Source of the DNA: Bryoerythrophyllum caledonicum
Lineage: Eukaryota; Streptophyta; Bryopsida; Pottiales; Pottiaceae
Reading direction: 5' to 3'
Assembly: GCA_963971425.1 (NCBI GenBank)
Contig: OZ020517.1
Location: 29,902,668-29,966,667 of the forward strand
Length of the DNA: 64,000 nt
Part shown: positions 1 through 64,000 of the stretch, one piece after another
Numbering within the stretch: the first letter of the stretch is position 1
Layout of the letters: every line of letters begins with the position of its first letter
The notes under the pieces: model-generated
What the model saw: only the letters and a program-made list of their open reading frames with translations
Told to the model about the DNA's origin: nothing
The model's database searches: none
Program-made: the position numbers and the translations under genes

Positions 1-1
1 G

Positions 2-375
2 GCTGATTTCGAAGCAGATCTAAACAGTAGAATGGAGGAGAGTGTTCAAAACTTTGGAAGAACTCAAGCCCTGGAAAGATGGAGCTTTGTGACTAGTCGC
101 CCTTTGTGCAATGCAATGCTTGTGTCTCCTGTTCGAGAGCTTTTCTTGGGATCAGTAGATACCACCAGGAACAAAAAAACTGTTGAGTACATGGCATCGA
201 TTATAGACAAGTTCATTGATCACGTTGGCCCCCACCATATTGTTCAAGTCTGTACTATCAATGCGAATACAATGCTTAAGGCTGGACAGTAAATCACAAA
301 GAATTATCCACACATATACAATCAAGGATGTGTAGCACATGCAATGAACACCATATTCATTAAAATGAGACAAAT
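2..375 (+). mobile_element. hAT transposase fragment (DUF659 region), pseudogene
   Basis: The frame is already open at base 2, so the element probably starts before the window. It reads like the DUF659 domain of plant hAT-type transposases: RPLCNAMLVSP, FLGSVDTT, an HIVQVCTINAN stretch in the usual VVQVVTDNAAN position, and KAG. A stop codon interrupts at 290-292. The same frame then continues with YPHIY and GCVAHAMNTIF, matching the family's YPHIYWxPCAAHxxD block, so the stop is an internal lesion. No terminal repeats or DDE-hAT C-terminus are visible. It is most likely a dead fragment of a DNA transposon. Confidence 0.7.
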
Positions 376-1083
376 TGTGAATTTTGAGACTAGAAGCCTA
401 TTATTTTCGGAACTATAAACAATGTGAATAGTTATTGCAAACTAAAAGATACAATAAACAACATAAGGAAAAACATTACCAATCCATCACCTCAACTTTG
501 TAAGCGCAACATTTCAAATTATTAACTCAAAATATAAGGTAAATTTCAGAATTTGGGCCTATTATCAACAAGTTAGGGAGTGCATATGTTGGAAGTCTGC
601 AGTTCTCGAAGAGTACCCACTCGTGCATTATATTTCAATTAATAACTAAAAACTAGAAGTCTATGTTAAATTCAAAGTGGTACGACATGAAAGACCTATC
701 TTCTCCACAAGATCAAACAACAACCATCCACCAAAACTTAGAACTCATGAAAAATAGAAATCTATAATTAGAAATTACAAATGATGAAACAAGGATGTTA
801 GCATGCCAGAATGGCAAAAGCGAACTAAACCTGCAATGGTTTCAACTACTAACTATTGATAGATGATCACATGATGCATGCTCAACACCATACAAAAAAT
901 ACATGCATTTTAGAATAACACGCACAAACAAAATGAATGGTTTGGAATATTTTTTTAATAAAATCCAAACAATTCACTGTTGGCTATATACGGAGAAAAC
1001 TCCACCAATAGATTATATAATCAACACTAACTTATAGAATCATCATATGATACTATGTATTGATACTATTTACCAGATATATT
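376..1083. other. AT-rich spacer, no recognisable feature
   Basis: I see no coding potential, RNA gene or clear repeat here. The base composition resembles the other intergenic DNA of the window. Confidence 0.5.
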
Positions 1084-1967
1084 TTAATCAGGTCCTAGGG
1101 CCTTTAGACGCAAAGCCTCTTGTGCTTTAAATTTTGCATAACCAATTATGATTTCTTTTCTCCCAGAATAAGCTTTAAAATAAAAATCCAGGTCAATTGT
1201 CCGCGTACTCTGGGAAAGAGACAACAAATGACTCACACCAATATCAGCCCTACAACCATCACAAACTCGAGACGGAACAGACTTCACTTGATTCTGTGAC
1301 GGTCCAGAACTTCAAAGTCTGGGCTGTAAACCCACAGATTGAGTTTGACACCCCACTGAACGACTAATTGGGCTATGAGCTTCATTGCACCTTGAGAACG
1401 TGAAACGGGATACCGGCTTTGCTTAGCGGGCGGCTGTCTACAATCGGAAGAATTTGGCACATCCTCCTTCTCCATGTATAGATCAACAACATCATCTTGG
1501 TAGAGCTTTCATTGAGGAGTACAATCAGTTCTAGCTTGAATAGCAGCAAACATCCGCTTGAGAGGTGAAGAGGATGCAACATGCACTATCCCTGCCCTCC
1601 GCTCGGGAGGGCTATCTACAACACCATCATCCACCTTTTGCTTAGAGAAGTCCATGATAGCAGAGACAACATCAGTTGCAGTGCACATAAGATACGGTTT
1701 TGATTGTTGGGACTGGGAGATGTCACAACCATAAGACCTAGAGTACTGAGGAATGATGCTAACATCTGAGGATAGCCTACTACCATTATTCATGCATGCG
1801 GTAGGATGAGCACTAGACTTTGAAACTTGAAACCCATTAGTATAAAGCAAGGAATGAGAGAATGACAAGAACACATACGAGGCAATGAAATTATAGTTGA
1901 CCCAAAGATAAGTTTCTGATGTCATAAGAGGTGATAGACACAACAAATATGTAGAAGGAGAAAACAA
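1084..1967 (-). pseudogene. Minus-strand coding-like fragments, family unknown
   Basis: Three minus-strand open frames follow one another: about 152 residues from 1967, 63 from 1475 and 67 from 1287. Parts look protein-like. The first ends in a stretch with DDGVVDSPPERRAG, and the second contains a charged KEDVPNSSDCRQPP segment. I recognise no domain. They could be exons of a spliced gene, or remains of a mobile-element protein like those nearby. No convincing splice sites join them, so this is only a possible gene remnant. Confidence 0.25.
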
Positions 1968-3396
1968 ACAGTTGATATTTATTTACAACTGTCAAAATAC
2001 ATACAAAATTTACAAAGACGATTTAGCTACAAGTATATCACAAAATGTATCTTGCGTATTGATCCTACATTGAAAACCCCTACATTTGTAAAGGTCCCCT
2101 ATACTTTGAGTAAAAAGTACTCCTACAACTATTTAGAAATTGATTTTAAAATATTGGGAATCTTGTACTTAATATACATGTTCGTTGTGGAGAGCGTCAT
2201 TCTATCAATGATATGATTCATTAAAGGACTATTAGGCACCAAAGGAGGTGCCCCTATACAATTACTATCGACATAATTCTTCAACTGCCCGAGAGGACAT
2301 TCACATTGCAAGCGGCGAAGCCACAAAACAAGAGTCCGGTAAGGACATTATAACTTATCGTTCGTATCACCGCGTCTTCGTAGAGGCAGGGTGATGGCGT
2401 TTTCTGTAAAATTACAAACACTCTTCTTCGGGCTGTTGTCTATAAGAAGAGTGTTGTCGGAGTTAAAGACTACCGAATCATGTCAAAGGCTAAAGAACGT
2501 TTTTGACAAGGTTTTCAAAAACAATGGCTTCTGCGAATTATCCAAAGCCATGAGGTATACATTCCGCGATGTTTTAATCTGTAAACATTATTCTTGATCT
2601 AGAACGAGATCTGGAGCCCACAGACCCTTGAGGAGACAAGCCGAAATTGCCTAGATCGTGGATTTCTTCATAGAGCTCTAGATGATGACAGAGTTCAGAA
2701 AGTTTCTGATAACCGTTAAAAACTCACAAACACCAGGACGAAAGTAAACCGCCTTTGGTCGAATCAAAGTAGGAATGGTGGACAAATAATTTGTCCGTTA
2801 TGAGCTATGCGCAGAAAGCCTCACAGCAGCAGAGACTCAATCCATCATGCATAGAATGCCATTCAAATCCATGACAAGATTCAACCACTTCGCTGGTCAT
2901 GCGCTCTCAACAACGGACACAATCCTAGGAACATAGTCCTGGGATAGAACCAACACACAATACAATCAATGGTAAAAATAAGTTGAACTTACCTAATAAA
3001 ATGCAGATTGAGTAATATGCAATGGAATTTGTCTTGATTGCACAAATCCCCCCCACAGAGCGATTGGGATACAACTTTTCCATTTAAAGGCTTCAATGCA
3101 AGATGACAGTAAACAATGTCATCCAATCCAATCTGGGAAACAATTGAAGAAAATGAAAAATTCTTTAAATTATGATAACATGGTGTAAACAGAAATGTAC
3201 ACTTCTCGTAAAGTACATCAGAAATTGTATGAATGTGACACTTGCATGCAAACACATCCAAATAAAACCGACTAAGTCTGAGACTGACACTTTCATTCCA
3301 AAAAACCACGGCTACAGTTTGTGATTAAACGAGCAAAAATATAATTAAAAAGCTAGTCAACCTTATCCACCTCAGATGATTGTAGTCCGCGAGGCT
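1968..3396. other. Spacer with short ORFs only
   Basis: The open frames here (for example 68 aa at 2391-2597 plus, and 106 aa at 2989-3309 minus) show no domain, no coherent codon pattern and no neighbouring exon. I see nothing else. Confidence 0.4.
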
Positions 3397-4374
3397 CTAG
3401 AGACGGCTCGTAGTCGACATGCTCCTCCATGCACACCTCCTCTCCCTCCACCACAGCCTCCGCACGACACGACCCTTTCGCAAATTGAGCAGGGACCAAT
3501 GGAGTCGAACACCCAAGAAATGGAGCACCACCAGCAAGGACAGCACGCTCACAAACAACAACGACGGCGCCTTCAACCGAAGGGGAATTCGAAGTTGGTT
3601 TTGAAGGCTAAATATCCTCAGGTTGAGGATACTCAGAAGGCCCGAATGATGCAGATGGGATATCCCCGGAAGAACTGACGCCTTAGGTACGGGGTCCAAA
3701 AAGTGCTCCTTGACTGCTGAAACGAAAGCTTCTCCAACTGGGTGAGATAAAGAGCATGGTTCCAATCCAGTCAAAGGAGGCTGAGGCTCAGTCACAGACT
3801 TATTCTCGTTGCGAGGATATGTGGAGGAATGAGGCACGGTTGATTCCGATGGAGTAGAGAGGACCGGAATCGATGTTTGAGTTTGCTCAGCAAGACGTCG
3901 GTTGAGTTCCACTAGCATCTACGCTTGAACCTTAGCGCAAATTGATGCTGCCAGGCTCCAGCCTATCCTTCTCTTGGGTAGACTTTGCCCATTGCTTCTC
4001 GAAAACAGCTTCCATCTCAATCTGCTTCTTCTGGGCAGCTTCTAATTGGGCCATGATGGCCTACTTCTACTTCAGCTCCTAGAGGCGTTGGTTTTGTTGG
4101 TGCTGGTAAAAGTCAGCACTAGGTTCATACTTCACGGGCTTCTAAGGGCAGGAATATGCCTAGCTGCATTGAAGAAGGCGGCATCAGATTCAAAGTTGCC
4201 ATCTAATCCCAATTCAACCAACATTCCCACAACAATCGGATCCATTGCATATTGAGATGAAGTGGAACGATCTCCACCTTCATCATCACTGGAGTCAGAA
4301 AGCAAGATGATAGAATCATCCTGACAAATGGTACCACTGACAAGAGCCTCTAAAGCGGAAGTAGTTCCAGCCAT
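3397..4374 (-). pseudogene. Decayed coding region with acidic and coiled-coil segments, family unknown
   Basis: Two minus-strand frames are coding-like. The 4374-4132 frame begins MAGTTSALEALVSG and has an acidic SDSSDDEGG patch. The 3918-3397 frame begins MLVELNRRLAEQ and is rich in Pro and Ser. The stretch between them shows a heptad-like run rich in Gln, Lys and Glu. This resembles the accessory or structural proteins of plant mobile elements more than a host gene, but I cannot name a family. The coding region is interrupted. Confidence 0.3.
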
Positions 4375-4574
4375 AGGAGATTTGTCAGGACCACGATGAA
4401 CTTCCGAATGAACGACTTTGTTAAAAATCGGTAGTCATCGGCCGCCAATAGAGGAGATCGGCAAGGGGGCGATCTACTACGAGGTTGGTTGCTCGGGGAT
4501 TCTGCTAGGTACATGGACTTGATTATAGAAAGACTTACGCTCCTGTTGCAAAAACAGACAACATCCGTTTCATT

Positions 4575-6110
4575 TTGTTGATTGCAACTACTGAGGATTT
4601 TGAAATGAAACAATTTAATGTAAAGATAGCCTTTCTTCATGGCGGTCTCAAGGACGAAACATGTAATGTTATTCCGGTGTCTGTCTGTTTGGTACCGTCC
4701 ATCCGATAGAGGTTGTTGTCCGTCCGATAGGAGATATTCCAAAATTTTCTAGAATATTTGTATATTGGAGAATGTTGTATTGATATTCAAGGAATATTCC
4801 AGGCATCTATCCAGTAAGGGTGTTGTCGGTCTTGTCCGTCTGTTCGCTATCTTTGGGCCCTTATCCACCTATGTAGACAACCTTGGAAATATATATGATT
4901 TAGTACCTAGGTCCCTAATTACAAAGTCTCAAGCAAGCAGATTTATCGGCTTTGTCAGAGTTTGTATGGTCTCAAACATGCCTCACGTGCATAGAATGCA
5001 AAATTTGACGGCTTTTGAAGACATTTTGATTTGGAGCCAACATTTGAAGATCCTTGCCTCTACGTGTCAACCACTTCTTCATGTCTCATTACCACCATCT
5101 TTGCCGATGGTGGACTTGTTGTTCGGCGGAGTTGGACTCGTCTTCTGGAACTTATTGCTTATCTTAAGCAATATTTTGATATCACCAATGGTCTTGCTCA
5201 GTGCTGAGGTTTATATCGGCTTTTGCATCTTACAAAACATGTTCTCTTTATAGATTTCTCTGGACCAGGCACGTTTTTACCCTTTCCACCTTGCTCAAGT
5301 TTGGTTATATCAACGCACAACTTGTATTAACGCCTGCAGATTCCAACGTTCAACTTGCTACAGTTGTTTCTACTGATGTTGATCTTAAACCAGCTTTTCC
5401 TTGTCAGAAATTTGTCGGTAGCTACCTTTATCTGGCTAATACCACTTGTTCCGATATAACTTTTGTTGTGTCAAAAGCTGCTCAGTTTGCATCAAATTAT
5501 CATCAGATCCACTACACTGTTGTTTCTCAACTCTTGAAGCAGCATTGTAAAATGATTTTTTGGGTCTCACATGTTTGCGTCCTTCTCTACCGCCCAACTA
5601 GCTTACGATGTATGCTAATGCCAACTACGCTGGAGATTTGAACAATAGGAAACCCAAGAGCAAAGTCGTTGTTTTACTAAATAATGTTCCTATGATGTGG
5701 ATTCCTCGCAAGCACATTTGTATTGCTAGAACAACCACTATGGTGGAATATATCTTCTTTAGCAAGTAAGGAAACCCATTGGCCCGTTGTCTTCTGGCCA
5801 GTGTAGGTTTTTGACTTTCTACTCCGACCAGTCTCTTGTGCAATAATCAAGCCGCAATATGTTTAGTGTTTAATCCTGAATACCACAAGAAAACCAAGCA
5901 TATTGGAATTGCGTATCATGTCATCCGTAAATATCAAGCGAAGCTGCAAATGGCAAAGTCAATCTGTTGTATGTCCCTTCTGTTGATCAACTTGCAGATT
6001 TGTTCACAAAACCCCTTCCTCCGGAGAAATTCCTTTGGCTTTAATCTGCTTTCAACGTCACTTAGAAGCTCAAAGAAATGGGAGGATAAGTTAAATCGTC
6101 TTTGACCTCT
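4575..6110 (+). mobile_element. Ty1/copia LTR retrotransposon remnant (pol: reverse transcriptase and RNase H)
   Basis: Copia-type pol signatures occur in the usual order. A degenerate reverse transcriptase block (AFLHG, near 4628) is followed by the post-RT region (KFVGSYLYLA and ITFVVS, near 5410-5475). The RNase H end has a CNNQAA motif and TKHIGI (near 5838-5910). A purine-rich run near 6070-6090 sits where a polypurine tract would be. Gag, protease and integrase are not seen. The element is broken, with many breaks, and looks old from the weak match to the family consensus. Confidence 0.8.
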
Positions 6111-6393
6111 GACTCTATAGCTCAGTGAGAAAATTGAACTTCGTCTAGTTACATTTGTTTGGTATGCTTACGTTGATTACTAGTATGCTTTTGTTTACTT
6201 AGCTTTTATTGACCAGAGTAGTTCTACAGACAGTCACGTAGTCAGACAGTTTAGCTACATGTCTTTCATCTATTAGATGAAAGCCCAAGCATATATATAG
6301 ACTCTCATGTCAGGGTAGTGAGTAGTTGTTTTGCATTTCCTGTTGTATGTACTTTAAGCTTAGATTATGCCATAGCTGGTGTTGAGTGATTGT
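6111..6393. repeat. Possible 3' LTR remnant of the copia element
   Basis: This noncoding stretch follows the RNase H end and the purine-rich tract, where a 3' LTR belongs. It contains a TATATATAG run near 6292. No second LTR copy is present upstream, so the assignment is positional only. Confidence 0.25.
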
Positions 6394-6732
6394 TTACAAG
6401 TCTTCAGTGAAGTAAAAGAATTGCGTTTTAATAAAGCCTGTCAACGTCGTCTTCTTCACATGCATTGGTTGCCTCTCCCGGAGAGCGGCGTGGTTGCCTT
6501 GCTGTTTCGAGTAGTATGTCGGGTGCACCAGCACGCCCTTGTTGGTTGACTTATCATCCGTCACGATGTCGCACCACCGCAAGTAGTTGTGGACGCCCAG
6601 CGCCACCAGGAAGTACTCATTTGCGGGGTTCTTGAAGTGCAGCATGCCCGAGGTACCACTGCCGCCTATGGTAAGATAATGTCGGGCGTCGCACTTTGTT
6701 GAGTTTCTAATGCAGCAGATCGTATGTAACAA
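6394..6732 (-). pseudogene. Fungal fruit-body (Agaricus bisporus type) lectin fragment
   Basis: The minus-strand frame carries the signature of the fungal fruit-body lectin family (ABL type): YLTIGGSGTSG, then LGVHNYLRWCDIVTD, then a region ending VHPTYYS. In ABL-type lectins these segments form the core of a small beta-sandwich that binds the T-antigen disaccharide. The family's N-terminal strands are absent and the C-terminal part does not resemble it, so only about half of a roughly 140-residue domain is represented. Expressed ABL relatives are known from the liverwort Marchantia polymorpha, which is why I favour that lineage. This copy lies beside the copia remnant with no visible partner exon and looks like a dead duplicate, although a missed upstream exon is possible. 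Confidence 0.75.
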
Positions 6733-6779
6733 CGAATAGACAACCTCTAGACAACATGAAAGATTACTTTTAAGGAATG

Positions 6780-6995
6780 TTAGTTCTAGTTTTAGGGTCC
6801 TAGGTTTAGGATTTTAGCTTCATGGTTTAGGGTTTGAAGTTGTAGGGTTTAGAATATAGATCTCAGGGTTTTAAATTCAAGGTTTCAGTTTTAGAGTTTA
6901 GGGTCTAGGGCGTAGGGTTGAGGGTCAAGGGTTTAGAGTTCAAGTTCAGGGGTTCCACATTTAGGATATTGGACTAGGATTCAGGGTTTAGGATA
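6780..6995 (+). repeat. Degenerate telomere-like (TTTAGGG) repeat tract
   Basis: About 200 bases are dominated by variants of the plant telomere unit: GGTTTAGG, TAGGGTTTAG, TCAGGGTTTAGG and similar, all in one orientation and separated by a few bases. It is too irregular for an active telomere and fits an old interstitial telomere-like block. Confidence 0.6.
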
Positions 6996-7158
6996 ATCCT
7001 TGAAACCCATATATAAATGATTTGTTGAGCTTCGATAAAACATTTCATTGATTTGTCTAAAAATTCATTTTACACGTGTAACAAATTCCTAGGTTTGTAA
7101 TAAAAATCATTCAACTTGTCTATGAGCTTCCTTTGGTTGTGTAAAGAATCCATACGAC

Positions 7159-7400
7159 TTAACCCATAAAGGTGAGTGAGGGACCCGATCTTGAGTTCAC
7201 GTATTTTACACTAAACATACAATAAATGTACTAGAATTTAGCAAGACATACACCTTTGGATTGAAGATTCAACATCTTTCATTTAGGAGTAATTTCAATA
7301 TGTCAAGCTTATCATGCTCAAATATGACATCATACATGTAAATAACATGACCATTTTGCAACTTTTCAACCCTAAACCTAAGTGCAATAATGATCTAAAA
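7159..7400. mobile_element. Partial TTAA-type MITE (hairpin family)
   Basis: It starts at TTAACCCATAAAGG. It continues into the block CACGTATTTTACACTAAAC and AGCAAGACATACACCTTTGG, shared with the elements at 18655, 43313 and the repeat at 48303. The right end is not clear, so the end coordinate is approximate. Confidence 0.4.
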
Positions 7401-7737
7401 TAAAATTCTCATGTGTCCGTGGATCAAGCTCAACACAATTACAAACTTTTAAAACTATTGTATAAATAATTTCCTACACGCTCGATGTAAAATTTGAATT
7501 AACAATGATCAAGTTGTATTTATTAACATCATATTTGTTCTAATGGGAAAATTCCATGATTTTGGGAAAATACAGTTTGGGTCGAGTCGACCTAAACTAT
7601 ACCCACAGATTGAGTACTTCATTGAAACTGGACAAAACAATCAATCGTCTAAATTTTCAAATGGCCATAAATTACTCAAATTTTGTCCAAATTGGGCATA
7701 TGAGGTGTTTTTTGACATCTAGAAAAGAAGTACTATA

Positions 7738-8577
7738 TCATTGAACGGGTGGATCGTTCTCTACTAAAGAATAAGAACTCGTATAGACAAACCTTCTCTT
7801 CTTCGGAGTTGAACTCCGGTCTTGCATTGGTATGGTGACACTCATTTGTCCAGCAAGGAACTTGGTTAGTGCCACCATAGTCTCTTGTGCCTTGACCTTC
7901 GTGTCAAGGGGCTCTTTTTGGGATGTCCAGAGATCCTTCTTCACCTTGGTCAATTGTTTCTCGTCCTCCCAAGCTGCAGCCAAAATGTCTCTAGTGTTTT
8001 CTATTCCAAACACCTTCCGAAGAGCCCTATGAAGACTCATTGCTTTGAGAAGCTCCATCTCCATGTGCTGGATATCTCGGGTCCCATCCCGGAAGAACTT
8101 GGCTATGTTCTCCACTAGTGTAAGATTCTTGGATGGCCGAGGTGGTGGTAGTGGTTTTGCCCGGTGAGATCGGGATGACCTACCTTTGTTCGAGAGTGCC
8201 CAAGATGATGACCCCTCCCGTGGAATTGCCGGTAACGCCAACCGTAGCTCATTATGTTGGAGAAAAGCCCGGGGAGCATGGTCCTGAGGAGCCATCCCTT
8301 GTCTTTAAATTCTCTTCTCTTCCGGCTCTAGACAGTCATAATACTCATACAAGTGCATGAGGTATGAAGTTAAGAAGGTCTTGGAACATCCACCTTGTTG
8401 AATTTCCCGGAGCTGAGGCAGAATTGTTTTTTCCAACAAAAACCCCTACTCCAAGAAGGAATCCTCGAAGAATGTCTGTATGTAGGTGGTAGCCAACCAT
8501 GCTATGATTCTTTCGCGTTGGTTGGGGTGGAAGATTGGGTTTAAAAACTCAACCACCCTCCTCAACCGATCTCTGAG
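7738..8577 (-). mobile_element. Remnant of an unnamed gag-like or plant-transposon protein (copy 1)
   Basis: The longest intact frame (8295-7738, 185 aa) is basic and Pro-rich at the start (KPLPPPRPSK), then helical and charged, ending near PKKRRF. Upstream, between 8577 and 8300, the same strand encodes a segment with RRVVEFLNPI and SYLMHLYEYYDCL. This aligns with RVMEFLLPIMYP and PFLYHMYEHKDLL of the plus-strand region at 13.0-14.9 kb, so both belong to one family. The layout resembles the plant transposon-protein domain found with gag-like ORFs of retroelements, but that link is an inference. The copy is broken and is cut at its 5' side by the Tc1/mariner fragment. Confidence 0.45.
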
Positions 8578-8905
8578 GTTATTTTTCAACATGACAATGA
8601 TCCAAAGCATATTGCACGTTATGTTGTAGATTGGTTGCGTGCTTATAATTTTCAGTTTATTGTACATCCTCCACAATCATCCAGCTCAATCCAATAGAGC
8701 ATCTTTGGAATGAAGTAGATTTTCTTTTGAGAAGGTCTAAGAAGAAACCCACTAGTAAAACTGACTTACGGGAGAAGATCTAAGAAATTTGGTACAATAT
8801 AGAACGTGATGTTGTTAAGAAGTTGATACGCTCTTGATGTCTATCAAGCAAGAGGTGGCTACACACAGTGGTAGTGTTTGTAAAGGTGCTTATGAGTTGA
8901 ATCAT
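8578..8905 (+). mobile_element. Tc1/mariner transposase, 3' end fragment
   Basis: The frame starting at 8578 reads FQHDNDPKHIA, then HPPQSS. A one-base shift leads into LNPIEHLWNEVDFLLRR and KLIRS near 8690-8835. These are the hallmark second-Asp (QDNDPKH) and PPQSPDLNPIEHLW blocks of DD34D/E Tc1/mariner transposases. At least one frameshift and one stop codon make it inactive. The N-terminal DNA-binding half and the first catalytic Asp are absent, and no terminal inverted repeat is visible downstream. Confidence 0.85.
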
Positions 8906-9158
8906 TGAGTTGGAAAGGTGTTAAGTAATCTACAGTCTTGTTTCCTATGGTTGGTGTGTAATAAAAACCAGTTTGAGGATAAAGAATTGTAGAGGCTTGT
9001 TGCACATGTGAATTATTGTGTATTATTCTACTTCATATTTTCATTGAGATCTTTGTTCTTTATGCTTGTTGCAACTATACAAGCTTGTGATTGTGTTCTT
9101 GCTATTTTATCAAAGTTCATGTAGATTTGATAGCTATTTTCCAAAAAATCTCCACTTG

Positions 9159-9268
9159 TCGGCATACTACACTTTGTGTATTTTGAGTATGCTGATCGGC
9201 ATTTTACACTTTGTGTATTTTGAGTATACTGATCGGCATACTACACTTTGTGTATTTTGAGTATGCTT
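9159..9268. repeat. Tandem repeat, 37-bp unit, about 3 copies
   Basis: The unit contains CGGCATACTACACTTTGTG followed by TATTTTGAGTATG. Copies are spaced 37 bp apart with only a few differences, for example ATTTTACAC for ACTACAC in the middle copy. Confidence 0.85.
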
Positions 9269-11182
9269 AATATGACGGAGTTTATAATATGTGTGTTCTT
9301 GATGTATACTAACTGGTTAAGCATGCATGCAATATTCATAGATATTCCTTTGTACGTGATTAAGGATTGAGGTCATGCACCTTAGAGATTTGAAGTATGC
9401 AAACTATTCTCTGTCGGTTAAAAACAATTTCCATCTTCGATTGTCAAATATGCGGACGTGGAGCACAACGAAGGAGGGATAAAGGCCGTGATAGATTGTA
9501 AAGTTATCACGCTCTGCTGAAAGTCATCACGCTCCGCATGTAGTCAAGAGTTCACATGGGAATTGCGTCATCAGTGGCACAATCTTTCTCTATGGTTAAA
9601 TACAATTACGTGTTTTACTGTGATAGATGGTCACGGACGTTCTGAATTCGTCAATTCCTCTCTTCTTTCCGATGATCTCTCACATTGTTATCATTTCATT
9701 GCAATGAAATGCAGCATATCAAGAGAATTTGTATAGTGATGAAGTTAGGAACCAAAATGACTTCAAAAGTCGAATATAGCGTTGTATGATCTTTACACTT
9801 TATTAACATTGAAAACCTTAGTTTGATGAGATCTGTCACTTGCTTTATGAAATTATGAATAATAGTTTCCTTCTACTTTGGTTTATGAATATTATTATAC
9901 TTCTACTAATTGAAATTGTGAATCAATCTAATCCACAGTTTGAGATGTAATTAGAGTCATGTACTCAATGAATGGCACATAAACTAAGTTTAACCAAGTC
10001 TACATAAAGTATATGTTTAGTTGTTTGTTTGTAGTTATTTCAATCTGCCGTAGTAAATAATAAAACACCTTCACTTGACCTTTGATGGATCATCTAATTA
10101 TTATAGAAGTTTGGCAAGGTTCAACCATTATGTGCAAGTGGCCCCTGATTATGGAAATAACCCTCGGAGTGACAAACTTACATCAGTTGATTAAAACATG
10201 GATCATAACTATTTAGAACAGTCTCGAAAACAATTTATTTAGGACAATACAGTAACCGAACAAGGTTTCATGAAAGAGTTTTGCATGTTTAGTTCGATCC
10301 AGCCGTTGCATGCAAGTGAATGGAAAGTACATAGCCTGCATCAATTCAACTCGAGATGAGGTGAGAGATTCAGTCACTTGGCCAATTGGGTCTTGATCGA
10401 ATCAGCAGAATACATATGATTATGCAATGTGAATCAGGAGTTCAAATAGCTGAGGTTGGAGAATAACTAGACCAGACTTCGGAAGAATCAAGTTGACTAA
10501 AAGTTCTTCAGCCGCAACGACATGCCACCTAGCAATGACAGGTTTGAGGAACACAAATAGGACCAAGATTTGTTTACGTTTGGACCTAGCCTCGTCCAGC
10601 CGGTAAGGTGACGGACTTCAATATAGTTGAAGAGGAGCACGTGAGTAGACCTGGCGACGTAGAAATAATACCCTGGAAGATTTCTTCCGGTGAACCTCAA
10701 TTTGAGCGTCATGATCATGTCCAAACACTATTGACAATCACAACATGAACTTTCTTATTTCATTTTACTGGTTTTCTTCACAAATATTGTACACTTCAGT
10801 TCGACAGCCACCTTACCAAGCGCAGATCGAGCCTCAACGACATTTATGCACTTTGCATTTATGTCAGAGCGCATATCCTCCATCGTCTGCAACTATCCTT
10901 GGCTCGAAGAACTCCTATCAGCCATTTGATAGGAGAACCTGAGTTGATCTCGCGGGTATGATGTTAGTATCACATGTGTATGGCAGACACATCGATCGAT
11001 AGTAGTTGTGGGTGAGCAGGTTAAAACAGTCACTCATGGCAAAAGAATGTGAGCCATTGATCCTCCATTCAATCAGTGAGGATTGTTGGGTACGATGAGA
11101 TCCAACGGCTCAGGTGGGGTTCTATCTTGGGCTTAGCACTTTTGGACCACCCACCGAGCGTGGAAGAAATTATAGGAACTCT
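9269..11182. other. Intergenic DNA, no recognisable feature
   Basis: Only short open frames without domains occur (75 aa at 10497-10724 minus, 65 aa at 10745-10942 plus). I see no clear repeats or RNA genes. Confidence 0.45.
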
Positions 11183-12156
11183 TTAACCTTTAAACGCCAG
11201 AGCAGCCAGAAATTGGCTTAACATTGATGGATGATAAACAATGTTAACAACCGTTTCTCATCCAATTTTTTTGGGAGAGCTCATTGTATGTGTAAGTATT
11301 AGATGATGATGAAGCTGGCCTCATTGAGGTGATCATATTTTATCTAAAGAAGAAAATGTTTGTGACATGGATCTCAATACAGTGAATTTGAGAAACTTCT
11401 AGCTTTAGCTCTAGATTTGAATTCAATCCATCAAAATAATATTTTTAATTTGAATCCAACTAATGAAATGAAGCTGATGATGTCTAGTTTCCATACCATT
11501 TTGGAATTAAACAAATATGTGAATGTGAATAAGTTATTGCAATTTGAACGTGGACCTATAACTATGGTTCTAATTTTAGCTGAACACGGAACTTTCAATT
11601 ATGCCACAAGTTTGGCACTGTAATGTCCATCTTCGGTGAAATTTTCAGAATTTTTTAGCATAATTTGTATTTAATATGAATTTTCTTCACTTTCTCGTCA
11701 GAAAATCTCAATAATTTCAAAGTTTCACCAAAAAATTTGTGACTTCTATAATATAATTGAGAAATGTGATCTCGTCTCAAAAAGAAGAAAATAAGCAGAT
11801 AAAATATTTTTTGAAAAAATAAAATCCTTAATTTCTATACGTTTTTAGGTGAAAACAATGAAGGTAGCCAAGAACTATCCTTTACTACTACCCGCCTCAA
11901 AAAAGTGTTATTGTCAACTCTACAATAGCATTATTCATCTCCATAGTACCTTGCCCACTTGCCAAAGAAGTCGAGCTTTTTATGTTTGAAGCACCATAAC
12001 TTGTTTCCTATAAGTCCAAAAAAAATGCCCGCAACGATAACTCGTATTTCTATTAGCAGTATATATTTCAAGAAGTTATCTTTAAAAATAAGTTTCTAGA
12101 AACCTGCCCAAAATCAATTTGTCCTCCGTAGGGACAAATTATCTTTTAGGGATTAA
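11183..12156. mobile_element. TTAA-bounded element (family B, copy 1)
   Basis: The left end is TTAACCTTTAAACGCCAGAG and the right end, read inward, is TTAATCCCTAAAAG. The interior shares long stretches with the element at 16056-16786, for example GAAATGAAG, GCTTTAGCTCTA and a block around TGCAATTTGAAC. No transposase is encoded. The end assignment is by eye and the right terminus is the less certain. Confidence 0.55.
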
Positions 12157-13020
12157 CTATTGCTCAATTCATGGCATTTTGAAAAGTTCAAAAGCACCTC
12201 ATGCTAATATTTATTTTTTTATGTTAGTTTTTGAGACAACAAAAAAGATGTTTTCTTGCATGATTTAATCTTCTGATATGTATCTTTGCAATAAGAGAGT
12301 TGTAAAATAATGGTAACAATCTTTGTTCTCTACATGACATACATCATTAAAAGTAAAATTAGATTACCAGGTATAACTTGGAGAATGCCATGACACTCTC
12401 GAATATTGGAACTAGGTGTTACACATGATCCCAAGGTTTTTATCATTTGGTAACCATCACTACGCCCACATTCTTCCAATGGTTACAAAGAACAACGTCT
12501 TGTAGGTTCAATGGTGATGGGTGCCACCTTTGTAGCATTCGTATGTTGTCGGAACCTAGTTTTTAAGGATTGTCCTCTTAGTATAAGTCAAGGGCGAATG
12601 GGTGGTGATTTTTTGGAAATTAGGAACACCCCCATTAGAAATAGACAATTTTACTAAAAACTATCGTAAGTCCTCGTTGCCTAAAATCCGAAACCCTACA
12701 AACGATAAGAAGGAATCCGAGTATCAGTGACTAGATCCCAATCTTCATCGGTTATCACCAGGATCAGGATCTAACGGTCAGAATCATAACCGGATTTAAC
12801 AGTCATAACCGGCTGCAGGTTAGGATTTAGATAATGATTACCGGACTGGGAATAAATAGTTAATCCCAGGGTTCTTCCTCTCATCTTTCTTAGTGAGTTT
12901 GGGGTTGGTTAGCAACAAGCGAGCGAGCGTGGGCAGTTGAGGGTTCGTGTGTGAGGGCGTTGTAAGCCACGATTGTTGCCTTTGCAAGTTGGGAATCAAG
13001 AATTGCGGATTAGGGTTTGA
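12157..13020. other. Spacer upstream of the 13-kb coding remnant
   Basis: GC content rises after 12660, and short repeated words such as ATAACCGGATT occur. AATAAATAG near 12852 could be a TATA-like box. It may be the leader or terminal repeat of the element that follows, but I found no matching copy downstream. Confidence 0.3.
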
Positions 13021-14910
13021 GTGCGGATTCTTTCGCGGATCTCTCAGGAAGAATTCGGGTCTGAATTTGGTCGAGTGTTTGCTACGATGACGTTGAAGAA
13101 GGCGACCAACAGCAAGGCGGCGACTAAATTGATTGTGAACCTCTGGACTGTGATGCCGGAGATTCCCGAATCAGAGAGCGACCGGAAAGCGTTGGATGCG
13201 GATCTGAAGAGGATGGGTTGTTTCGGATTTCAGGAGCAGCCATGGGGTTTCAGAGACCACGCGATGGTCCGGGAGTTGCTAGACGGAGTCTCCAACGAGT
13301 TCAAGGGCACCATCCGGGGGAGGCCGCCGGCCGGAGAAGTGGACTTTGACGATGTGGAGCGGCGTATACAGATTTCCGACGCGGGGAGAAGATATGTGCT
13401 CACGTCGAGAATCCTTCATTGACAGGAAGTTCACGTGGAAAGGAGATCCGAAGGAAGGGCTGACCGTGGTGGACTGCAAGGATCCGAGGGTTCAGAGGGT
13501 GATGGAGTTCTTACTTCCGATCATGTATCCGGATTGGCCTTCGAAGACCACCACGACATTGGCCAACAGAATTTGGGGAGCTTACACCGGCAAGAGGCAG
13601 GTGGCGTGGGGAGACATTGTAGGAGAATTGGTAAGCAAATTCCTAACCGGATGGGGAAGGTGCGACCTACCCCAATCTTCCCATTCCTGTATCACATGTA
13701 CGAGCACAAGGACCTGCTATGCGACAACAAGAAGACCGCCTACGAGACAGCCAAGGTGCTAGCAAGCCACGATTGGGAGGATGCGAAACCGGATGCGGAA
13801 TCCGAACAGGAACCGAATTCGGACTCGGATTCCTCCGAAGACGACATCCAGCCGGCGTCAGCCAGCACGAAGAAGAGGAGGAAACAGACCGAGAGGAGCA
13901 ACATGACTTCTACGATCCATAGGAAGAAGGTCAGCAAGGAGAAAGACGAAGAGGATCATTTTGACATGATCATGGAAAGGATACGAGAAGGCCAAGGAGA
14001 CTTATGAGCGGATCGAAGTCATCTTGGCTGAGGCATGCCGGATTGCAGGTGACGTAGGAGCAGATGAACTGTGCGGACGTCTGGAGAAGAATCTGCAACC
14101 CCTGAACGTGCTGGAACTAGAGGCTCGGCTCATCTCCTTGGAGAATCAGAACCGGAAGATGAAGACGGCCATGGACCAGAAAGTTGTGGAGTCGGCTCTG
14201 GCGATGGGTAAGGCGAACGATTCCGCACTTGCTCTCACCCGTGTGACCAAATTCGTGCAGCAACCGGGCGACGTGTTGCTGAAGGCGAGGTTGTTCGATG
14301 CCGGATTCACCGAGGCCCGGAAGCTTGATGGGCCAGTGGCAAAGAAGCTCGTCGGGGCGTAGGTGGACTACCACTCCAAGATGGAGAAGGTACTAGAGGA
14401 GTGCCGGAAGATTCACGTGGGGATCTTCCGCGACCTTAGAAAAGGTAAACGGAAGGTGTCTCCCGACTCAGAGTTGTCAAAGTACTCGTGGTTTCGGAAC
14501 CAGAAGCCGGATTCCAAACTCTTGGTCCGAAACACAGGAAGCGGAAGGACGAGCTCTCTCCGTTGTCTCAGCTGAAGACGAGCAAGGGGAGGTTGACACT
14601 CCGGACTCGTGGATTTCTAAGAGACGGACCCCATCCGTTTCCGAGAGGGTAACCCCCAAGTGGCAAACTCGGTCGGCTTCATGGACCATCACCCGGGAAG
14701 TGGAGGAGAGAACACTTGCGAGCGAGCGGATCGAGGTGCAGAAGCCGGAGAATAAGGTCAAAGAGGAAGAACATGTTTTATTCCAAGTCAGAACTTCAAC
14801 GGTGAAGCTCTCGGACTCTTCGGAGGAAGATGAAGGTCAGGATCAGAAAGACAAGGAGGAGGGTGATCCCATGCCTTGTGCACAGGAAACTAGCCGTAGG
14901 AGGTTAGGAG
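13021..14910 (+). mobile_element. Unnamed gag-like or plant-transposon protein region (copy 2)
   Basis: A GC-rich stretch is coding-like throughout. It carries, in order: a segment with ELLDGV and TIRGRPPAGEVDFDDVERR; a segment with RVMEFLLPIMYPDW and LANRIWGAYTGKRQVAWGD; a PFLYHMYEHKDLL block; an acidic Ser/Asp/Glu-rich linker; a Lys-rich patch; and a coiled-coil region (near 14100-14210). The order resembles the plant transposon-protein domain that accompanies gag-like ORFs of some retroelements. The middle blocks match copy 1 at 7.7-8.6 kb. It is broken, with a few breaks. No reverse transcriptase, integrase or LTR pair is visible. A host gene with introns is a less likely alternative. Confidence 0.5.
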
Positions 14911-16055
14911 TCTAGTGGTAGGGTTAAATGGTCATAGTGGTGACCCGATAATTAGGGTTTTACTCGGAACCGGAACTTGTTCCAGGAAAGGTGGATCGGA
15001 TCCGTAACTTTCGGATTTGGTCGAGGGTAGTTAGGAAGTGGCAGACCAGCTGTCATGAACCGTTTCAATTGTGGAGTTCCGGGTTTTGTGTTTTGTTTTC
15101 AAAGAAAGGGTATTTAGTTGTTAGTCGCGAGGTTGTTAGAGTCTCATTAGTTGACCTAATTGTGAGAGCGTGGGGAGATTGCAGACCCGGGTAGCTTGGG
15201 TTTTGGTGTGTAGGTCGGACTCCTTGCATGGCCGCCGCTGCAGCTAGAACCTGGTTCTCGTTATCGTTGTGTTAGGAAGAGGATTTGCAAGCACCTAACT
15301 ACGAGGCATTGTTCCTAAGGTTGTATGAGATGCGCTGTCCATTTTTAATGTTAAGTTTGAGTCCTTAAATCTTGACACCTATCTATCTCATTTCGTGTGA
15401 GCTCCGAAGTCGTCCTTGTCACAGACGTACCCCATTCCAAATGGTTGTGTAACCTTTGTGAAGCCTGGAATGTGGTGGAAAGGAAGAGATGAGGGATCCG
15501 GGTTTCTCTGGGATTCCCGTCGTTGTAGTAAGGGAAGGGTCGGAATACCTCTTGCGTGACCGGCTGTCCGGTAGCATCCCTACAATTGTAAGGAGGTAGA
15601 CAACATCGTGGTGCATGTGATTGTTATGTGTAGAGGGTGTTAGGATTGATAGTGGATTCTTTCGCCACTCTAATCTATGAGGGGAGAGTTTTGTACACCG
15701 TCCCTTTCCAAATAGGACGCGTCCTCCGATAGCTAACGTCATGAGGGAAAACTAGAGTTGATTACTGTTGTGAGTGGTTTGATATTCCCGGATCCGGATG
15801 CAAAATCGGAAACATGATAGTAAGAAGAGGCAATCCGGATACCTGGAATGGTGAGGTAACTGGATTGGGCCTACTCGAATAAGAAGAATAAGAGGAAGTT
15901 TAGGAAGGAGTCATAACTGGATTGTCCCAACCTAGTTAGCTTCACCTGAATCCCTGGAACGATATACGAGTCACTACTTGGGTGTTTTGGTCACTGAAAA
16001 CACTCAAGGGGATGCACTTGCAACAACCGTGTTCCGAAATATTCATTTTAACCAC
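14911..16055. other. Spacer after the 13-kb element
   Basis: GC stays higher than in the flanking DNA until about 15950, suggesting that the element's untranslated tail reaches that far. I see no gene and no terminal repeat. Confidence 0.35.
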
Positions 16056-16786
16056 TTAATCCTTAAACGTCAGGGCAACCAAAATCTGGTTGATGGAAGA
16101 ATGTAAAACGCTCCCACGTGATGATAAAATATTACTTTTATCCAAGTTTTTGTGAAGGTGTTGTCAATGAGTGCATGTACCACATGCACTGTAGATATCT
16201 TTCATAGAGTATGTAACTTTTTCTCTAAACAAGAAAATGTTTGTGACATGGAACTCAACGGAGTGTATTTTAGAAACTTTTAGCTTTAGCTCTAAATCTG
16301 AATTTGAGTCATTAAAATTATTTTTTTGAAATTGAGTCCAACTAATGAAATGAAGTTAATCAAATCTAGTTTCCAATCCAATATGAAAATTTGAAAAATA
16401 CATAAAATTGAGTAAGTAATTGCAATTTGAACTTTGGGCCTATCACCATGGATGACCAATTTTCTAATTTTAGCTGAATACGGAAGTTTCATCTACACCA
16501 CAAGTTTCAGCACAATAATGTATACCTTCAGTGAAATTATCATATTTTGTACTCAAAATTTGTATATGATATGAACATTCTTCAACTTTTCTTCATAAAA
16601 TCACAATATTCAAATTTTCACCAATAAATTCTTGTGTTTTTTGTGACATGAACAAAACATGTGGTGTCATCTTTGAAAAAATGAAATAAAAACATTTCCG
16701 CTTATACTTGATGAAGAATTACAGCACATATTAGAATGAAAATCAGGATTGATGCCACCGTCCTAGCTCCGTCGTTTAAGGGTTAA
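16056..16786. mobile_element. TTAA-bounded element (family B, copy 2)
   Basis: Left end TTAATCCTTAAACGTCAGGG; right end, read inward, TTAACCCTTAAACGACGGAG. The ends match at most of the first 16 positions and both finish in TTAA. The interior is homologous to 11183-12156. It is noncoding. Confidence 0.7.
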
Positions 16787-17040
16787 GGCCAATGAGCATT
16801 TTCGGCGTATAAGGATCTACGAGTGTTCTAGATCTATGCAGTGGGTACATTCAGAACGGAAATTTACAAACTCATTTCACAGAAATCACTGTAGCTCGCC
16901 CATGCTTGCACCGTTTGCGGTGGCAATAGTCTCAATAGATGCCCATCTTCCTCCACCTCCAAATCATGGTCTATAGCGCTTTCTTTAAAGGTTTTTGTTC
17001 CGAAAGGACCATATATAGTCAATCGGCCTTAAGGGGTTAA
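16783..17040. mobile_element. Possible short TTAA-bounded element
   Basis: The right end (CGGCCTTAAGGGGTTAA) is typical of the group. The left end would share the TTAA at 16783 with the previous element and reads TTAAGGCCAATGAGC, a poor match. It may be only a right-end fragment. Confidence 0.25.
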
Positions 17041-17690
17041 TACACCAATGTGAGACATTGGATCAGGTATTTTTTTTTGGGCGATTCGGAGCCAAGTGGC
17101 CAATTTTTTTCCCAAAAAAGTGGGAAAATTATGAATTTATATCAGTAAAATTTCATTGATGGCCGTTTCCATATCGCCATATTTCTACTAGTGAATAGCA
17201 GGGACTCCATCATGTCACCAAAAAGGATGTACAAATCTATGTTAATGGAGATGGATTCTCCAAAAAAGATATTTATGGAGAAAATTTGGTTTTGTATGGT
17301 TTCGGGAGAAACTTTCTGTCCCCAGATGTGTGGTCTCCAAAAAAAAATTCTGCCGCCACTCTGGCTAAAACAGTGAAACTAAAAGTAAAAAAGCCCTGCA
17401 TTGAACAGTGCTTGTTTCAACACCTGCCAATGAAATAAATGTTGGATATAAAGTGCCCAATCCCCTAACCACTTTGTATGTTCATAAAGATATCATGTAG
17501 GGACAAGCGTAACAAGATGTTTCATGCTTGAATTGTACTACGGTACTGTACTGTACAATCTGAGTTTCGTTCCGGGCACTGATATTCAAATAATGCAGCA
17601 CCGAAGTGCCATAGCACCACAATAAGTATTTATTGTCTATTTTTAGAATGAATGGTTTTCAACTCTCCAAAACGATTTTCTATTTGAAAT
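17041..17690. other. AT-rich spacer between TTAA elements
   Basis: I see no gene. A 61-aa frame at 17191 has no domain. Confidence 0.4.
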
Positions 17691-18603
17691 TTAACCCCTA
17701 AAATTTCTTGACAATTCCACTCCAAAAACACTTTTTAAATGTTGATTCTAATGCAATGAGTGAGGAAGGAAACAATAACTTTTATTTCTAATTTTAGTCG
17801 TAGGATCTCAATGTAGACTCAATAATTTACATACTCACAGTGTTTCATCATTTTTACCATATGAATTGAAAGATTATAGTGTTTGAAATAGAGAAAACGG
17901 TTCAATTTTTTCCTTGACTTGAATAGATTAGAAGACTTTGACTTCCGTTGGTGTCAAATTTTTGCACTACACAAGGTCTAAATTGATTACCATCATGTTG
18001 AACATGATATTGGTTCCTTGGACACCAATGTCTAGAGATAAAAGGCGTGTAGCATACTCAAAAAACTTATGCAAAGAGTGGATGTTCAAGAATTGTCAAT
18101 TGCCAATTTTTTTTTTTGTGAACCAAATTAATTTTTAAATGAGAATTCCAAATGGTATGTAAGAAGGTTTACACCACATCTTATAGTAGGAGAAATAAAA
18201 AGTAAAACAATCAAGACCTCAAATTTTTATCGGGGAAAGAAGTTTTTTGGTACCTTGCCCAACAATGTATCAAGATATTTGACTTTGGTCGAAATGTTGT
18301 TTTACAGTAAGAACAAGATTTTTTTGGACATTTTCAAAGAAAAAAATATTTTTTATTTGTATGAAAAATCCAAATGTCATAGATATTTGTAGCAAAACTA
18401 TTGGAGCTTCCTAGTCTCCAATTTTGAATTGAAAAAAGTATCATTTTTCAAAAAAATCCAATGAAGAGAAGAATTATATTCCCACTAAGCTACTACTATG
18501 TTGCATCTTCTTAAAAATTTTACAAATTCATGATAAAAATTGAGACGTTAGGAATCTTCCTTAAAACTTAAAACATCTCCCATGGGGGTCCTTTAGGGAT
18601 TAA
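17691..18603. mobile_element. TTAA-bounded element (family A), reverse orientation
   Basis: Left end TTAACCCCTAAAATTTCTTG; right end, read inward, TTAATCCCTAAAGGACC. The interior is a diverged, inverted copy of the element at 18976-19925: for example, both hold the GGTACCTTGCCC or GGGCAAGGTACC block and a block around TGACTTCCGTTGG. It is noncoding. Confidence 0.65.
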
Positions 18604-18654
18604 AGAAGTAGTTTTGGATTGGTTTTGGTGAAACATAGTCACAGTTTTTACGAA

Positions 18655-18979
18655 TTAACCTTTGAACGTCTATTATGAACCATATTTACAGGCACATATT
18701 TTACTATGAATAATATTAAAATACTATGAATAATAAATATAAATATATAAAATATTTTAATAAGACTTACACCTTTGGATTGAAGATTCTTCAAGTAACA
18801 TCTTTTATTTGGAGGTCATTTCAATATGTGAACCTTATCATTGAAATGACCTCCAAATGAAAGATGTCAGTGGAAGAATCTTCAATCTAAATGTGTAAAT
18901 CTTGCTAAATTTTAATACTTTTTAATATTTTACAGAGTAAAATACATGCTAGTGAATACGGTTCCCGAATGACGTTTAA
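18655..18979. mobile_element. Palindromic TTAA-type MITE (hairpin)
   Basis: The element begins TTAACCTTTGAACGTC and ends GACGTTTAA. Its two halves are inverted copies for at least 57 bases each side of the centre near 18837: ACACCTTTGGATTGAAGATT on the left pairs with AATCTTCAATCTAAATGTGT on the right. A transcript would fold into one long hairpin. The half-unit also occurs at 7159, 43313 and 48303. Confidence 0.8.
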
Positions 18980-19925
18980 CCCCTAATGGACCAAGTGTCC
19001 AAAATGGGCTTTTCGAAATTTCGGTCAGGTTCCTGTGTTGTCAATTTTAAACATTCATCTTTGAAATTCTTACCATAGAAGGGCATTACCAAGACCTTAG
19101 TGGGAAAACTATTTTTTCCTAATTTGGACATTTGATGAAAAAGTTATAGGGTTTTGAATTTTAAATGGGGAGGGCGGGCACCTCGGGCACCTCCAAAAAC
19201 TTTTGATAGGACACTCTATTGAAAGTGAGATTTTCAGTACTCGCAAGTAATATAATTTCCCTTCACGTTGTCAAAAAAAGTTCTTGTCTTTAGTGAAAAA
19301 TAGCATACCAACCCAAGTCAAACATTTTCATACATTGTCACTCATTGTCGGGCAAGGTACCAAAAAAACTTCTTCTTTTCCACATGAAACCTAGAGATCT
19401 ACATATTTTTCACTTTTTATTTTTTCCACAACATTATGTAATGTAAACCTTCTTATTAACCATTCGGATTATCAGTCAAAAACATATTTAGTCAAAAAAA
19501 AATTAAAGTGTGAATTAACAAATTTCGAGCCTCCACTCCTTGCACACTTGTTTTGAATATGCTACACCCTGTCTCTACCTCTAAAAATTGGTGTAAGGAG
19601 CTAACATCATGCTTAACAAGATGGTAATAGATTTAGACCTTGTGTAGTGAAAATTTTTGACACCAACTGAAGTCAAAGTCTGCTGATCCACTAAACGCAG
19701 GGAAGAAAATGAACCATTTGCTTGACTTCAAACACTATAATCTTTTAATCCATGCGGTCAAAGTTTATGAAATTTTGTACATGTATTACCTAATAAGCCA
19801 TTATTGAGATCCTACGGTCAGAACTAGAAATCAAAGTTTTTGTTACCTTCTTTATTCATTGCACTAGAATCCAGTAATTTTGAAGTGTTTTTGGTGTAAA
19901 ACTGCCTTGGTACCTTAGGGGTTAA
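18976..19925. mobile_element. TTAA-bounded element (family A)
   Basis: Left end TTAACCCCTAATGGACCAAG; right end, read inward, TTAACCCCTAAGGTACCAAG. It shares its left TTAA with the hairpin MITE. The length (950 bp) and interior match the copies at 22383, 36560 and 17691. No transposase is encoded. Confidence 0.85.
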
Positions 19926-20554
19926 GGGTTCAAAATCAAACTGACTTTGTAACAATCTTAAAATAGTTTGAAGATCATCAAGTGTTCAGTTCATGGACAT
20001 GACGGGCAAAAGCAGGTGAGCCCAATAAGTGCAGCCGTACTAATGACTGTATGGGATGGCTGTGGATAACATCAATTTGCGTGCCAAGGGCAATGCTAGA
20101 AAGAGACACCTTTTTGTTTGTGCGCCTCTGTGATTTGTTAGCAACAGCGGAGGCCCAATCCTACACAAAAATGCTGAAAAATGTGAGCCCCGGAGCCTTC
20201 CCACATATGGGAATCTGGGACAGAAAGCAAACAGTCCATGCCACATGGGACTCACATGTTGGAAATGATGAAATCCTTCTTTTAAAGCCATAGTCACGTT
20301 TGTTGCATGGTGACGCGTGACATCCATAATCCTAACAAGCATTTGGTGACAATCCTATGGGCACGGTGAGTCATGGCCCACTTACATGCCTTAGGTAGCA
20401 CAAAGCCCTAACCGTAAGCAATGTATTATTCTCAATGTATTATTTGTGGTATACCATTGAAAATCACAGTGCAAACTTTAGCATGTATAGAAGACGATAG
20501 CACTTGTCATGTTCTCACGTCGTGTGGTAAGGTGGAATCACCCACAACCACCCA
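19926..20554. other. Spacer, no gene
   Basis: Overlapping short frames (100 aa minus and 80 aa plus at 20040-20342) have no recognisable domain and shadow each other. Confidence 0.4.
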
Positions 20555-20709
20555 TTAACCCCTAAAGGACCATTTGTACCTGTGGAGTACAAATCGATTT
20601 TGGGTAGGATCCTAAAAATCCATTTTAATTAGTCGAATAATATCTCACGTCACAGTGATAGTTTTGAGGTGGTTTTAGTGAAGCACAACGCCCAGTCCTT
20701 TAGGAATCA
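20555..20709. mobile_element. Short TTAA-type MITE, about 155 bp
   Basis: Left end TTAACCCCTAAAGGACCATT; right end, read inward, TTGATTCCTAAAGGACTGGG, with the terminal TTAA mutated to TCAA. The right half is similar to the tail between 18603 and 18658 and to 36400-36451 (GTGAAACATAGTC). Confidence 0.6.
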
Positions 20710-21141
20710 ACTTAAATTGTATAACTTTTATTCCCTTCCTAGATGTCAGGGTGAAAATGTAGCCCCGTTGTTAACGTCACTTGCAACGTGAATCTAGCGA
20801 ATATAAGTAGGGTGTAGAAGATGGCGGTTTGAGGTCAGTGGGTGGTTTTTAGTCATCCTACCTTGCATGCTGATTTGAATACCGGTACATGTCTTTGAAT
20901 GGGATGAGATGTGTTAAAAAAACATTTGACGCACTCAAACATGTGTACAGTGTGCCAAATATCCTTTTACTTTTTCCAGGTAGAATGCACCTGTGGCAAA
21001 AGTTCAGAGCAAAAGTAGTCAGACCACCAGAATAGAAGGAATCAGAGTTTCATCCCAATTCTCATGATCTATGCAATAAAATCCTTTCAACAGCACACAT
21101 GTGACATGATCACAAATTTCCCCCATTTCAGTCCTCCTTGT

Positions 21142-21201
21142 CCAGGTTCATGAACCTGGGCATGGACATTATCCGCCTGTCCAGGTTCATGCACCTGGAC
21201 A
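21142..21201. repeat. Two adjacent palindromes with a shared core
   Basis: CCAGGTTCATGAACCTGG at 21142-21159 is a perfect 18-bp palindrome. TGTCCAGGTTCATGCACC followed by TGGACA at 21178-21201 is a near-perfect 24-bp palindrome sharing the CCAGGTTCATG arm. They could be paired protein-binding sites or hairpins. There is no adjacent gene. Confidence 0.75.
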
Positions 21202-22382
21202 GTGTTGTGACCTGTTCTTTTGACCACAAGTTATTACTCAAGTTTTTTTGTGCAACGACAACAACATCGACCAGGATCAATGTACGTAAAAAAAGAAGCT
21301 CGGCAAGAGACACTGAAACTTGAGTATGGAGGCAATGCCCCAAATTTCATTTCTTGGCTATCTTTTTAAATAGAAAGAGTCATCTACAAAAAAGTTTCAA
21401 AATTAAAATGATGATCTTTGCATGCAAGAACCGCAAATCGTTGGCTCATGAGGATCAATCACTACAAAATTGTCCACGTGAAAGGTAGCCACATATGAGT
21501 TGAAATTTCTTCCTAAGGGTTCAGGATTTGCGGGGGGCTACCAGAACGGCAAGGTAATGGATAGGGGAGCGCATAGGGTTTGTGTGGGGCTATGGGAACC
21601 ACAATGGAATGGGGAGGGGAATAGGGAGGGGATTACCCCGTCATCCCTTGAGGGGCAACGAGGGGGCCAACGAGGGGCTTTCGGGGTGGGGATTCCTGCA
21701 TGTATGGCCACAAATAGACATGCTCGTCAACAGTGACAAGAGTTGCTTTTCTTCTTGCTCTTCTTACAATTTGCTCTAGAAATGAACTTCACATGTTGAA
21801 AGTCCGCTTAATCTGGGTGGGACATGCTCCCACAGATGGACATATGTTATTCTTGTTGTATGTCATGCAAGCAATCACTGTTGGGATATGCAGACTACTC
21901 AGACCTGCTGCATATATTGTGGAATATGCTAGCAGATCCAACATTTGAAAATATTATTTTACTGGGCTTTTTCCTGATCTACAGAGAGTTTACCACTTCG
22001 CCAACCAATCAATAACAATTGAACTCTGGTTGGTTCATGCTAACCAGGTTGGTTAGTTCTTTTTTTTCCCTGAAGGACAGCTGCTCAAAATTCAATTCCT
22101 TGGGTATCATGTATGTATGAAGAGAATAGAGGAATAAGTAAATTACAGACTGTTAGGAAAATATACTTCAATGATTAGACATGAGGAGTGTTTTTAAAAT
22201 TTTATTAATAAAATCACACATGAATCCTTTACTACGTCTTCATGGATGATAATTAAACCATACACGTCTTCACTTCTAGAAATCATGCATCTCTTATTTA
22301 TGCTCTTTCAATCAAATGAAGAGAATAACATTAACATTCCATCTGTATAAAAATTTAAAAAATCCAATTATATGAGATGACT
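21202..22382. other. Spacer, G-rich patch, no gene
   Basis: 21520-21690 is rich in runs of G on the plus strand. The open frames across it (78 and 65 aa) look like composition artefacts. Confidence 0.4.
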
Positions 22383-23309
22383 TTAACCCCTACAAGGCCC
22401 AAGAGGCCCCTCGGGGGACTCTCGAAGGTTTGGGCACGTTCCGATGGTGTCAATTCATAACATTCCTTTTTAAAATTTCTATTGTAGATGGACATTGCTA
22501 AAAGCTTCGTGTGAGTCCAATTTCCCTAAATCTGACATTTTATGAAAAAATTATAGGGTTTGAATTTTGAATGGAGATACCGGGCATGTCAAGCAACTCC
22601 AAAAACTTATGCTAGGACAATCTATTGAATGTGAGATTTTCAATACCAGCATATAATATTATTTCCTTTCATATTGTCAAAAAAATTCTCTTGTATTTGG
22701 TGGAAAATAGCATAATAATCCAAGTCAAACATTTTCACACATTGTCACACTTTGTCGGGCAAGGTGCCAATAAAACTTCTTCTTTTCCTCATAAAACTTA
22801 GAGAACTTCATATTTCTTACATTTTATTTTTTCTTCTAAACCTTCTTATCGACCACACGGATTATCATTCTAAAACATATTTCGTTCTCTAAAAAAAATG
22901 TGAATTGGCAATTTTTGAACCTCCACTCCTTGCACATTTGTTTTGAATACGCTACACCCCTTCTCTACCTCTAAAAATTGGTGTACAAGGAAATAACATC
23001 ATGGTTAACATGATGGTAATGTTTTCACACCTTGTATAGTGCAAAAATTTGACACCAAGTGTAGTAAAAGTCTGCTCATCCACTTAAAGCAAGGAAGAAA
23101 AAGAACAATTTCTCTACTTCAAACACTGTAATCTTTCAATCCGTGCAGTCAAAGTTTATGAAATTTTTGAGGATGTTAATGAATAAGCCTTCATTTAGAT
23201 CCTACGTTAAGATGTAGATTTTTTTTTGATACCTCAATACTCATTGCACTAGAACGAGCAGTTTTGAAGTGTTTTTGGTGTAAAAATGCCTTGGGCCATT
23301 AGGGGTTAA
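22383..23309. mobile_element. TTAA-bounded element (family A)
   Basis: Left end TTAACCCCTACAAGGCCCAA; right end, read inward, TTAACCCCTAATGGCCCAAG. The 927-bp interior is homologous to 18976-19925 in the same orientation (shared CTCCACTCCTTGCACA and GGGCAAGGTGCCAA blocks). It is noncoding. Confidence 0.85.
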
Positions 23310-23999
23310 ACCGCTAAAAGCATATATGTATATCCAAGGGATCAATGTCTCAATCTCAACCGTAAAACTCCTCTTCTAGTGGAGGAAATAACTCTTTGAG
23401 ACATAATCTCTAGAACATTTTCCTTACTTTACTTTAGACCTATTACTTTATTTTTTACTTTCCATTATAGTTTATTTTACTCTTCTAATACTCTAGACTA
23501 AGATATACGTATAGGAGTTGCGGCTGAGGAGTCCTTCACTCTTGACAACGCATCTCTTGAAGCTCTAACTTCCCTATCTTGGTGTTGTTTCTACACTCGT
23601 CTTCTTAATTCAAGCTCTTGTCAGTTTCCATCATGAACCCTTCTTCTAGTTTCCAATTTTTTTGTCAAATACCTTCGTATCCCTAACAATAACCCCACAA
23701 CAAAAATATAAGCAACTAATAAGAGTTCTCGGAGTTGTATAAATAAAGAGAGGAGATTCATGCTAAAAGCAAAGGGAAGAATATTCATCATTTTTCACAT
23801 CCGAAGCTCAAAAAAAAAAAAAAAAAAAAAAGAAAAAGAAAAAGCCGAAATTGGAAACCACAAAACTTCAACTCCCCCCAAAAGAAGGCTAGAAAGGCAC
23901 AGGATAGTGGTAAGCGTTACCGGGCCGGTGGGCTGCAGAAAGCGCAGCCGTTAGAAGCAGGCTCGGGGCAGGCTCGGTATAGGCTCGGGGCAGGCGCGG
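23310..23999. other. Spacer with A-tract and short tandem repeat
   Basis: A run of about 22 A residues (23810-23831) is followed by GAAAAA repeats. Near 23955-23995 the word GGCTCGGGGCAGGCTCGG recurs about three times. There is no gene. Confidence 0.6.
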
Positions 24000-25374
24000 A
24001 GTCCTAATTCCCTGATTTTCCTAAATTCACGACCACAAACTCTGCCAACTTTCAGACCAAGCCCGCCATTTCCTCCCTCCTCCATCCACATGGATGAATG
24101 TCTTCATCCGTCACACACCCAAGTGACCTGCGCCGTCACCTCAATTGGACCAGGTCCGAAACCCGTCACTAAATCCCGAAATCACCACCACGCGCACATA
24201 ATGGAACAGTCGATTCGTTTGTCGGCGTATGGAACGCAAAACCGACACCGGGGACGGTTCTGGAGCACACACACCCTCGAGAGTCTCGTTCGGTGGCTTC
24301 CGTCCCCGAAAGGGCGGAGGCTAGTGTTCGTGCACAGCTTTCGTGGGCTTTTCGTTGCACGTCCGTTGCTTTTCGTTCGGTCGTCCAGGGGCGTGGGAGG
24401 GGCGATGATGCGATTCTCGATGAAGACGAGGAACAAGAAGGGAGGACGCAGTGCGCAAGCGAAGCGTGTGTGTGTGCCGGTGGAGAACGAGTGTTTCCAC
24501 AGCCGCAGCGGTGGTGGTGGAAGCGAGCCTCGTGCTTCGGCCGCGCACATTGTCTCGTCACGGATCTCGTTTGACGTGCTCTTGGTTTTGTCCGTATTCG
24601 TTTCCTGTTACCGCCGGACGCTGCCGTCAGGGGACCTCGGTTTCTCAGAACCCGGCGCTGGAGAGGGGGAAAGGACAGCCATGGCTTACTTGTAGTCCTT
24701 GGCAGGGAGCGTGAGTGAGCATGTATTTATTGGAGGACCACTTGCATTCTGGTAATACTGTCTTTCCGGGACGACGCCTAGTTGTGCGGTCTGCGATCGT
24801 TTATGCGGAGGTTGTAGAGCCTCGGCGTTAGGTTTGATCTGACCGTCTTTGAATCTTGAGAGTTTAGAGGCGCGTTGCGGTGTTGTGAGAGCGCTTGTGA
24901 GGTGCGAAGTGGCATTTTGAGGAGCGGCGGCGGTGAAGGTTGCGGAGTTTTTTAGGCTAGTGAGAGAAGTTTTCCGGGACTTAATTGAGGTGCTGAGTGG
25001 GAGTGAGTGCGTGCGCGACGATTTGGCACTACCGTGCTAACGAGAGGTAATTAGCTGTCTTCCATTTGAGGTGGTAACTCTGCTCTTTGCCTAGCGCATT
25101 GAAGGTCTAGTTTCTTTTTCGGCTTGTTCTCTGTGAGGAGAGTTTGATAGGAAGTGAGAATTGATTACGAAGAGTTTGGAAACTTTTTTTTATCAGTGTG
25201 CTTCTTTCTATTTTCATCGTGCGCGACTTCGGCCTGGCCAGTTGTGAGATGAGGGAGATGAGAGGATGCTGTGTTCTATGGTTGTAACCGAGGGAGAGTG
25301 CAGTTGGCTTGGCGTTACGGTACTCAGTGTCCTAACCGGATGTCTTGGAATTTATGGTGCTCAGGTTCAGAAAC
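24000..25374 (+). promoter_or_regulatory. GC-rich promoter and 5' leader of the cyclotransferase gene
   Basis: GC content and CpG frequency rise sharply here and fall again inside the gene. Long open frames appear on both strands (24090-24714), including a 201-residue plus-strand one. They are low-complexity and mutually overlapping, as expected from composition alone. The region most likely holds the transcription start and a long untranslated leader, perhaps with upstream ORFs. I cannot place the start site. Confidence 0.5.
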
Positions 25375-27085
25375 ATGGTTCTCTGGGTTTTTGGCTATGG
25401 TTCTCTTGTCTGGAAGGCGGGCTTTGAGTACGACGAGCGTGTGATAGGCTTCATCAAAGGTTACACCCGCGTCTTCAACCAAGGTAACCTTGAAACCACA
25501 TTGCTGTTCACGTTGTTGAGACAATTTTGATTCTCCTGTCATTACGGCCTTTGAAGGTCTATCAGACTTCTTCTGTGTGAAGCTTTCTGTCAAAAATTTA
25601 AGGGAGTAGTGTTACTTTCATATAGTGATAGAGGCAGCCGAAGCGTTATCAACCATTTCCTATTTCGCGAGAAACGATGGATAGTTATAGTGTCGAGTGA
25701 AATTGTGAACAATCTTACAGCATATTGGACACTGAGAAATTGTAGCAGCTCCGTTAAGAGTTAACCTGCGACTGAAACTCGTTCCTTCACACCATAGTCT
25801 CTTACATCTCATCCTTCTCATTTCCTGTTCCTCGTGCTGCCCGAGTGTTATTCAGAATTCATCCCAAGTAATACTAGGGTTACGCACTAGCTGCAATTTG
25901 ACAATAAGAGCACCAAAACTGTATATTGTGGAAGTCGTTATAAACAGGAATCTTATGCTTCGATGTTGTGATATTTCAGCCAGCACTGATCATCGAGGTA
26001 CACCAGAGTACCCAGGCCGGACAGTCACGCTGGAGCCGCAAGAAGGTGCACGGACTGCGGGCTGTGCTTACAGAATCACCGGCTATGATGCTGAACAGCT
26101 AGTGCTCTCTGTAAGTTACATAAGCTCGACTGTTATCCGTGGTGGTAATTTGATGCGATGCTACTTCGTACTTATGGAATAGATTTTTTACCGCGTGTGC
26201 ATCTGTTTCTCACCGGGTGCTGTTTTTTTCGTGACTGCAGTATTTGGAGCTACGAGAGTTTGAGTACGACGTACGGACATTCGTTGACTTTTACACAGTG
26301 AGTATTCATTTAGCCACACTTTGTTTTGGTCGCGATTTTTGACATTGATGACAATCATGTCATGGGATTGATATCATGAGATTGGAACTTCTTCAGTTTC
26401 TCCCTCCATCAATCCGATATTTAATAAGTCACGATGGCGCTTTTTATTTGCAGGATGCTTCACCGAATACCCCGGCAATTACTGGGGTTCTCGTGTACAT
26501 TGGATCTCCAAATAGATCGAAAAACCAGTACTACCTGGGGCCAGCTCCGCTTCGGGACATGGCCAGGCAAATTGCTACGGCTAAAGGTCCTGCCGGTACA
26601 AATTACGAGTACTTGTTCCGGCTAGAAGAAGCTCTGTCCGAAATCGGTAAGCTTTCACATCATATTCATGAATTCTGTCCCCCATGCGGAGGCCTATCGT
26701 CAGGAATTTATCATGTTCGAAGTGGTGGCTCACTCTACATTTGGCCAAAGAAGATTGCGCACAATTCATTAGAAACAAGAACTAAATCGCTGAACCAGGC
26801 CTCGACTTGCCCTCAGATACAGAATGCTAAGGTACAATGTACAATGATGCAGGTTGTGAGGATCAGTATATTATTGACCTTTCGAACGAGGTACGAAAGA
26901 TCCTAGGAGTGTACGAGGACGGCAAGTGCCTACAAGAATTTGAGGAGGACCAGAAGCTGCCAAGTTTTGAGGACGGGAAGTTGCGGCAAGAAGGGGACGG
27001 AGAGTTGCTAGAGTACAAGAGCCCGCCTAAAGCTGCCAAATCCCCTCTCGTCACGGCATCCAGAAAGCGCATAGCTGTCAGATAA
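25375..27085 (+). CDS. Glutathione-specific gamma-glutamylcyclotransferase (ChaC/GGCT2 family)
   Basis: Five exons read cleanly: 25375-25483, 25980-26110, 26241-26297, 26454-26646 and 26853-27085, all with GT-AG junctions and matching phases, giving 240 residues. The protein starts [13 protein letters not shown], exactly where plant GGCT2 proteins start. It keeps the GYGSL substrate loop (residues 7-11), DHRGTPE (40-46), YLELRE (81-86, carrying the presumed catalytic Glu) and [16 protein letters not shown]. Family members cleave glutathione in the cytosol to 5-oxoproline and Cys-Gly. The frame is open upstream to another ATG at 25354, but the family start argues for 25375. The C-terminal tail is longer than in Arabidopsis (about 216 aa) and acidic, with repeated EDGK-type words. 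Confidence 0.95.
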
Positions 27086-29888
27086 TGCTGTATGATCTGT
27101 TTTTTGCACCTACATTGGTTAGATTACGATGAGAGTCACCTCCCAAGGTGCGCGACTCAACTTCCTCTACAAACACCGTTCCTGAACTTTTTTCCTAGGT
27201 CCGGTTGATCATTGAGACTGACACATTTCTCTCATAAAAACATGACGTGGGGTGCCCACCGAGTTTATGAGATGTGAGCTAACCTAATTTTTCCCGTAAG
27301 CACGCAGAGTGCGTATTTTATTTATATATGCTACGACGATGTGACGGGTTCCGCAACGAGTCCTTAACCCTTGCAGATATGCAAGTGTATTTAGGGCTCC
27401 TTATAATATAGTATTGGACATTCTATTTGACTGGAAACCCTAATTTTCAGTAACACTGTTTACTGTGTGTTGGTCCCCTCTTTTGGGCGACCAGCCATTC
27501 TCAGACCAGAGGCATTACGGTATTTCGCTTGTGCTGCTCTTATTCTGGGTCGGTCCAACTGTAGTACTGTGCATGATATGACTCTAATAATGATCTTTAG
27601 GATTATTACATCAATTGATTTATTAATACTATTAAGTTTTTTCTCTGACGACTATTTCTACCACTATGCTTACCATGACTCCTCTTTTCGAATGGTATTA
27701 ATAGTTGTGCTCGGTAAAAATTCTCATCGAAGGTGAAAATTTATAGCATTTCCAAATCAATTACACTAAACATAAAACTACACTAAATGCAAATTATGCA
27801 TTTGGTGTAGTGACATAACCATATACTAAATGCTAACTACAACACTTGTTGTCAACTCCTCAAAACATTGCAATATAGTTTCTTTTACAAACAAACGATG
27901 AAGAGAGGTAGGAAGGTGGAGGAAGAAGGGTTATTGAGTCTCCAAAGAGCTTTCACATGGAACCAAATACTACATACAAAGACAAATTGGACATCCATAT
28001 AAACTATTGTTACCAAAAAAGGTCTTACATCATAATTATGGGTTACAAAGGAGCTTCATGAAGGCTAATGAATTATGATTGCAAGATTTAAGTAACTATG
28101 ATTGGAAGGTTCTACCAACCATTAAGCTCCTTCAAACTATTGATTTGTAGAACTAGTTTGAGTGCAATATGTATATCTTTCACAAACATACTTGCTTGAA
28201 AAGCCTTCCGTGAAACACTAGTCAATGATTGAGCATTTTAACAAAAATTAACAAACACCAACAAATATATAAATGTTGGACGAGCGGATTGCAGGGGGGG
28301 AGGGCTATATCAACCTCAATTTTGACTCAAATGATGCGTGTGAGGACATTTTAGACATCCTTGTAATATTTTGATTTCAAAAATTTCTTTACAAGCTATA
28401 TTGAAGCAAGAACTTAGTCCACTCTGTCCGCCGAAAGGTGAAGGGGGCGGATGGGAGAAGGGACGGACGGGGAGGGCTACATCAACCTCAATTTTGACTG
28501 AAAATGATGTATGTGAGGACATTTGAGACTTTCTTGTAAAATGTAGATGTCAAAATTTGTCAATATTCGTTAATTTGTTAATTTTGGTAATTAATGTTCA
28601 ATTTTGTATCAAGTCTTTCTATAAAAAAATATTCACAGAATCTATAAAGAGAAAAATAAATCATGAATTTAAGTGATTTTTCAAAAAATATAAAAATGTA
28701 AATTCAAATATGCATAAAAACATTGTATAACAAGTATTGTATAGCAAATGTGAATTCAAAGCATTCTAAAGGGTATCATAAAATAAATCCAAGTAAAATC
28801 CAAATATATGATAATATTCAGCAAAAATACTAAAAAACACGCATGTTAACTTAAACTAGCTATGAAAAAGGTCATGGTGGACTCTTGCCTTTCATGGCCT
28901 TTGCAAACAATGAAACCATTTGCAATTGTCTATGTAATGCATCATTCTTCCTTGCATCCCACTCTTTATAATCTTCTTTATTACTTGGAACTTCATTTTT
29001 TCAAATTTCTAAAATAAAAAATATATAATGATGGCAATTGTAATGGCTTAGTCACATGCAGGCACTTTCTTCTATTTTTTTGCATTCTTCACTTGTTCAC
29101 CAACATAAGGTTGCTTTTAGGCTCTTGATCAAGGAGAAATTGGAGCGTTGAAAATGCATGTTGTAGAAGTCACATTGGTGTAGATTCTTCCTCATCATCA
29201 TTAAAGTTGTGGATCTCTTCATGTGCCATGTGAGTCCCTTGATCTACACCATGAACACCAGATGTAGTCATTTAAAAATGTTTCTAATTTCTATTTTTTT
29301 TTTAGCATGGGACACAAATATATGTAATATTTGGCATCACATCCTGGAAAGATACAAAGATTTCTTTGAAGTTTAAACAAAAAACATTGAAATACTGGAA
29401 TGTTGAAAAAAATGAGTAAAATTCTCAACAGTAACAAAAAAGTACAAAATGTTTAATAGTATAAAGATGATTTTACGTTAAATTTGTGGAGTACCGCCAA
29501 GCATGCTATTAAAAACCTTTCACCGAGGCCATTTTGTAAGTGCTGCTCTTATTGCTCTGTACTTCTCCTTCTCGTTTACATACTTTTGCCTCATTCTCAA
29601 CTACTTGCCTTTGCATTGTTGCCAACTTTGTTCAGGTTCTTTGAGAAACTCTACAATCATCTTCTCAACAAATTCTATTCAATGTCTTTCTTCAAAGGTT
29701 TGCAATCATTATCTGAATACTCCTCTGAACAAATTAATTTATAGAAAATAGTTAACACTATCCTCTACCCACTCTCATTTGACCTTTTTCTTCACATGTC
29801 TATCTTCTTGACTCACTTGAGAGGGCCCCTCTAAGAGCATTAAGTCAAGGAGGCCACATGCAAAAACAGTTGCAATGATGGAAGAACT
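27086..29888. other. AT-rich spacer with small repeats, no gene
   Basis: A small palindrome lies at 27778-27812 (ACTACACTAAATGC arms). Two direct copies of a block of about 100 bp (GGAGGGCTAYATCAACCTC, then TTTTGACT) begin near 28298 and 28470. I find no coding exon. Confidence 0.55.
28298..28560. repeat. Direct repeat pair, units about 100 bp
   Basis: The first unit (28298-28390) and second unit (28470-28560) share AACCTCAATTTTGACT, then TGTGAGGACATTT and TTGTAA. They are separated by about 80 bp of unrelated, G-rich DNA. Confidence 0.7.
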
Positions 29889-30160
29889 TTAACCCCTTAC
29901 CAACTATAAGGCCCTAGCATGGTGGATTTTGGTGTTTTTCCTTATGTAAATCTTTCCACAATTGGCCATTGTCTCTCACGTCCTCTGAACAACTTTAGAG
30001 CTTTTCATTAGTTTTCCAACGGATTCATCTGATCTTCAATCCACTTAGCAAATTACGGTGACTTTTTGTGAAGTAGGGTCGTGTTGAAATGTACCCACTA
30101 TGGAGATGTTGTTTTCTCTTGTAGATTCTCTCAGGTTGTCATGGTCCACCTAGGCGTTAA
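29889..30160. mobile_element. Possible TTAA-bounded element
   Basis: It starts TTAACCCCTTACC and may end at CCTAGGCGTTAA. The ends pair poorly after the first few bases, so it could be a fragment or chance. Confidence 0.25.
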
Positions 30161-33074
30161 AACGTTAATCACTAAAAATAGCCCACTCAAAATCACTTAC
30201 TCAAATTATGCAAAACAAGAAAGTATAAAACCTCGGAACACAAGTCTTTAAGAAAGAGGAAACACCTAGGAAGAAAGAGAGCTCTTCAAGAATTGTGGAG
30301 ATAACAGAAGGGTGGTGGTGGTGCATGGATAAGTTTACCAAAAAAGTTTGAAAGATAAATTTCTAGACGTAAAAAGGGGCCCTTGCAAATTATTGGCTTG
30401 CTTACCTAACAGTTTGTTGGGCCACGCACATTGGGGCATCGGTTTGCAAACCCTAGCTCGTAGGAGGCGGATTGGGGTGTGAATGCAAGTTGTTGAGCCT
30501 CATGTGCACAAACTTGCTCCAAACCCGGCCTTTGTGCCTCTTTATTGGTTAGCAGGTTAAATCTTTGTCGTCAATAGTAGAACTCATTTATTGGTTGTAG
30601 ATCAAGAGTTTAAGGCCCAAAGGCCAAAGGTCCAAGGTTTGAAGAGGGGTCTTGGGAAGAAGAAAAAAGAGAAGAAGAAGAAAACTCTAGGCTCTAAAGG
30701 GAGTTTGGTGTGAATTTGTCAAGTATATGTACTACACAAACTATAGTATTTGGTTCAGCTTGACATTTATAGATACAATATGCTCCATCTATAAAGCACT
30801 TGATATAATAACAATTTTGTTATAACAATCATAGACAACTTCGGTCAAAACAAATCTTGTCTCTTTACAACAACATTTGGTGAAAGGGACAAATTTTATC
30901 CACCCTCTCCATTATAATAGCCACTTGATATAGTAGTCATTTTATATAGCAATCAAAACCAACAAGGTTGTTGCAAAGGAAGCTGATTTTACTAACATCA
31001 CTATGTATTTCACTTGAAATGTAAACAAGCTGAAATTTATAGTGTGGAATATAGTGAGGTAAATAACAATAATTGCCAAGCAGAGCTAGGGGGTGGAGAA
31101 ACCTTACACCTCATTTTGTTACATATTGCGTAGTTGCACACTAATTGCTCAATCATATTTTTTTGAAATAAGACTACATGTAGGCGTGTAACTCTTATTT
31201 TACTCCAAAAATTTACTAAATTTGACAAATAGTGTTGAATCTATAGTGTTGAATCCACCTAGGTTTATATATATAAGATGGATGGATGTAACACCAAGAC
31301 TTCCTGAAAGGATACTCATCTTAGTAAACTTTTGAGATGATTGTAACACTCAAGAACTAATGCTAGGGCATCCTCTAGATGTCTAAATACTTGAAGATCA
31401 CAATTAAGACATATATGTAGTTAAATTCTCTTCCTCCAATGTGTCCAAACTTGTCAAGCTTATATGAATTATTTATAAAGTTAGGCAAATTTCATTGATT
31501 TTTTATCTATATTCTCATATTGATTATTAACATTAATCCTACATAGCTTTCAATATCTGTAAGTAGCTCAAAAAGATAAAATGTAGCTAAGATTCTTCGT
31601 AGAATATGTCACCTTCCACTTCCTTCTCAGAGGCGGCTAACACTACTTCTAACTTTCTAACTTGAGTTTAGAGATCACCAAGCCTTTCCATATCCAATCA
31701 CTATTAAAAGTAAACATGCAATAGTTTTATCAATCAGAAAATGAATATCTGATTGAAACTTTGGATAATTTTGTAAATAAGTCTTTTATGTACTTTATAA
31801 TTGACTTCAACCTATGAATCTTTTTCATGCCAAAGTAGTCATTGATTTTGTTAAGACATTGGGCTCTTCCATAGTGAAATTTTTTAAGATCTCATAGTAA
31901 TACTTGAACCAATTATTGGTAGCTACCAACAAAATCTCTCTTTGAACTTTGCAATGCCAATCCTCAAAAAGACCACGACGTTTGTCATAAAAAGTGAAAA
32001 TTAGAAGTTCAAAAAAATCATTTTGTTTTTCATACAAATTCTAAAATAAAAATTCAATAAGAATCATTTTTTAAATCATTTTTTTCCTAAGTTATATTCA
32101 GAAAACCAATCCAATTTTATTGAAGATTTGCAATAACAAAGATGGAAATACTTTATTGTTTTAATTAATCAATTTTATTTGAATTTTGTTTGATGCTAAG
32201 CAATTGATTTCAACTTCTTCAAAACTTTGAGTGCCTTGGTGGATTCTTCCAAATTCAAAAAAACCCTTTGAGCAACTCAATTTTTTTGAAAAAGTTGAAA
32301 AACATTGCCTTGTATCTCCAAAGACTTCTAGAATAATTTAGAAATTCTCCTTCTACTGCTGCTTAATTTGAGAAATGATTTCATTAAATTTCTTCAAAAT
32401 GATAATTGGCAAGTACCTTCTTTATTTAACCCTACATAGCTTTACATCTTTTCCAACATTCTATATGTGGCTCCAATTACTGGAAAAACTATGGAAAACC
32501 TAAAAACATTGTCAATTAGAAAATTATTATGAAAATAAATACAAAACCTCTTCAACATTAATCACTATCTTTCACTTCTTACATTTAACCTTCAAGTGAA
32601 TTTTTCTTTAAAAAAATATAATTCTTTCAAAGGTTTTTTCATTGTTGTAGACCATGCTTTTTCATCCTTTCTAGATTGTTTGAGTGCTTTAACAAGAACC
32701 TTTGGATCCAAAGAGATTCTTTGAGGTAGTCAAAAAGTTAAAAAAAAATTGAAGACCATTGCCTTGTTATGTAGAAATATAAAATATTTAAAGTAAAATG
32801 TTATAAAAAATTAAAACAAAGAACATATTTTCCTTACGTTGTTATATTCATTCAAATCATTTAATTTAATTTTTAATTTTTTTTCTGGATATATATCCTC
32901 TTCATATACCACACATGGTTTTTCAACTTTTCCAAGCTTATTGGGTGGCCTAAAGCTGGCTTTAAGTACTAAATGCCCATTTGAGCTTCTCAAAAACGAA
33001 CGACCATGTTGGAAAAATAAACATGTTAATCTATTAGCCGGTCTAATGTACATACATCGCCTTTAAATGCATAG
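30161..33074. other. Very AT-rich spacer, no gene
   Basis: I see no domain-bearing frame and no tRNA-like sequence. It includes one copy (31619-31700) of a dispersed repeat also found in introns of the hydroxylase and proteasome genes. Confidence 0.5.
31619..31700. repeat. Dispersed repeat (GGCGGCTAA family), copy 1
   Basis: It shares CTTCTnAnAGGCGGCTAA, then AACTTGAGTTTAnAGA, then a CTTCCAT-like word with copies at 47778 and 52231. The function is unknown. Confidence 0.6.
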
Positions 33075-33232
33075 ACTGTTAGATTAAGGAAAAAATTGGA
33101 CTCACACAAAGATTTCAGGAGTGTCCATCTAGAGTAGAAATTTCAAAAAAGAATGTTACAAAATGACACCATAGGTACATGCCCAAATTTTCAAGACTCT
33201 CCCGAGGGGACTCTTCGGTCTACAGGGGTTAA
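33075..33232. mobile_element. TTAA element (family A), right-end fragment
   Basis: It ends in GGTCTACAGGGGTTAA, and the preceding 150 bp (CCATCTAGAGTAGAAATTTC, then GACACCAT) matches the right end of the element at 36560-37504. The rest of the element is missing. Confidence 0.65.
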
Positions 33233-34415
33233 AAATTGCCTACAATTTTAATATCTTGTGTTATAGAATAAGAATCCAATTATCAATAAGTTGGTTATCA
33301 ACATAACTTGAAGATAAAATGTGAAGACTTTTAATTCATGTGGAAAAGAAGTAACGTTTAACACCATGCCTAACAATGTTTTGAAATTATTTTGAATTAA
33401 ATAATATCATTCCTACCATACCAAAGACATATTATTTGACAATCTGGAAGAGAGAAGTACTACATATGTGTGAAAAAATTCTCAATGTTAAACTAAGACA
33501 AGCGAAGTAGATTTTTCAAAATATGAAGGCAATGAAGATATTCCACTTTCCTTACATGGTTGTTCGCCGGTGAAAGGTTAATTATTGAAATAAGTCATTA
33601 GTTTACATTTCGAATAGCACAAATAGTAATTGCACAAATAGTAATTCTAAAGGTTTGGTGTCACAAAAAAGATATACCCTCAAAGCTACTACTATGCCAC
33701 ATCTTTGAACATAAAAGATATTCATGAATGAAGTTGAGACCATAATACCAGTCCGAAATGGAAAACATCCTGAAAGGCGCGAATGGGCTTCAGGACACAA
33801 AGACAATAAGATACATGATTCATCAATTCAGTCACATGTGCGTCAGTTTATGGTTTGTTCGTTTAGGATCACAAACATAGTTGGTAAAAATATTCACTTA
33901 AAGTAAAAACTTAGTGTACTTCCCACATCTGTAGCCACATTATAAACAATAGTAACATGATAAATTAGTATTTGTGAAAATATTACACATGACATTTTCA
34001 AGAACATGACATTAATCAGTTTACAGTAGATCTTTGATATCATGTTTCTGAAAATGTCACATGTACTATTTATTACACAACTACTCACATACAACAGATT
34101 TCATTTTGAAAAACAAAATCTGTCATTTTTATATTGTATTTTATTGATAAATCTCTTTAACAAATGCAAGTTGTCACACGTACAAAGAATAGAAAAGCAC
34201 AAGCAGATTCAGCAATAAATCAGTATGAGAGAGACAACAGATACTCAAAATGTATTTTGATTCCCACCAGAACAATGATCAACATTCCTAGACCTTCCCA
34301 TCCCAAGAATGTCCATACCGTTCTGTAGCAACACCTTCAGCTCCAAAATGCTAGAACAGATAAATCCGTGACAGTGCAAAACTATAGTAAAGGAAGGACG
34401 CAGCCTCCAACATGC
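33233..34415. other. AT-rich spacer, 3' flank of the AG-peptide gene
   Basis: No gene is visible. The last few hundred bases presumably contain the 3' untranslated region of the minus-strand gene that follows. Confidence 0.4.
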
Positions 34416-34610
34416 TCAGTTTAGCACCAGACCTGCAACGAATGCGAGAACCATTCCAGCTACAGGTGTCACCATGCAGGGCACAGTGTAAGCTCCTGCG
34501 CTTGTCGGCGCTGGAGCAGGACTAGCAACCTGTGCGTTGGCTGCGACAGCCATACTCAAGATGACTGCAACGACGGTCACTGTAGACTTCAACATTGTGC
34601 TGGACGCCAT
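34416..34610 (-). CDS. Arabinogalactan peptide (AG-peptide), copy 1
   Basis: A 64-residue protein begins MASSTMLKSTVTVVAV. I chose this ATG over an in-frame start nine codons upstream because it gives a normal signal peptide (residues 1-26, ending ANA) and matches the start of the paralogue at 42052. The mature peptide would be QVASPAPAPTSAG, with alternating Ala-Pro and Ser-Pro sites for hydroxylation and arabinogalactan addition. It is followed by a hydrophobic C-terminus (PVAGMVLAFVAGLVL) of the kind replaced by a GPI anchor. This is the AG-peptide architecture of seed plants (AtAGP16 and AtAGP20 have PAPAPTSDG). It acts at the plasma membrane and cell wall. An AG acceptor (CTGCAG then ACTC) 13 bases before the ATG suggests a 5' leader intron. 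Confidence 0.88.
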   Translation of the reverse strand: MASSTMLKSTVTVVAVILSMAVAANAQVASPAPAPTSAGAYTVPCMVTPVAGMVLAFVAGLVLN

Positions 34611-35360
34611 TGTGTCTCGAGTCTGCAGAACCGCCAAACAAAGCAGTAATAAGAAGCTGGAATCCTACAGGGAGGCCAAGAAAATAGCTCTACAACTTAC
34701 AACAGAGTCCATTCATGACATGTCACACCTCAAATCGAACATAAAAAACATGTGAATTAGTAAAAGATCAGATTTAGAAATTCTACCGACGGCATTACCA
34801 CGTCCGCTCTAAAAAGGAAAAGGCTGCAACAAATCCTCGAGGAAAACAAAAACAGAGAAAAGATGAATCCAAATTATCGCTACTAACGACGCCTCGAATG
34901 GATGAAAGCAAAAGGGAAAAAGACAATAAACTGCGAGTTTCGCAAGTCCATGGACTCGTCTACAAGGCCATGGGCATTTTACCGCAGCGAACGCTCAGAA
35001 AACGAACCAAACCCTAGCCGTCAGAAAGAAGTCAGAGACCTCAGCAAACAATAGTCCTCATGGTCCAGTACATTGATCGCAGCACAGCAAACACGTCAAG
35101 AAACCTACAGCTCCCGTCAAAACCTCCACTCGGAAAAAAGAAGCCACAAACTCTAAAACGATCGCAAGAACTCAAGATTTCCTTACATTACCAAAAGAAA
35201 CCCTCATACAGCCATACCAACAGCACCTGATCCGATCTCCGCTACATAATTACAAACCTGACAAAAGAAACAACCAAAAGATGCAGTACCTTAGCTCAAG
35301 CACACAGAAAAACGAGCAGCGACGGTCGATCTAGGAGATTGAAGGCGAGCGAAAGAGTGG
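34611..35360 (-). promoter_or_regulatory. 5' leader and promoter region of AG-peptide gene 1
   Basis: On the minus strand a splice acceptor is likely at 34623. Donor candidates are CAG/GTTTGT near 35257 or AAG/GTACTG near 35290, implying a leader intron of about 0.65 kb. GC is higher than in the flanks. The 62-aa frame at 35331-35519 has no domain and is not called. Confidence 0.4.
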
Positions 35361-36559
35361 ACAATGAAGGAGACAAAGGCCGCTTCTGTTTTGTGAAGCT
35401 CCGGGACGAGGACACAAAGCCGGCAGACGCTTTTTCATCCTCTTTATTAGTAGATCTCCTCTAAATGACGAGTAGATATTGGCGGTTTTAGAACCTGTGG
35501 CGGCTTTTGTAGGCGCCAAGCTGTCCGTTCGAAGGCGGTAGATTTAGGTCGGTCGAATGTACGTAAGTCGTAGATGGTGACATCTCTCTTCTTTGAAATG
35601 CATGAGCTTCCAATCTCACCATCGGTAAATTGGAGGATATTTTGTTGTTACGTTTTTTTCTATTTTTTGAAGCTTTTTTGGTAATTTATTTCTAATGTCT
35701 GCCAACTAGCCAAGTGTTCAAGTTGCATTTCTAGATTTTTGTTACAAACAAATAGTTGCCATATTGTGAGGACGTTTATTATTATTATTACTAGGTAGTA
35801 TACCGACCCGTTGTCCCCAACAAATAGTGTAATTCTAGGTAAGGTAACTAAAATTGTGATGTTAAAAGAAAATTAAATATAATAAAAGTAAATGTCACAT
35901 GTTGCCACGTCCTATGACTTGATACCTAGATGATACCGTGAGGCCTTTTATTATATAGAGAGATTATTATTATTATTATTATTATTATTATCATCATTAT
36001 TGAGATTTTATTAATATTTCTTTGAAGTTTTATAGTCAATTATTTGCAATGAATTGGAAGAAAGATTCAATCTCACTACCGGATTGACTACTACACTACA
36101 TCGCTGTATTTACAGTAAATCAGGAGCGAGGAAAGTTTCAGTACATTCCTAATTTAAAATATATTAAGAATACTATATATTTAATGTCGTTGGTTAGATA
36201 AATACTAAAAGATATAGGAATTCAATGTTTTAAACTTTTTATTAGATTAGAAATCAGAACCAAGGAGCGTTTTTCATGGGGAGGTTGGACCTCAAGTCAG
36301 CACGTCCTCCAACTCTAGCCTTCTTGTAAAAAGTGACCCTATTTTCAAGAGTTCCACTGCATTTTCTAATTTCTTTGAAGTTTTCAACCATCTCGGAAAT
36401 TGGAAACATTAGAACTATTTTTTTGGGTGAAACATAGTCCTAAGGGGTTAACATGGCTTCACTTAGCTATTGACCTACAAATTGAAACTTTATAGTAAAA
36501 ATGTACGCCAAGAATATGATAACATATCTACGATGCCCATGGGACTGTGTTTGGTTCTA
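35361..36559. other. Spacer with ATT microsatellite and a TTAA right end
   Basis: 35965-36000 is an (ATT)n microsatellite of about ten units. CCTAAGGGGTTAA at 36439-36451 looks like the right end of a TTAA element whose left end I cannot find. There is no gene. Confidence 0.55.
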
Positions 36560-37504
36560 TTAACCCCTAAAGGCCCAAGGCATTTTCACACCAAAAACAC
36601 TTCGAAACTGCTCCTTCTCGTGCAAGGAGGAATGAGGTAATCAAAACAATTTATTTCTATATCTAATCTTAGGATCTAAATTAAGTCTTATTCTTTAACA
36701 TCCTCACAAAATTTCATAAACTTTGATCGCACAGATTGAAAGATTATTGTGTTTGACATAGAGAAATTTGTTCTTTTTCTTCCCTGCTTTGAGTGGATCA
36801 GCAGACTTTGACTACACTTGGTGTCAAATTTTTGCACTACATAAGGTCTGAAAACATTACCATCATGTTAATCATGATGTTATTCCCTTGCACATTAAGT
36901 TTTAGAGGTAGAGAAGGGGTGTAGCGTATTCAAAACAAATGTGCAAGGAGTGGAGGTTCAGAATTTGCCAATTCCCATTTTATTTTTTGTGGACTATATA
37001 TGTTTTAGAATGATAATCCAAATGGTCTATTAGAAGGTTTACATCACATTGTGTAGCAAAAAAAAATGTAAGAAATATGAAGATCTCTAGGTTTTATAGG
37101 GAAAAGAAGTTTTTTTTGTACCTTGCCCGACAAAGTGTGACAATGTGCTAAAATATTTGACTTGGATTATCATGCTATTTTCCACTAAAGACAAGAGTTT
37201 TTTTTTACCATATGAAAGGAGATAATATTATTTGCTAGTATTGAAAATCTCACATTCAATAGATTGTCCTAGCAAAGGATTTTACAGTTGCCCGACGTGG
37301 CCGGTGTCCCCATTTGATATTCAAAACCCTATAAATTTTTCATAATATGTTGGATTTGGGAAAAAAACTAGACTCACATGAAGCTTTTAGCAATGTCCAT
37401 CTACAGTAGAAATTTCAGAAAGGAGTGTTATAAATTGACACCATCGGAACCTGCCCAAGCCTCCAAGAGCCCCCCGAGGGCACTCTTGGGCCTTTAGGGG
37501 TTAA
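36560..37504. mobile_element. TTAA-bounded element (family A), best-preserved termini
   Basis: Both ends read TTAACCCCTAAAGGCCCAAG going inward, a perfect 20-base terminal inverted repeat including the TTAA. At 945 bp, its interior is an inverted homologue of 18976-19925 and 22383-23309 (for example CAAAACAAATGTGCAAGGAG). It encodes no protein. Confidence 0.9.
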
Positions 37505-37624
37505 TCCACAAGATTTCACTAAGGTATCCCCTATGGTAACCAATCAAATCCCATAGCCGACACCTATAAAACTAGGGTATATCCAACACACTTCCATCCC
37601 ATAACCACCCATTCAATTTTAAAT

Positions 37625-37862
37625 GGAGGTTTGCTAGTAGTCACGACCCCTTAGTTTTGGTTGAGGCTTATGGGGGGTACCAATTGGCGGCCACCGGCTA
37701 AACATGGCGGCACACTTTGAAATTCATGTCTAATTTATATCTCATTGGAAAAATAAGAAATCACTTGGTTTGAAATTGTGATTCTATTGAATATCACTAA
37801 ACATCAATGTATTAATATTTTTTCTCTCAATATATGCACATTGCTTAACTTGTGGCTTACAT
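37625..37862. repeat. Interspersed repeat X, middle segment (copy 3)
   Basis: It contains TAGTTTTGGTTGAGGCTTAT, then GAAATCACTTGG and ATTCTATTG, shared with 44471-44710 and 48555-48760. It is noncoding. Confidence 0.65.
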
Positions 37863-37872
37863 GGACTTCACC

Positions 37873-39475
37873 GTAACCCCTAAAAGCCCAATGTCCCCTC
37901 GGGGTTTGGGTAAGGTCCCACGATCTCAAGTTTAGGCATGATTTTTTGAGATTTTTTTTGAATGGACAACTTTCGATTAGTTTCCTGTAGACATAATTTT
38001 TTTTGGGTAGAAATCCGACTTACGGTTCAAAAGATATAGACTTTTTCAATAACATATACAAATAGTGCAGTGGTTTAGTGTGACATATAACAAATAGTGT
38101 AGCAAAACTTTAAATAATTCTAAATTCAATAAAAATTAGAGCTTCTGTTCATTTAAAAAATGGAAATACTATTCTTGGAAAAAAAATGGAAATCCTTGCA
38201 TGAACTTTACGGATTTTCAAATTTTAAAAATATGAGAATGATATGATATATGCAAAACTTGAAGTGTATTGTTAATTCTCAGCACAAAGTTGCATTGAAG
38301 GATTTTGAGGAACATCTTTTACCCCTCTTCTACTTCAAAAATTTGGTGCACATGTGCCTAACATGATCCTTTTAAAATTAAAATTAGAAAATCATAGCAT
38401 GTAGTGCAAAAACTTGCCTTAACCCTTTAGCGCCCAGGAAGCCCAAAATGGGACTCCGGAGGTGCTCAAATTCAATTTGCATAAAATCCATGAGGAACTA
38501 GGCTTCGAGATACAAGGTTCAGATTTGCGCACTCGTTACACGAACACTCTCCAACAATCAGATCATGATTTGGATTTATAGAACTCTTTGGAAAAGCTAG
38601 GAATACAACACAAAATACACCAAATACACTCAAATATAGTGAATACAGTGAATACTATGCTACATACTATGCTGTATTTCACACACATGCACATTGATTT
38701 TGGTCTTAAATTTTGATTGAACTTGGTCTTTAAGACATTCTTCATTGTTTTGTGATTGTTGATCTCTCTCCTCATATACGAAACTTCTGTTTTGATTCGT
38801 ATGAGGTTGAAACATTTTTGTATACAACCAAGTAGAAAAAAGAAAAAAATCACCAATAATTGGGTATAAATATTTTTGTCACACATAATATGTCAATGCA
38901 AAGCTATCAACCTAGTGCACATGTGAACCGCTCTAATTCAAAGTTAAAAAATTCTTACAAGACTCTATTGATAGTTAAAGTAGTACACCCTCCGAATTCC
39001 ACAGTTTTCACTACCAATATACGGTAACTTTAAACACTATAATCTATTCCATCAACGGTTGGATGTTGTGCAAAATTTCCCCAAAGTTGAGATCATGGGT
39101 TAAGTTCAATTTTGTAAGGTTAGATATTAATATTAGTCATTGTATTTCCATCAATTCCGGTTCAAAGAAAAAAATCAGCAAAATTCTTGGTTTCTCCAGA
39201 AAACATCCCTGGGCGCTAAAGGGTTAAGAGGTGGTCAAAGTTTGTTGAAGGTGTTTAGTATGACCTCAAGAAGAGTTCATGCCTCACTTGAAAGCATCTT
39301 TCAATCCGTGCGGTCAAACCAAACAAAAAATTTACCACACAAACTTGTACAATCCCTAGTACAAGATTCTATGGTTAGATGTGTAAAAACTATATTTATT
39401 TGCATTTTGTGTTGAATGCATTGAAAACTGGCAATTTTCAATGGTGCTAAAATGTTGCGGACCCGTAGGGGTTAA
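37873..39475. mobile_element. TTAA-bounded element interrupted by a second one
   Basis: Left end GTAACCCCTAAAAGCCCAAT (first base of the TTAA mutated); right end, read inward, TTAACCCCTACGGGTCC. Family C element 38419-39227 lies inside it at a TTAA. Removing that insert leaves about 0.8 kb in which TGTAGTGCAAAAACTTG on one side and GGTCAAAGTTTG on the other align with contiguous sequence in family A copies. This gives a relative age: outer element first, inner element later. Confidence 0.7.
38419..39227. mobile_element. TTAA-bounded element (family C), nested copy
   Basis: Both ends read TTAACCCTTTAGCGCCCAGG going inward: a perfect 20-base terminal inverted repeat. At 809 bp it is an inverted homologue of 39916-40714. 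The 107-aa minus frame inside (38563-38886) has no domain and is shared with the sister copy only because the DNA is. Confidence 0.9.
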
Positions 39476-39915
39476 CCCACAAGGTTTGAGGCGCACCTGC
39501 CTCTCTGCCTTGCTCCCATCATCGTGTTCTGCATATACTCGACATGACAGCTACTTTTTAACTCCTAGAATCGTACAATTATATTCAGTTGCTCGGTCTC
39601 CAGCTGCCAAAGTATGTCCTGATGAGGCCGTATGACAAAGCGGCATCATGATGCGAGGCAAACGGTCTCCTCTCAAGTGCTGTATCCAAGCCCATCGTAA
39701 GGCCTTACTTGCATTATTTCTAAAATCCGTCACCAACAAATGAAGGATGTTGCTGGCTATGAGGGTACAGCATTGTCATTACAGCCTATAACACCTCATC
39801 CAACATGAACTGCATCATTTGAACATGTGCCCCAACCAATGCCTTTTCCTCTATCATTTCTGAAAATCCTATTGTTGGCCAATACCCAAACAAGTTGTTC
39901 AGTCTCCAAGTTTCA

Positions 39916-40714
39916 TTAACCCTTTACCTCCCAGGGATGTTTCTGGGAAAACCAAGATTTCTGCTGATTTTTTTCTTTGCACCGGATTTGATGGAAATAC
40001 AATGCTTAATTTTGATATCTAACCTAACAAAATTGAACTTAACCCATGACCTGAACCTTGGGGAAATTTTGCACAACATCCAACGGTTGATGGAATAGAT
40101 TATAGTGTTTAAAGTTACCATATACTGGTAGTGAAAACTGTGGATTTTGGAGGGTGCACTACTTTAACCATCACTAGATTCTTGCAAGAATTTTTTAACT
40201 TTGAATAAGAGTGGTTCACATGTGCACTAGGTTGATAGCTTCGCATTGACATGTCATATGCGAGGAAAATATTTATACACAATTATTGGTGATTTTTTTG
40301 CTTTTTTCTACTTGATTGTATACAAAAATGTTCCAGCCTTATACGAATCAAAACGGTAGTTTTGTATGTGAAGAGAGAGATCAACAATCACAAAATAATG
40401 AAGAATGACTCAAAGACAAAGTTCAATCAAAATTTAAGACCAAAACCAATGTGCATGTGTGTGAAATACAACATAGTATGTGGCATGGTATTCACTGTAT
40501 TTAAGAGTATTTGGTGTATTTTGTGTTGTATTCCTAGCTATTCCAAGAGTTCTATAAATCCAAATCATGATCTGATTGTTGGAGAGTGTTTGTGTATTGA
40601 GTGCACAAATCTGAACCTTGTATCTCAAAGCCTAGTTTCTCATGGATTTCATGCAATTTGAGTTTTAACACCTCCGGAGTCCCATTTCGGGCTTCCTGGG
40701 CGCCAAAGGGTTAA
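39916..40714. mobile_element. TTAA-bounded element (family C), inverted sister copy
   Basis: Left end TTAACCCTTTACCTCCCAGG; right end, read inward, TTAACCCTTTGGCGCCCAGG. At 799 bp it is highly similar to 38419-39227 but in the opposite orientation, so the two form a large inverted pair about 690 bp apart. Confidence 0.88.
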
Positions 40715-41863
40715 AAGATGCCATATAACGAAAAACAAACAACATGGATGAATATAAGTTGCACATTTTTAATAAAAAGTAAGGTCCACGGTCAAGAATT
40801 CAAGCAGGACTCAAAAGTATGATTGGCAGTAAAAGGTTGGATAATCATGACTTGCAATATGGAAAACTATTATTAAAAGCCACCATGAATTGCTTTGTGG
40901 CAACTTCAAAAAACCACCATAGAAAACAAAGGAGTCCTCGTAATCGCACAATGGTAAAATTGATGCATCCATTCTTAAAATGATGCAATGTGGGAAACGT
41001 GATGTAACATTTTTAACCTTCCAAAGGAGATTTCTCAATACACTCAGATCATTACACTAAAAATATGTAAAGTAGCATTTCATGATATGAAAGTGCTGTA
41101 ATTTTTTTGCCTTCTTTTAAACGAGTGCACAACTATCAAGATGACGATCATTCTCACTATTGTCAATAAAAATCTTCATCAGAAGTGAGAAATAATTGCA
41201 GTTTCTAATCATACAATGCCACTAAACTCAACATAAATTTCAGTGTACACTGAAAGCAGTGGTTTGCACATGTTAATGAGCAAACTGGGACATTGTTAAA
41301 AGCATCTTCCCATGAAAGGATGCTGCAATGCCAACCAACAAAGAGATACCATACAATTTGTATAGAATCCAGAGGTAGGGGCAAACATGGGAAGAGAAAT
41401 GTGAGATACGTTCTATTATTTTCTGAAACACCAACATTAATATGACTTTTAAAATGTCCTACAATCTTGTGTAATAATCATCATGTAAGAGCATTCAAAC
41501 TTCAAAATGCAGGTACAGAACAGCTTAGGTATAGGTTGCAGATTCAGTAACGCAAAGAATGCACATGTTCAAAGCAAAGCGTCCACTGAAACTCAACAAA
41601 CCATACACACGTCTCTGCTCCAGAACTTAATAACACATTTTCAAATCTTGGTCATTGTTATTCCTCCAAACCACCGAAGATGATCACTTTCCTGTTTATT
41701 CCAAGCTCCCACTACAGCTCAAGTGTTTATTCTGCAATCAAACCTGGCTAGAATCTGTACAGAGTGTTTTACACGCCCTAAGCAAAATTGTGGACCAATC
41801 TTTGCAACTCACACAAAGTATTATACGCCATGGAAGCTCCAGCTGCGAGTTCGGGCGGTGTGT
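40715..41863. other. AT-rich spacer, 3' flank of AG-peptide gene 2
   Basis: I see no domain-bearing frames. The part next to 41863 presumably carries the 3' untranslated region of the minus-strand gene. Confidence 0.4.
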
Positions 41864-42052
41864 TTACCAGAGCATGCGGCTGCCGACGAAAGCCACCAAC
41901 ATGCCCACGGCGGGCGCCATCAGGGACGGCAACACGGAGAATCCAGCGCTCGTCGGCGCAGGAGCCGGCGCCTGCGCGGTGGCCGACGCCGCCAGGGTGG
42001 AGAGCACGGCCAGGATCACCGCGGCGGAGCTCACCATGCTGCTGGACGCCAT
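41864..42052 (-). CDS. Arabinogalactan peptide (AG-peptide), copy 2
   Basis: A 62-residue protein starts MASSSMVSSAAVILAV. The signal peptide spans about residues 1-26 (ending ATA) and the predicted mature peptide is QAPAPAPTSAG. A hydrophobic tail (LMAPAVGMLVAFVGS) then fits a GPI-anchor signal. It is clearly paralogous to the gene at 34610, with the same strand, MASS start, PAPAPTSAG core and AxGMxxAFV tail, although the codons are more GC-rich here. An acceptor-like AG 14 bases upstream (GATACAG then ACCTC) is in the same place as in copy 1, which argues for a shared leader intron. Overlapping frames of 133-175 residues on both strands are shadows caused by GC content. Confidence 0.88.
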   Translation of the reverse strand: MASSSMVSSAAVILAVLSTLAASATAQAPAPAPTSAGFSVLPSLMAPAVGMLVAFVGSRMLW

Positions 42053-43080
42053 CGGAAGAAGAAGAGGTCTGTATCACGCCAACAGAGACATCAATCGCAA
42101 GCTCAGAGACCTCAGAAGCTCTCAAAGAAGATACACGAACACAAATGACTACATTTTCAGCCTGGAGATACAGTCGGCATAGCTTGTAACACTTCGTCAA
42201 CATGTTTCCAGGAGCATCAGCCTCTGGGAAGAAGACGATCCATGGTTCCGCTCAACACAAAACTGAAAGAGATCGGAGCATGGCGACCACAATCTTAACA
42301 GAGACCACTCCCGGGGAACATAACAAGGCGGCCGCCTTCCTTACAAACTATCTACAGGTTACAGACAGATCCTACGATACAAACCCTGAAGATAGGAAAG
42401 TCCGCCCACGAAAAAAAAAAAAGACAGAGCCTACGCTCTCTGAGACAGAGGAATCCTCCAGAGAGACAACTCAGAGGCCGCCAGTGTTGATCGCTCCGTT
42501 ACCTCGTCTCGAACTAGACATTATACAAACCCCCCAAAAACAAACAAAAAATAAAAACAAAGCTGTTTTCTTAATCAACGTGTATGACACAAAATGCACT
42601 CCCGAAAGAGACCAACTGAACCTTTCTCTGAAGGGGCAGACACGAAACCCAGAACGGATACAACGCTCGTAAAAACACAACGAAGAGCAAGAGGAGAGAC
42701 TCCGAGAATGCATACCAAGAGAGAGATCGATGAGACGGTTACGGGAGCGTGTGAAGAGAGACGAGAGCGAGTCGATAGTGAACTGGGAGTGCGTTTGCAA
42801 CATATAAAGCCTGCAATTGTCTGCAATTGTCTGCCTTGCTTCCTTCCTGGCGCTGCACTCAGCCAGTAACCTGCAACAAACAGTAACAAAAAACAAAAGC
42901 GAAATTTGGGTTTTTTTTTGTTTTTTTTTTTGTTTTTTTACTTCTGTAGTTTGTGCAATTATTTATGAAGAATGGGGTTATGTTGGTTTATTAATCTTTC
43001 CTGAAGTGATTCGGAGAAGGTGCGCACTTGACGGCTCTCGATGCAAGTGCCAGTCGCGAGAGACGATGTTTCCGATGCGA
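42053..43080 (-). promoter_or_regulatory. 5' leader and promoter region of AG-peptide gene 2
   Basis: On the minus strand, CTTTATATG near 42804 is a good TATA-box candidate, putting transcription start around 42770 and a leader of about 0.7 kb, probably with an intron ending at 42067. The numerous frames at 42202-42896 lack domains. Poly-T tracts occupy 42910-42940. Confidence 0.45.
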
Positions 43081-43160
43081 TCAACTGGTTAGAAACCCGG
43101 AGATACCCGGGGATGCCCGGTAGTAGTTAATGGAAAACGTAAAAAAAACCTTGGAGAAGT

Positions 43161-43268
43161 TCATACCACATTTCGACGTAAAAAATGAGAAAAACCTTGG
43201 ACCAGTTGAGAAAAACCTTATACCATCCTCACGTAAAAAAAACCGTGAGGATGAGAAATGTGGTATGA
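43161..43268. repeat. Nested inverted repeat
   Basis: The outer arms TCATACCACATTTC (from 43161) and GAAATGTGGTATGA (43255-43268) enclose the inner arms CATCCTCACG (43224-43233) and CGTGAGGATG (43244-43253). AAAACCTTGGA-type words also recur between them. The two stem pairs would stack in one hairpin. Confidence 0.75.
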
Positions 43269-43312
43269 TTTGTTCCATGTAGCTCTAGCATTAAGTGGTA
43301 ACTGCATTACTG

Positions 43313-43492
43313 TTAAACCCTTCCACGGAACCTTAGAAACAGGGACGTATTTTACTATGTAAGTTTTTGAAAAAAAATGTATGAAAGTTTAGCAAGACTT
43401 ATACCTTCGGACTCAACTAACATCTTTCATGTGGAGGTTATTTCCATATCTGAACCTTGTCATGTGGCCACCTTTAGACGTGGAAGGGTTGG
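43313..43492. mobile_element. TTAA-type MITE related to the hairpin family
   Basis: Starts TTAAACCCTTCCACGGAACC. The right end, read inward, is CCAACCCTTCCACGTCTAAA, so the termini pair over ACCCTTCCACG, though the right TTAA is lost. The interior (ACGTATTTTACTATG, then AGCAAGACTTATACC) matches half of the palindromic element at 18655. Confidence 0.6.
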
Positions 43493-44052
43493 GGGACGAA
43501 ATTAACGTATAAAATCACTTACATTTTAGTTTGAAGTCTGCAAGGCGGTATGGGGTATTATTTTCTTCGAAATATGGTAGGAATACAATTGCAGTGAGAA
43601 ATTCAAGCGTCCGTTGAGTGAAAGGATTGTTGGGTAGGTCCGTTGGTTGCAGTGGTGACCGGGGGAGGCGGTGGCGGGGGCGGGAAGAAGATACTGGGAG
43701 GGGTCCGTTGAGCGGTCGGCCGGTCACCCTCACTTCTCTTGCTATTGGAAATCATGCACCATGATTGCTTGCGGGACCCACACAAGTTGTTGTTGTTTTT
43801 CGTAACTTTTGTAGTTACTTTTTGCTTTTTGGACCTTACCAGTGAAGTTAGGCAGCCCCCAAGCAATGGAGAGGTGATGCTACCACTTGGCATACCCCAC
43901 CTCTAGGAAGAAAAATGAAATCAGGGTTTGAGAAGAGGGGTACGGTATACCCCCATGACCGTCACCTTCGTATCATTGCCATTCTGTATTTGGTCCCAAT
44001 ATCACCCCATATCCGCCCCATTTCTACCGAGTCACTTTTTGACAGCTCCAAA
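43493..44052. other. Spacer and start of repeat X (copy 1)
   Basis: 43600-43740 is GC-rich with overlapping short frames and no domain. From about 43940 the sequence (TATACCCCCATGACCGTCAC, then TGTATTTGGTCCCAAT) matches 48450-48545, the first part of repeat X. Confidence 0.5.
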
Positions 44053-44470
44053 TTAACCCTTTAATGCCAAGCTGGCAATGGATAGGAATTCATGGATGAG
44101 GAGATATCCAATGTGGAGGAAGGGTGGTAGCTCCGCCCGACCTGGATGGTATCTCCCCGTCCGTGAGGTCGACAAGGCAAGACTCTTCCGGCATATCGCC
44201 CGGTAAGGTTTCACTCGCATGTTTGCCCGTGATCAGTTTTTTTTTTTTGAGGTGAAATTATGGTGAGGTGTTTTTGCGGTTAGGTAGCGGGTGCTCCGCT
44301 TGAGGAACGATTCCGTGCAGGGAGGATTTCTTGAAATGAATGGGGATGAAACCTTACCGGGTGTTATGGCGCGACGATCATTTACAAGCGGAATAGATTC
44401 TGAAATGTATCATCTACTACACTTGCATATTGATGGTCACGCAATAGCCAACCCGACATTCTAGGATTAA
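44053..44470. mobile_element. TTAA-bounded element inserted in repeat X
   Basis: Left end TTAACCCTTTAATGCCAAGC; right end, read inward, TTAATCCTAGAATGTCGGGT, with partial pairing. The flanks (GACAGCTCCAAATTAA, then GGCTTACTATTGG) are contiguous across a single TTAA in the copy of repeat X near 48540-48565 (CAGCTCCACATTAAGATCTA). That copy acts as an empty site and shows that TTAA was duplicated on insertion. Confidence 0.8.
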
Positions 44471-45215
44471 GGCTTACTATTGGTCAAGACCCCTAACTTT
44501 TGGTTGGGGCTAATGGGGGGGTAGTTGATGGCAGAAATAGGCTCAACATGGCTTACCACTTTGAAAATTCATAACTAACTCACATCTCATAGGAAAAATA
44601 TGAAACCACTTGGGTTGAGATTGTCATTCTATTGGCTAGCATTGAAAAATGAAGGTATTATTGTTTGGATTCTCCTTACATGCATATTGCTTAAACTATT
44701 GGTCATGGGGGGTATACCTTATCATTGGGATAGATTATATTTTATGGAAAGATCTTTGATTTTGGTGGCTTTGATTCAAGACTCTCGACAACTCACCCAT
44801 TGGGGCCAATGGACAAATTCATTTTAATGCCATGAGTTATGGAAACGGACTCCTTTAGATTAAATTTTGCAAGAATAGGATTTTCGTTAAAGTTAGGAAA
44901 ATACACTAGATAGTCACCCCAAATCTTAGGGTCGTATGTTACTAACTTAGACCACATGCACATGGAGACTTGGCTTGAAAAAGGTGTGGGGGAACTATTG
45001 GTCAACTCTTTGAGAACTTAGGGTACTATGGGGGAGCTTGCATGGGGTAGGGCCCAAAAGCTTTGATTGCCAAACATTCATTGGAGGAGAGAAAAAGGAT
45101 GTGCAATTCCTCATGCTCTCTTTCTTCCTATTTTAAAATCTCATACAGCCTAGCACCATATTCCTCCTAGCTTGCCTCTTCGGGAAGCACTTTCATGAAA
45201 ACTCTAATGTCTAGA
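44471..45215. repeat. Interspersed repeat X (copy 1, continued)
   Basis: It contains the TTTTGGTTGGGGCTAATGGG block shared with 37633 and 48570. From 44930 a block (CTTAGGGTCGTATGTTACTA, then ACCACATGCACATGG) is repeated at 46226. It is noncoding. Confidence 0.6.
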
Positions 45216-45595
45216 AATCCAATGTAATTTCTTCATGTAATTAGACGGTGTGAAATATATATCTGAAAAGTTGGGAATATGATGTAATTTTTGGGAAAAG
45301 GTCTTCCACTTGGTCAGTAGTGTAGTTCCTGTACAACGAACAGCAAAGAACAGCATAGAGCAGACAATGCTAGAGTTGATGCAAGGAATTGTTCTCTCTC
45401 CAGCCTTTGTATGATGAGGTCCAGCTGTGCAAAAGAGCCTAAACTTTGACACTCCACCCAAACTATGATTGAACATGTTTTATTCTGCAAATAATTGGTC
45501 ACTTGAGGAGCTGGCTACACCTCACCACCACCCAAAAAATCTTTAAAAGATAAAACAGAGTTTTCCTGAAAGTAAAGGATCTTTCACCATGAATC
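45216..45595. other. Spacer between copies of repeat X
   Basis: It shows weak similarity to repeat X close to 45555-45595. I see no gene. Confidence 0.35.
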
Positions 45596-45598
45596 TTA

Positions 45599-46225
45599 GG
45601 GGCGGTTTACACTATAGACCAAGAGCCGTGACCAAGGAAAATGGATTAATTCCATGGTCACACTTCATGGTCACACTTCCATGGTCACACTTCAGAAAAA
45701 TGTCATTTTTAAAGCCCTTGGGCCTCTCACTAAGTGTAAACCGAACTTGGACCGGGAGGAATGACCATGTACTAAAAAGTGGGCATGCTGATTTTTTTAA
45801 TGAATGCCTAAAAAGGGCAGTATTTTCTAAAATAACAAAGAAAATAAAACAAGCCAAAAAGACAAAAAGGGTGGCCACCAGTGTATCTACAGTAACGTTG
45901 GGGCCCCTTCCCAAAAAACAAAAAAAAACAAAAAAACAAAAAAAAAACGATTAAAAAAATAGTAAAACTGCATTTCAAGCCCATGGTCCCCTCATTTCAG
46001 CAACGAGAGAACCCATTTAGCCTCTCTCGCCGCAAAATCCGGGGGACCCTCCAACATTATCCATTAGGCCTATTTATAGGCCTTTTGAGGACCTCAACTC
46101 CTTTGGTCACTTTTCTTTTTTCCTCCTAGTGTAAACCCAAGTCATCCCGGGACGAGTTGATGGAGCCAATCACAGATTTAAGAGGGTCATGGGACGAGTT
46201 CTTGGTCCGTAGTGTAAACCGCCCC
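45599..46225. mobile_element. PIF/Harbinger-like (Tourist-type) MITE
   Basis: Terminal inverted repeats GGGGCGGTTTACACTA, then GACCAAGA, match at about 24 of 26 positions at the two ends. The element is flanked by TTA on both sides (45596-45598 and 46226-46228), the 3-base target duplication of PIF/Harbinger transposons. The flanks CACCATGAATC-TTA and TTA-GGGTCTTATG are joined through one TTA at 44930 (CCAAATCTTAGGGTCGTATG), an empty site in the sister copy of the host repeat. At 627 bp it contains an A-rich tract near 45910-45950 and encodes no transposase. Confidence 0.88.
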
Positions 46226-46450
46226 TTAGGGTCTTATGTTAGTAACTGGGACCACATGCACATGGTGACTTGGCTTGGGAAAGGTGTGGGGGAACCACCG
46301 GTCAACCTTTTGGGAACTTGGGGTTCTATGGGGGAGCTTTAGCTTGCATGGGGTAGGAATTTTTGGACGTCTATTCTCGTGCATAAAAAGGTTTTGTCCT
46401 AACTAGCACCATATTCCCCTTCGTACACACTTTCAGGAAAACTCTAACGT
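46226..46450. repeat. Interspersed repeat X (copy 2, tail)
   Basis: It repeats 44930-45215, including ACCACATGCACATGG, GGTGTGGGGGAACCA and AGCACCATATTCC. It was split from its left part by the Harbinger-type MITE. Confidence 0.75.
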
Positions 46451-46900
46451 CCATGTGGTTTACAAAAGAAATTTCCCAAATAAATACAAGATGAGAGTGT
46501 GAAACCCCCAAACGTTTCTAATACAATTGGGACAATATTTCACTTTAAATTCTAAATCTAATACTTGAACTATTGGATATTAATTATTGTTTTTTCCTTC
46601 TTCCTAAAAACCCCATTTTTAGTATTTCTATGATTCAAGATTAAAAGTTATATTCCAAGGTTGAAATTGTAGTTGAAATGCGTCTTTGAAATGAAGTAAT
46701 ACAAACGGAATGATCATTTTTCTTAGTAATGCGGCATTATAAAGCAGTGTATACCATTGCTTTGAGTAATAAGCTTCAAGAAGAAGAGTTACATTGGCCT
46801 TATAGACAAGCATGAATAAGAAGTTTGAGGACATAGATAGCACGCACTACCCCCAATATCTCCTCGGCTAAAAACACTACTATGAGGCTAAATTCTCCAA
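46451..46900. other. 3' flank of the hydroxylase gene
   Basis: AT-rich DNA, presumably including the 3' untranslated region of the minus-strand gene that ends at 46901. Nothing else is recognisable. Confidence 0.45.
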
Positions 46901-49773
46901 TCACATCCTCTCATTCCGTACTATCGCCATCTTTCTTGCTAATATTTTGTCCGTTCTTGCCGTGCGTTTGGGAGGTGGTTGTAGCGTCCCAAAAACACAG
47001 TCCCAGAATGAGCTTGTCACACCAAAGCTGTAGTTTTGCATCCCATTCTTGAAGTGATGGTTGTAATGCTCCTTCTACACATGATTAAAAGCACATCCAC
47101 ATAGGATCATCTTATGTATGACCAATATACTTATATATAATCTCTTCATATTTTGCATAACTAATAACCAATTATCTTATCTATATAAATTCCTCATTAA
47201 AATAGAGTACACCACTCCCCTTACTTCAAGCCATGCAACATACTTGTAATAATTATCTCTATCATGAAAAATCCACACATAGAGAACTTCAAATCCATTT
47301 TTTATTTCTATATTTCTATATTTTATTAAAGGAGTAAATTCTTGGAGGCCCTTGTAAATGATAGTAGAGTTCTACATTTTTAATACTTGTAACATCTACC
47401 AAGCACTTGCCAACATTTTGGTAATATTTGAATCCAATAAGAGAGGATTGAGAATGTACCTTCATCTTGTAATGGTGTTTTGTAAACGGTGTTCCGAAGT
47501 GGAGGAGATAGTGGGTGAGGTCGTATATGATGTACCCAAGTATTGTACCGCCGAAGAAGGAGGGCTTCCATTGTGGAGTAAGCACCAAGTCCAAGACCTT
47601 CCAGAACTGCAAAATGAACTCATTTATATCATGTGACTCAAATTATCATGTGGATATTGGAGTTATTTTGAAAGATGCCGTGAGTTTTAACTTTTTAATA
47701 AATAAATAAAATCAACCCCAAATAATTCTAAATTTCTATGATTAGCTTATAACAAGGAATAAGATAGTTAGTATTTATTTCTTCTTAAAGGCGGCTAAAA
47801 CTTGAGGTTTAACTAGAGTTTAAAGACCATTGAGCTCTTCCATAATCTATAAGTATAGATCATCTAGCTCGCCCGCATCAAATATTTATTATGAGCAAAC
47901 AAAGAATGATAAGTATTAATATTTAAAGTGGAATAGGAAGTAATCAAGCAATGACATTTTATAATACGATTCATGCTAATTTTTGACTTACATAGATGTG
48001 AATGTTTGAGTTTTTGTGGCTCTTACCACCATGCAAATGGCTGCTGTGTAAAGAGGGGGAAACACAAGCCGGTTGTCATCCATAGGGTGCTTGTGGTGAA
48101 ACCCATGAATGACATAGTGCATCTTGTTTGCCCTTCACATGTCACCATAAAAGTTGAATACAAAGAAGGGTTGATTCAATGAATTCCACAGTTTATTCTT
48201 TGATGTAAAATCCTAAATTCTTCTCCCTCTTCTTATTTTGTATACACACCAAAAAGTTTAGTATCAACCCTCACACCTCAGTCACGAACCATCTATAAAA
48301 AAGCATGTATTTTACTCTACAGAATACAAAAATGTATGAAAGTTCAGCAAGCACCTTACACCTTTGGATCGAAGATTGGTCAACTAACATCTTTCATATG
48401 GAGGTCATTTCAAACCATATCATGTTCAAATACAACACTATTCATGTAAGGCATACCCCCCACCTTCCTATCACCGCCACTCTATATTTGGTCTCAATTC
48501 CACCCCACATTCACCTCATCACCTCCCAATCACTCTTTGTCAGCTCCACATTAAGATCTACTATCGGTCAAAACCCCTGACTTTTGGCCGGCACTCATAG
48601 TGGCAGAATTAGGCTAAAATGACAGCAAACTTTGAAAATTCACAACTAATTCAATTTTCATCGGAAAAATATGAAATCACTTGGGTTGAGATTCCAATTC
48701 TATTTCCTATCACTGAAAAATAAAAGTAAAATTATTTGGGTTCTCTAGATACCTTTGAATACAGTGGCCAGCAGTGGCACCTTCTGACGTTAAAAGCGTG
48801 AATTAAGCTATTATGAGGCGTAATGGTCTTACATGGCAAAGGAGGCTTTCATGTGGAACACCCATCGGTGGAGAATGTACTCCAGAAGCGTCCAGAACAG
48901 AAGACCTTGGGTGAAGGAGAATGGCAGCAGGCGCACTGGCAAGCCTTCTGCCACCGCTTTGGCTTCACACCATGCCACTACAGGGCCCCAGATCAACGGA
49001 ATCATCCACCACTTGCACTTGGTGAAGTACTGCCACAACATCAAGGCAAGTGTTGCGCAAAAAATATCACAAATTCATCAAGAGAGATACAATTGGCAAC
49101 AAGATAATGCAACACTCGTAGCCACGAAGAAGCCAGAAGATGTTGAAAGCGGGAAAAACTCAGGATGGAATTCAGAGAGTGTGCACCTCCATCAGATCGC
49201 TGTCGAACAAGCGTGGACACTCTTTCCGCTTCACAGGCTGATGCACCCACTCATCGTAATCCGAACCAAGATATCCAACCTGGAAAAGAAAACCAACACT
49301 CACACCGTTCCAACGTCATTCTCAGCCTGGCTTGCACTAATTAGATGCACCAACTCGAAGCCATGGGAATTAGTTGCAGTTCAAACTATTTTCAATGACA
49401 AGAAATGGCCAATATGCAAGTCATTCTGATAATCCACCATGTGACGTCGAATACTTTCTTCTTTGTAGATATCCTCTTTGTGTGTTCTGTTAGAGGCACT
49501 AGTGCAGATGGGGTTGTTTTCGACACTTTTACGTAATGCACAAGGTTTGGAGAGTTTTTAGACCACCTAAAAAGTGTAGAAAGCAGCCCCATGTGTGCTT
49601 GTGAAAGAGTATTTTTTGAGTTTCAGTGCGAGTAGTAATCTTACTTGGGCCACCATGGGTTTCGTCATGTCAATGCTGAAGCTGGTGGTCGTTCTGGCGC
49701 TCATGATCCCATTTGCCATAAGAGGCTTCCGCAGCACATGCTCCTCGTAGCTGCTGAATCCATCCGACGCCAT
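46901..49773 (-). CDS. FAH1: Fatty acid 2-hydroxylase (sphingolipid alpha-hydroxylase)
   Basis: Six exons with GT-AG borders: 49773-49645, 49279-49187, 49029-48833, 48132-48027, 47606-47460 and 47074-46901, coding 281 residues. The histidine clusters of the membrane di-iron hydroxylase fold are intact: HRWVFH (128-133), HGFHHKH (149-155), DLTHYLLH (204-211) and EHYNHHF (226-232). Hydrophobic segments near residues 82-94 and 115-127 fit membrane spans. As in other plants, no cytochrome b5 domain is fused. The enzyme 2-hydroxylates fatty acyl chains of ceramides in the endoplasmic reticulum, using cytochrome b5. The N-terminus has about 30 residues before the conserved SFSIDMTKP block, and a basic tail of about 25 residues follows FGTL, so it is longer than Arabidopsis FAH1 (237 aa). 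Introns 3 and 4 contain dispersed repeats. Confidence 0.95.
47778..47850. repeat. Dispersed repeat (GGCGGCTAA family), copy 2
   Basis: It lies in intron 4 of the hydroxylase gene. It shares CTTCTTAAAGGCGGCTAAAA, GAGTTTAAAGACCA and GCTCTTCCAT with the copy at 52231 and, less well, 31619. Confidence 0.65.
48303..48765. repeat. Interspersed repeat X (copy 4) in hydroxylase intron 3
   Basis: The first part (ATGTATTTTACTCTAC, then CAGCAAGCACCTTACACC) matches the hairpin MITE half-unit. The rest matches 43940-44052 joined directly to 44471-44710. This copy lacks the insertion present at 44053-44470 and so records the pre-insertion state. Confidence 0.75.
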
Positions 49774-51928
49774 TCTTTACTGTAGCAAAAGCTCAGATCC
49801 TGCAAGCTGCACGCCACATCTCCCCCAGCACGTTCATCGAACTCTATCACTGGGAAAAATCTCCTTGCGAGAAGGAAAACATAAACACGGAGTTCTTCAA
49901 AAAGCCCCCTCTAAACATGAACCATGTGGTGTATTTAGAAACTTAAAACCCCGATTGAGCAAGCATGAAACACTGCCAAAGTAATGAGAATCACTATCCT
50001 CGTTATGGTCCGGAGATTGTTTACATGCAAGACCTACCTTCGTCAAGGTCCCAGAAACCACCAGTTCTAGCGCTCAATTATTTTCCAGAAGGATGCACAC
50101 TACAACTTCTCAACTCTGATTCGTCCAGTCCACTGGAGCACCTCAGCCAAGCCCTGTACTTATTTCTAATTAGTATCGCACGAGAAAAGGAGCTCAAAAA
50201 GGAAGGCAAAAGGAGAGGTGCCTGATGAGCACATTGCAATGGCATGATGCAGGGGATGGCTGCTTTTTTGGCTCCAGGGAAACGTCCTCATGAAACGCCA
50301 TTGTTCTCCTCCCTCGGCATGATCCATATGACCGTGAACTATTGCGTTGTCGCTGGTCATCGTGTATGTGTGACCGTGAACTATTGCGCCGCCGCTGGTC
50401 ATCGTGTATGTGTGTGCAGAGGCTTGCGGTGTATTGATCACCTGAAATATAATGAATGAAGTACGTGCAGATGGTGTGATGTCGTCTTCCTCTGATTATG
50501 GTCATAGGAATTGACGTATGCATCAGGGTGCTTGTGGTCTAGGTTTATGTTACATGCTTTGAGACGTCGGTCCGCAATTTGTGTGTTTTGGTACAGAATG
50601 ATACACCCCATTTGAGTAAAAGAGAGTGGCTGTGGATGATTATTGCTTTGCGACCTGGAACATATGAAAATGTTCATTCTTCATGGGTTGAGTAACGTCT
50701 ATCACTTTTCCATCAATTTAACTCTCCTTCTCATCATTCAGCGATTTAATTGCAGAGTCCTGATCTGACCGGCAATCTAGTTGACCTTGCATATGTTGTG
50801 ACCCGTTCAAGCACACATGAGTATCACCACCAAAGTTCATCCCGCGAGTGTGAGGTGTTGTAGGCCCTTCAGAGTTTCGTAGCATCTAGTCTTGCTGAAA
50901 TTGTTGTTGGCAATGGCAACACGGCACCTACACCACAACATTCATTGCAGGACTTGACTAGGGTTGTCTTGACCAAAATGTGATCGGTTGTCCGTCCAAA
51001 GAGTCTTACATCCGCTGCAGTTGTAAGTATTCAAACATATTTGGACATGTTACGGGCATATTCAAAGAATTTGTATAAAATCTTGTAAGATAATACTAAA
51101 CATTTGTCGTACTCAAGTATATGGGTTATCACTAGAATGTAATGCAAGTAAGCTACGGTAAGAACACCAATAATCAATCCTATGTGTAAAAGCACCTTGA
51201 TCTATTACACATGAACATTTCTGAGCTGAAATGTCAAGCAATAGAAGATTGGGACAATTTTACACAGGTCGGTTATGGGTAAGTTCTTACCAACAATACT
51301 GAGAAGCTGGTTGGATGGAATTCCAGCCCATTTTCCGGGTTACCAACTCATGATGCTCAACATGTTTTTCCTCTTGAAAAGCGTGTCCGCTGCAATCGTG
51401 CTCTGTCCAGCTCCATCACACCACAAGCATGCATGCATTTGATCCCAGTTTCATGAGAATGCCACTTTACTTTGTGTGCTGTTTAGTTGGCATCATGGCA
51501 GAACCTGAATGAACTTGCTTGCATATCATCAAATTAGCACCTCATTGCAACAAGGAGGTTCCCACTTCTGGTTGAAAATTACATGTTGATGCCCCCTCCA
51601 GTTTTGAATATAGAGTAGCCCTATATGTTTTAGCTTGAATTGCTTCTGTGACCATTCATAGCCAACCTCACAAATGAATTAGAAGATCATGGACTAAGCC
51701 TTCCAAGTGATTAACCATGGACCAAAAAACAGTGTGCCATAACTACAAATTGTGTCACATTTTCTCTTACAGCTCTACACGGCTAACGAATTGTTTAAAG
51801 ACAACTTGACGTAACCAAAGACAACTATGAATGCCTAGTTCTTTCTGTGTAAAGAATAAGACTACCTTTTTTCTTTACAGATGTAACCACGATGTTCATG
51901 GTGAGAAGCGCTAGGACTTGGAATATGT
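49774..51928. other. Intergenic region between hydroxylase promoter and proteasome gene
   Basis: The part next to 49774 should hold the minus-strand promoter of the hydroxylase gene. 50330-50413 holds two copies of a 42-bp tandem unit. The overlapping frames at 50166-50523 are produced by that repeat. No other gene is seen. The part near 51900 is the 3' flank of the proteasome gene. Confidence 0.45.
50330..50413. repeat. Tandem repeat, 42-bp unit, 2 copies
   Basis: GACCGTGAACTATTGCG, then CGCTGGTCATCGTGTATG, occurs twice exactly 42 bp apart, differing by a few bases (TTGT against CCGC). Confidence 0.85.
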
Positions 51929-53907
51929 TTACGACTCGCCTATCTCTGCCTCGGCGGGAGCCTCTTGAACCGGGTAGTAGCTGTAATGAAGCTCACCAAC
52001 ATCATCACCTGACATTTTCTTCCACCCTGCAGGACCTACATAGTAAACTGCACGCCAACGAAGTCTTGTGTTAAAATCCATGACGATAGAGTAAAGTGAG
52101 GAAAAGATACCATGGCTTTTGTCCTCTTTTTTCTCATTTTTATTTATGAAAATCAGCGCTCAATAGCTCGCAAATTTATCTATAATCAGCTCTAAGTGGG
52201 AAAAGAGCAGGTGAGCATTCATGACCTCTCCTTCTTCCTTCTTAAACGCGGCTAAAACTAATTCTAACTTGAGTTTAAAGACTAATAAGCACTTCCATAC
52301 TTAATTAAAGGATCCTAGTTGAGGCACCACCAAGCTCTTCCATTGAAAGAGTAGTATGATAAATGAAAAGAGGGGTGTCTCATTGAGACTTTGGGTGACT
52401 TAAGAAGGAACTGAAATATGAGCCAGACATAGTGTATCATGCCAGACTATAAACCACGACATGGAAGGTGTGAAGTCAACAAGGATACTCACCACTAACC
52501 ACACCACCACTAGCTCCATCACGGAAAGTGGCGTGGTAAATAGCACGACGAGCAAGTTCTACTGCTTCGTCAATAGACATATCCCAATTGAACCTGAAAA
52601 ATGGACAGTAAGAGCAGATTTTCAGAAGCCAGGAAAGTAACTTGGTGCAAAGAACAATGGAGTACGATACAATCCTTCAGCCCAAAGAAAAGCTCTACAG
52701 GTTCAACATAAAGATTCTAACCCTGTATCGAGAACACCATATGCATAGGTAGATCCAGATCCAACTGAGAAGCGCGTGCCCTTCACTCTGCCTCCCTCAC
52801 TGTCCACATAGTAAAGGCCTGGACCCTGCAATTGATATGTGCTTCATGTTACCAAACTACAGATAAAAAATTCCAAATTCCAGGGCCAAATTGTGAAAAT
52901 TTCAAATCCAGAGAAAATACATCAAATTCACTCACTGTTTCGTCCCAGCCGGCAATCATAGTGCCCATAGATAAACCCATGCCTCTGTACGAATAAAGGG
53001 TATTTGCGAGCAGCTTTGAAGCGCCAGTCACTGAAATACGCCTCTTGTTTGCTAACTCGTGCAGCCGGCACTGTCAAGATCATGTAAAGCACCAAGTCAG
53101 CCTGCATCTTTCTAAAAACCTTGAAGATGTAAGCAAAAAGTCAATGCCAGCTTTTCCAAGAAAACCCCTGAAACAACACCGTATACGAAAAGCCACACAG
53201 TAATCAGCGAATAGAAAGTGCCAGCAAGTGAAGTAGACTGAAATTACCCGTGTGCCCAGGTTTCGTTGCCAAAACTGACAGTCGGCAGCACCTCCAGCCA
53301 TAGTGCCCAACAAGTAAGGGTTTATTTCCAGAATCTTCTTCACCGACTGGGAGGCTGTCATGGAATACCAACAACACTGTCAGCACAGCTGTGTTGCCAC
53401 GAACATCTTTCAAACAACAGCAACGTTTCCAAAGTCCATTTGTATGAATAAGTCTTCAAGAACCACATTATAAGGAACCTCAAAAAAAGGTATATGAAAT
53501 ATTCCACCCATCCTGACAGCTATACAACAAGATGTCTTAAGAGTTAGTGAATAAACTTAGACATCTTCATGTGTAGGTCGAATACCATACAGAACCAACA
53601 ACTCACGTAATGTACTGAACCCACAGTCGCTCAGTGCACGTTTGAGGCTGACAAACATAAAACTCCACACGTCCTTCCACTCAAAATCTCGATTCTAACG
53701 CGACAAAGCCATTAGATGATTCGTGATGGTTCTTAAAAGAGAACAATACAAACAAATGCTGGAATGAAAGTACGTACAAATGTAGTTGCCCATGCTGGCA
53801 CGCGAGTCTGCAGCCACAATCACGCCATGCTTGAACACAAAAGCCAAGGTCGTCGTACCCTTGGCGGGCTTCACCATTTGCACTGCGGCCTTCTGGAACC
53901 CATCGAA
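51929..53907 (-). CDS. PBE1: 20S proteasome subunit beta type-5 (chymotrypsin-like), first exon not found
   Basis: Six consecutive exons read cleanly on the minus strand: 53907-53778, 53354-53248, 53070-52936, 52825-52722, 52593-52493 and 52047-51929, giving 231 residues to the stop. The region begins [17 protein letters not shown], the end of the propeptide. The catalytic Thr1 follows in TTTLAF, with Asp17 ([10 protein letters not shown]) and Lys33 (SSQSVKK) in the expected places. Later blocks ([37 protein letters not shown]) are canonical. In plants the roughly 40-residue propeptide start lies on a separate exon. No ATG exon ending in phase 0 could be found between 53908 and 54480. The coordinates therefore cover the supported part only. 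The intron between the last two exons holds a dispersed repeat. Confidence 0.94.
52231..52345. repeat. Dispersed repeat (GGCGGCTAA family), copy 3
   Basis: It lies in the last intron of the proteasome gene. It contains CTTCTTAAACGCGGCTAAAA, CTAACTTGAGTTTAAAGACT and CAAGCTCTTCCAT, the most complete version of this repeat in the window. Confidence 0.7.
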
Positions 53908-54479
53908 CTGCACAGCACCAAAATCAACACATACACACGTCAAACAAACTCCTCACAAAGGAGACCCGAACAACACAGCCTATCAAATCCACACACAATT
54001 TCATCCAATTACGGTTAGCAATTCATTTCCATTGATTGAAACCGGGATATCCAAGTGCATAAAATGCAGCAGGAAGGGGTTCACCGTCACCTATACCACT
54101 CTCTGGCTCCTCAGCTCAAACCATAATCCTAAATCATTCTTCACCTCCTCAGCCGGGCTTCCATTCCAACTTGGAGTACCGTATTTTACAGATACCCAGA
54201 CTCGCACTACCATGTGCTAATACACAATTCAAATGCAAAAGCAACCAGATGAAATCCTAATCCTAAACTACTCTCGCTTACAACCCTAATTGTCACAGGA
54301 ACAGTCCTTGCACATGCAATTATGGCCCCTTTTCCACGAGTCTACGAGTCCACAGGTCTCACAACTCTCCATGGATCCATATCTTAATTAGCTGAGCGCT
54401 GGGCTGATCTGATGGCGGTAAAGGAATTTCACGAAGTATACCTACAGCCCTGAACTGCAGTTTCCGGCCCCCTCGATCA
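53908..54479. other. Region between proteasome exon 2 and the upstream unknown gene
   Basis: The proteasome gene's first exon is expected here or further upstream. The acceptor TGTGCAG at 53908 is strong. The only ATG frames on the minus strand here are short or end out of phase. A donor-like GTAG/GTATAC lies near 54441. Confidence 0.5.
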
Positions 54480-54977
54480 TCATTTATTATTGCGCTGCTT
54501 CTGCTTCTTCTCGGGCTTCTTCCTCTGCTCCCCTCGCTGCTCCTTGGCAAACTTTTTGTACAATCCCTTGTTAGCGGCCTCAACCAGGGCAGCTTTACTC
54601 ACGCCAAAGTAGTCTTGCAACACGGGCGCCAGGTCATGCGAGGTGCACAGCTCGAAACTTGTTGTCGAACCGTCGCGAGCGTGCTGTAGCTTCCGGGCGA
54701 TGGCCAATTGGAGCGCTTCCTGCAGTGTGAGTCCCTCCCTTCCCTGGAAAGAAAGCAGCGCATTGGCCTGCTCCGGGGAGAAATACACTGACGACATGTA
54801 GAAGCTCGCCGTTGGATCCTGCAGGAGACGCAGGCGCGCTCCCTCATCTTTCCCGAACACCAGGTCATGGATAAAATACTTCAACCTGTTATACAGGTTC
54901 TTGTCCGCCTGCAGCGCTTGCAACCGCCCGGCGTACAAGCCAGCTGCATCCAACTCCAACTCCAACTCCTCCTCCAT
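54480..54977 (-). CDS. Intronless unknown protein, 165 aa
   Basis: An uninterrupted, GC-rich frame codes 165 residues from an ATG in strong initiation context (AGCATGG), starting MEEELELELDAAGLYAGRL. It is probably a real gene: the frame is clean, helical and of mixed composition. It has an acidic start, a block KNLYNRLKYFIHDLVFG, a block SPEQANALLSFQGREGLTLQ, a possible second fold near SHDLAPVLQDYFGVSKAALV, and a very basic tail (KKPEKKQKQR) that could bind nucleic acid or act as a nuclear signal. I do not recognise the family. It ends about 570 bp upstream of proteasome exon 2 on the same strand, so either an independent neighbour or a shared transcript is possible. Confidence 0.7.
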   Translation of the reverse strand: MEEELELELDAAGLYAGRLQALQADKNLYNRLKYFIHDLVFGKDEGARLRLLQDPTASFYMSSVYFSPEQANALLSFQGREGLTLQEALQLAIARKLQHARDGSTTSFELCTSHDLAPVLQDYFGVSKAALVEAANKGLYKKFAKEQRGEQRKKPEKKQKQRNNK

Positions 54978-55821
54978 GCTCGCTCCAACACCAACAATCA
55001 AAACTCTCCAATCTCAAAGCACAAACAAATAGCGGAACTGACGCATTAGGGTTTCTCTGCACTCTCGGTCGAGATTTGTGAGACTCGAATGACACAAATC
55101 CCACACACTCTGATATTCAATTCCACTTGCTGATCAATTACGCCATATTATTTATCTCCTTGCAAAGCAGGAGGGAAGTCCTTGGAAACGTAAAAGTAAA
55201 CGTAAACGCAAACGTAAAATAACCTAAAAGTAAAAATGACCAAACGTGCGACGAATGTGATTTTATTTTTCTTCTCGGCAGCAGTAAATATGGTCTCGTA
55301 CACGGCATTGTAGGTCTAAGAGCGAGACAAAGTGTGGAAAACAGACTGATGACAATTCCTGGATTTGGAGATCTGAATTTATGGAGATCGTTAAGTAGCT
55401 TTTCGTTTTGTGGCAGGAAACAGTTGACTCATGGATTGTAGTCATACGAATTTGAAATCCATAGTTCCTCATTCTGGTGAGTGCGAAGAAAGCTGATCGC
55501 TTTACTTGCACCACATCATTGAGACAACGACGTTAGAATGCGAGCGGTGAGCGGTGAGCAATGAGCCTTTTTTAAGTATAGAATATGATGATTATGAGAA
55601 TACTCCCAAAATAAGATTTTGTTTCAACTAATAATAGTACTTTTTGAAACCTATAACAGTGGAGTGCAAAATGTCTTCAATGACATTAAAGTTCTAGATG
55701 GCCTCCTACTGGACTGAACTTCGAGTCATTTCAAAAATATAAGGTTAGATTTTGCACCTTCTTTGATACCCAAATTGCTCTCTCCAATTTACAAATAGAT
55801 GATTTTTGTGGATGAAAAATA
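54978..55821. other. Upstream region of the 165-aa gene, no further gene
   Basis: It contains the likely promoter and leader of the minus-strand unknown gene. Near 55185-55235 the words CGTAAAAGTAAA, CGTAAACGCAAA and CGTAAAA recur in short succession. Frames at 55263-55514 have no domain. Confidence 0.4.
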
Positions 55822-56331
55822 TTATGGACGTATAGAGTTATAGATTAACAAATTTCGTGGATGAACAAGTTTAGGGTTGAAAAGGGTGCACGGATGTGCA
55901 TCATTCAAATGGATTAACTCGATTTTTCTAATATGATGATGAAGTACGCAAATGTATACTATAGCAACGACATTTAAAATAGATAGTACTCTAGAAAGCA
56001 CCACGTACAGTGTAGTGATGCCAGCCTCTTCGCGAACAAAATTTGCCAACTCCACAGTCGACATCTTGCAAAGACGCCAATAATATGTACCACTACAATC
56101 TACGAAACTGGAGTCTGGACTCCAGTCAAAGCCAAGGAAGTACGCAATGCCTTTGTAAGCTTTGCGTGTGCCATAAGTCCAACGAACAGTCCCATCCTGA
56201 TTATACTTCACCAACGTCTCGAATCTCTTGGATAACTTCGCAACATGGCCTGACAGTTCTCGGGTAGCTCCATATGATCGGGCATCCACCAAGTAGCTCT
56301 CAATGTCGTATTTAGTTGGGGGGTATGCCAT
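55822..56331 (-). CDS. Possible exon of an unknown protein
   Basis: A 169-residue frame starts MAYPPTKYDIESYLVDARSY. The first 105 or so residues look like a real protein (GTVRWTYGTRKAYKGIAYFL, then DWSPDSSFVDCSGTYYW), while the rest looks like intron or untranslated sequence. A donor-like CT/GTACGT near 56010 fits that change, and the ATG directly follows an acceptor-like TTACAG, suggesting an upstream exon. I recognise no domain. It could be a separate spliced gene or a piece carried by the neighbouring MULE-like element. Confidence 0.4.
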   Translation of the reverse strand: MAYPPTKYDIESYLVDARSYGATRELSGHVAKLSKRFETLVKYNQDGTVRWTYGTRKAYKGIAYFLGFDWSPDSSFVDCSGTYYWRLCKMSTVELANFVREEAGITTLYVVLSRVLSILNVVAIVYICVLHHHIRKIELIHLNDAHPCTLFNPKLVHPRNLLIYNSIRP

Positions 56332-57199
56332 CTGTAATTACAAGGAAGCACAATTCAGAATCACCTCATTCACGAAGGTTAGAAAATGACTTGTCTAAAC
56401 GAATAATTGAGCCATGATTCTAAATAAAATGGAATACCAAGACAAAGTTTGAAGATACCATATCTGCATGCTAAAATGGCCTCAATGCATGTTCAAATGA
56501 AAAGAGGATAGACTTATACAAAGACGAAGGATGTTGCTAAAACAACCATTATGGTTTATTGGCAACCATTTGAACATACATCGGTACAATACTTGTATTG
56601 TACCTCAAATTACTTCACTAGTATACGATAACTCACGTTTCCCAAAAATAAACGCCTTCACATCTTAGGATTAAAAAATCTAGTTTTGGGCTTTTAGAAG
56701 AAATAATTTTTAAATTTTTTTTTAATGTACAGTATTTGTTTTTCCTTGAAATTCTAACCACTACTCTCATGAAATTATACAGTGAATTTTACAATATAGC
56801 AATTGAGAGATTATGGGCACTTTGGTGACACAGTGCCCATATGGAGCACTGTTTGTTCTTGTAGTTGCGTTTTTAACTGCCATTAAGTCCTTCCATCCTT
56901 TGTCTAAAAGAAAACAATGAATTTACAAAATACCAATTGAAGGATTATGGGCACCTTGGCGCCAAAGTGCCCATATGGAGTACTAGAATGTCTTGTAGTT
57001 GAGTTATTCTACAGTTAATAAATCCTTCTATTCTTCACACAATACATTAAAACAATTAACTTTACAAAATTGCACTGGCGGAAATATAGGCACCTTAGTA
57101 CCAAGGTGCCAAGGTGGCGCTCCAAGTTCTTATGTAAAATCCCAAACATATATTAGAAACGAGGAAGTAATATGTCTGTACTACAGAAAACCTACAATC
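56332..57199. other. Spacer containing a three-copy palindromic tandem repeat
   Basis: Apart from the repeat at 56777-57110, nothing is recognisable. It separates the unknown exon from the end of the MULE-like transposase. Confidence 0.5.
56777..57110. repeat. Tandem repeat, about 134-139 bp, 3 copies, each with a hairpin
   Basis: Each copy has TTTACAAAAT- or TTTACAATAT-like sequence, then a palindrome of about 24 bp: GGGCACTTTGGTGACACAGT then GCCC (56815), GGGCACCTTGGCGCCAAAGT then GCCC (56949), and GGCACCTTAGTACCAAGGTG then CC (57089). The spacer has a CTTGTAGTTGnGTT motif and a TAAnTCCTTC motif. Arm pairing is kept while the loop sequence varies. Confidence 0.75.
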
Positions 57200-60100
57200 T
57201 TAGAGATTGCTATTGCGAAACAACAACTGTATTTCATCGAAGCTGAGACTTGGAGTGTGTATGAACTTGTCGTCTTCACAGTTTGCCTTGCAAAGGTATC
57301 GATACACATAATACAAATGCTTGCAGTTTGTCCATGCTTTGCGCTTGCCTAGTGCACCACTGCTCATGCTCACAAAATAATCACACGTGCAAGAGGGAAA
57401 GTCAAAAATAGAAATTAGATATGTCTTCTCGTCTGGAACAATACCTGATTGGAGCGCAATGACTCTTCCATAGCCGGGATATGGAATTGACATCACATTC
57501 TTCACAGTGGCCTTCACGTTTCGGGCTGATTCCCACTTGTTACGATGGTCTACGGTTGGAGCCCCTTTGTACTGCTTGATAGTCCTCCCATATCGCTTGG
57601 TAGGATGGGCAGCACCATTGGAGGGACTTGGACTGATATTGTTTGTAACCGCTGCTGTGGGAGAGGCTTGGAAGAGACGTAGAGGAGACATGTCAAAATC
57701 CTTCGTCTGTAATTGAAAGCCAACCTCTTCTAGTAATAAGATCTTGCCTTTTGTGAGATTAGTGCCCCGGGCAACGGGCCAAACAGATGGATGTAGGGGC
57801 CAATCCCAAACCCAGCTACACTTGCTATTGTAAACGCATCTCGTAATGTCATCGGCACAGAACCAGAAGTCGAAATTTATCATGGCCCTTGTCCCATACT
57901 CGGTCATGCGGCTGATGTAAGTTGGTGCTGGAGTACCCTTCTTCTTATCTTTGACGACAAGAGCCACACACTTCTTCTTGTGCCCTAATAGAATATTGTG
58001 GCATTTCTTGCCGACCTTCTTGCAGCGTGCAATGTGCCATTGCTTTGGATTGCATTCGCTCTCCAAGACTGAGGTGGCATGAGGAAAATCGGATAGCCTA
58101 TCTTCAGTGGGAGTACTCTCGACAGTTGATATCCCAACTTTAGTGTGGGCTCGTGTTGAACGGGTCTCAACACGCGGGTGGGAGAAATTGACTTTGTCGT
58201 GACAACGGGAATCTACTTCAGAACCAGGTGGAAGATCAAGCTTCCGCTTACTTGAACCAAAAACCTCTTCACCTTCGAGGTGGAGAATTCTGGTAGTGAA
58301 CATCTCCTCCCCGAGGAGCTTGCTGATAGCTGTAGCAATTTTAACCGGGTCATTTGACCGTCTCACAGCTTGTAGCCAAAGCTCATCAAGGTGGAGCCCA
58401 GTCCTGGAAGCGTGACCCTGTAAGAACGCCCAACAGTTGGTGGACTGCATCATTGCTCGCATCATGTCGTCGGTCGTGGCAACGTAGAGGCAAGTGCCTT
58501 TGTTGCCGGACATTTGTAGCCACTTGTTGTACATGGTCTCCGCAAGATTGCAGGATGGCATTTCCGCCAACTACTCCATGTCTAGTTTCTATAGTTCATG
58601 TAATAGGATTAGAAGTTAGGATATACGGATTCCCAAGCAAACCTGAACGGCAGATAGGGCTATGATCTCAAATATTGACAAGTATAATTTAGGGTTTGGG
58701 ATTTAGAAGTATACCATGTTCATGAAGCCATCCCATTGGCAATAGCGGAAGTGCCAGAAACCGAGCCAGTCATTGAGTTCCCTTATTGTTTCTTCAGAAG
58801 TTGTACGAGATGACAACCACCAACCTTTGATGCCAATGTACAATTCTTCCGCCTCTTCAGATGTCTTCGCGTCTTTGTATTGTTTGCAAAGTCTAACATG
58901 CTGATCTCGGAATTCAGGCCGAATAAGTTTATTCGTGTGTCTATTCAGGGATATAATCCAATGAAGTAGACAAGACCTCTCTCTGTCAGCCATCTTCACA
59001 GTGGGGTCACCGGTTCCGTAAACAATGCGAACAACATTCCAGTTTGTCTGGGCACTGTCTGCCATAAATCCTTTGAAGTTAAGGTTCAGGATGTCGTGAC
59101 GTGCCACCACATTGTTCAGGGACATCCACATCTATTTCTGCGATTCAGCGTCTTCGCTTTGCATGTCACAGACGGCAATGGTCATCACGCGGCAATATTC
59201 GGTGTCGTAAACGTGGCAGGCCATTGTGGTCCAGCCCTTGACAAGCTTGACGTGATCAAACATGATCCATGAGTTCTAGAGGTCTCCTTCGGGCTTCATA
59301 CGTTTGACGAGGTCGACACCACTGCTCGGTCGTTCTTCAGACATCTTGAAGAGGTACACCTTCTCCTTGCCTTGCCCTGGGAAGACGCTATCTTGGATAC
59401 ATGCGTAAGGACTTTTCAACTTTAACTTTATGATGTTGTCAAGAGGTCCTCCATTAGTAGTCGGTCTCATCGTCAAGATAGCTTTTTTGATATTAGGTTA
59501 ACTAAGTATCCTAACTCCTAGAACGCGCCATAGGAGTTCTGTGGCTCTTTCGATAGATTCTCGGCATGTGCCTTTAGCACTCGGATGTTGATGTGTTCCT
59601 ACATGAATACATGCTCTACCTAGTCCATTCTAATTGACAACATAATACATCCGGCAAGGACATGTGTCAAGATAAGATGGATGGTCTGACTAATTACAGA
59701 TCTGGCACGCGAGCGTAGAATTTAGAGGTGCCTCGTTTCCTATTGGAATGACATCTTGGAAAATTCCTTCCCACTCCATTTCATTTCGGGAGCCAGTCCG
59801 TCGCATTCGAGGGCAAGCGTCGTTCATGCATTGGAGATGGCCAACACAACTAGAACATCTGAAGGTGAGACCAAAATCATTGACAATGTTAGTGGTGAAA
59901 GTTTTTGTCCACACATGTCCATCGTATCGTTTGTCAATGCCTTCCATTTGGCGAGCAATGGATGGAGAAGCAGAATTAGTAAGTAAGGAGAACTCAAAGA
60001 GGACATCACCATTGAAATCTTTTGGGAGATACTTGACCTTTTCGTAATGAAGTGTATCTAGATTTAGGAACTTAAGATCATTCTTCCTCCTAGGCCTACT

Positions 60101-60700
60101 TTGTAATTGCTTGAGGCAGTCTAAAATAGAGGAAGTATCTACTTTAGGCGGTAGAGGAGGTCGTGAATTATGGGAAGGGTGGCTCGAAATGGACTAAGAA
60201 CCACTCTCAGGTAGCTCTAGCATTGTTTTTGTAATTGGTGAGGAAGGAGTACTAAGGTTGTGCTCTAGGGAGGACCTCATCATCGGACGATTCACTGAAA
60301 ATGACGGTTTCAAGATCAGAGGACTCAAGCTTCACATGAGATGCGAAGGCAGAATTGACTGTGGATTTTTCTGATTCAGGAGTACGGAGAGAGGAGGTCA
60401 GAACGGGATCACCAAACACTTTGAACTTCCCAGTCGGGAGTCACCAGGTAAGCTCGGAATCCTTTACTTGTTTTCTTTGCAAAACAATTGCAACAACATG
60501 GATTCCCTCGGCATCATAATCTTCTTGCTCAATCCAGACATACTCTCTAACAAGATTGAAACGGTGACTGACCATCGACTCCAAGACCCAGAGTCCCAGA
60601 CAACTCCATGAGCATCAAGTGGAAGACAGAGGGATAGCGTGCAATTCAGACCGCGAAGGCTAGCCATTGCCATGATGAGATTTGAAGCAATAAGTTCTTT
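57200..60700 (-). mobile_element. Decayed MULE-like transposase with SWIM zinc finger
   Basis: On the minus strand, family blocks follow in order. YDGHVWTKT and FRCSSCVGHLQC (near 59920-59810) form a Cys-rich N-terminal module. RACIHVGTHQHP follows near 59600. MFDHVKLVKGW (near 59250) is the first catalytic Asp block. FKGFMADSAQTNW (near 59050) carries the second Asp and ERSCLLHW the CxxH motif. A 456-residue frame (58570-57200) ends with a SWIM finger: CTCDYF, then NCKHLYYVY. At least two in-frame stop codons interrupt 59480-58700, and the N-terminal third near 60400-60680 is frame-shifted, so the gene is inactive. A degenerate intron may join 58715 to about 58590. Plant MULE-related proteins share this domain order. 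Terminal inverted repeats were not found. Confidence 0.85.
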
Positions 60701-61314
60701 TGAATGATAGTGTGACTAAGGTCTTCTACCAAATGATTTAGCTAATTAGGGAAGGCTAGTGACTAGCATGGGTGATAAGATCGTAGGAAAATTCATAACC
60801 GTGTTAATAGGTCGTTTAAATAACAAAGGCAAATTAAGATTTGAAAAGCGGCTGATTCTTGGCGGTCTGACGATCTGGTAGAAATTTAATCAAGACAAGT
60901 AAATCCAGAAATTGATTTGGCGGCTGTCAGTTTTATATTTGGATTTTGTGTATGAATTTGATAAATATGGGAGTTTGAGATGCAGTATCCCAGTAAGCTA
61001 GGGTGAAAATGGCGGCTTGCATTGATGTTTTTTAAACATGGGGGACGGCTGTTCATGTATTATAGAGAACAAGTGTAGTATGAAAGGTAGGACCATTTAG
61101 TGGGCTAGGTTAGTGGACTGGAAGGGTTGCCGAATGTACAACTACTCTAGTGAAGGCTGTTTTTTCATAGCCATGGATGTAGTGTCTAAGATCGAAAGGG
61201 ATGCAAGAGGAGCCAAAGAAGAGACGTAGGAAACGTGGGCTTAGATTCTCAATACCGAGACAACTAGAGTATTCTAGGATGACCAGGAAATCAAAGGTTA
61301 GATGGTCGGATTCA
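60701..61314. other. Spacer between the MULE-like and CACTA elements
   Basis: No gene is visible. It may hold the 5' flank or a terminal repeat of the MULE-like element, but no matching repeat was found on its other side. Confidence 0.4.
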
Positions 61315-62163
61315 CACTATAAGAAAACCCCGTTTTTGGTGATGTCTTCTGTAGACGCAGAATCACTTCGGTGATGTCTTCAGGACAGAGTAGGATGTCT
61401 AGCAAGACATGAGGATGTCTTCTACGTCTTTTGGGTACTGTAGCTACTTGGGTAGCATGAAGACAGTCGTGTCTTCTAGAAGACACGAAGATGTGTGCGA
61501 AGACGTGGATGTCTTTGCGGATGTCTTTGCAGACATTCCTGGAGACATCAAAGTGCCACGTTGGCAAGGAAATCTGGTTTGACCGAGGGTAAATGTCTGA
61601 AAGTCACTGGTATGTGGGATAAAATGCAGCCCAAATGTAGAAAATTAGCATAATGGGCAGCGGTTCGCATGAGCAAAGGAAAAGTCTTCATCCAATAAAA
61701 TATTGTTTCCTTTTCTGTTCATTAAAAAAATATTTTGAATTCGTTATAAATTCGAAATATTAATTTTTTGATATGAATATTCTATTTTCAGTAGTTGTCA
61801 TTGGTCCATTTAAAAAAATAATATTAAGAATTAAAATTTTGAATTTAAAATTACTGAATATATATATATTTCTTAATAAATTAATAATATGTAATAAAAA
61901 ATTATTATATTTAAATTAATAAATTATTTGATATTCAATTAAAATTATTGAAATATTAAAATATATGTATTTAAATATTATAAAATTATTAAAATAGAAA
62001 TGCTGTAGAAAATAGCATTTTATAAAAAAAGTCAATTTTCCGATATTGATAATTGAATAAACACGTGGACATATTGTTCACTTAACAATTTACAGCTCCT
62101 TATCTACATGGCAAGGAAAACTCCACGTCGGACGAGCTGACACGTCATAAAATATCTAGGCGG

Positions 62164-62392
62164 ATGTCTAAGATGACGTCCATGAAGATGTCTAAAATGA
62201 CGTCCATGAAGATGTCTAAGATGACGTCCATGAAGATGTCTAAGATGACGTCCATGAAGATGTCTAAGATGACGTCCATGAAGATGTCTAAGATGACGTC
62301 CATGAAGATGTCTAAGATGACGTCCATGAAGATGTCTAAGATGACGTCCATGAAGATGTCTAAGACGACGTCCATGAAGATGTCTATAATGA
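62164..62392. repeat. Minisatellite, 24-bp unit, about 9.5 copies
   Basis: The unit is ATGTCTAAGATGACGTCCAT followed by GAAG. Copies are nearly identical, differing at single positions in the first and last ones. The length is a multiple of three, so several frames stay open and give artefact proteins of simple repeats. Each unit carries GATGTCT, the subterminal motif of the surrounding CACTA element, and TGACGTC, a bZIP-type core. Confidence 0.92.
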
Positions 62393-62519
62393 CATTCATA
62401 ACCATCAACTAGGATGAATTTCATCGAGTTCGCTGAATGAACAGAGGCGGCTAGGGTTAGCAGCTGCAGCCATAGTTAGGTCATGAGACCTTCAAGTAGA
62501 ATTTGAGGCTGCACACAGC

Positions 62520-62712
62520 TCACTTTGGCCTTCATTTCTCTAAGTAGTTAGAATTTAGAATGTAGAGGTTAGAGTTTTATAGTGTAGATTGAGTTTACAA
62601 GTTAGGATGTTAGAGGTTAGAGTGTAGAGGTTAGAGTTTTAGAGTTTTAGAGTGTGTGGTTTAGATGTTAAAGTTTTTGAGTTTGAGAGTGTTAGAGTTT
62701 AGAGTGTAGAGG
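62520..62712. repeat. Degenerate TTAGAG/GTGTAGAGG repeat tract
   Basis: Irregular repeats of GTTAGAGTTTTAGAG and GTGTAGAGGTTAGAG run for about 190 bp. They are telomere-like in rhythm but the unit is TTAGAG, not TTTAGGG. Confidence 0.55.
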
Positions 62713-63884
62713 CAGCTGCAGCCATAGCAAGTGAGCCACTGCACGACGTATGAACAACACGGGAAATCTTGAAGACGTCTTCGAAGACGACCAGTCAAAC
62801 GCGTCAACATTTCCATGAGCGTCTGAGATGTCTGCTAGAACATCCCAGAAGACATCTTGTCACATATAGCAACTTGTATTCTATTTTGAGGGACATGTGG
62901 AACGTTCACATAGTGGTGTGATTAAGACTAACAATTTTTTGGCGTTAAGAAGTTAACCATGCACATATAGGTCGTCATGCTAACGGGATTTATAGCAATT
63001 TTCTTCTTATGTGAAACCCTTGTTTAATTGCATGCGTTGTTGGCTTGTTGAACATGTGCAGTGTTGGACATGCGCACGACCATATGGGAGTAGCGACAAC
63101 CAGTGATGACAGAGGAGCAATTTGAAGTTGTCGGTACGTAGTACATCGCTGATGTAGATAGAAGTATTTTTTTGATGTAATTTTTTTTATTAGGTTACAA
63201 ACAATATAGTTATAACAACTAATTTGTGATGTCACCTCGTGTTTTGAGTATGCAATGAAAATACTTACTCTTGACAAGCAGCCATCAGTATTGTAGACAT
63301 TTTGAACATTGGGTACTGCGATGTCTATATATGTCTGTGAATGTTATGTGAGATGTATTGGAAGATGTCTGGAACAGGAAGGGAAGACATTCCGATGTCA
63401 CAGTGGATGTTTGAATGGTGAGTGGAGCATGCTTCAAAAGACGTCTACGTATAGCTGTGGATGTCTTGTAAGACATCCTATACAAGTCGTCACAGATGTT
63501 TTCTAGGACGTTTGTGCAATCATGTCCTCTCGAACATCTTCTCAAACGTCATATCAAACATCATGTGTAGTATCTTCTTGAACATCTTTTGAAACGTCAT
63601 AGCAAACATCATCTCCAGCATCTTCACAAACATCTTCTCAAACGACATAGCAAACATCATCTTGAACATCCTCCCAAACATCCCCTAAGACATCTTCTAA
63701 AACATCCTTCACAACATAACAAGAGCAGTACCATGTCTCAAGTGATGTCTCGGTAGACGCTCATAAAAATGCAAAGACATCACAGTAGACATCTCACAAG
63801 ACGTCGTAGATGTCTGCTAAAACATCCGTGATGTCTTCTTTGATGTCTATCAGTAACATATTTCGAGCATAAAAAACCCCAAAA

Positions 63885-63975
63885 CAATGCTGACGTGGCA
63901 GGCCACGTCATTTTTCCGGGTCCACGCTGGATTTTCCCGCCTGCCACGTAGGATTTTGGCGCCGCCACGTCGTAT
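63885..63975. repeat. Cluster of ACGT-core motifs near the window end
   Basis: TGACGTGGCAGGCCACGTCA (63891-63910) is a near-perfect palindrome made of two GACGTGGC half-sites. TGCCACGTAG and GCCACGTCG follow. These resemble plant ABRE or G-box type bZIP sites but may belong to the CACTA element. Confidence 0.55.
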
Positions 63976-64000
63976 TGTGTGGGACCGCGGAAAAGTCCAC

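What the first reader, a model, noticed from the sequence alone, without database searches (positions are those of the whole stretch)
11183..44470. Many piggyBac-like TTAA elements in a plant genome
More than a dozen noncoding elements begin TTAACCC and end in the reverse of that. In at least seven both ends are present and pair for about 14-20 bases (for example TTAACCCCTAAAGGCCCAAG at 36560 and TTAACCCTTTAGCGCCCAGG at 38419). A TTAA target with CCC-type termini is the hallmark of piggyBac, a superfamily abundant in animals and seldom reported in land plants. At least three sequence families (A, B, C) and a hairpin family are present, none with a transposase here. That the superfamily is piggyBac is inferred from termini and target alone.
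Basis: partly seen in the sequence, partly recalled or inferred. Interest (0 to 1): 0.78.

Follow-up and report, generated by a model that had tools for sequence, protein, structure and literature searches.

The report
piggyBac-like miniature transposons in a plant
This stretch of what looks like a non-flowering land plant's genome holds a cluster of short, gene-less jumping DNA pieces that inserted at TTAA and have ends typical of piggyBac, a transposon group best known from animals; the enzyme that moved them was not found in the window.

Summary
Eight elements in four families have both ends with TTAA on each side: A 16056-16786; B 17691-18603, 18976-19925, 22383-23309, 36560-37504; C 38419-39227, 39916-40714; D 44053-44470. 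In self-BLAST, 13 of 28 edges of dispersed repeats fall on TTAA in both copies, about 0.03% expected per edge. For 3 of the 8 an uninterrupted paralogue spans the insertion point; only D's is clean, with a single TTAA in the paralogue at 48446-48691. That is insertion with TTAA duplication. The best TIRs are 16 bp, CCCCTAAAGGCCCAAG and CCCTTTAGCGCCCAGG: they fit published piggyBac ends (B only in its CCC start) and not Kolobok's RR..YY. No element encodes a transposase, and the 150 longest ORFs show no piggyBac domain, so the superfamily is likely, not proven. The host genome is not held. A ChaC gene and a fungal-fruit-body-type lectin point to a non-angiosperm land plant. These are new families of a known kind and a lead to an autonomous plant piggyBac.

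The parts
16056..16786 (+). family A, complete copy, 731 bp; ends TTAA-TCCTTAAACGTCAGGGC and TTAA-CCCTTAAACGACGGAGC (3' end read on the other strand)
   Evidence: alignment with 11183 copy; ends
11183..11737 (+). family A, copy with 5' end only (TTAACCTTTAAACGCCAGAGC); no 3' end recognised
   Evidence: BLAST 77.5% over 414 aligned columns for 11338-11737, alignment
17691..18603 (+). family B, diverged copy with both ends, 913 bp (5' end by BLAST, 3' end by alignment)
18976..19925 (-). family B, complete copy, 950 bp, inserted into the 3' end of element H
22383..23309 (-). family B, complete copy, 927 bp
36560..37504 (+). family B, complete copy, 945 bp, perfect 16-bp TIR CCCCTAAAGGCCCAAG, TTAA on both sides
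33070..33232 (+). family B, 3'-end fragment ending at TTAA
   Evidence: BLAST 79-80% to 36560 and 22383 copies
37873..39475 (-). old family-B copy (798 bp without the insert; left end GTAA, right end TTAA) interrupted by C 38419-39227
38419..39227 (+). family C, complete copy, 809 bp, perfect 16-bp TIR CCCTTTAGCGCCCAGG
39916..40714 (-). family C, complete copy in reverse orientation, 799 bp; identity to the 38419 copy 90% by BLAST, 91.4% by MAFFT over 798 columns
44053..44470 (+). family D, 418 bp, single copy in the window, weak TIR (9 of 16), TTAA on both sides; inserted in repeat F
   Evidence: empty-site alignment, ends
48446..48691 (+). repeat F paralogue carrying the empty site of D, one TTAA at 48551-48554
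18655..19932 (+). element H (hairpin family; ends TTAACCTTTGAACGTC and TGAACCCTTAAACGTC), split by B 18976-19925; about 332 bp without B
20555..20574 (+). single terminus TTAACCCCTAAAGGACCATT, no partner recognised
17021..17040 (-). single terminus TTAACCCCTTAAGGCCGATT, no partner recognised

Best explanation
These are several families of non-autonomous DNA transposons (MITE-like, 0.4-0.95 kb) that were mobilised in trans by a piggyBac-superfamily transposase encoded elsewhere in the host genome. The transposase would recognise the CCC-type inverted repeats (16 bp in the best copies) and adjoining end sequence, cut the element out by way of 4-nt TTAA hairpins, and join it into another TTAA, leaving TTAA on each side. 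Shown here: repeated copies with exact TTAA edges, paired ends, duplication of a TTAA target at one clean empty site, nested insertions, and no coding capacity. Inferred: the piggyBac identity of the transposase and the hairpin chemistry, which is that published for piggyBac (PMC7351741).
For: Exact boundaries: pairwise matches among B copies and between C copies end at TTAA in both copies (13 of 28 edges of all dispersed matches; alignments). Joined flanks of the 8 complete elements were compared with the rest of the window (7, D). 3 of 8 have a paralogue spanning the junction: D in repeat F against 48446-48691; C 38419 inside an old B copy, where four other B copies run on without a gap at the junction; B 18976 in the end of element H against 48266-48413. 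TIR of exactly 16 bp in B 36560 and C 38419, inside the 12-19 bp range quoted for piggyBac (PMC2872659). CCC starts, and CCCTT as the most conserved motif, are reported in a survey of 7 animal clades (PMC10813416). Coral piggyBac-type MITE families have very similar ends, CCCTTTAAGCCCTA and CCCCTCAGTGTCCG. The termini are CC..GG (TC at three ends), not the RR..YY of Kolobok (PMC9587614). The profile test gives TTAA before 10 of the 100 best non-training hits against 0.54 expected.
Against: No transposase with these ends was seen. The longest stop-to-stop frame in each of the eight elements is 55-122 aa. Pfam at E 0.05 gave no DDE_Tnp_1_7 in the 150 frames scanned (of 151 of 75 aa or more; 727 of 40 aa or more). 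Five of the 8 elements have no junction-spanning paralogue in the window (B 36560 and B 17691 matched on one flank only; B 22383, C 39916 and A 16056 not at all). In two of the three that do, the paralogue has no TTAA at the site (ACCA for C; TCAC for B 18976), and the B 18976 match extends only a few bases past the junction. Family B starts CCCC, not CC[C/T]T. Some ends deviate: GTAA at 37873, TGAA at 19932. TIR agreement is weak in B 17691 (8 of 16) and D (9 of 16). Copies are old: K2P 0.09 for C and 0.13-0.38 for B.
Confidence: 0.8

Rival explanations
2. Tc1/mariner (Stowaway-like) elements with a TA duplication whose ends begin ACCC, so that TTAA arises from T-TA-A.
For: A TTAA empty site alone cannot separate TA from TTAA duplication (reasoning).
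Against: With free outer bases, T before TA occurs at 28% and A after TA at 30% in this window, and TTAA at 8% of TA sites. The 12 distinct outer ends of B and C copies that BLAST reached without any TTAA criterion are all TTAA.
Confidence: 0.05
3. PIF/Harbinger (Tourist-like) elements with a TAA/TTA duplication.
For: Tourist elements in plants have a TAA/TTA duplication (review passage), which resembles part of TTAA.
Against: A 3-bp direct duplication does not fit a symmetric TTAACCC..GGGTTAA arrangement (TTA on one side would need TTA, not TAA, on the other); both sides show the same 4-mer at eight elements.
Confidence: 0.03
4. Chance TTAACCC words plus ordinary dispersed repeats.
For: About nine such words are expected by chance and some of the 26 are not ends.
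Against: Edge coincidence in both copies, perfect 16-bp pairs and a clean empty site.
Confidence: 0.01

Closest known systems
piggyBac/TTAA MITEs, e.g. the coral CMITE families (PMC2872659, passages seen)
   Same: TTAA duplication, short TIR starting CCCTTT or CCCC, no coding capacity, several families side by side
   Different: Here 0.4-0.95 kb rather than about 100 bp; in a probable land plant; BLAST showed no block shared between families A-D, whereas CMITEs share a conserved interior; partner transposase unknown
piggyBac superfamily (T. ni piggyBac and relatives; PMC7351741, PMC10813416, passages seen)
   Same: TTAA target, CCC ends, TIR under 20 bp, left and right ends differ beyond the TIR
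   Different: No transposase gene seen; membership rests on ends and target only
Kolobok (PMC9587614, passages seen)
   Same: TTAA duplication
   Different: Kolobok ends are RR..YY; here CC..GG

Membership tests
piggyBac superfamily | TTAA target with 4-bp TTAA duplication | tested here: met
   edges on TTAA in both copies at 13 of 28 repeat edges; junction-spanning paralogue for 3 of 8 elements, one with an intact single TTAA
piggyBac superfamily | short TIR (12-19 bp) with a CCC start | tested here: met
   16-bp perfect TIRs in B 36560 and C 38419; the other six agree at 8-14 of 16; 13 of 16 ends begin CCC, three begin TCC (A 16056 left, B 17691 right, D right); range from PMC2872659, CCC start from PMC10813416
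piggyBac superfamily | the stricter CC[C/T]T terminal motif of PMC2872659 | tested here: inconclusive
   met by C and by the left end of D; family B begins CCCC (as does coral family III in the same paper) or TCCC; A 16056 right end meets it, left end TCCT does not
piggyBac superfamily | DDD transposase of the DDE_Tnp_1_7 type in the element or in an autonomous relative with the same ends | not testable with these tools
   host genome not held; none in the 150 window ORFs scanned
piggyBac superfamily | seamless (footprint-free) excision | not tested
   needs alleles or assays
Kolobok | 5'-RR..YY-3' termini | tested here: not met
   all eight complete elements start CC or TC inside TTAA; criterion from PMC9587614
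Tc1/mariner (Stowaway) | TA duplication with free outer bases | tested here: not met
   the 12 distinct outer ends of B and C reached by BLAST are all TTAA; 8% expected given TA
Sola3 | its terminal motif and transposase | not testable with these tools
   describing paper not held; no transposase found in the window ORFs scanned

The most novel reading that the evidence does not exclude
A non-flowering land plant lineage carries, or until recently carried, a live piggyBac transposase that amplified at least four distinct MITE families, making piggyBac a real contributor to plant genome growth and a possible source of plant-native seamless-excision tools.
Probability: 0.4. Interest if true: 0.65.

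Novelty: new member of a known kind. Interest (0 to 1): 0.42.

Why it matters
piggyBac is widely used in genome engineering because it excises without a scar, and it is described mainly from animals. A dense cluster of TTAA elements in a probable land plant suggests that such a transposase worked there repeatedly and over a long span, as copies differ by K2P 0.09 to 0.38. It gives exact end sequences with which an autonomous plant piggyBac can be looked for. One recent survey of MITEs in 207 plant genomes sorts them into five main superfamilies that leave out piggyBac (PMC12550479, passages), so such elements may be overlooked or misfiled.

Tried and rejected
A 5.6-kb element from 11183 to 16786 (ends match 13 of 16) that would enclose ORFs at 13021-14915 was considered as the autonomous copy. 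It was rejected: the two ends belong to two separate family-A copies in the same orientation, and Pfam finds nothing useful in the ORFs there. The Pfam match DDE_Tnp_1 at 58706-59131 (E 0.07, below cut-off) is too weak to use. Exact terminus patterns gave 0 matches in viral contigs (C pattern) and 1 in bacterial/archaeal genomes (B pattern, Rhodobacteraceae); by my own estimate a 20-mer is expected about 0.5 times by chance in 257 Gb on both strands, and that locus was not examined. Rfam found nothing and ARAGORN no tRNA. Seven of the ten paper searches bore on piggyBac in plants or plant TTAA elements; the other three were on Kolobok/Sola3 (27, 43) and the lectin (49). In the papers I opened from them, piggyBac in plants appeared only in repeat tables and one review sentence (plus a one-line remark in an abstract on animals that piggyBac has been isolated from plants, PMC10813416); most listed papers were not opened. 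The two 'piggybac' hits in a moss paper were the word piggybacking. This does not show that nothing is in print, as most subscription papers are not held. An earlier count gave the empty-site TTAA as 48547-50 and the H relative as 48247; the correct places are 48551-48554 and 48266-48413.
Full report
Observation. The word count is the weakest part of the case. Self-BLAST of the window gives dispersed repeat pairs whose ends stop at TTAA: B 18976-19925 with 37504-36560 (957 columns, 78.7%), B 22383-23309 with 37504-36560 (951 columns, 85.6%), and C 38419-39227 with 40714-39916 (810 columns, 90%). Counting all 14 dispersed pairs of 120 bp or more (self-overlapping matches dropped), 13 of 28 edges lie within one base of TTAA in both copies, where chance would give about 0.00026 per edge. 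Twelve of the 13 are ends of B or C copies; the thirteenth is the edge of repeat F where D is inserted. The other 15 edges are partial copies, unrelated repeats, and one B pair whose match runs seven bases beyond the TTAA. Alignments with flanks show similarity stopping at the TTAA.

Catalogue. Eight elements have both ends with TTAA: A 16056-16786; B 17691-18603, 18976-19925, 22383-23309, 36560-37504; C 38419-39227, 39916-40714; D 44053-44470. First-16-base TIR agreement is, in that order, 12, 8, 14, 10, 16, 16, 13 and 9. The low value for B 22383 is partly a one-base shift. Further material: a 5' part of A at 11183, a 3' piece of B at 33070-33232, and single ends at 20555 and 17040. Two split copies also occur: an old B copy at 37873-39475 (left end GTAA) and element H at 18655-19932 (right end TGAA). 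The longest stop-to-stop frames of the eight are 55-122 aa.

Transposition seen against empty sites. The joined flanks of the eight elements were compared with the rest of the window (seven, D); three have a paralogue that spans the junction. (1) D lies in repeat F; its joined flanks align to 48446-48691 with no gap for some 90 bases on the left and 40 on the right of the junction, and there the paralogue has one TTAA, at 48551-48554. (2) C 38419-39227 lies in the old B copy; the joined sequence aligns to four other B copies across the junction, without a gap at it in any of the four, where those copies read ACCA rather than TTAA. (3) B 18976-19925 lies in the 3' end of H; the joined sequence continues the H end (CCCTTAAACGTC) and matches 48266-48413, which reaches only five bases past the junction TTAA. 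In the second and third cases the paralogue is diverged and lacks TTAA, so they support the insertion but not the target letters. Of the other five, B 36560 and B 17691 matched on one flank only and B 22383, C 39916 and A 16056 not at all. The nesting orders single events: this C copy after the old B copy, and this B copy after H.

Independent check. A profile of the 16 bases inside TTAA, trained on ten ends of B and C, was run over both strands without looking at the TTAA. Among the best 100 hits outside the training set, 10 are preceded by TTAA (0.54 expected). Among the best 25 it is 5, and the best of all is the GTAA end at 37873. Most of the best 25 are not preceded by TTAA and are probably chance, and the ends at 17691 and 16056 are not among the TTAA hits of the best 100. 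A first version (13 training ends, A and 17691 included) is not used for the statistic; there only 9 ends, all training ends, exceeded the highest score of 30 simulated windows (18.0).

Which superfamily. TTAA duplications are made by piggyBac and Kolobok. Kolobok ends are RR..YY (PMC9587614, passages), which fails here. piggyBac ends are described as 12-19 bp with CC[C/T]T (PMC2872659, passages) and, in seven animal clades, as CCC with CCCTT the most conserved, with rare other targets including GTAA (PMC10813416, passages). B 36560 and C 38419 have exactly 16-bp TIRs, CCCCTAAAGGCCCAAG and CCCTTTAGCGCCCAGG; B thus meets CCC but not CC[C/T]T, like one coral piggyBac-type MITE family (CCCCTCAGTGTCCG). 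A TA duplication is unlikely because the 12 distinct outer ends of B and C reached by BLAST alone are all TTAA, against 8% of TA sites being TTAA. Sola3, recalled as a TTAA user, could not be checked. Left and right ends differ beyond the TIR: one end of B folds into a GC-rich hairpin next to the TIR in the 36560, 22383 and old copies and more weakly at 33232, while the one opposite end folded, that of 36560, does not (RNA energies, no shuffle control). Unequal ends are known in piggyBac (PMC7351741, passages), but the hairpin may be unrelated.

Transposase. No genome is held for the window. Pfam at E 0.05 on 150 of the 151 stop-to-stop frames of 75 aa or more (727 of 40 aa or more) gave no DDE_Tnp_1_7; shorter frames were not scanned. 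The mechanism beyond the target duplication is therefore inferred from the published piggyBac reaction (PMC7351741).

Host. A ChaC gene at 25375-26908 has gaps between matching exon pieces of roughly 200-500 bp (splice sites not determined). A fungal-fruit-body-type lectin lies at 6397-6813 on the minus strand (Pfam E 7.4e-23; PDB matches include Boletus edulis and Sclerotium rolfsii lectins). [quoted passage not shown] A fungal host is not formally excluded, but the introns and sparse genes fit a plant better (my judgement). Base composition is 40% G+C (from the base counts).

Literature. In the papers opened, piggyBac in plants appears as rows in repeat tables (Ceratopteris richardii 1,230 copies, PMC6890710; Dracaena cambodiana 38 copies, PMC6294377), in one review sentence (PMC10004981) and in a passing remark (PMC10813416), all seen as passages. 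A survey of MITEs in 207 plant genomes, four of them bryophytes, works with five main superfamilies and does not contain the word piggyBac in its main text (PMC12550479). These searches cannot show absence from print.

Verdict. Real, well-bounded, non-autonomous TTAA transposons of at least four families, very probably of the piggyBac superfamily, in a probable non-angiosperm land plant. New families of a known kind, of moderate interest; the autonomous partner is the open question.

Noticed in passing
6397-6813 (-): ORF with a fungal fruit body lectin domain (PF07367, E 7.4e-23; PDB matches to fungal lectins), a gene type reported as horizontally acquired and lost in angiosperms.
   Followed up: partly
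25375-26908 (+): ChaC-type gamma-glutamylcyclotransferase gene in at least four exon pieces with gaps of roughly 200-500 bp.
   Followed up: partly
53083-53379 (-): Exon-like frame with a weak proteasome subunit match (E 1.3e-5); one search reports a second matching frame and also a DUF659 match (E 7.6e-16), neither of which I located.
   Followed up: partly
57203-60193 (-): Long frames that by eye resemble a Mutator-like transposase with a C-x-C..C-x-H end; no significant Pfam match in the three long frames scanned singly (only DDE_Tnp_1 at E 0.07).
   Followed up: no
13021-14915 (+): Overlapping broken frames of an unknown protein between the two family-A copies, possibly a decayed retroelement ORF.
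   Followed up: no
62163-62393: Tandem array of a 24-bp unit, 9.6 copies, 97% matches, open in frame as a HLHGRHLR repeat.
   Followed up: no
44466-44674, 48550-48745, 37696-37820: Another dispersed repeat (called F here), about 75-77% identical, of unknown class; it served as landing site for D.
   Followed up: partly
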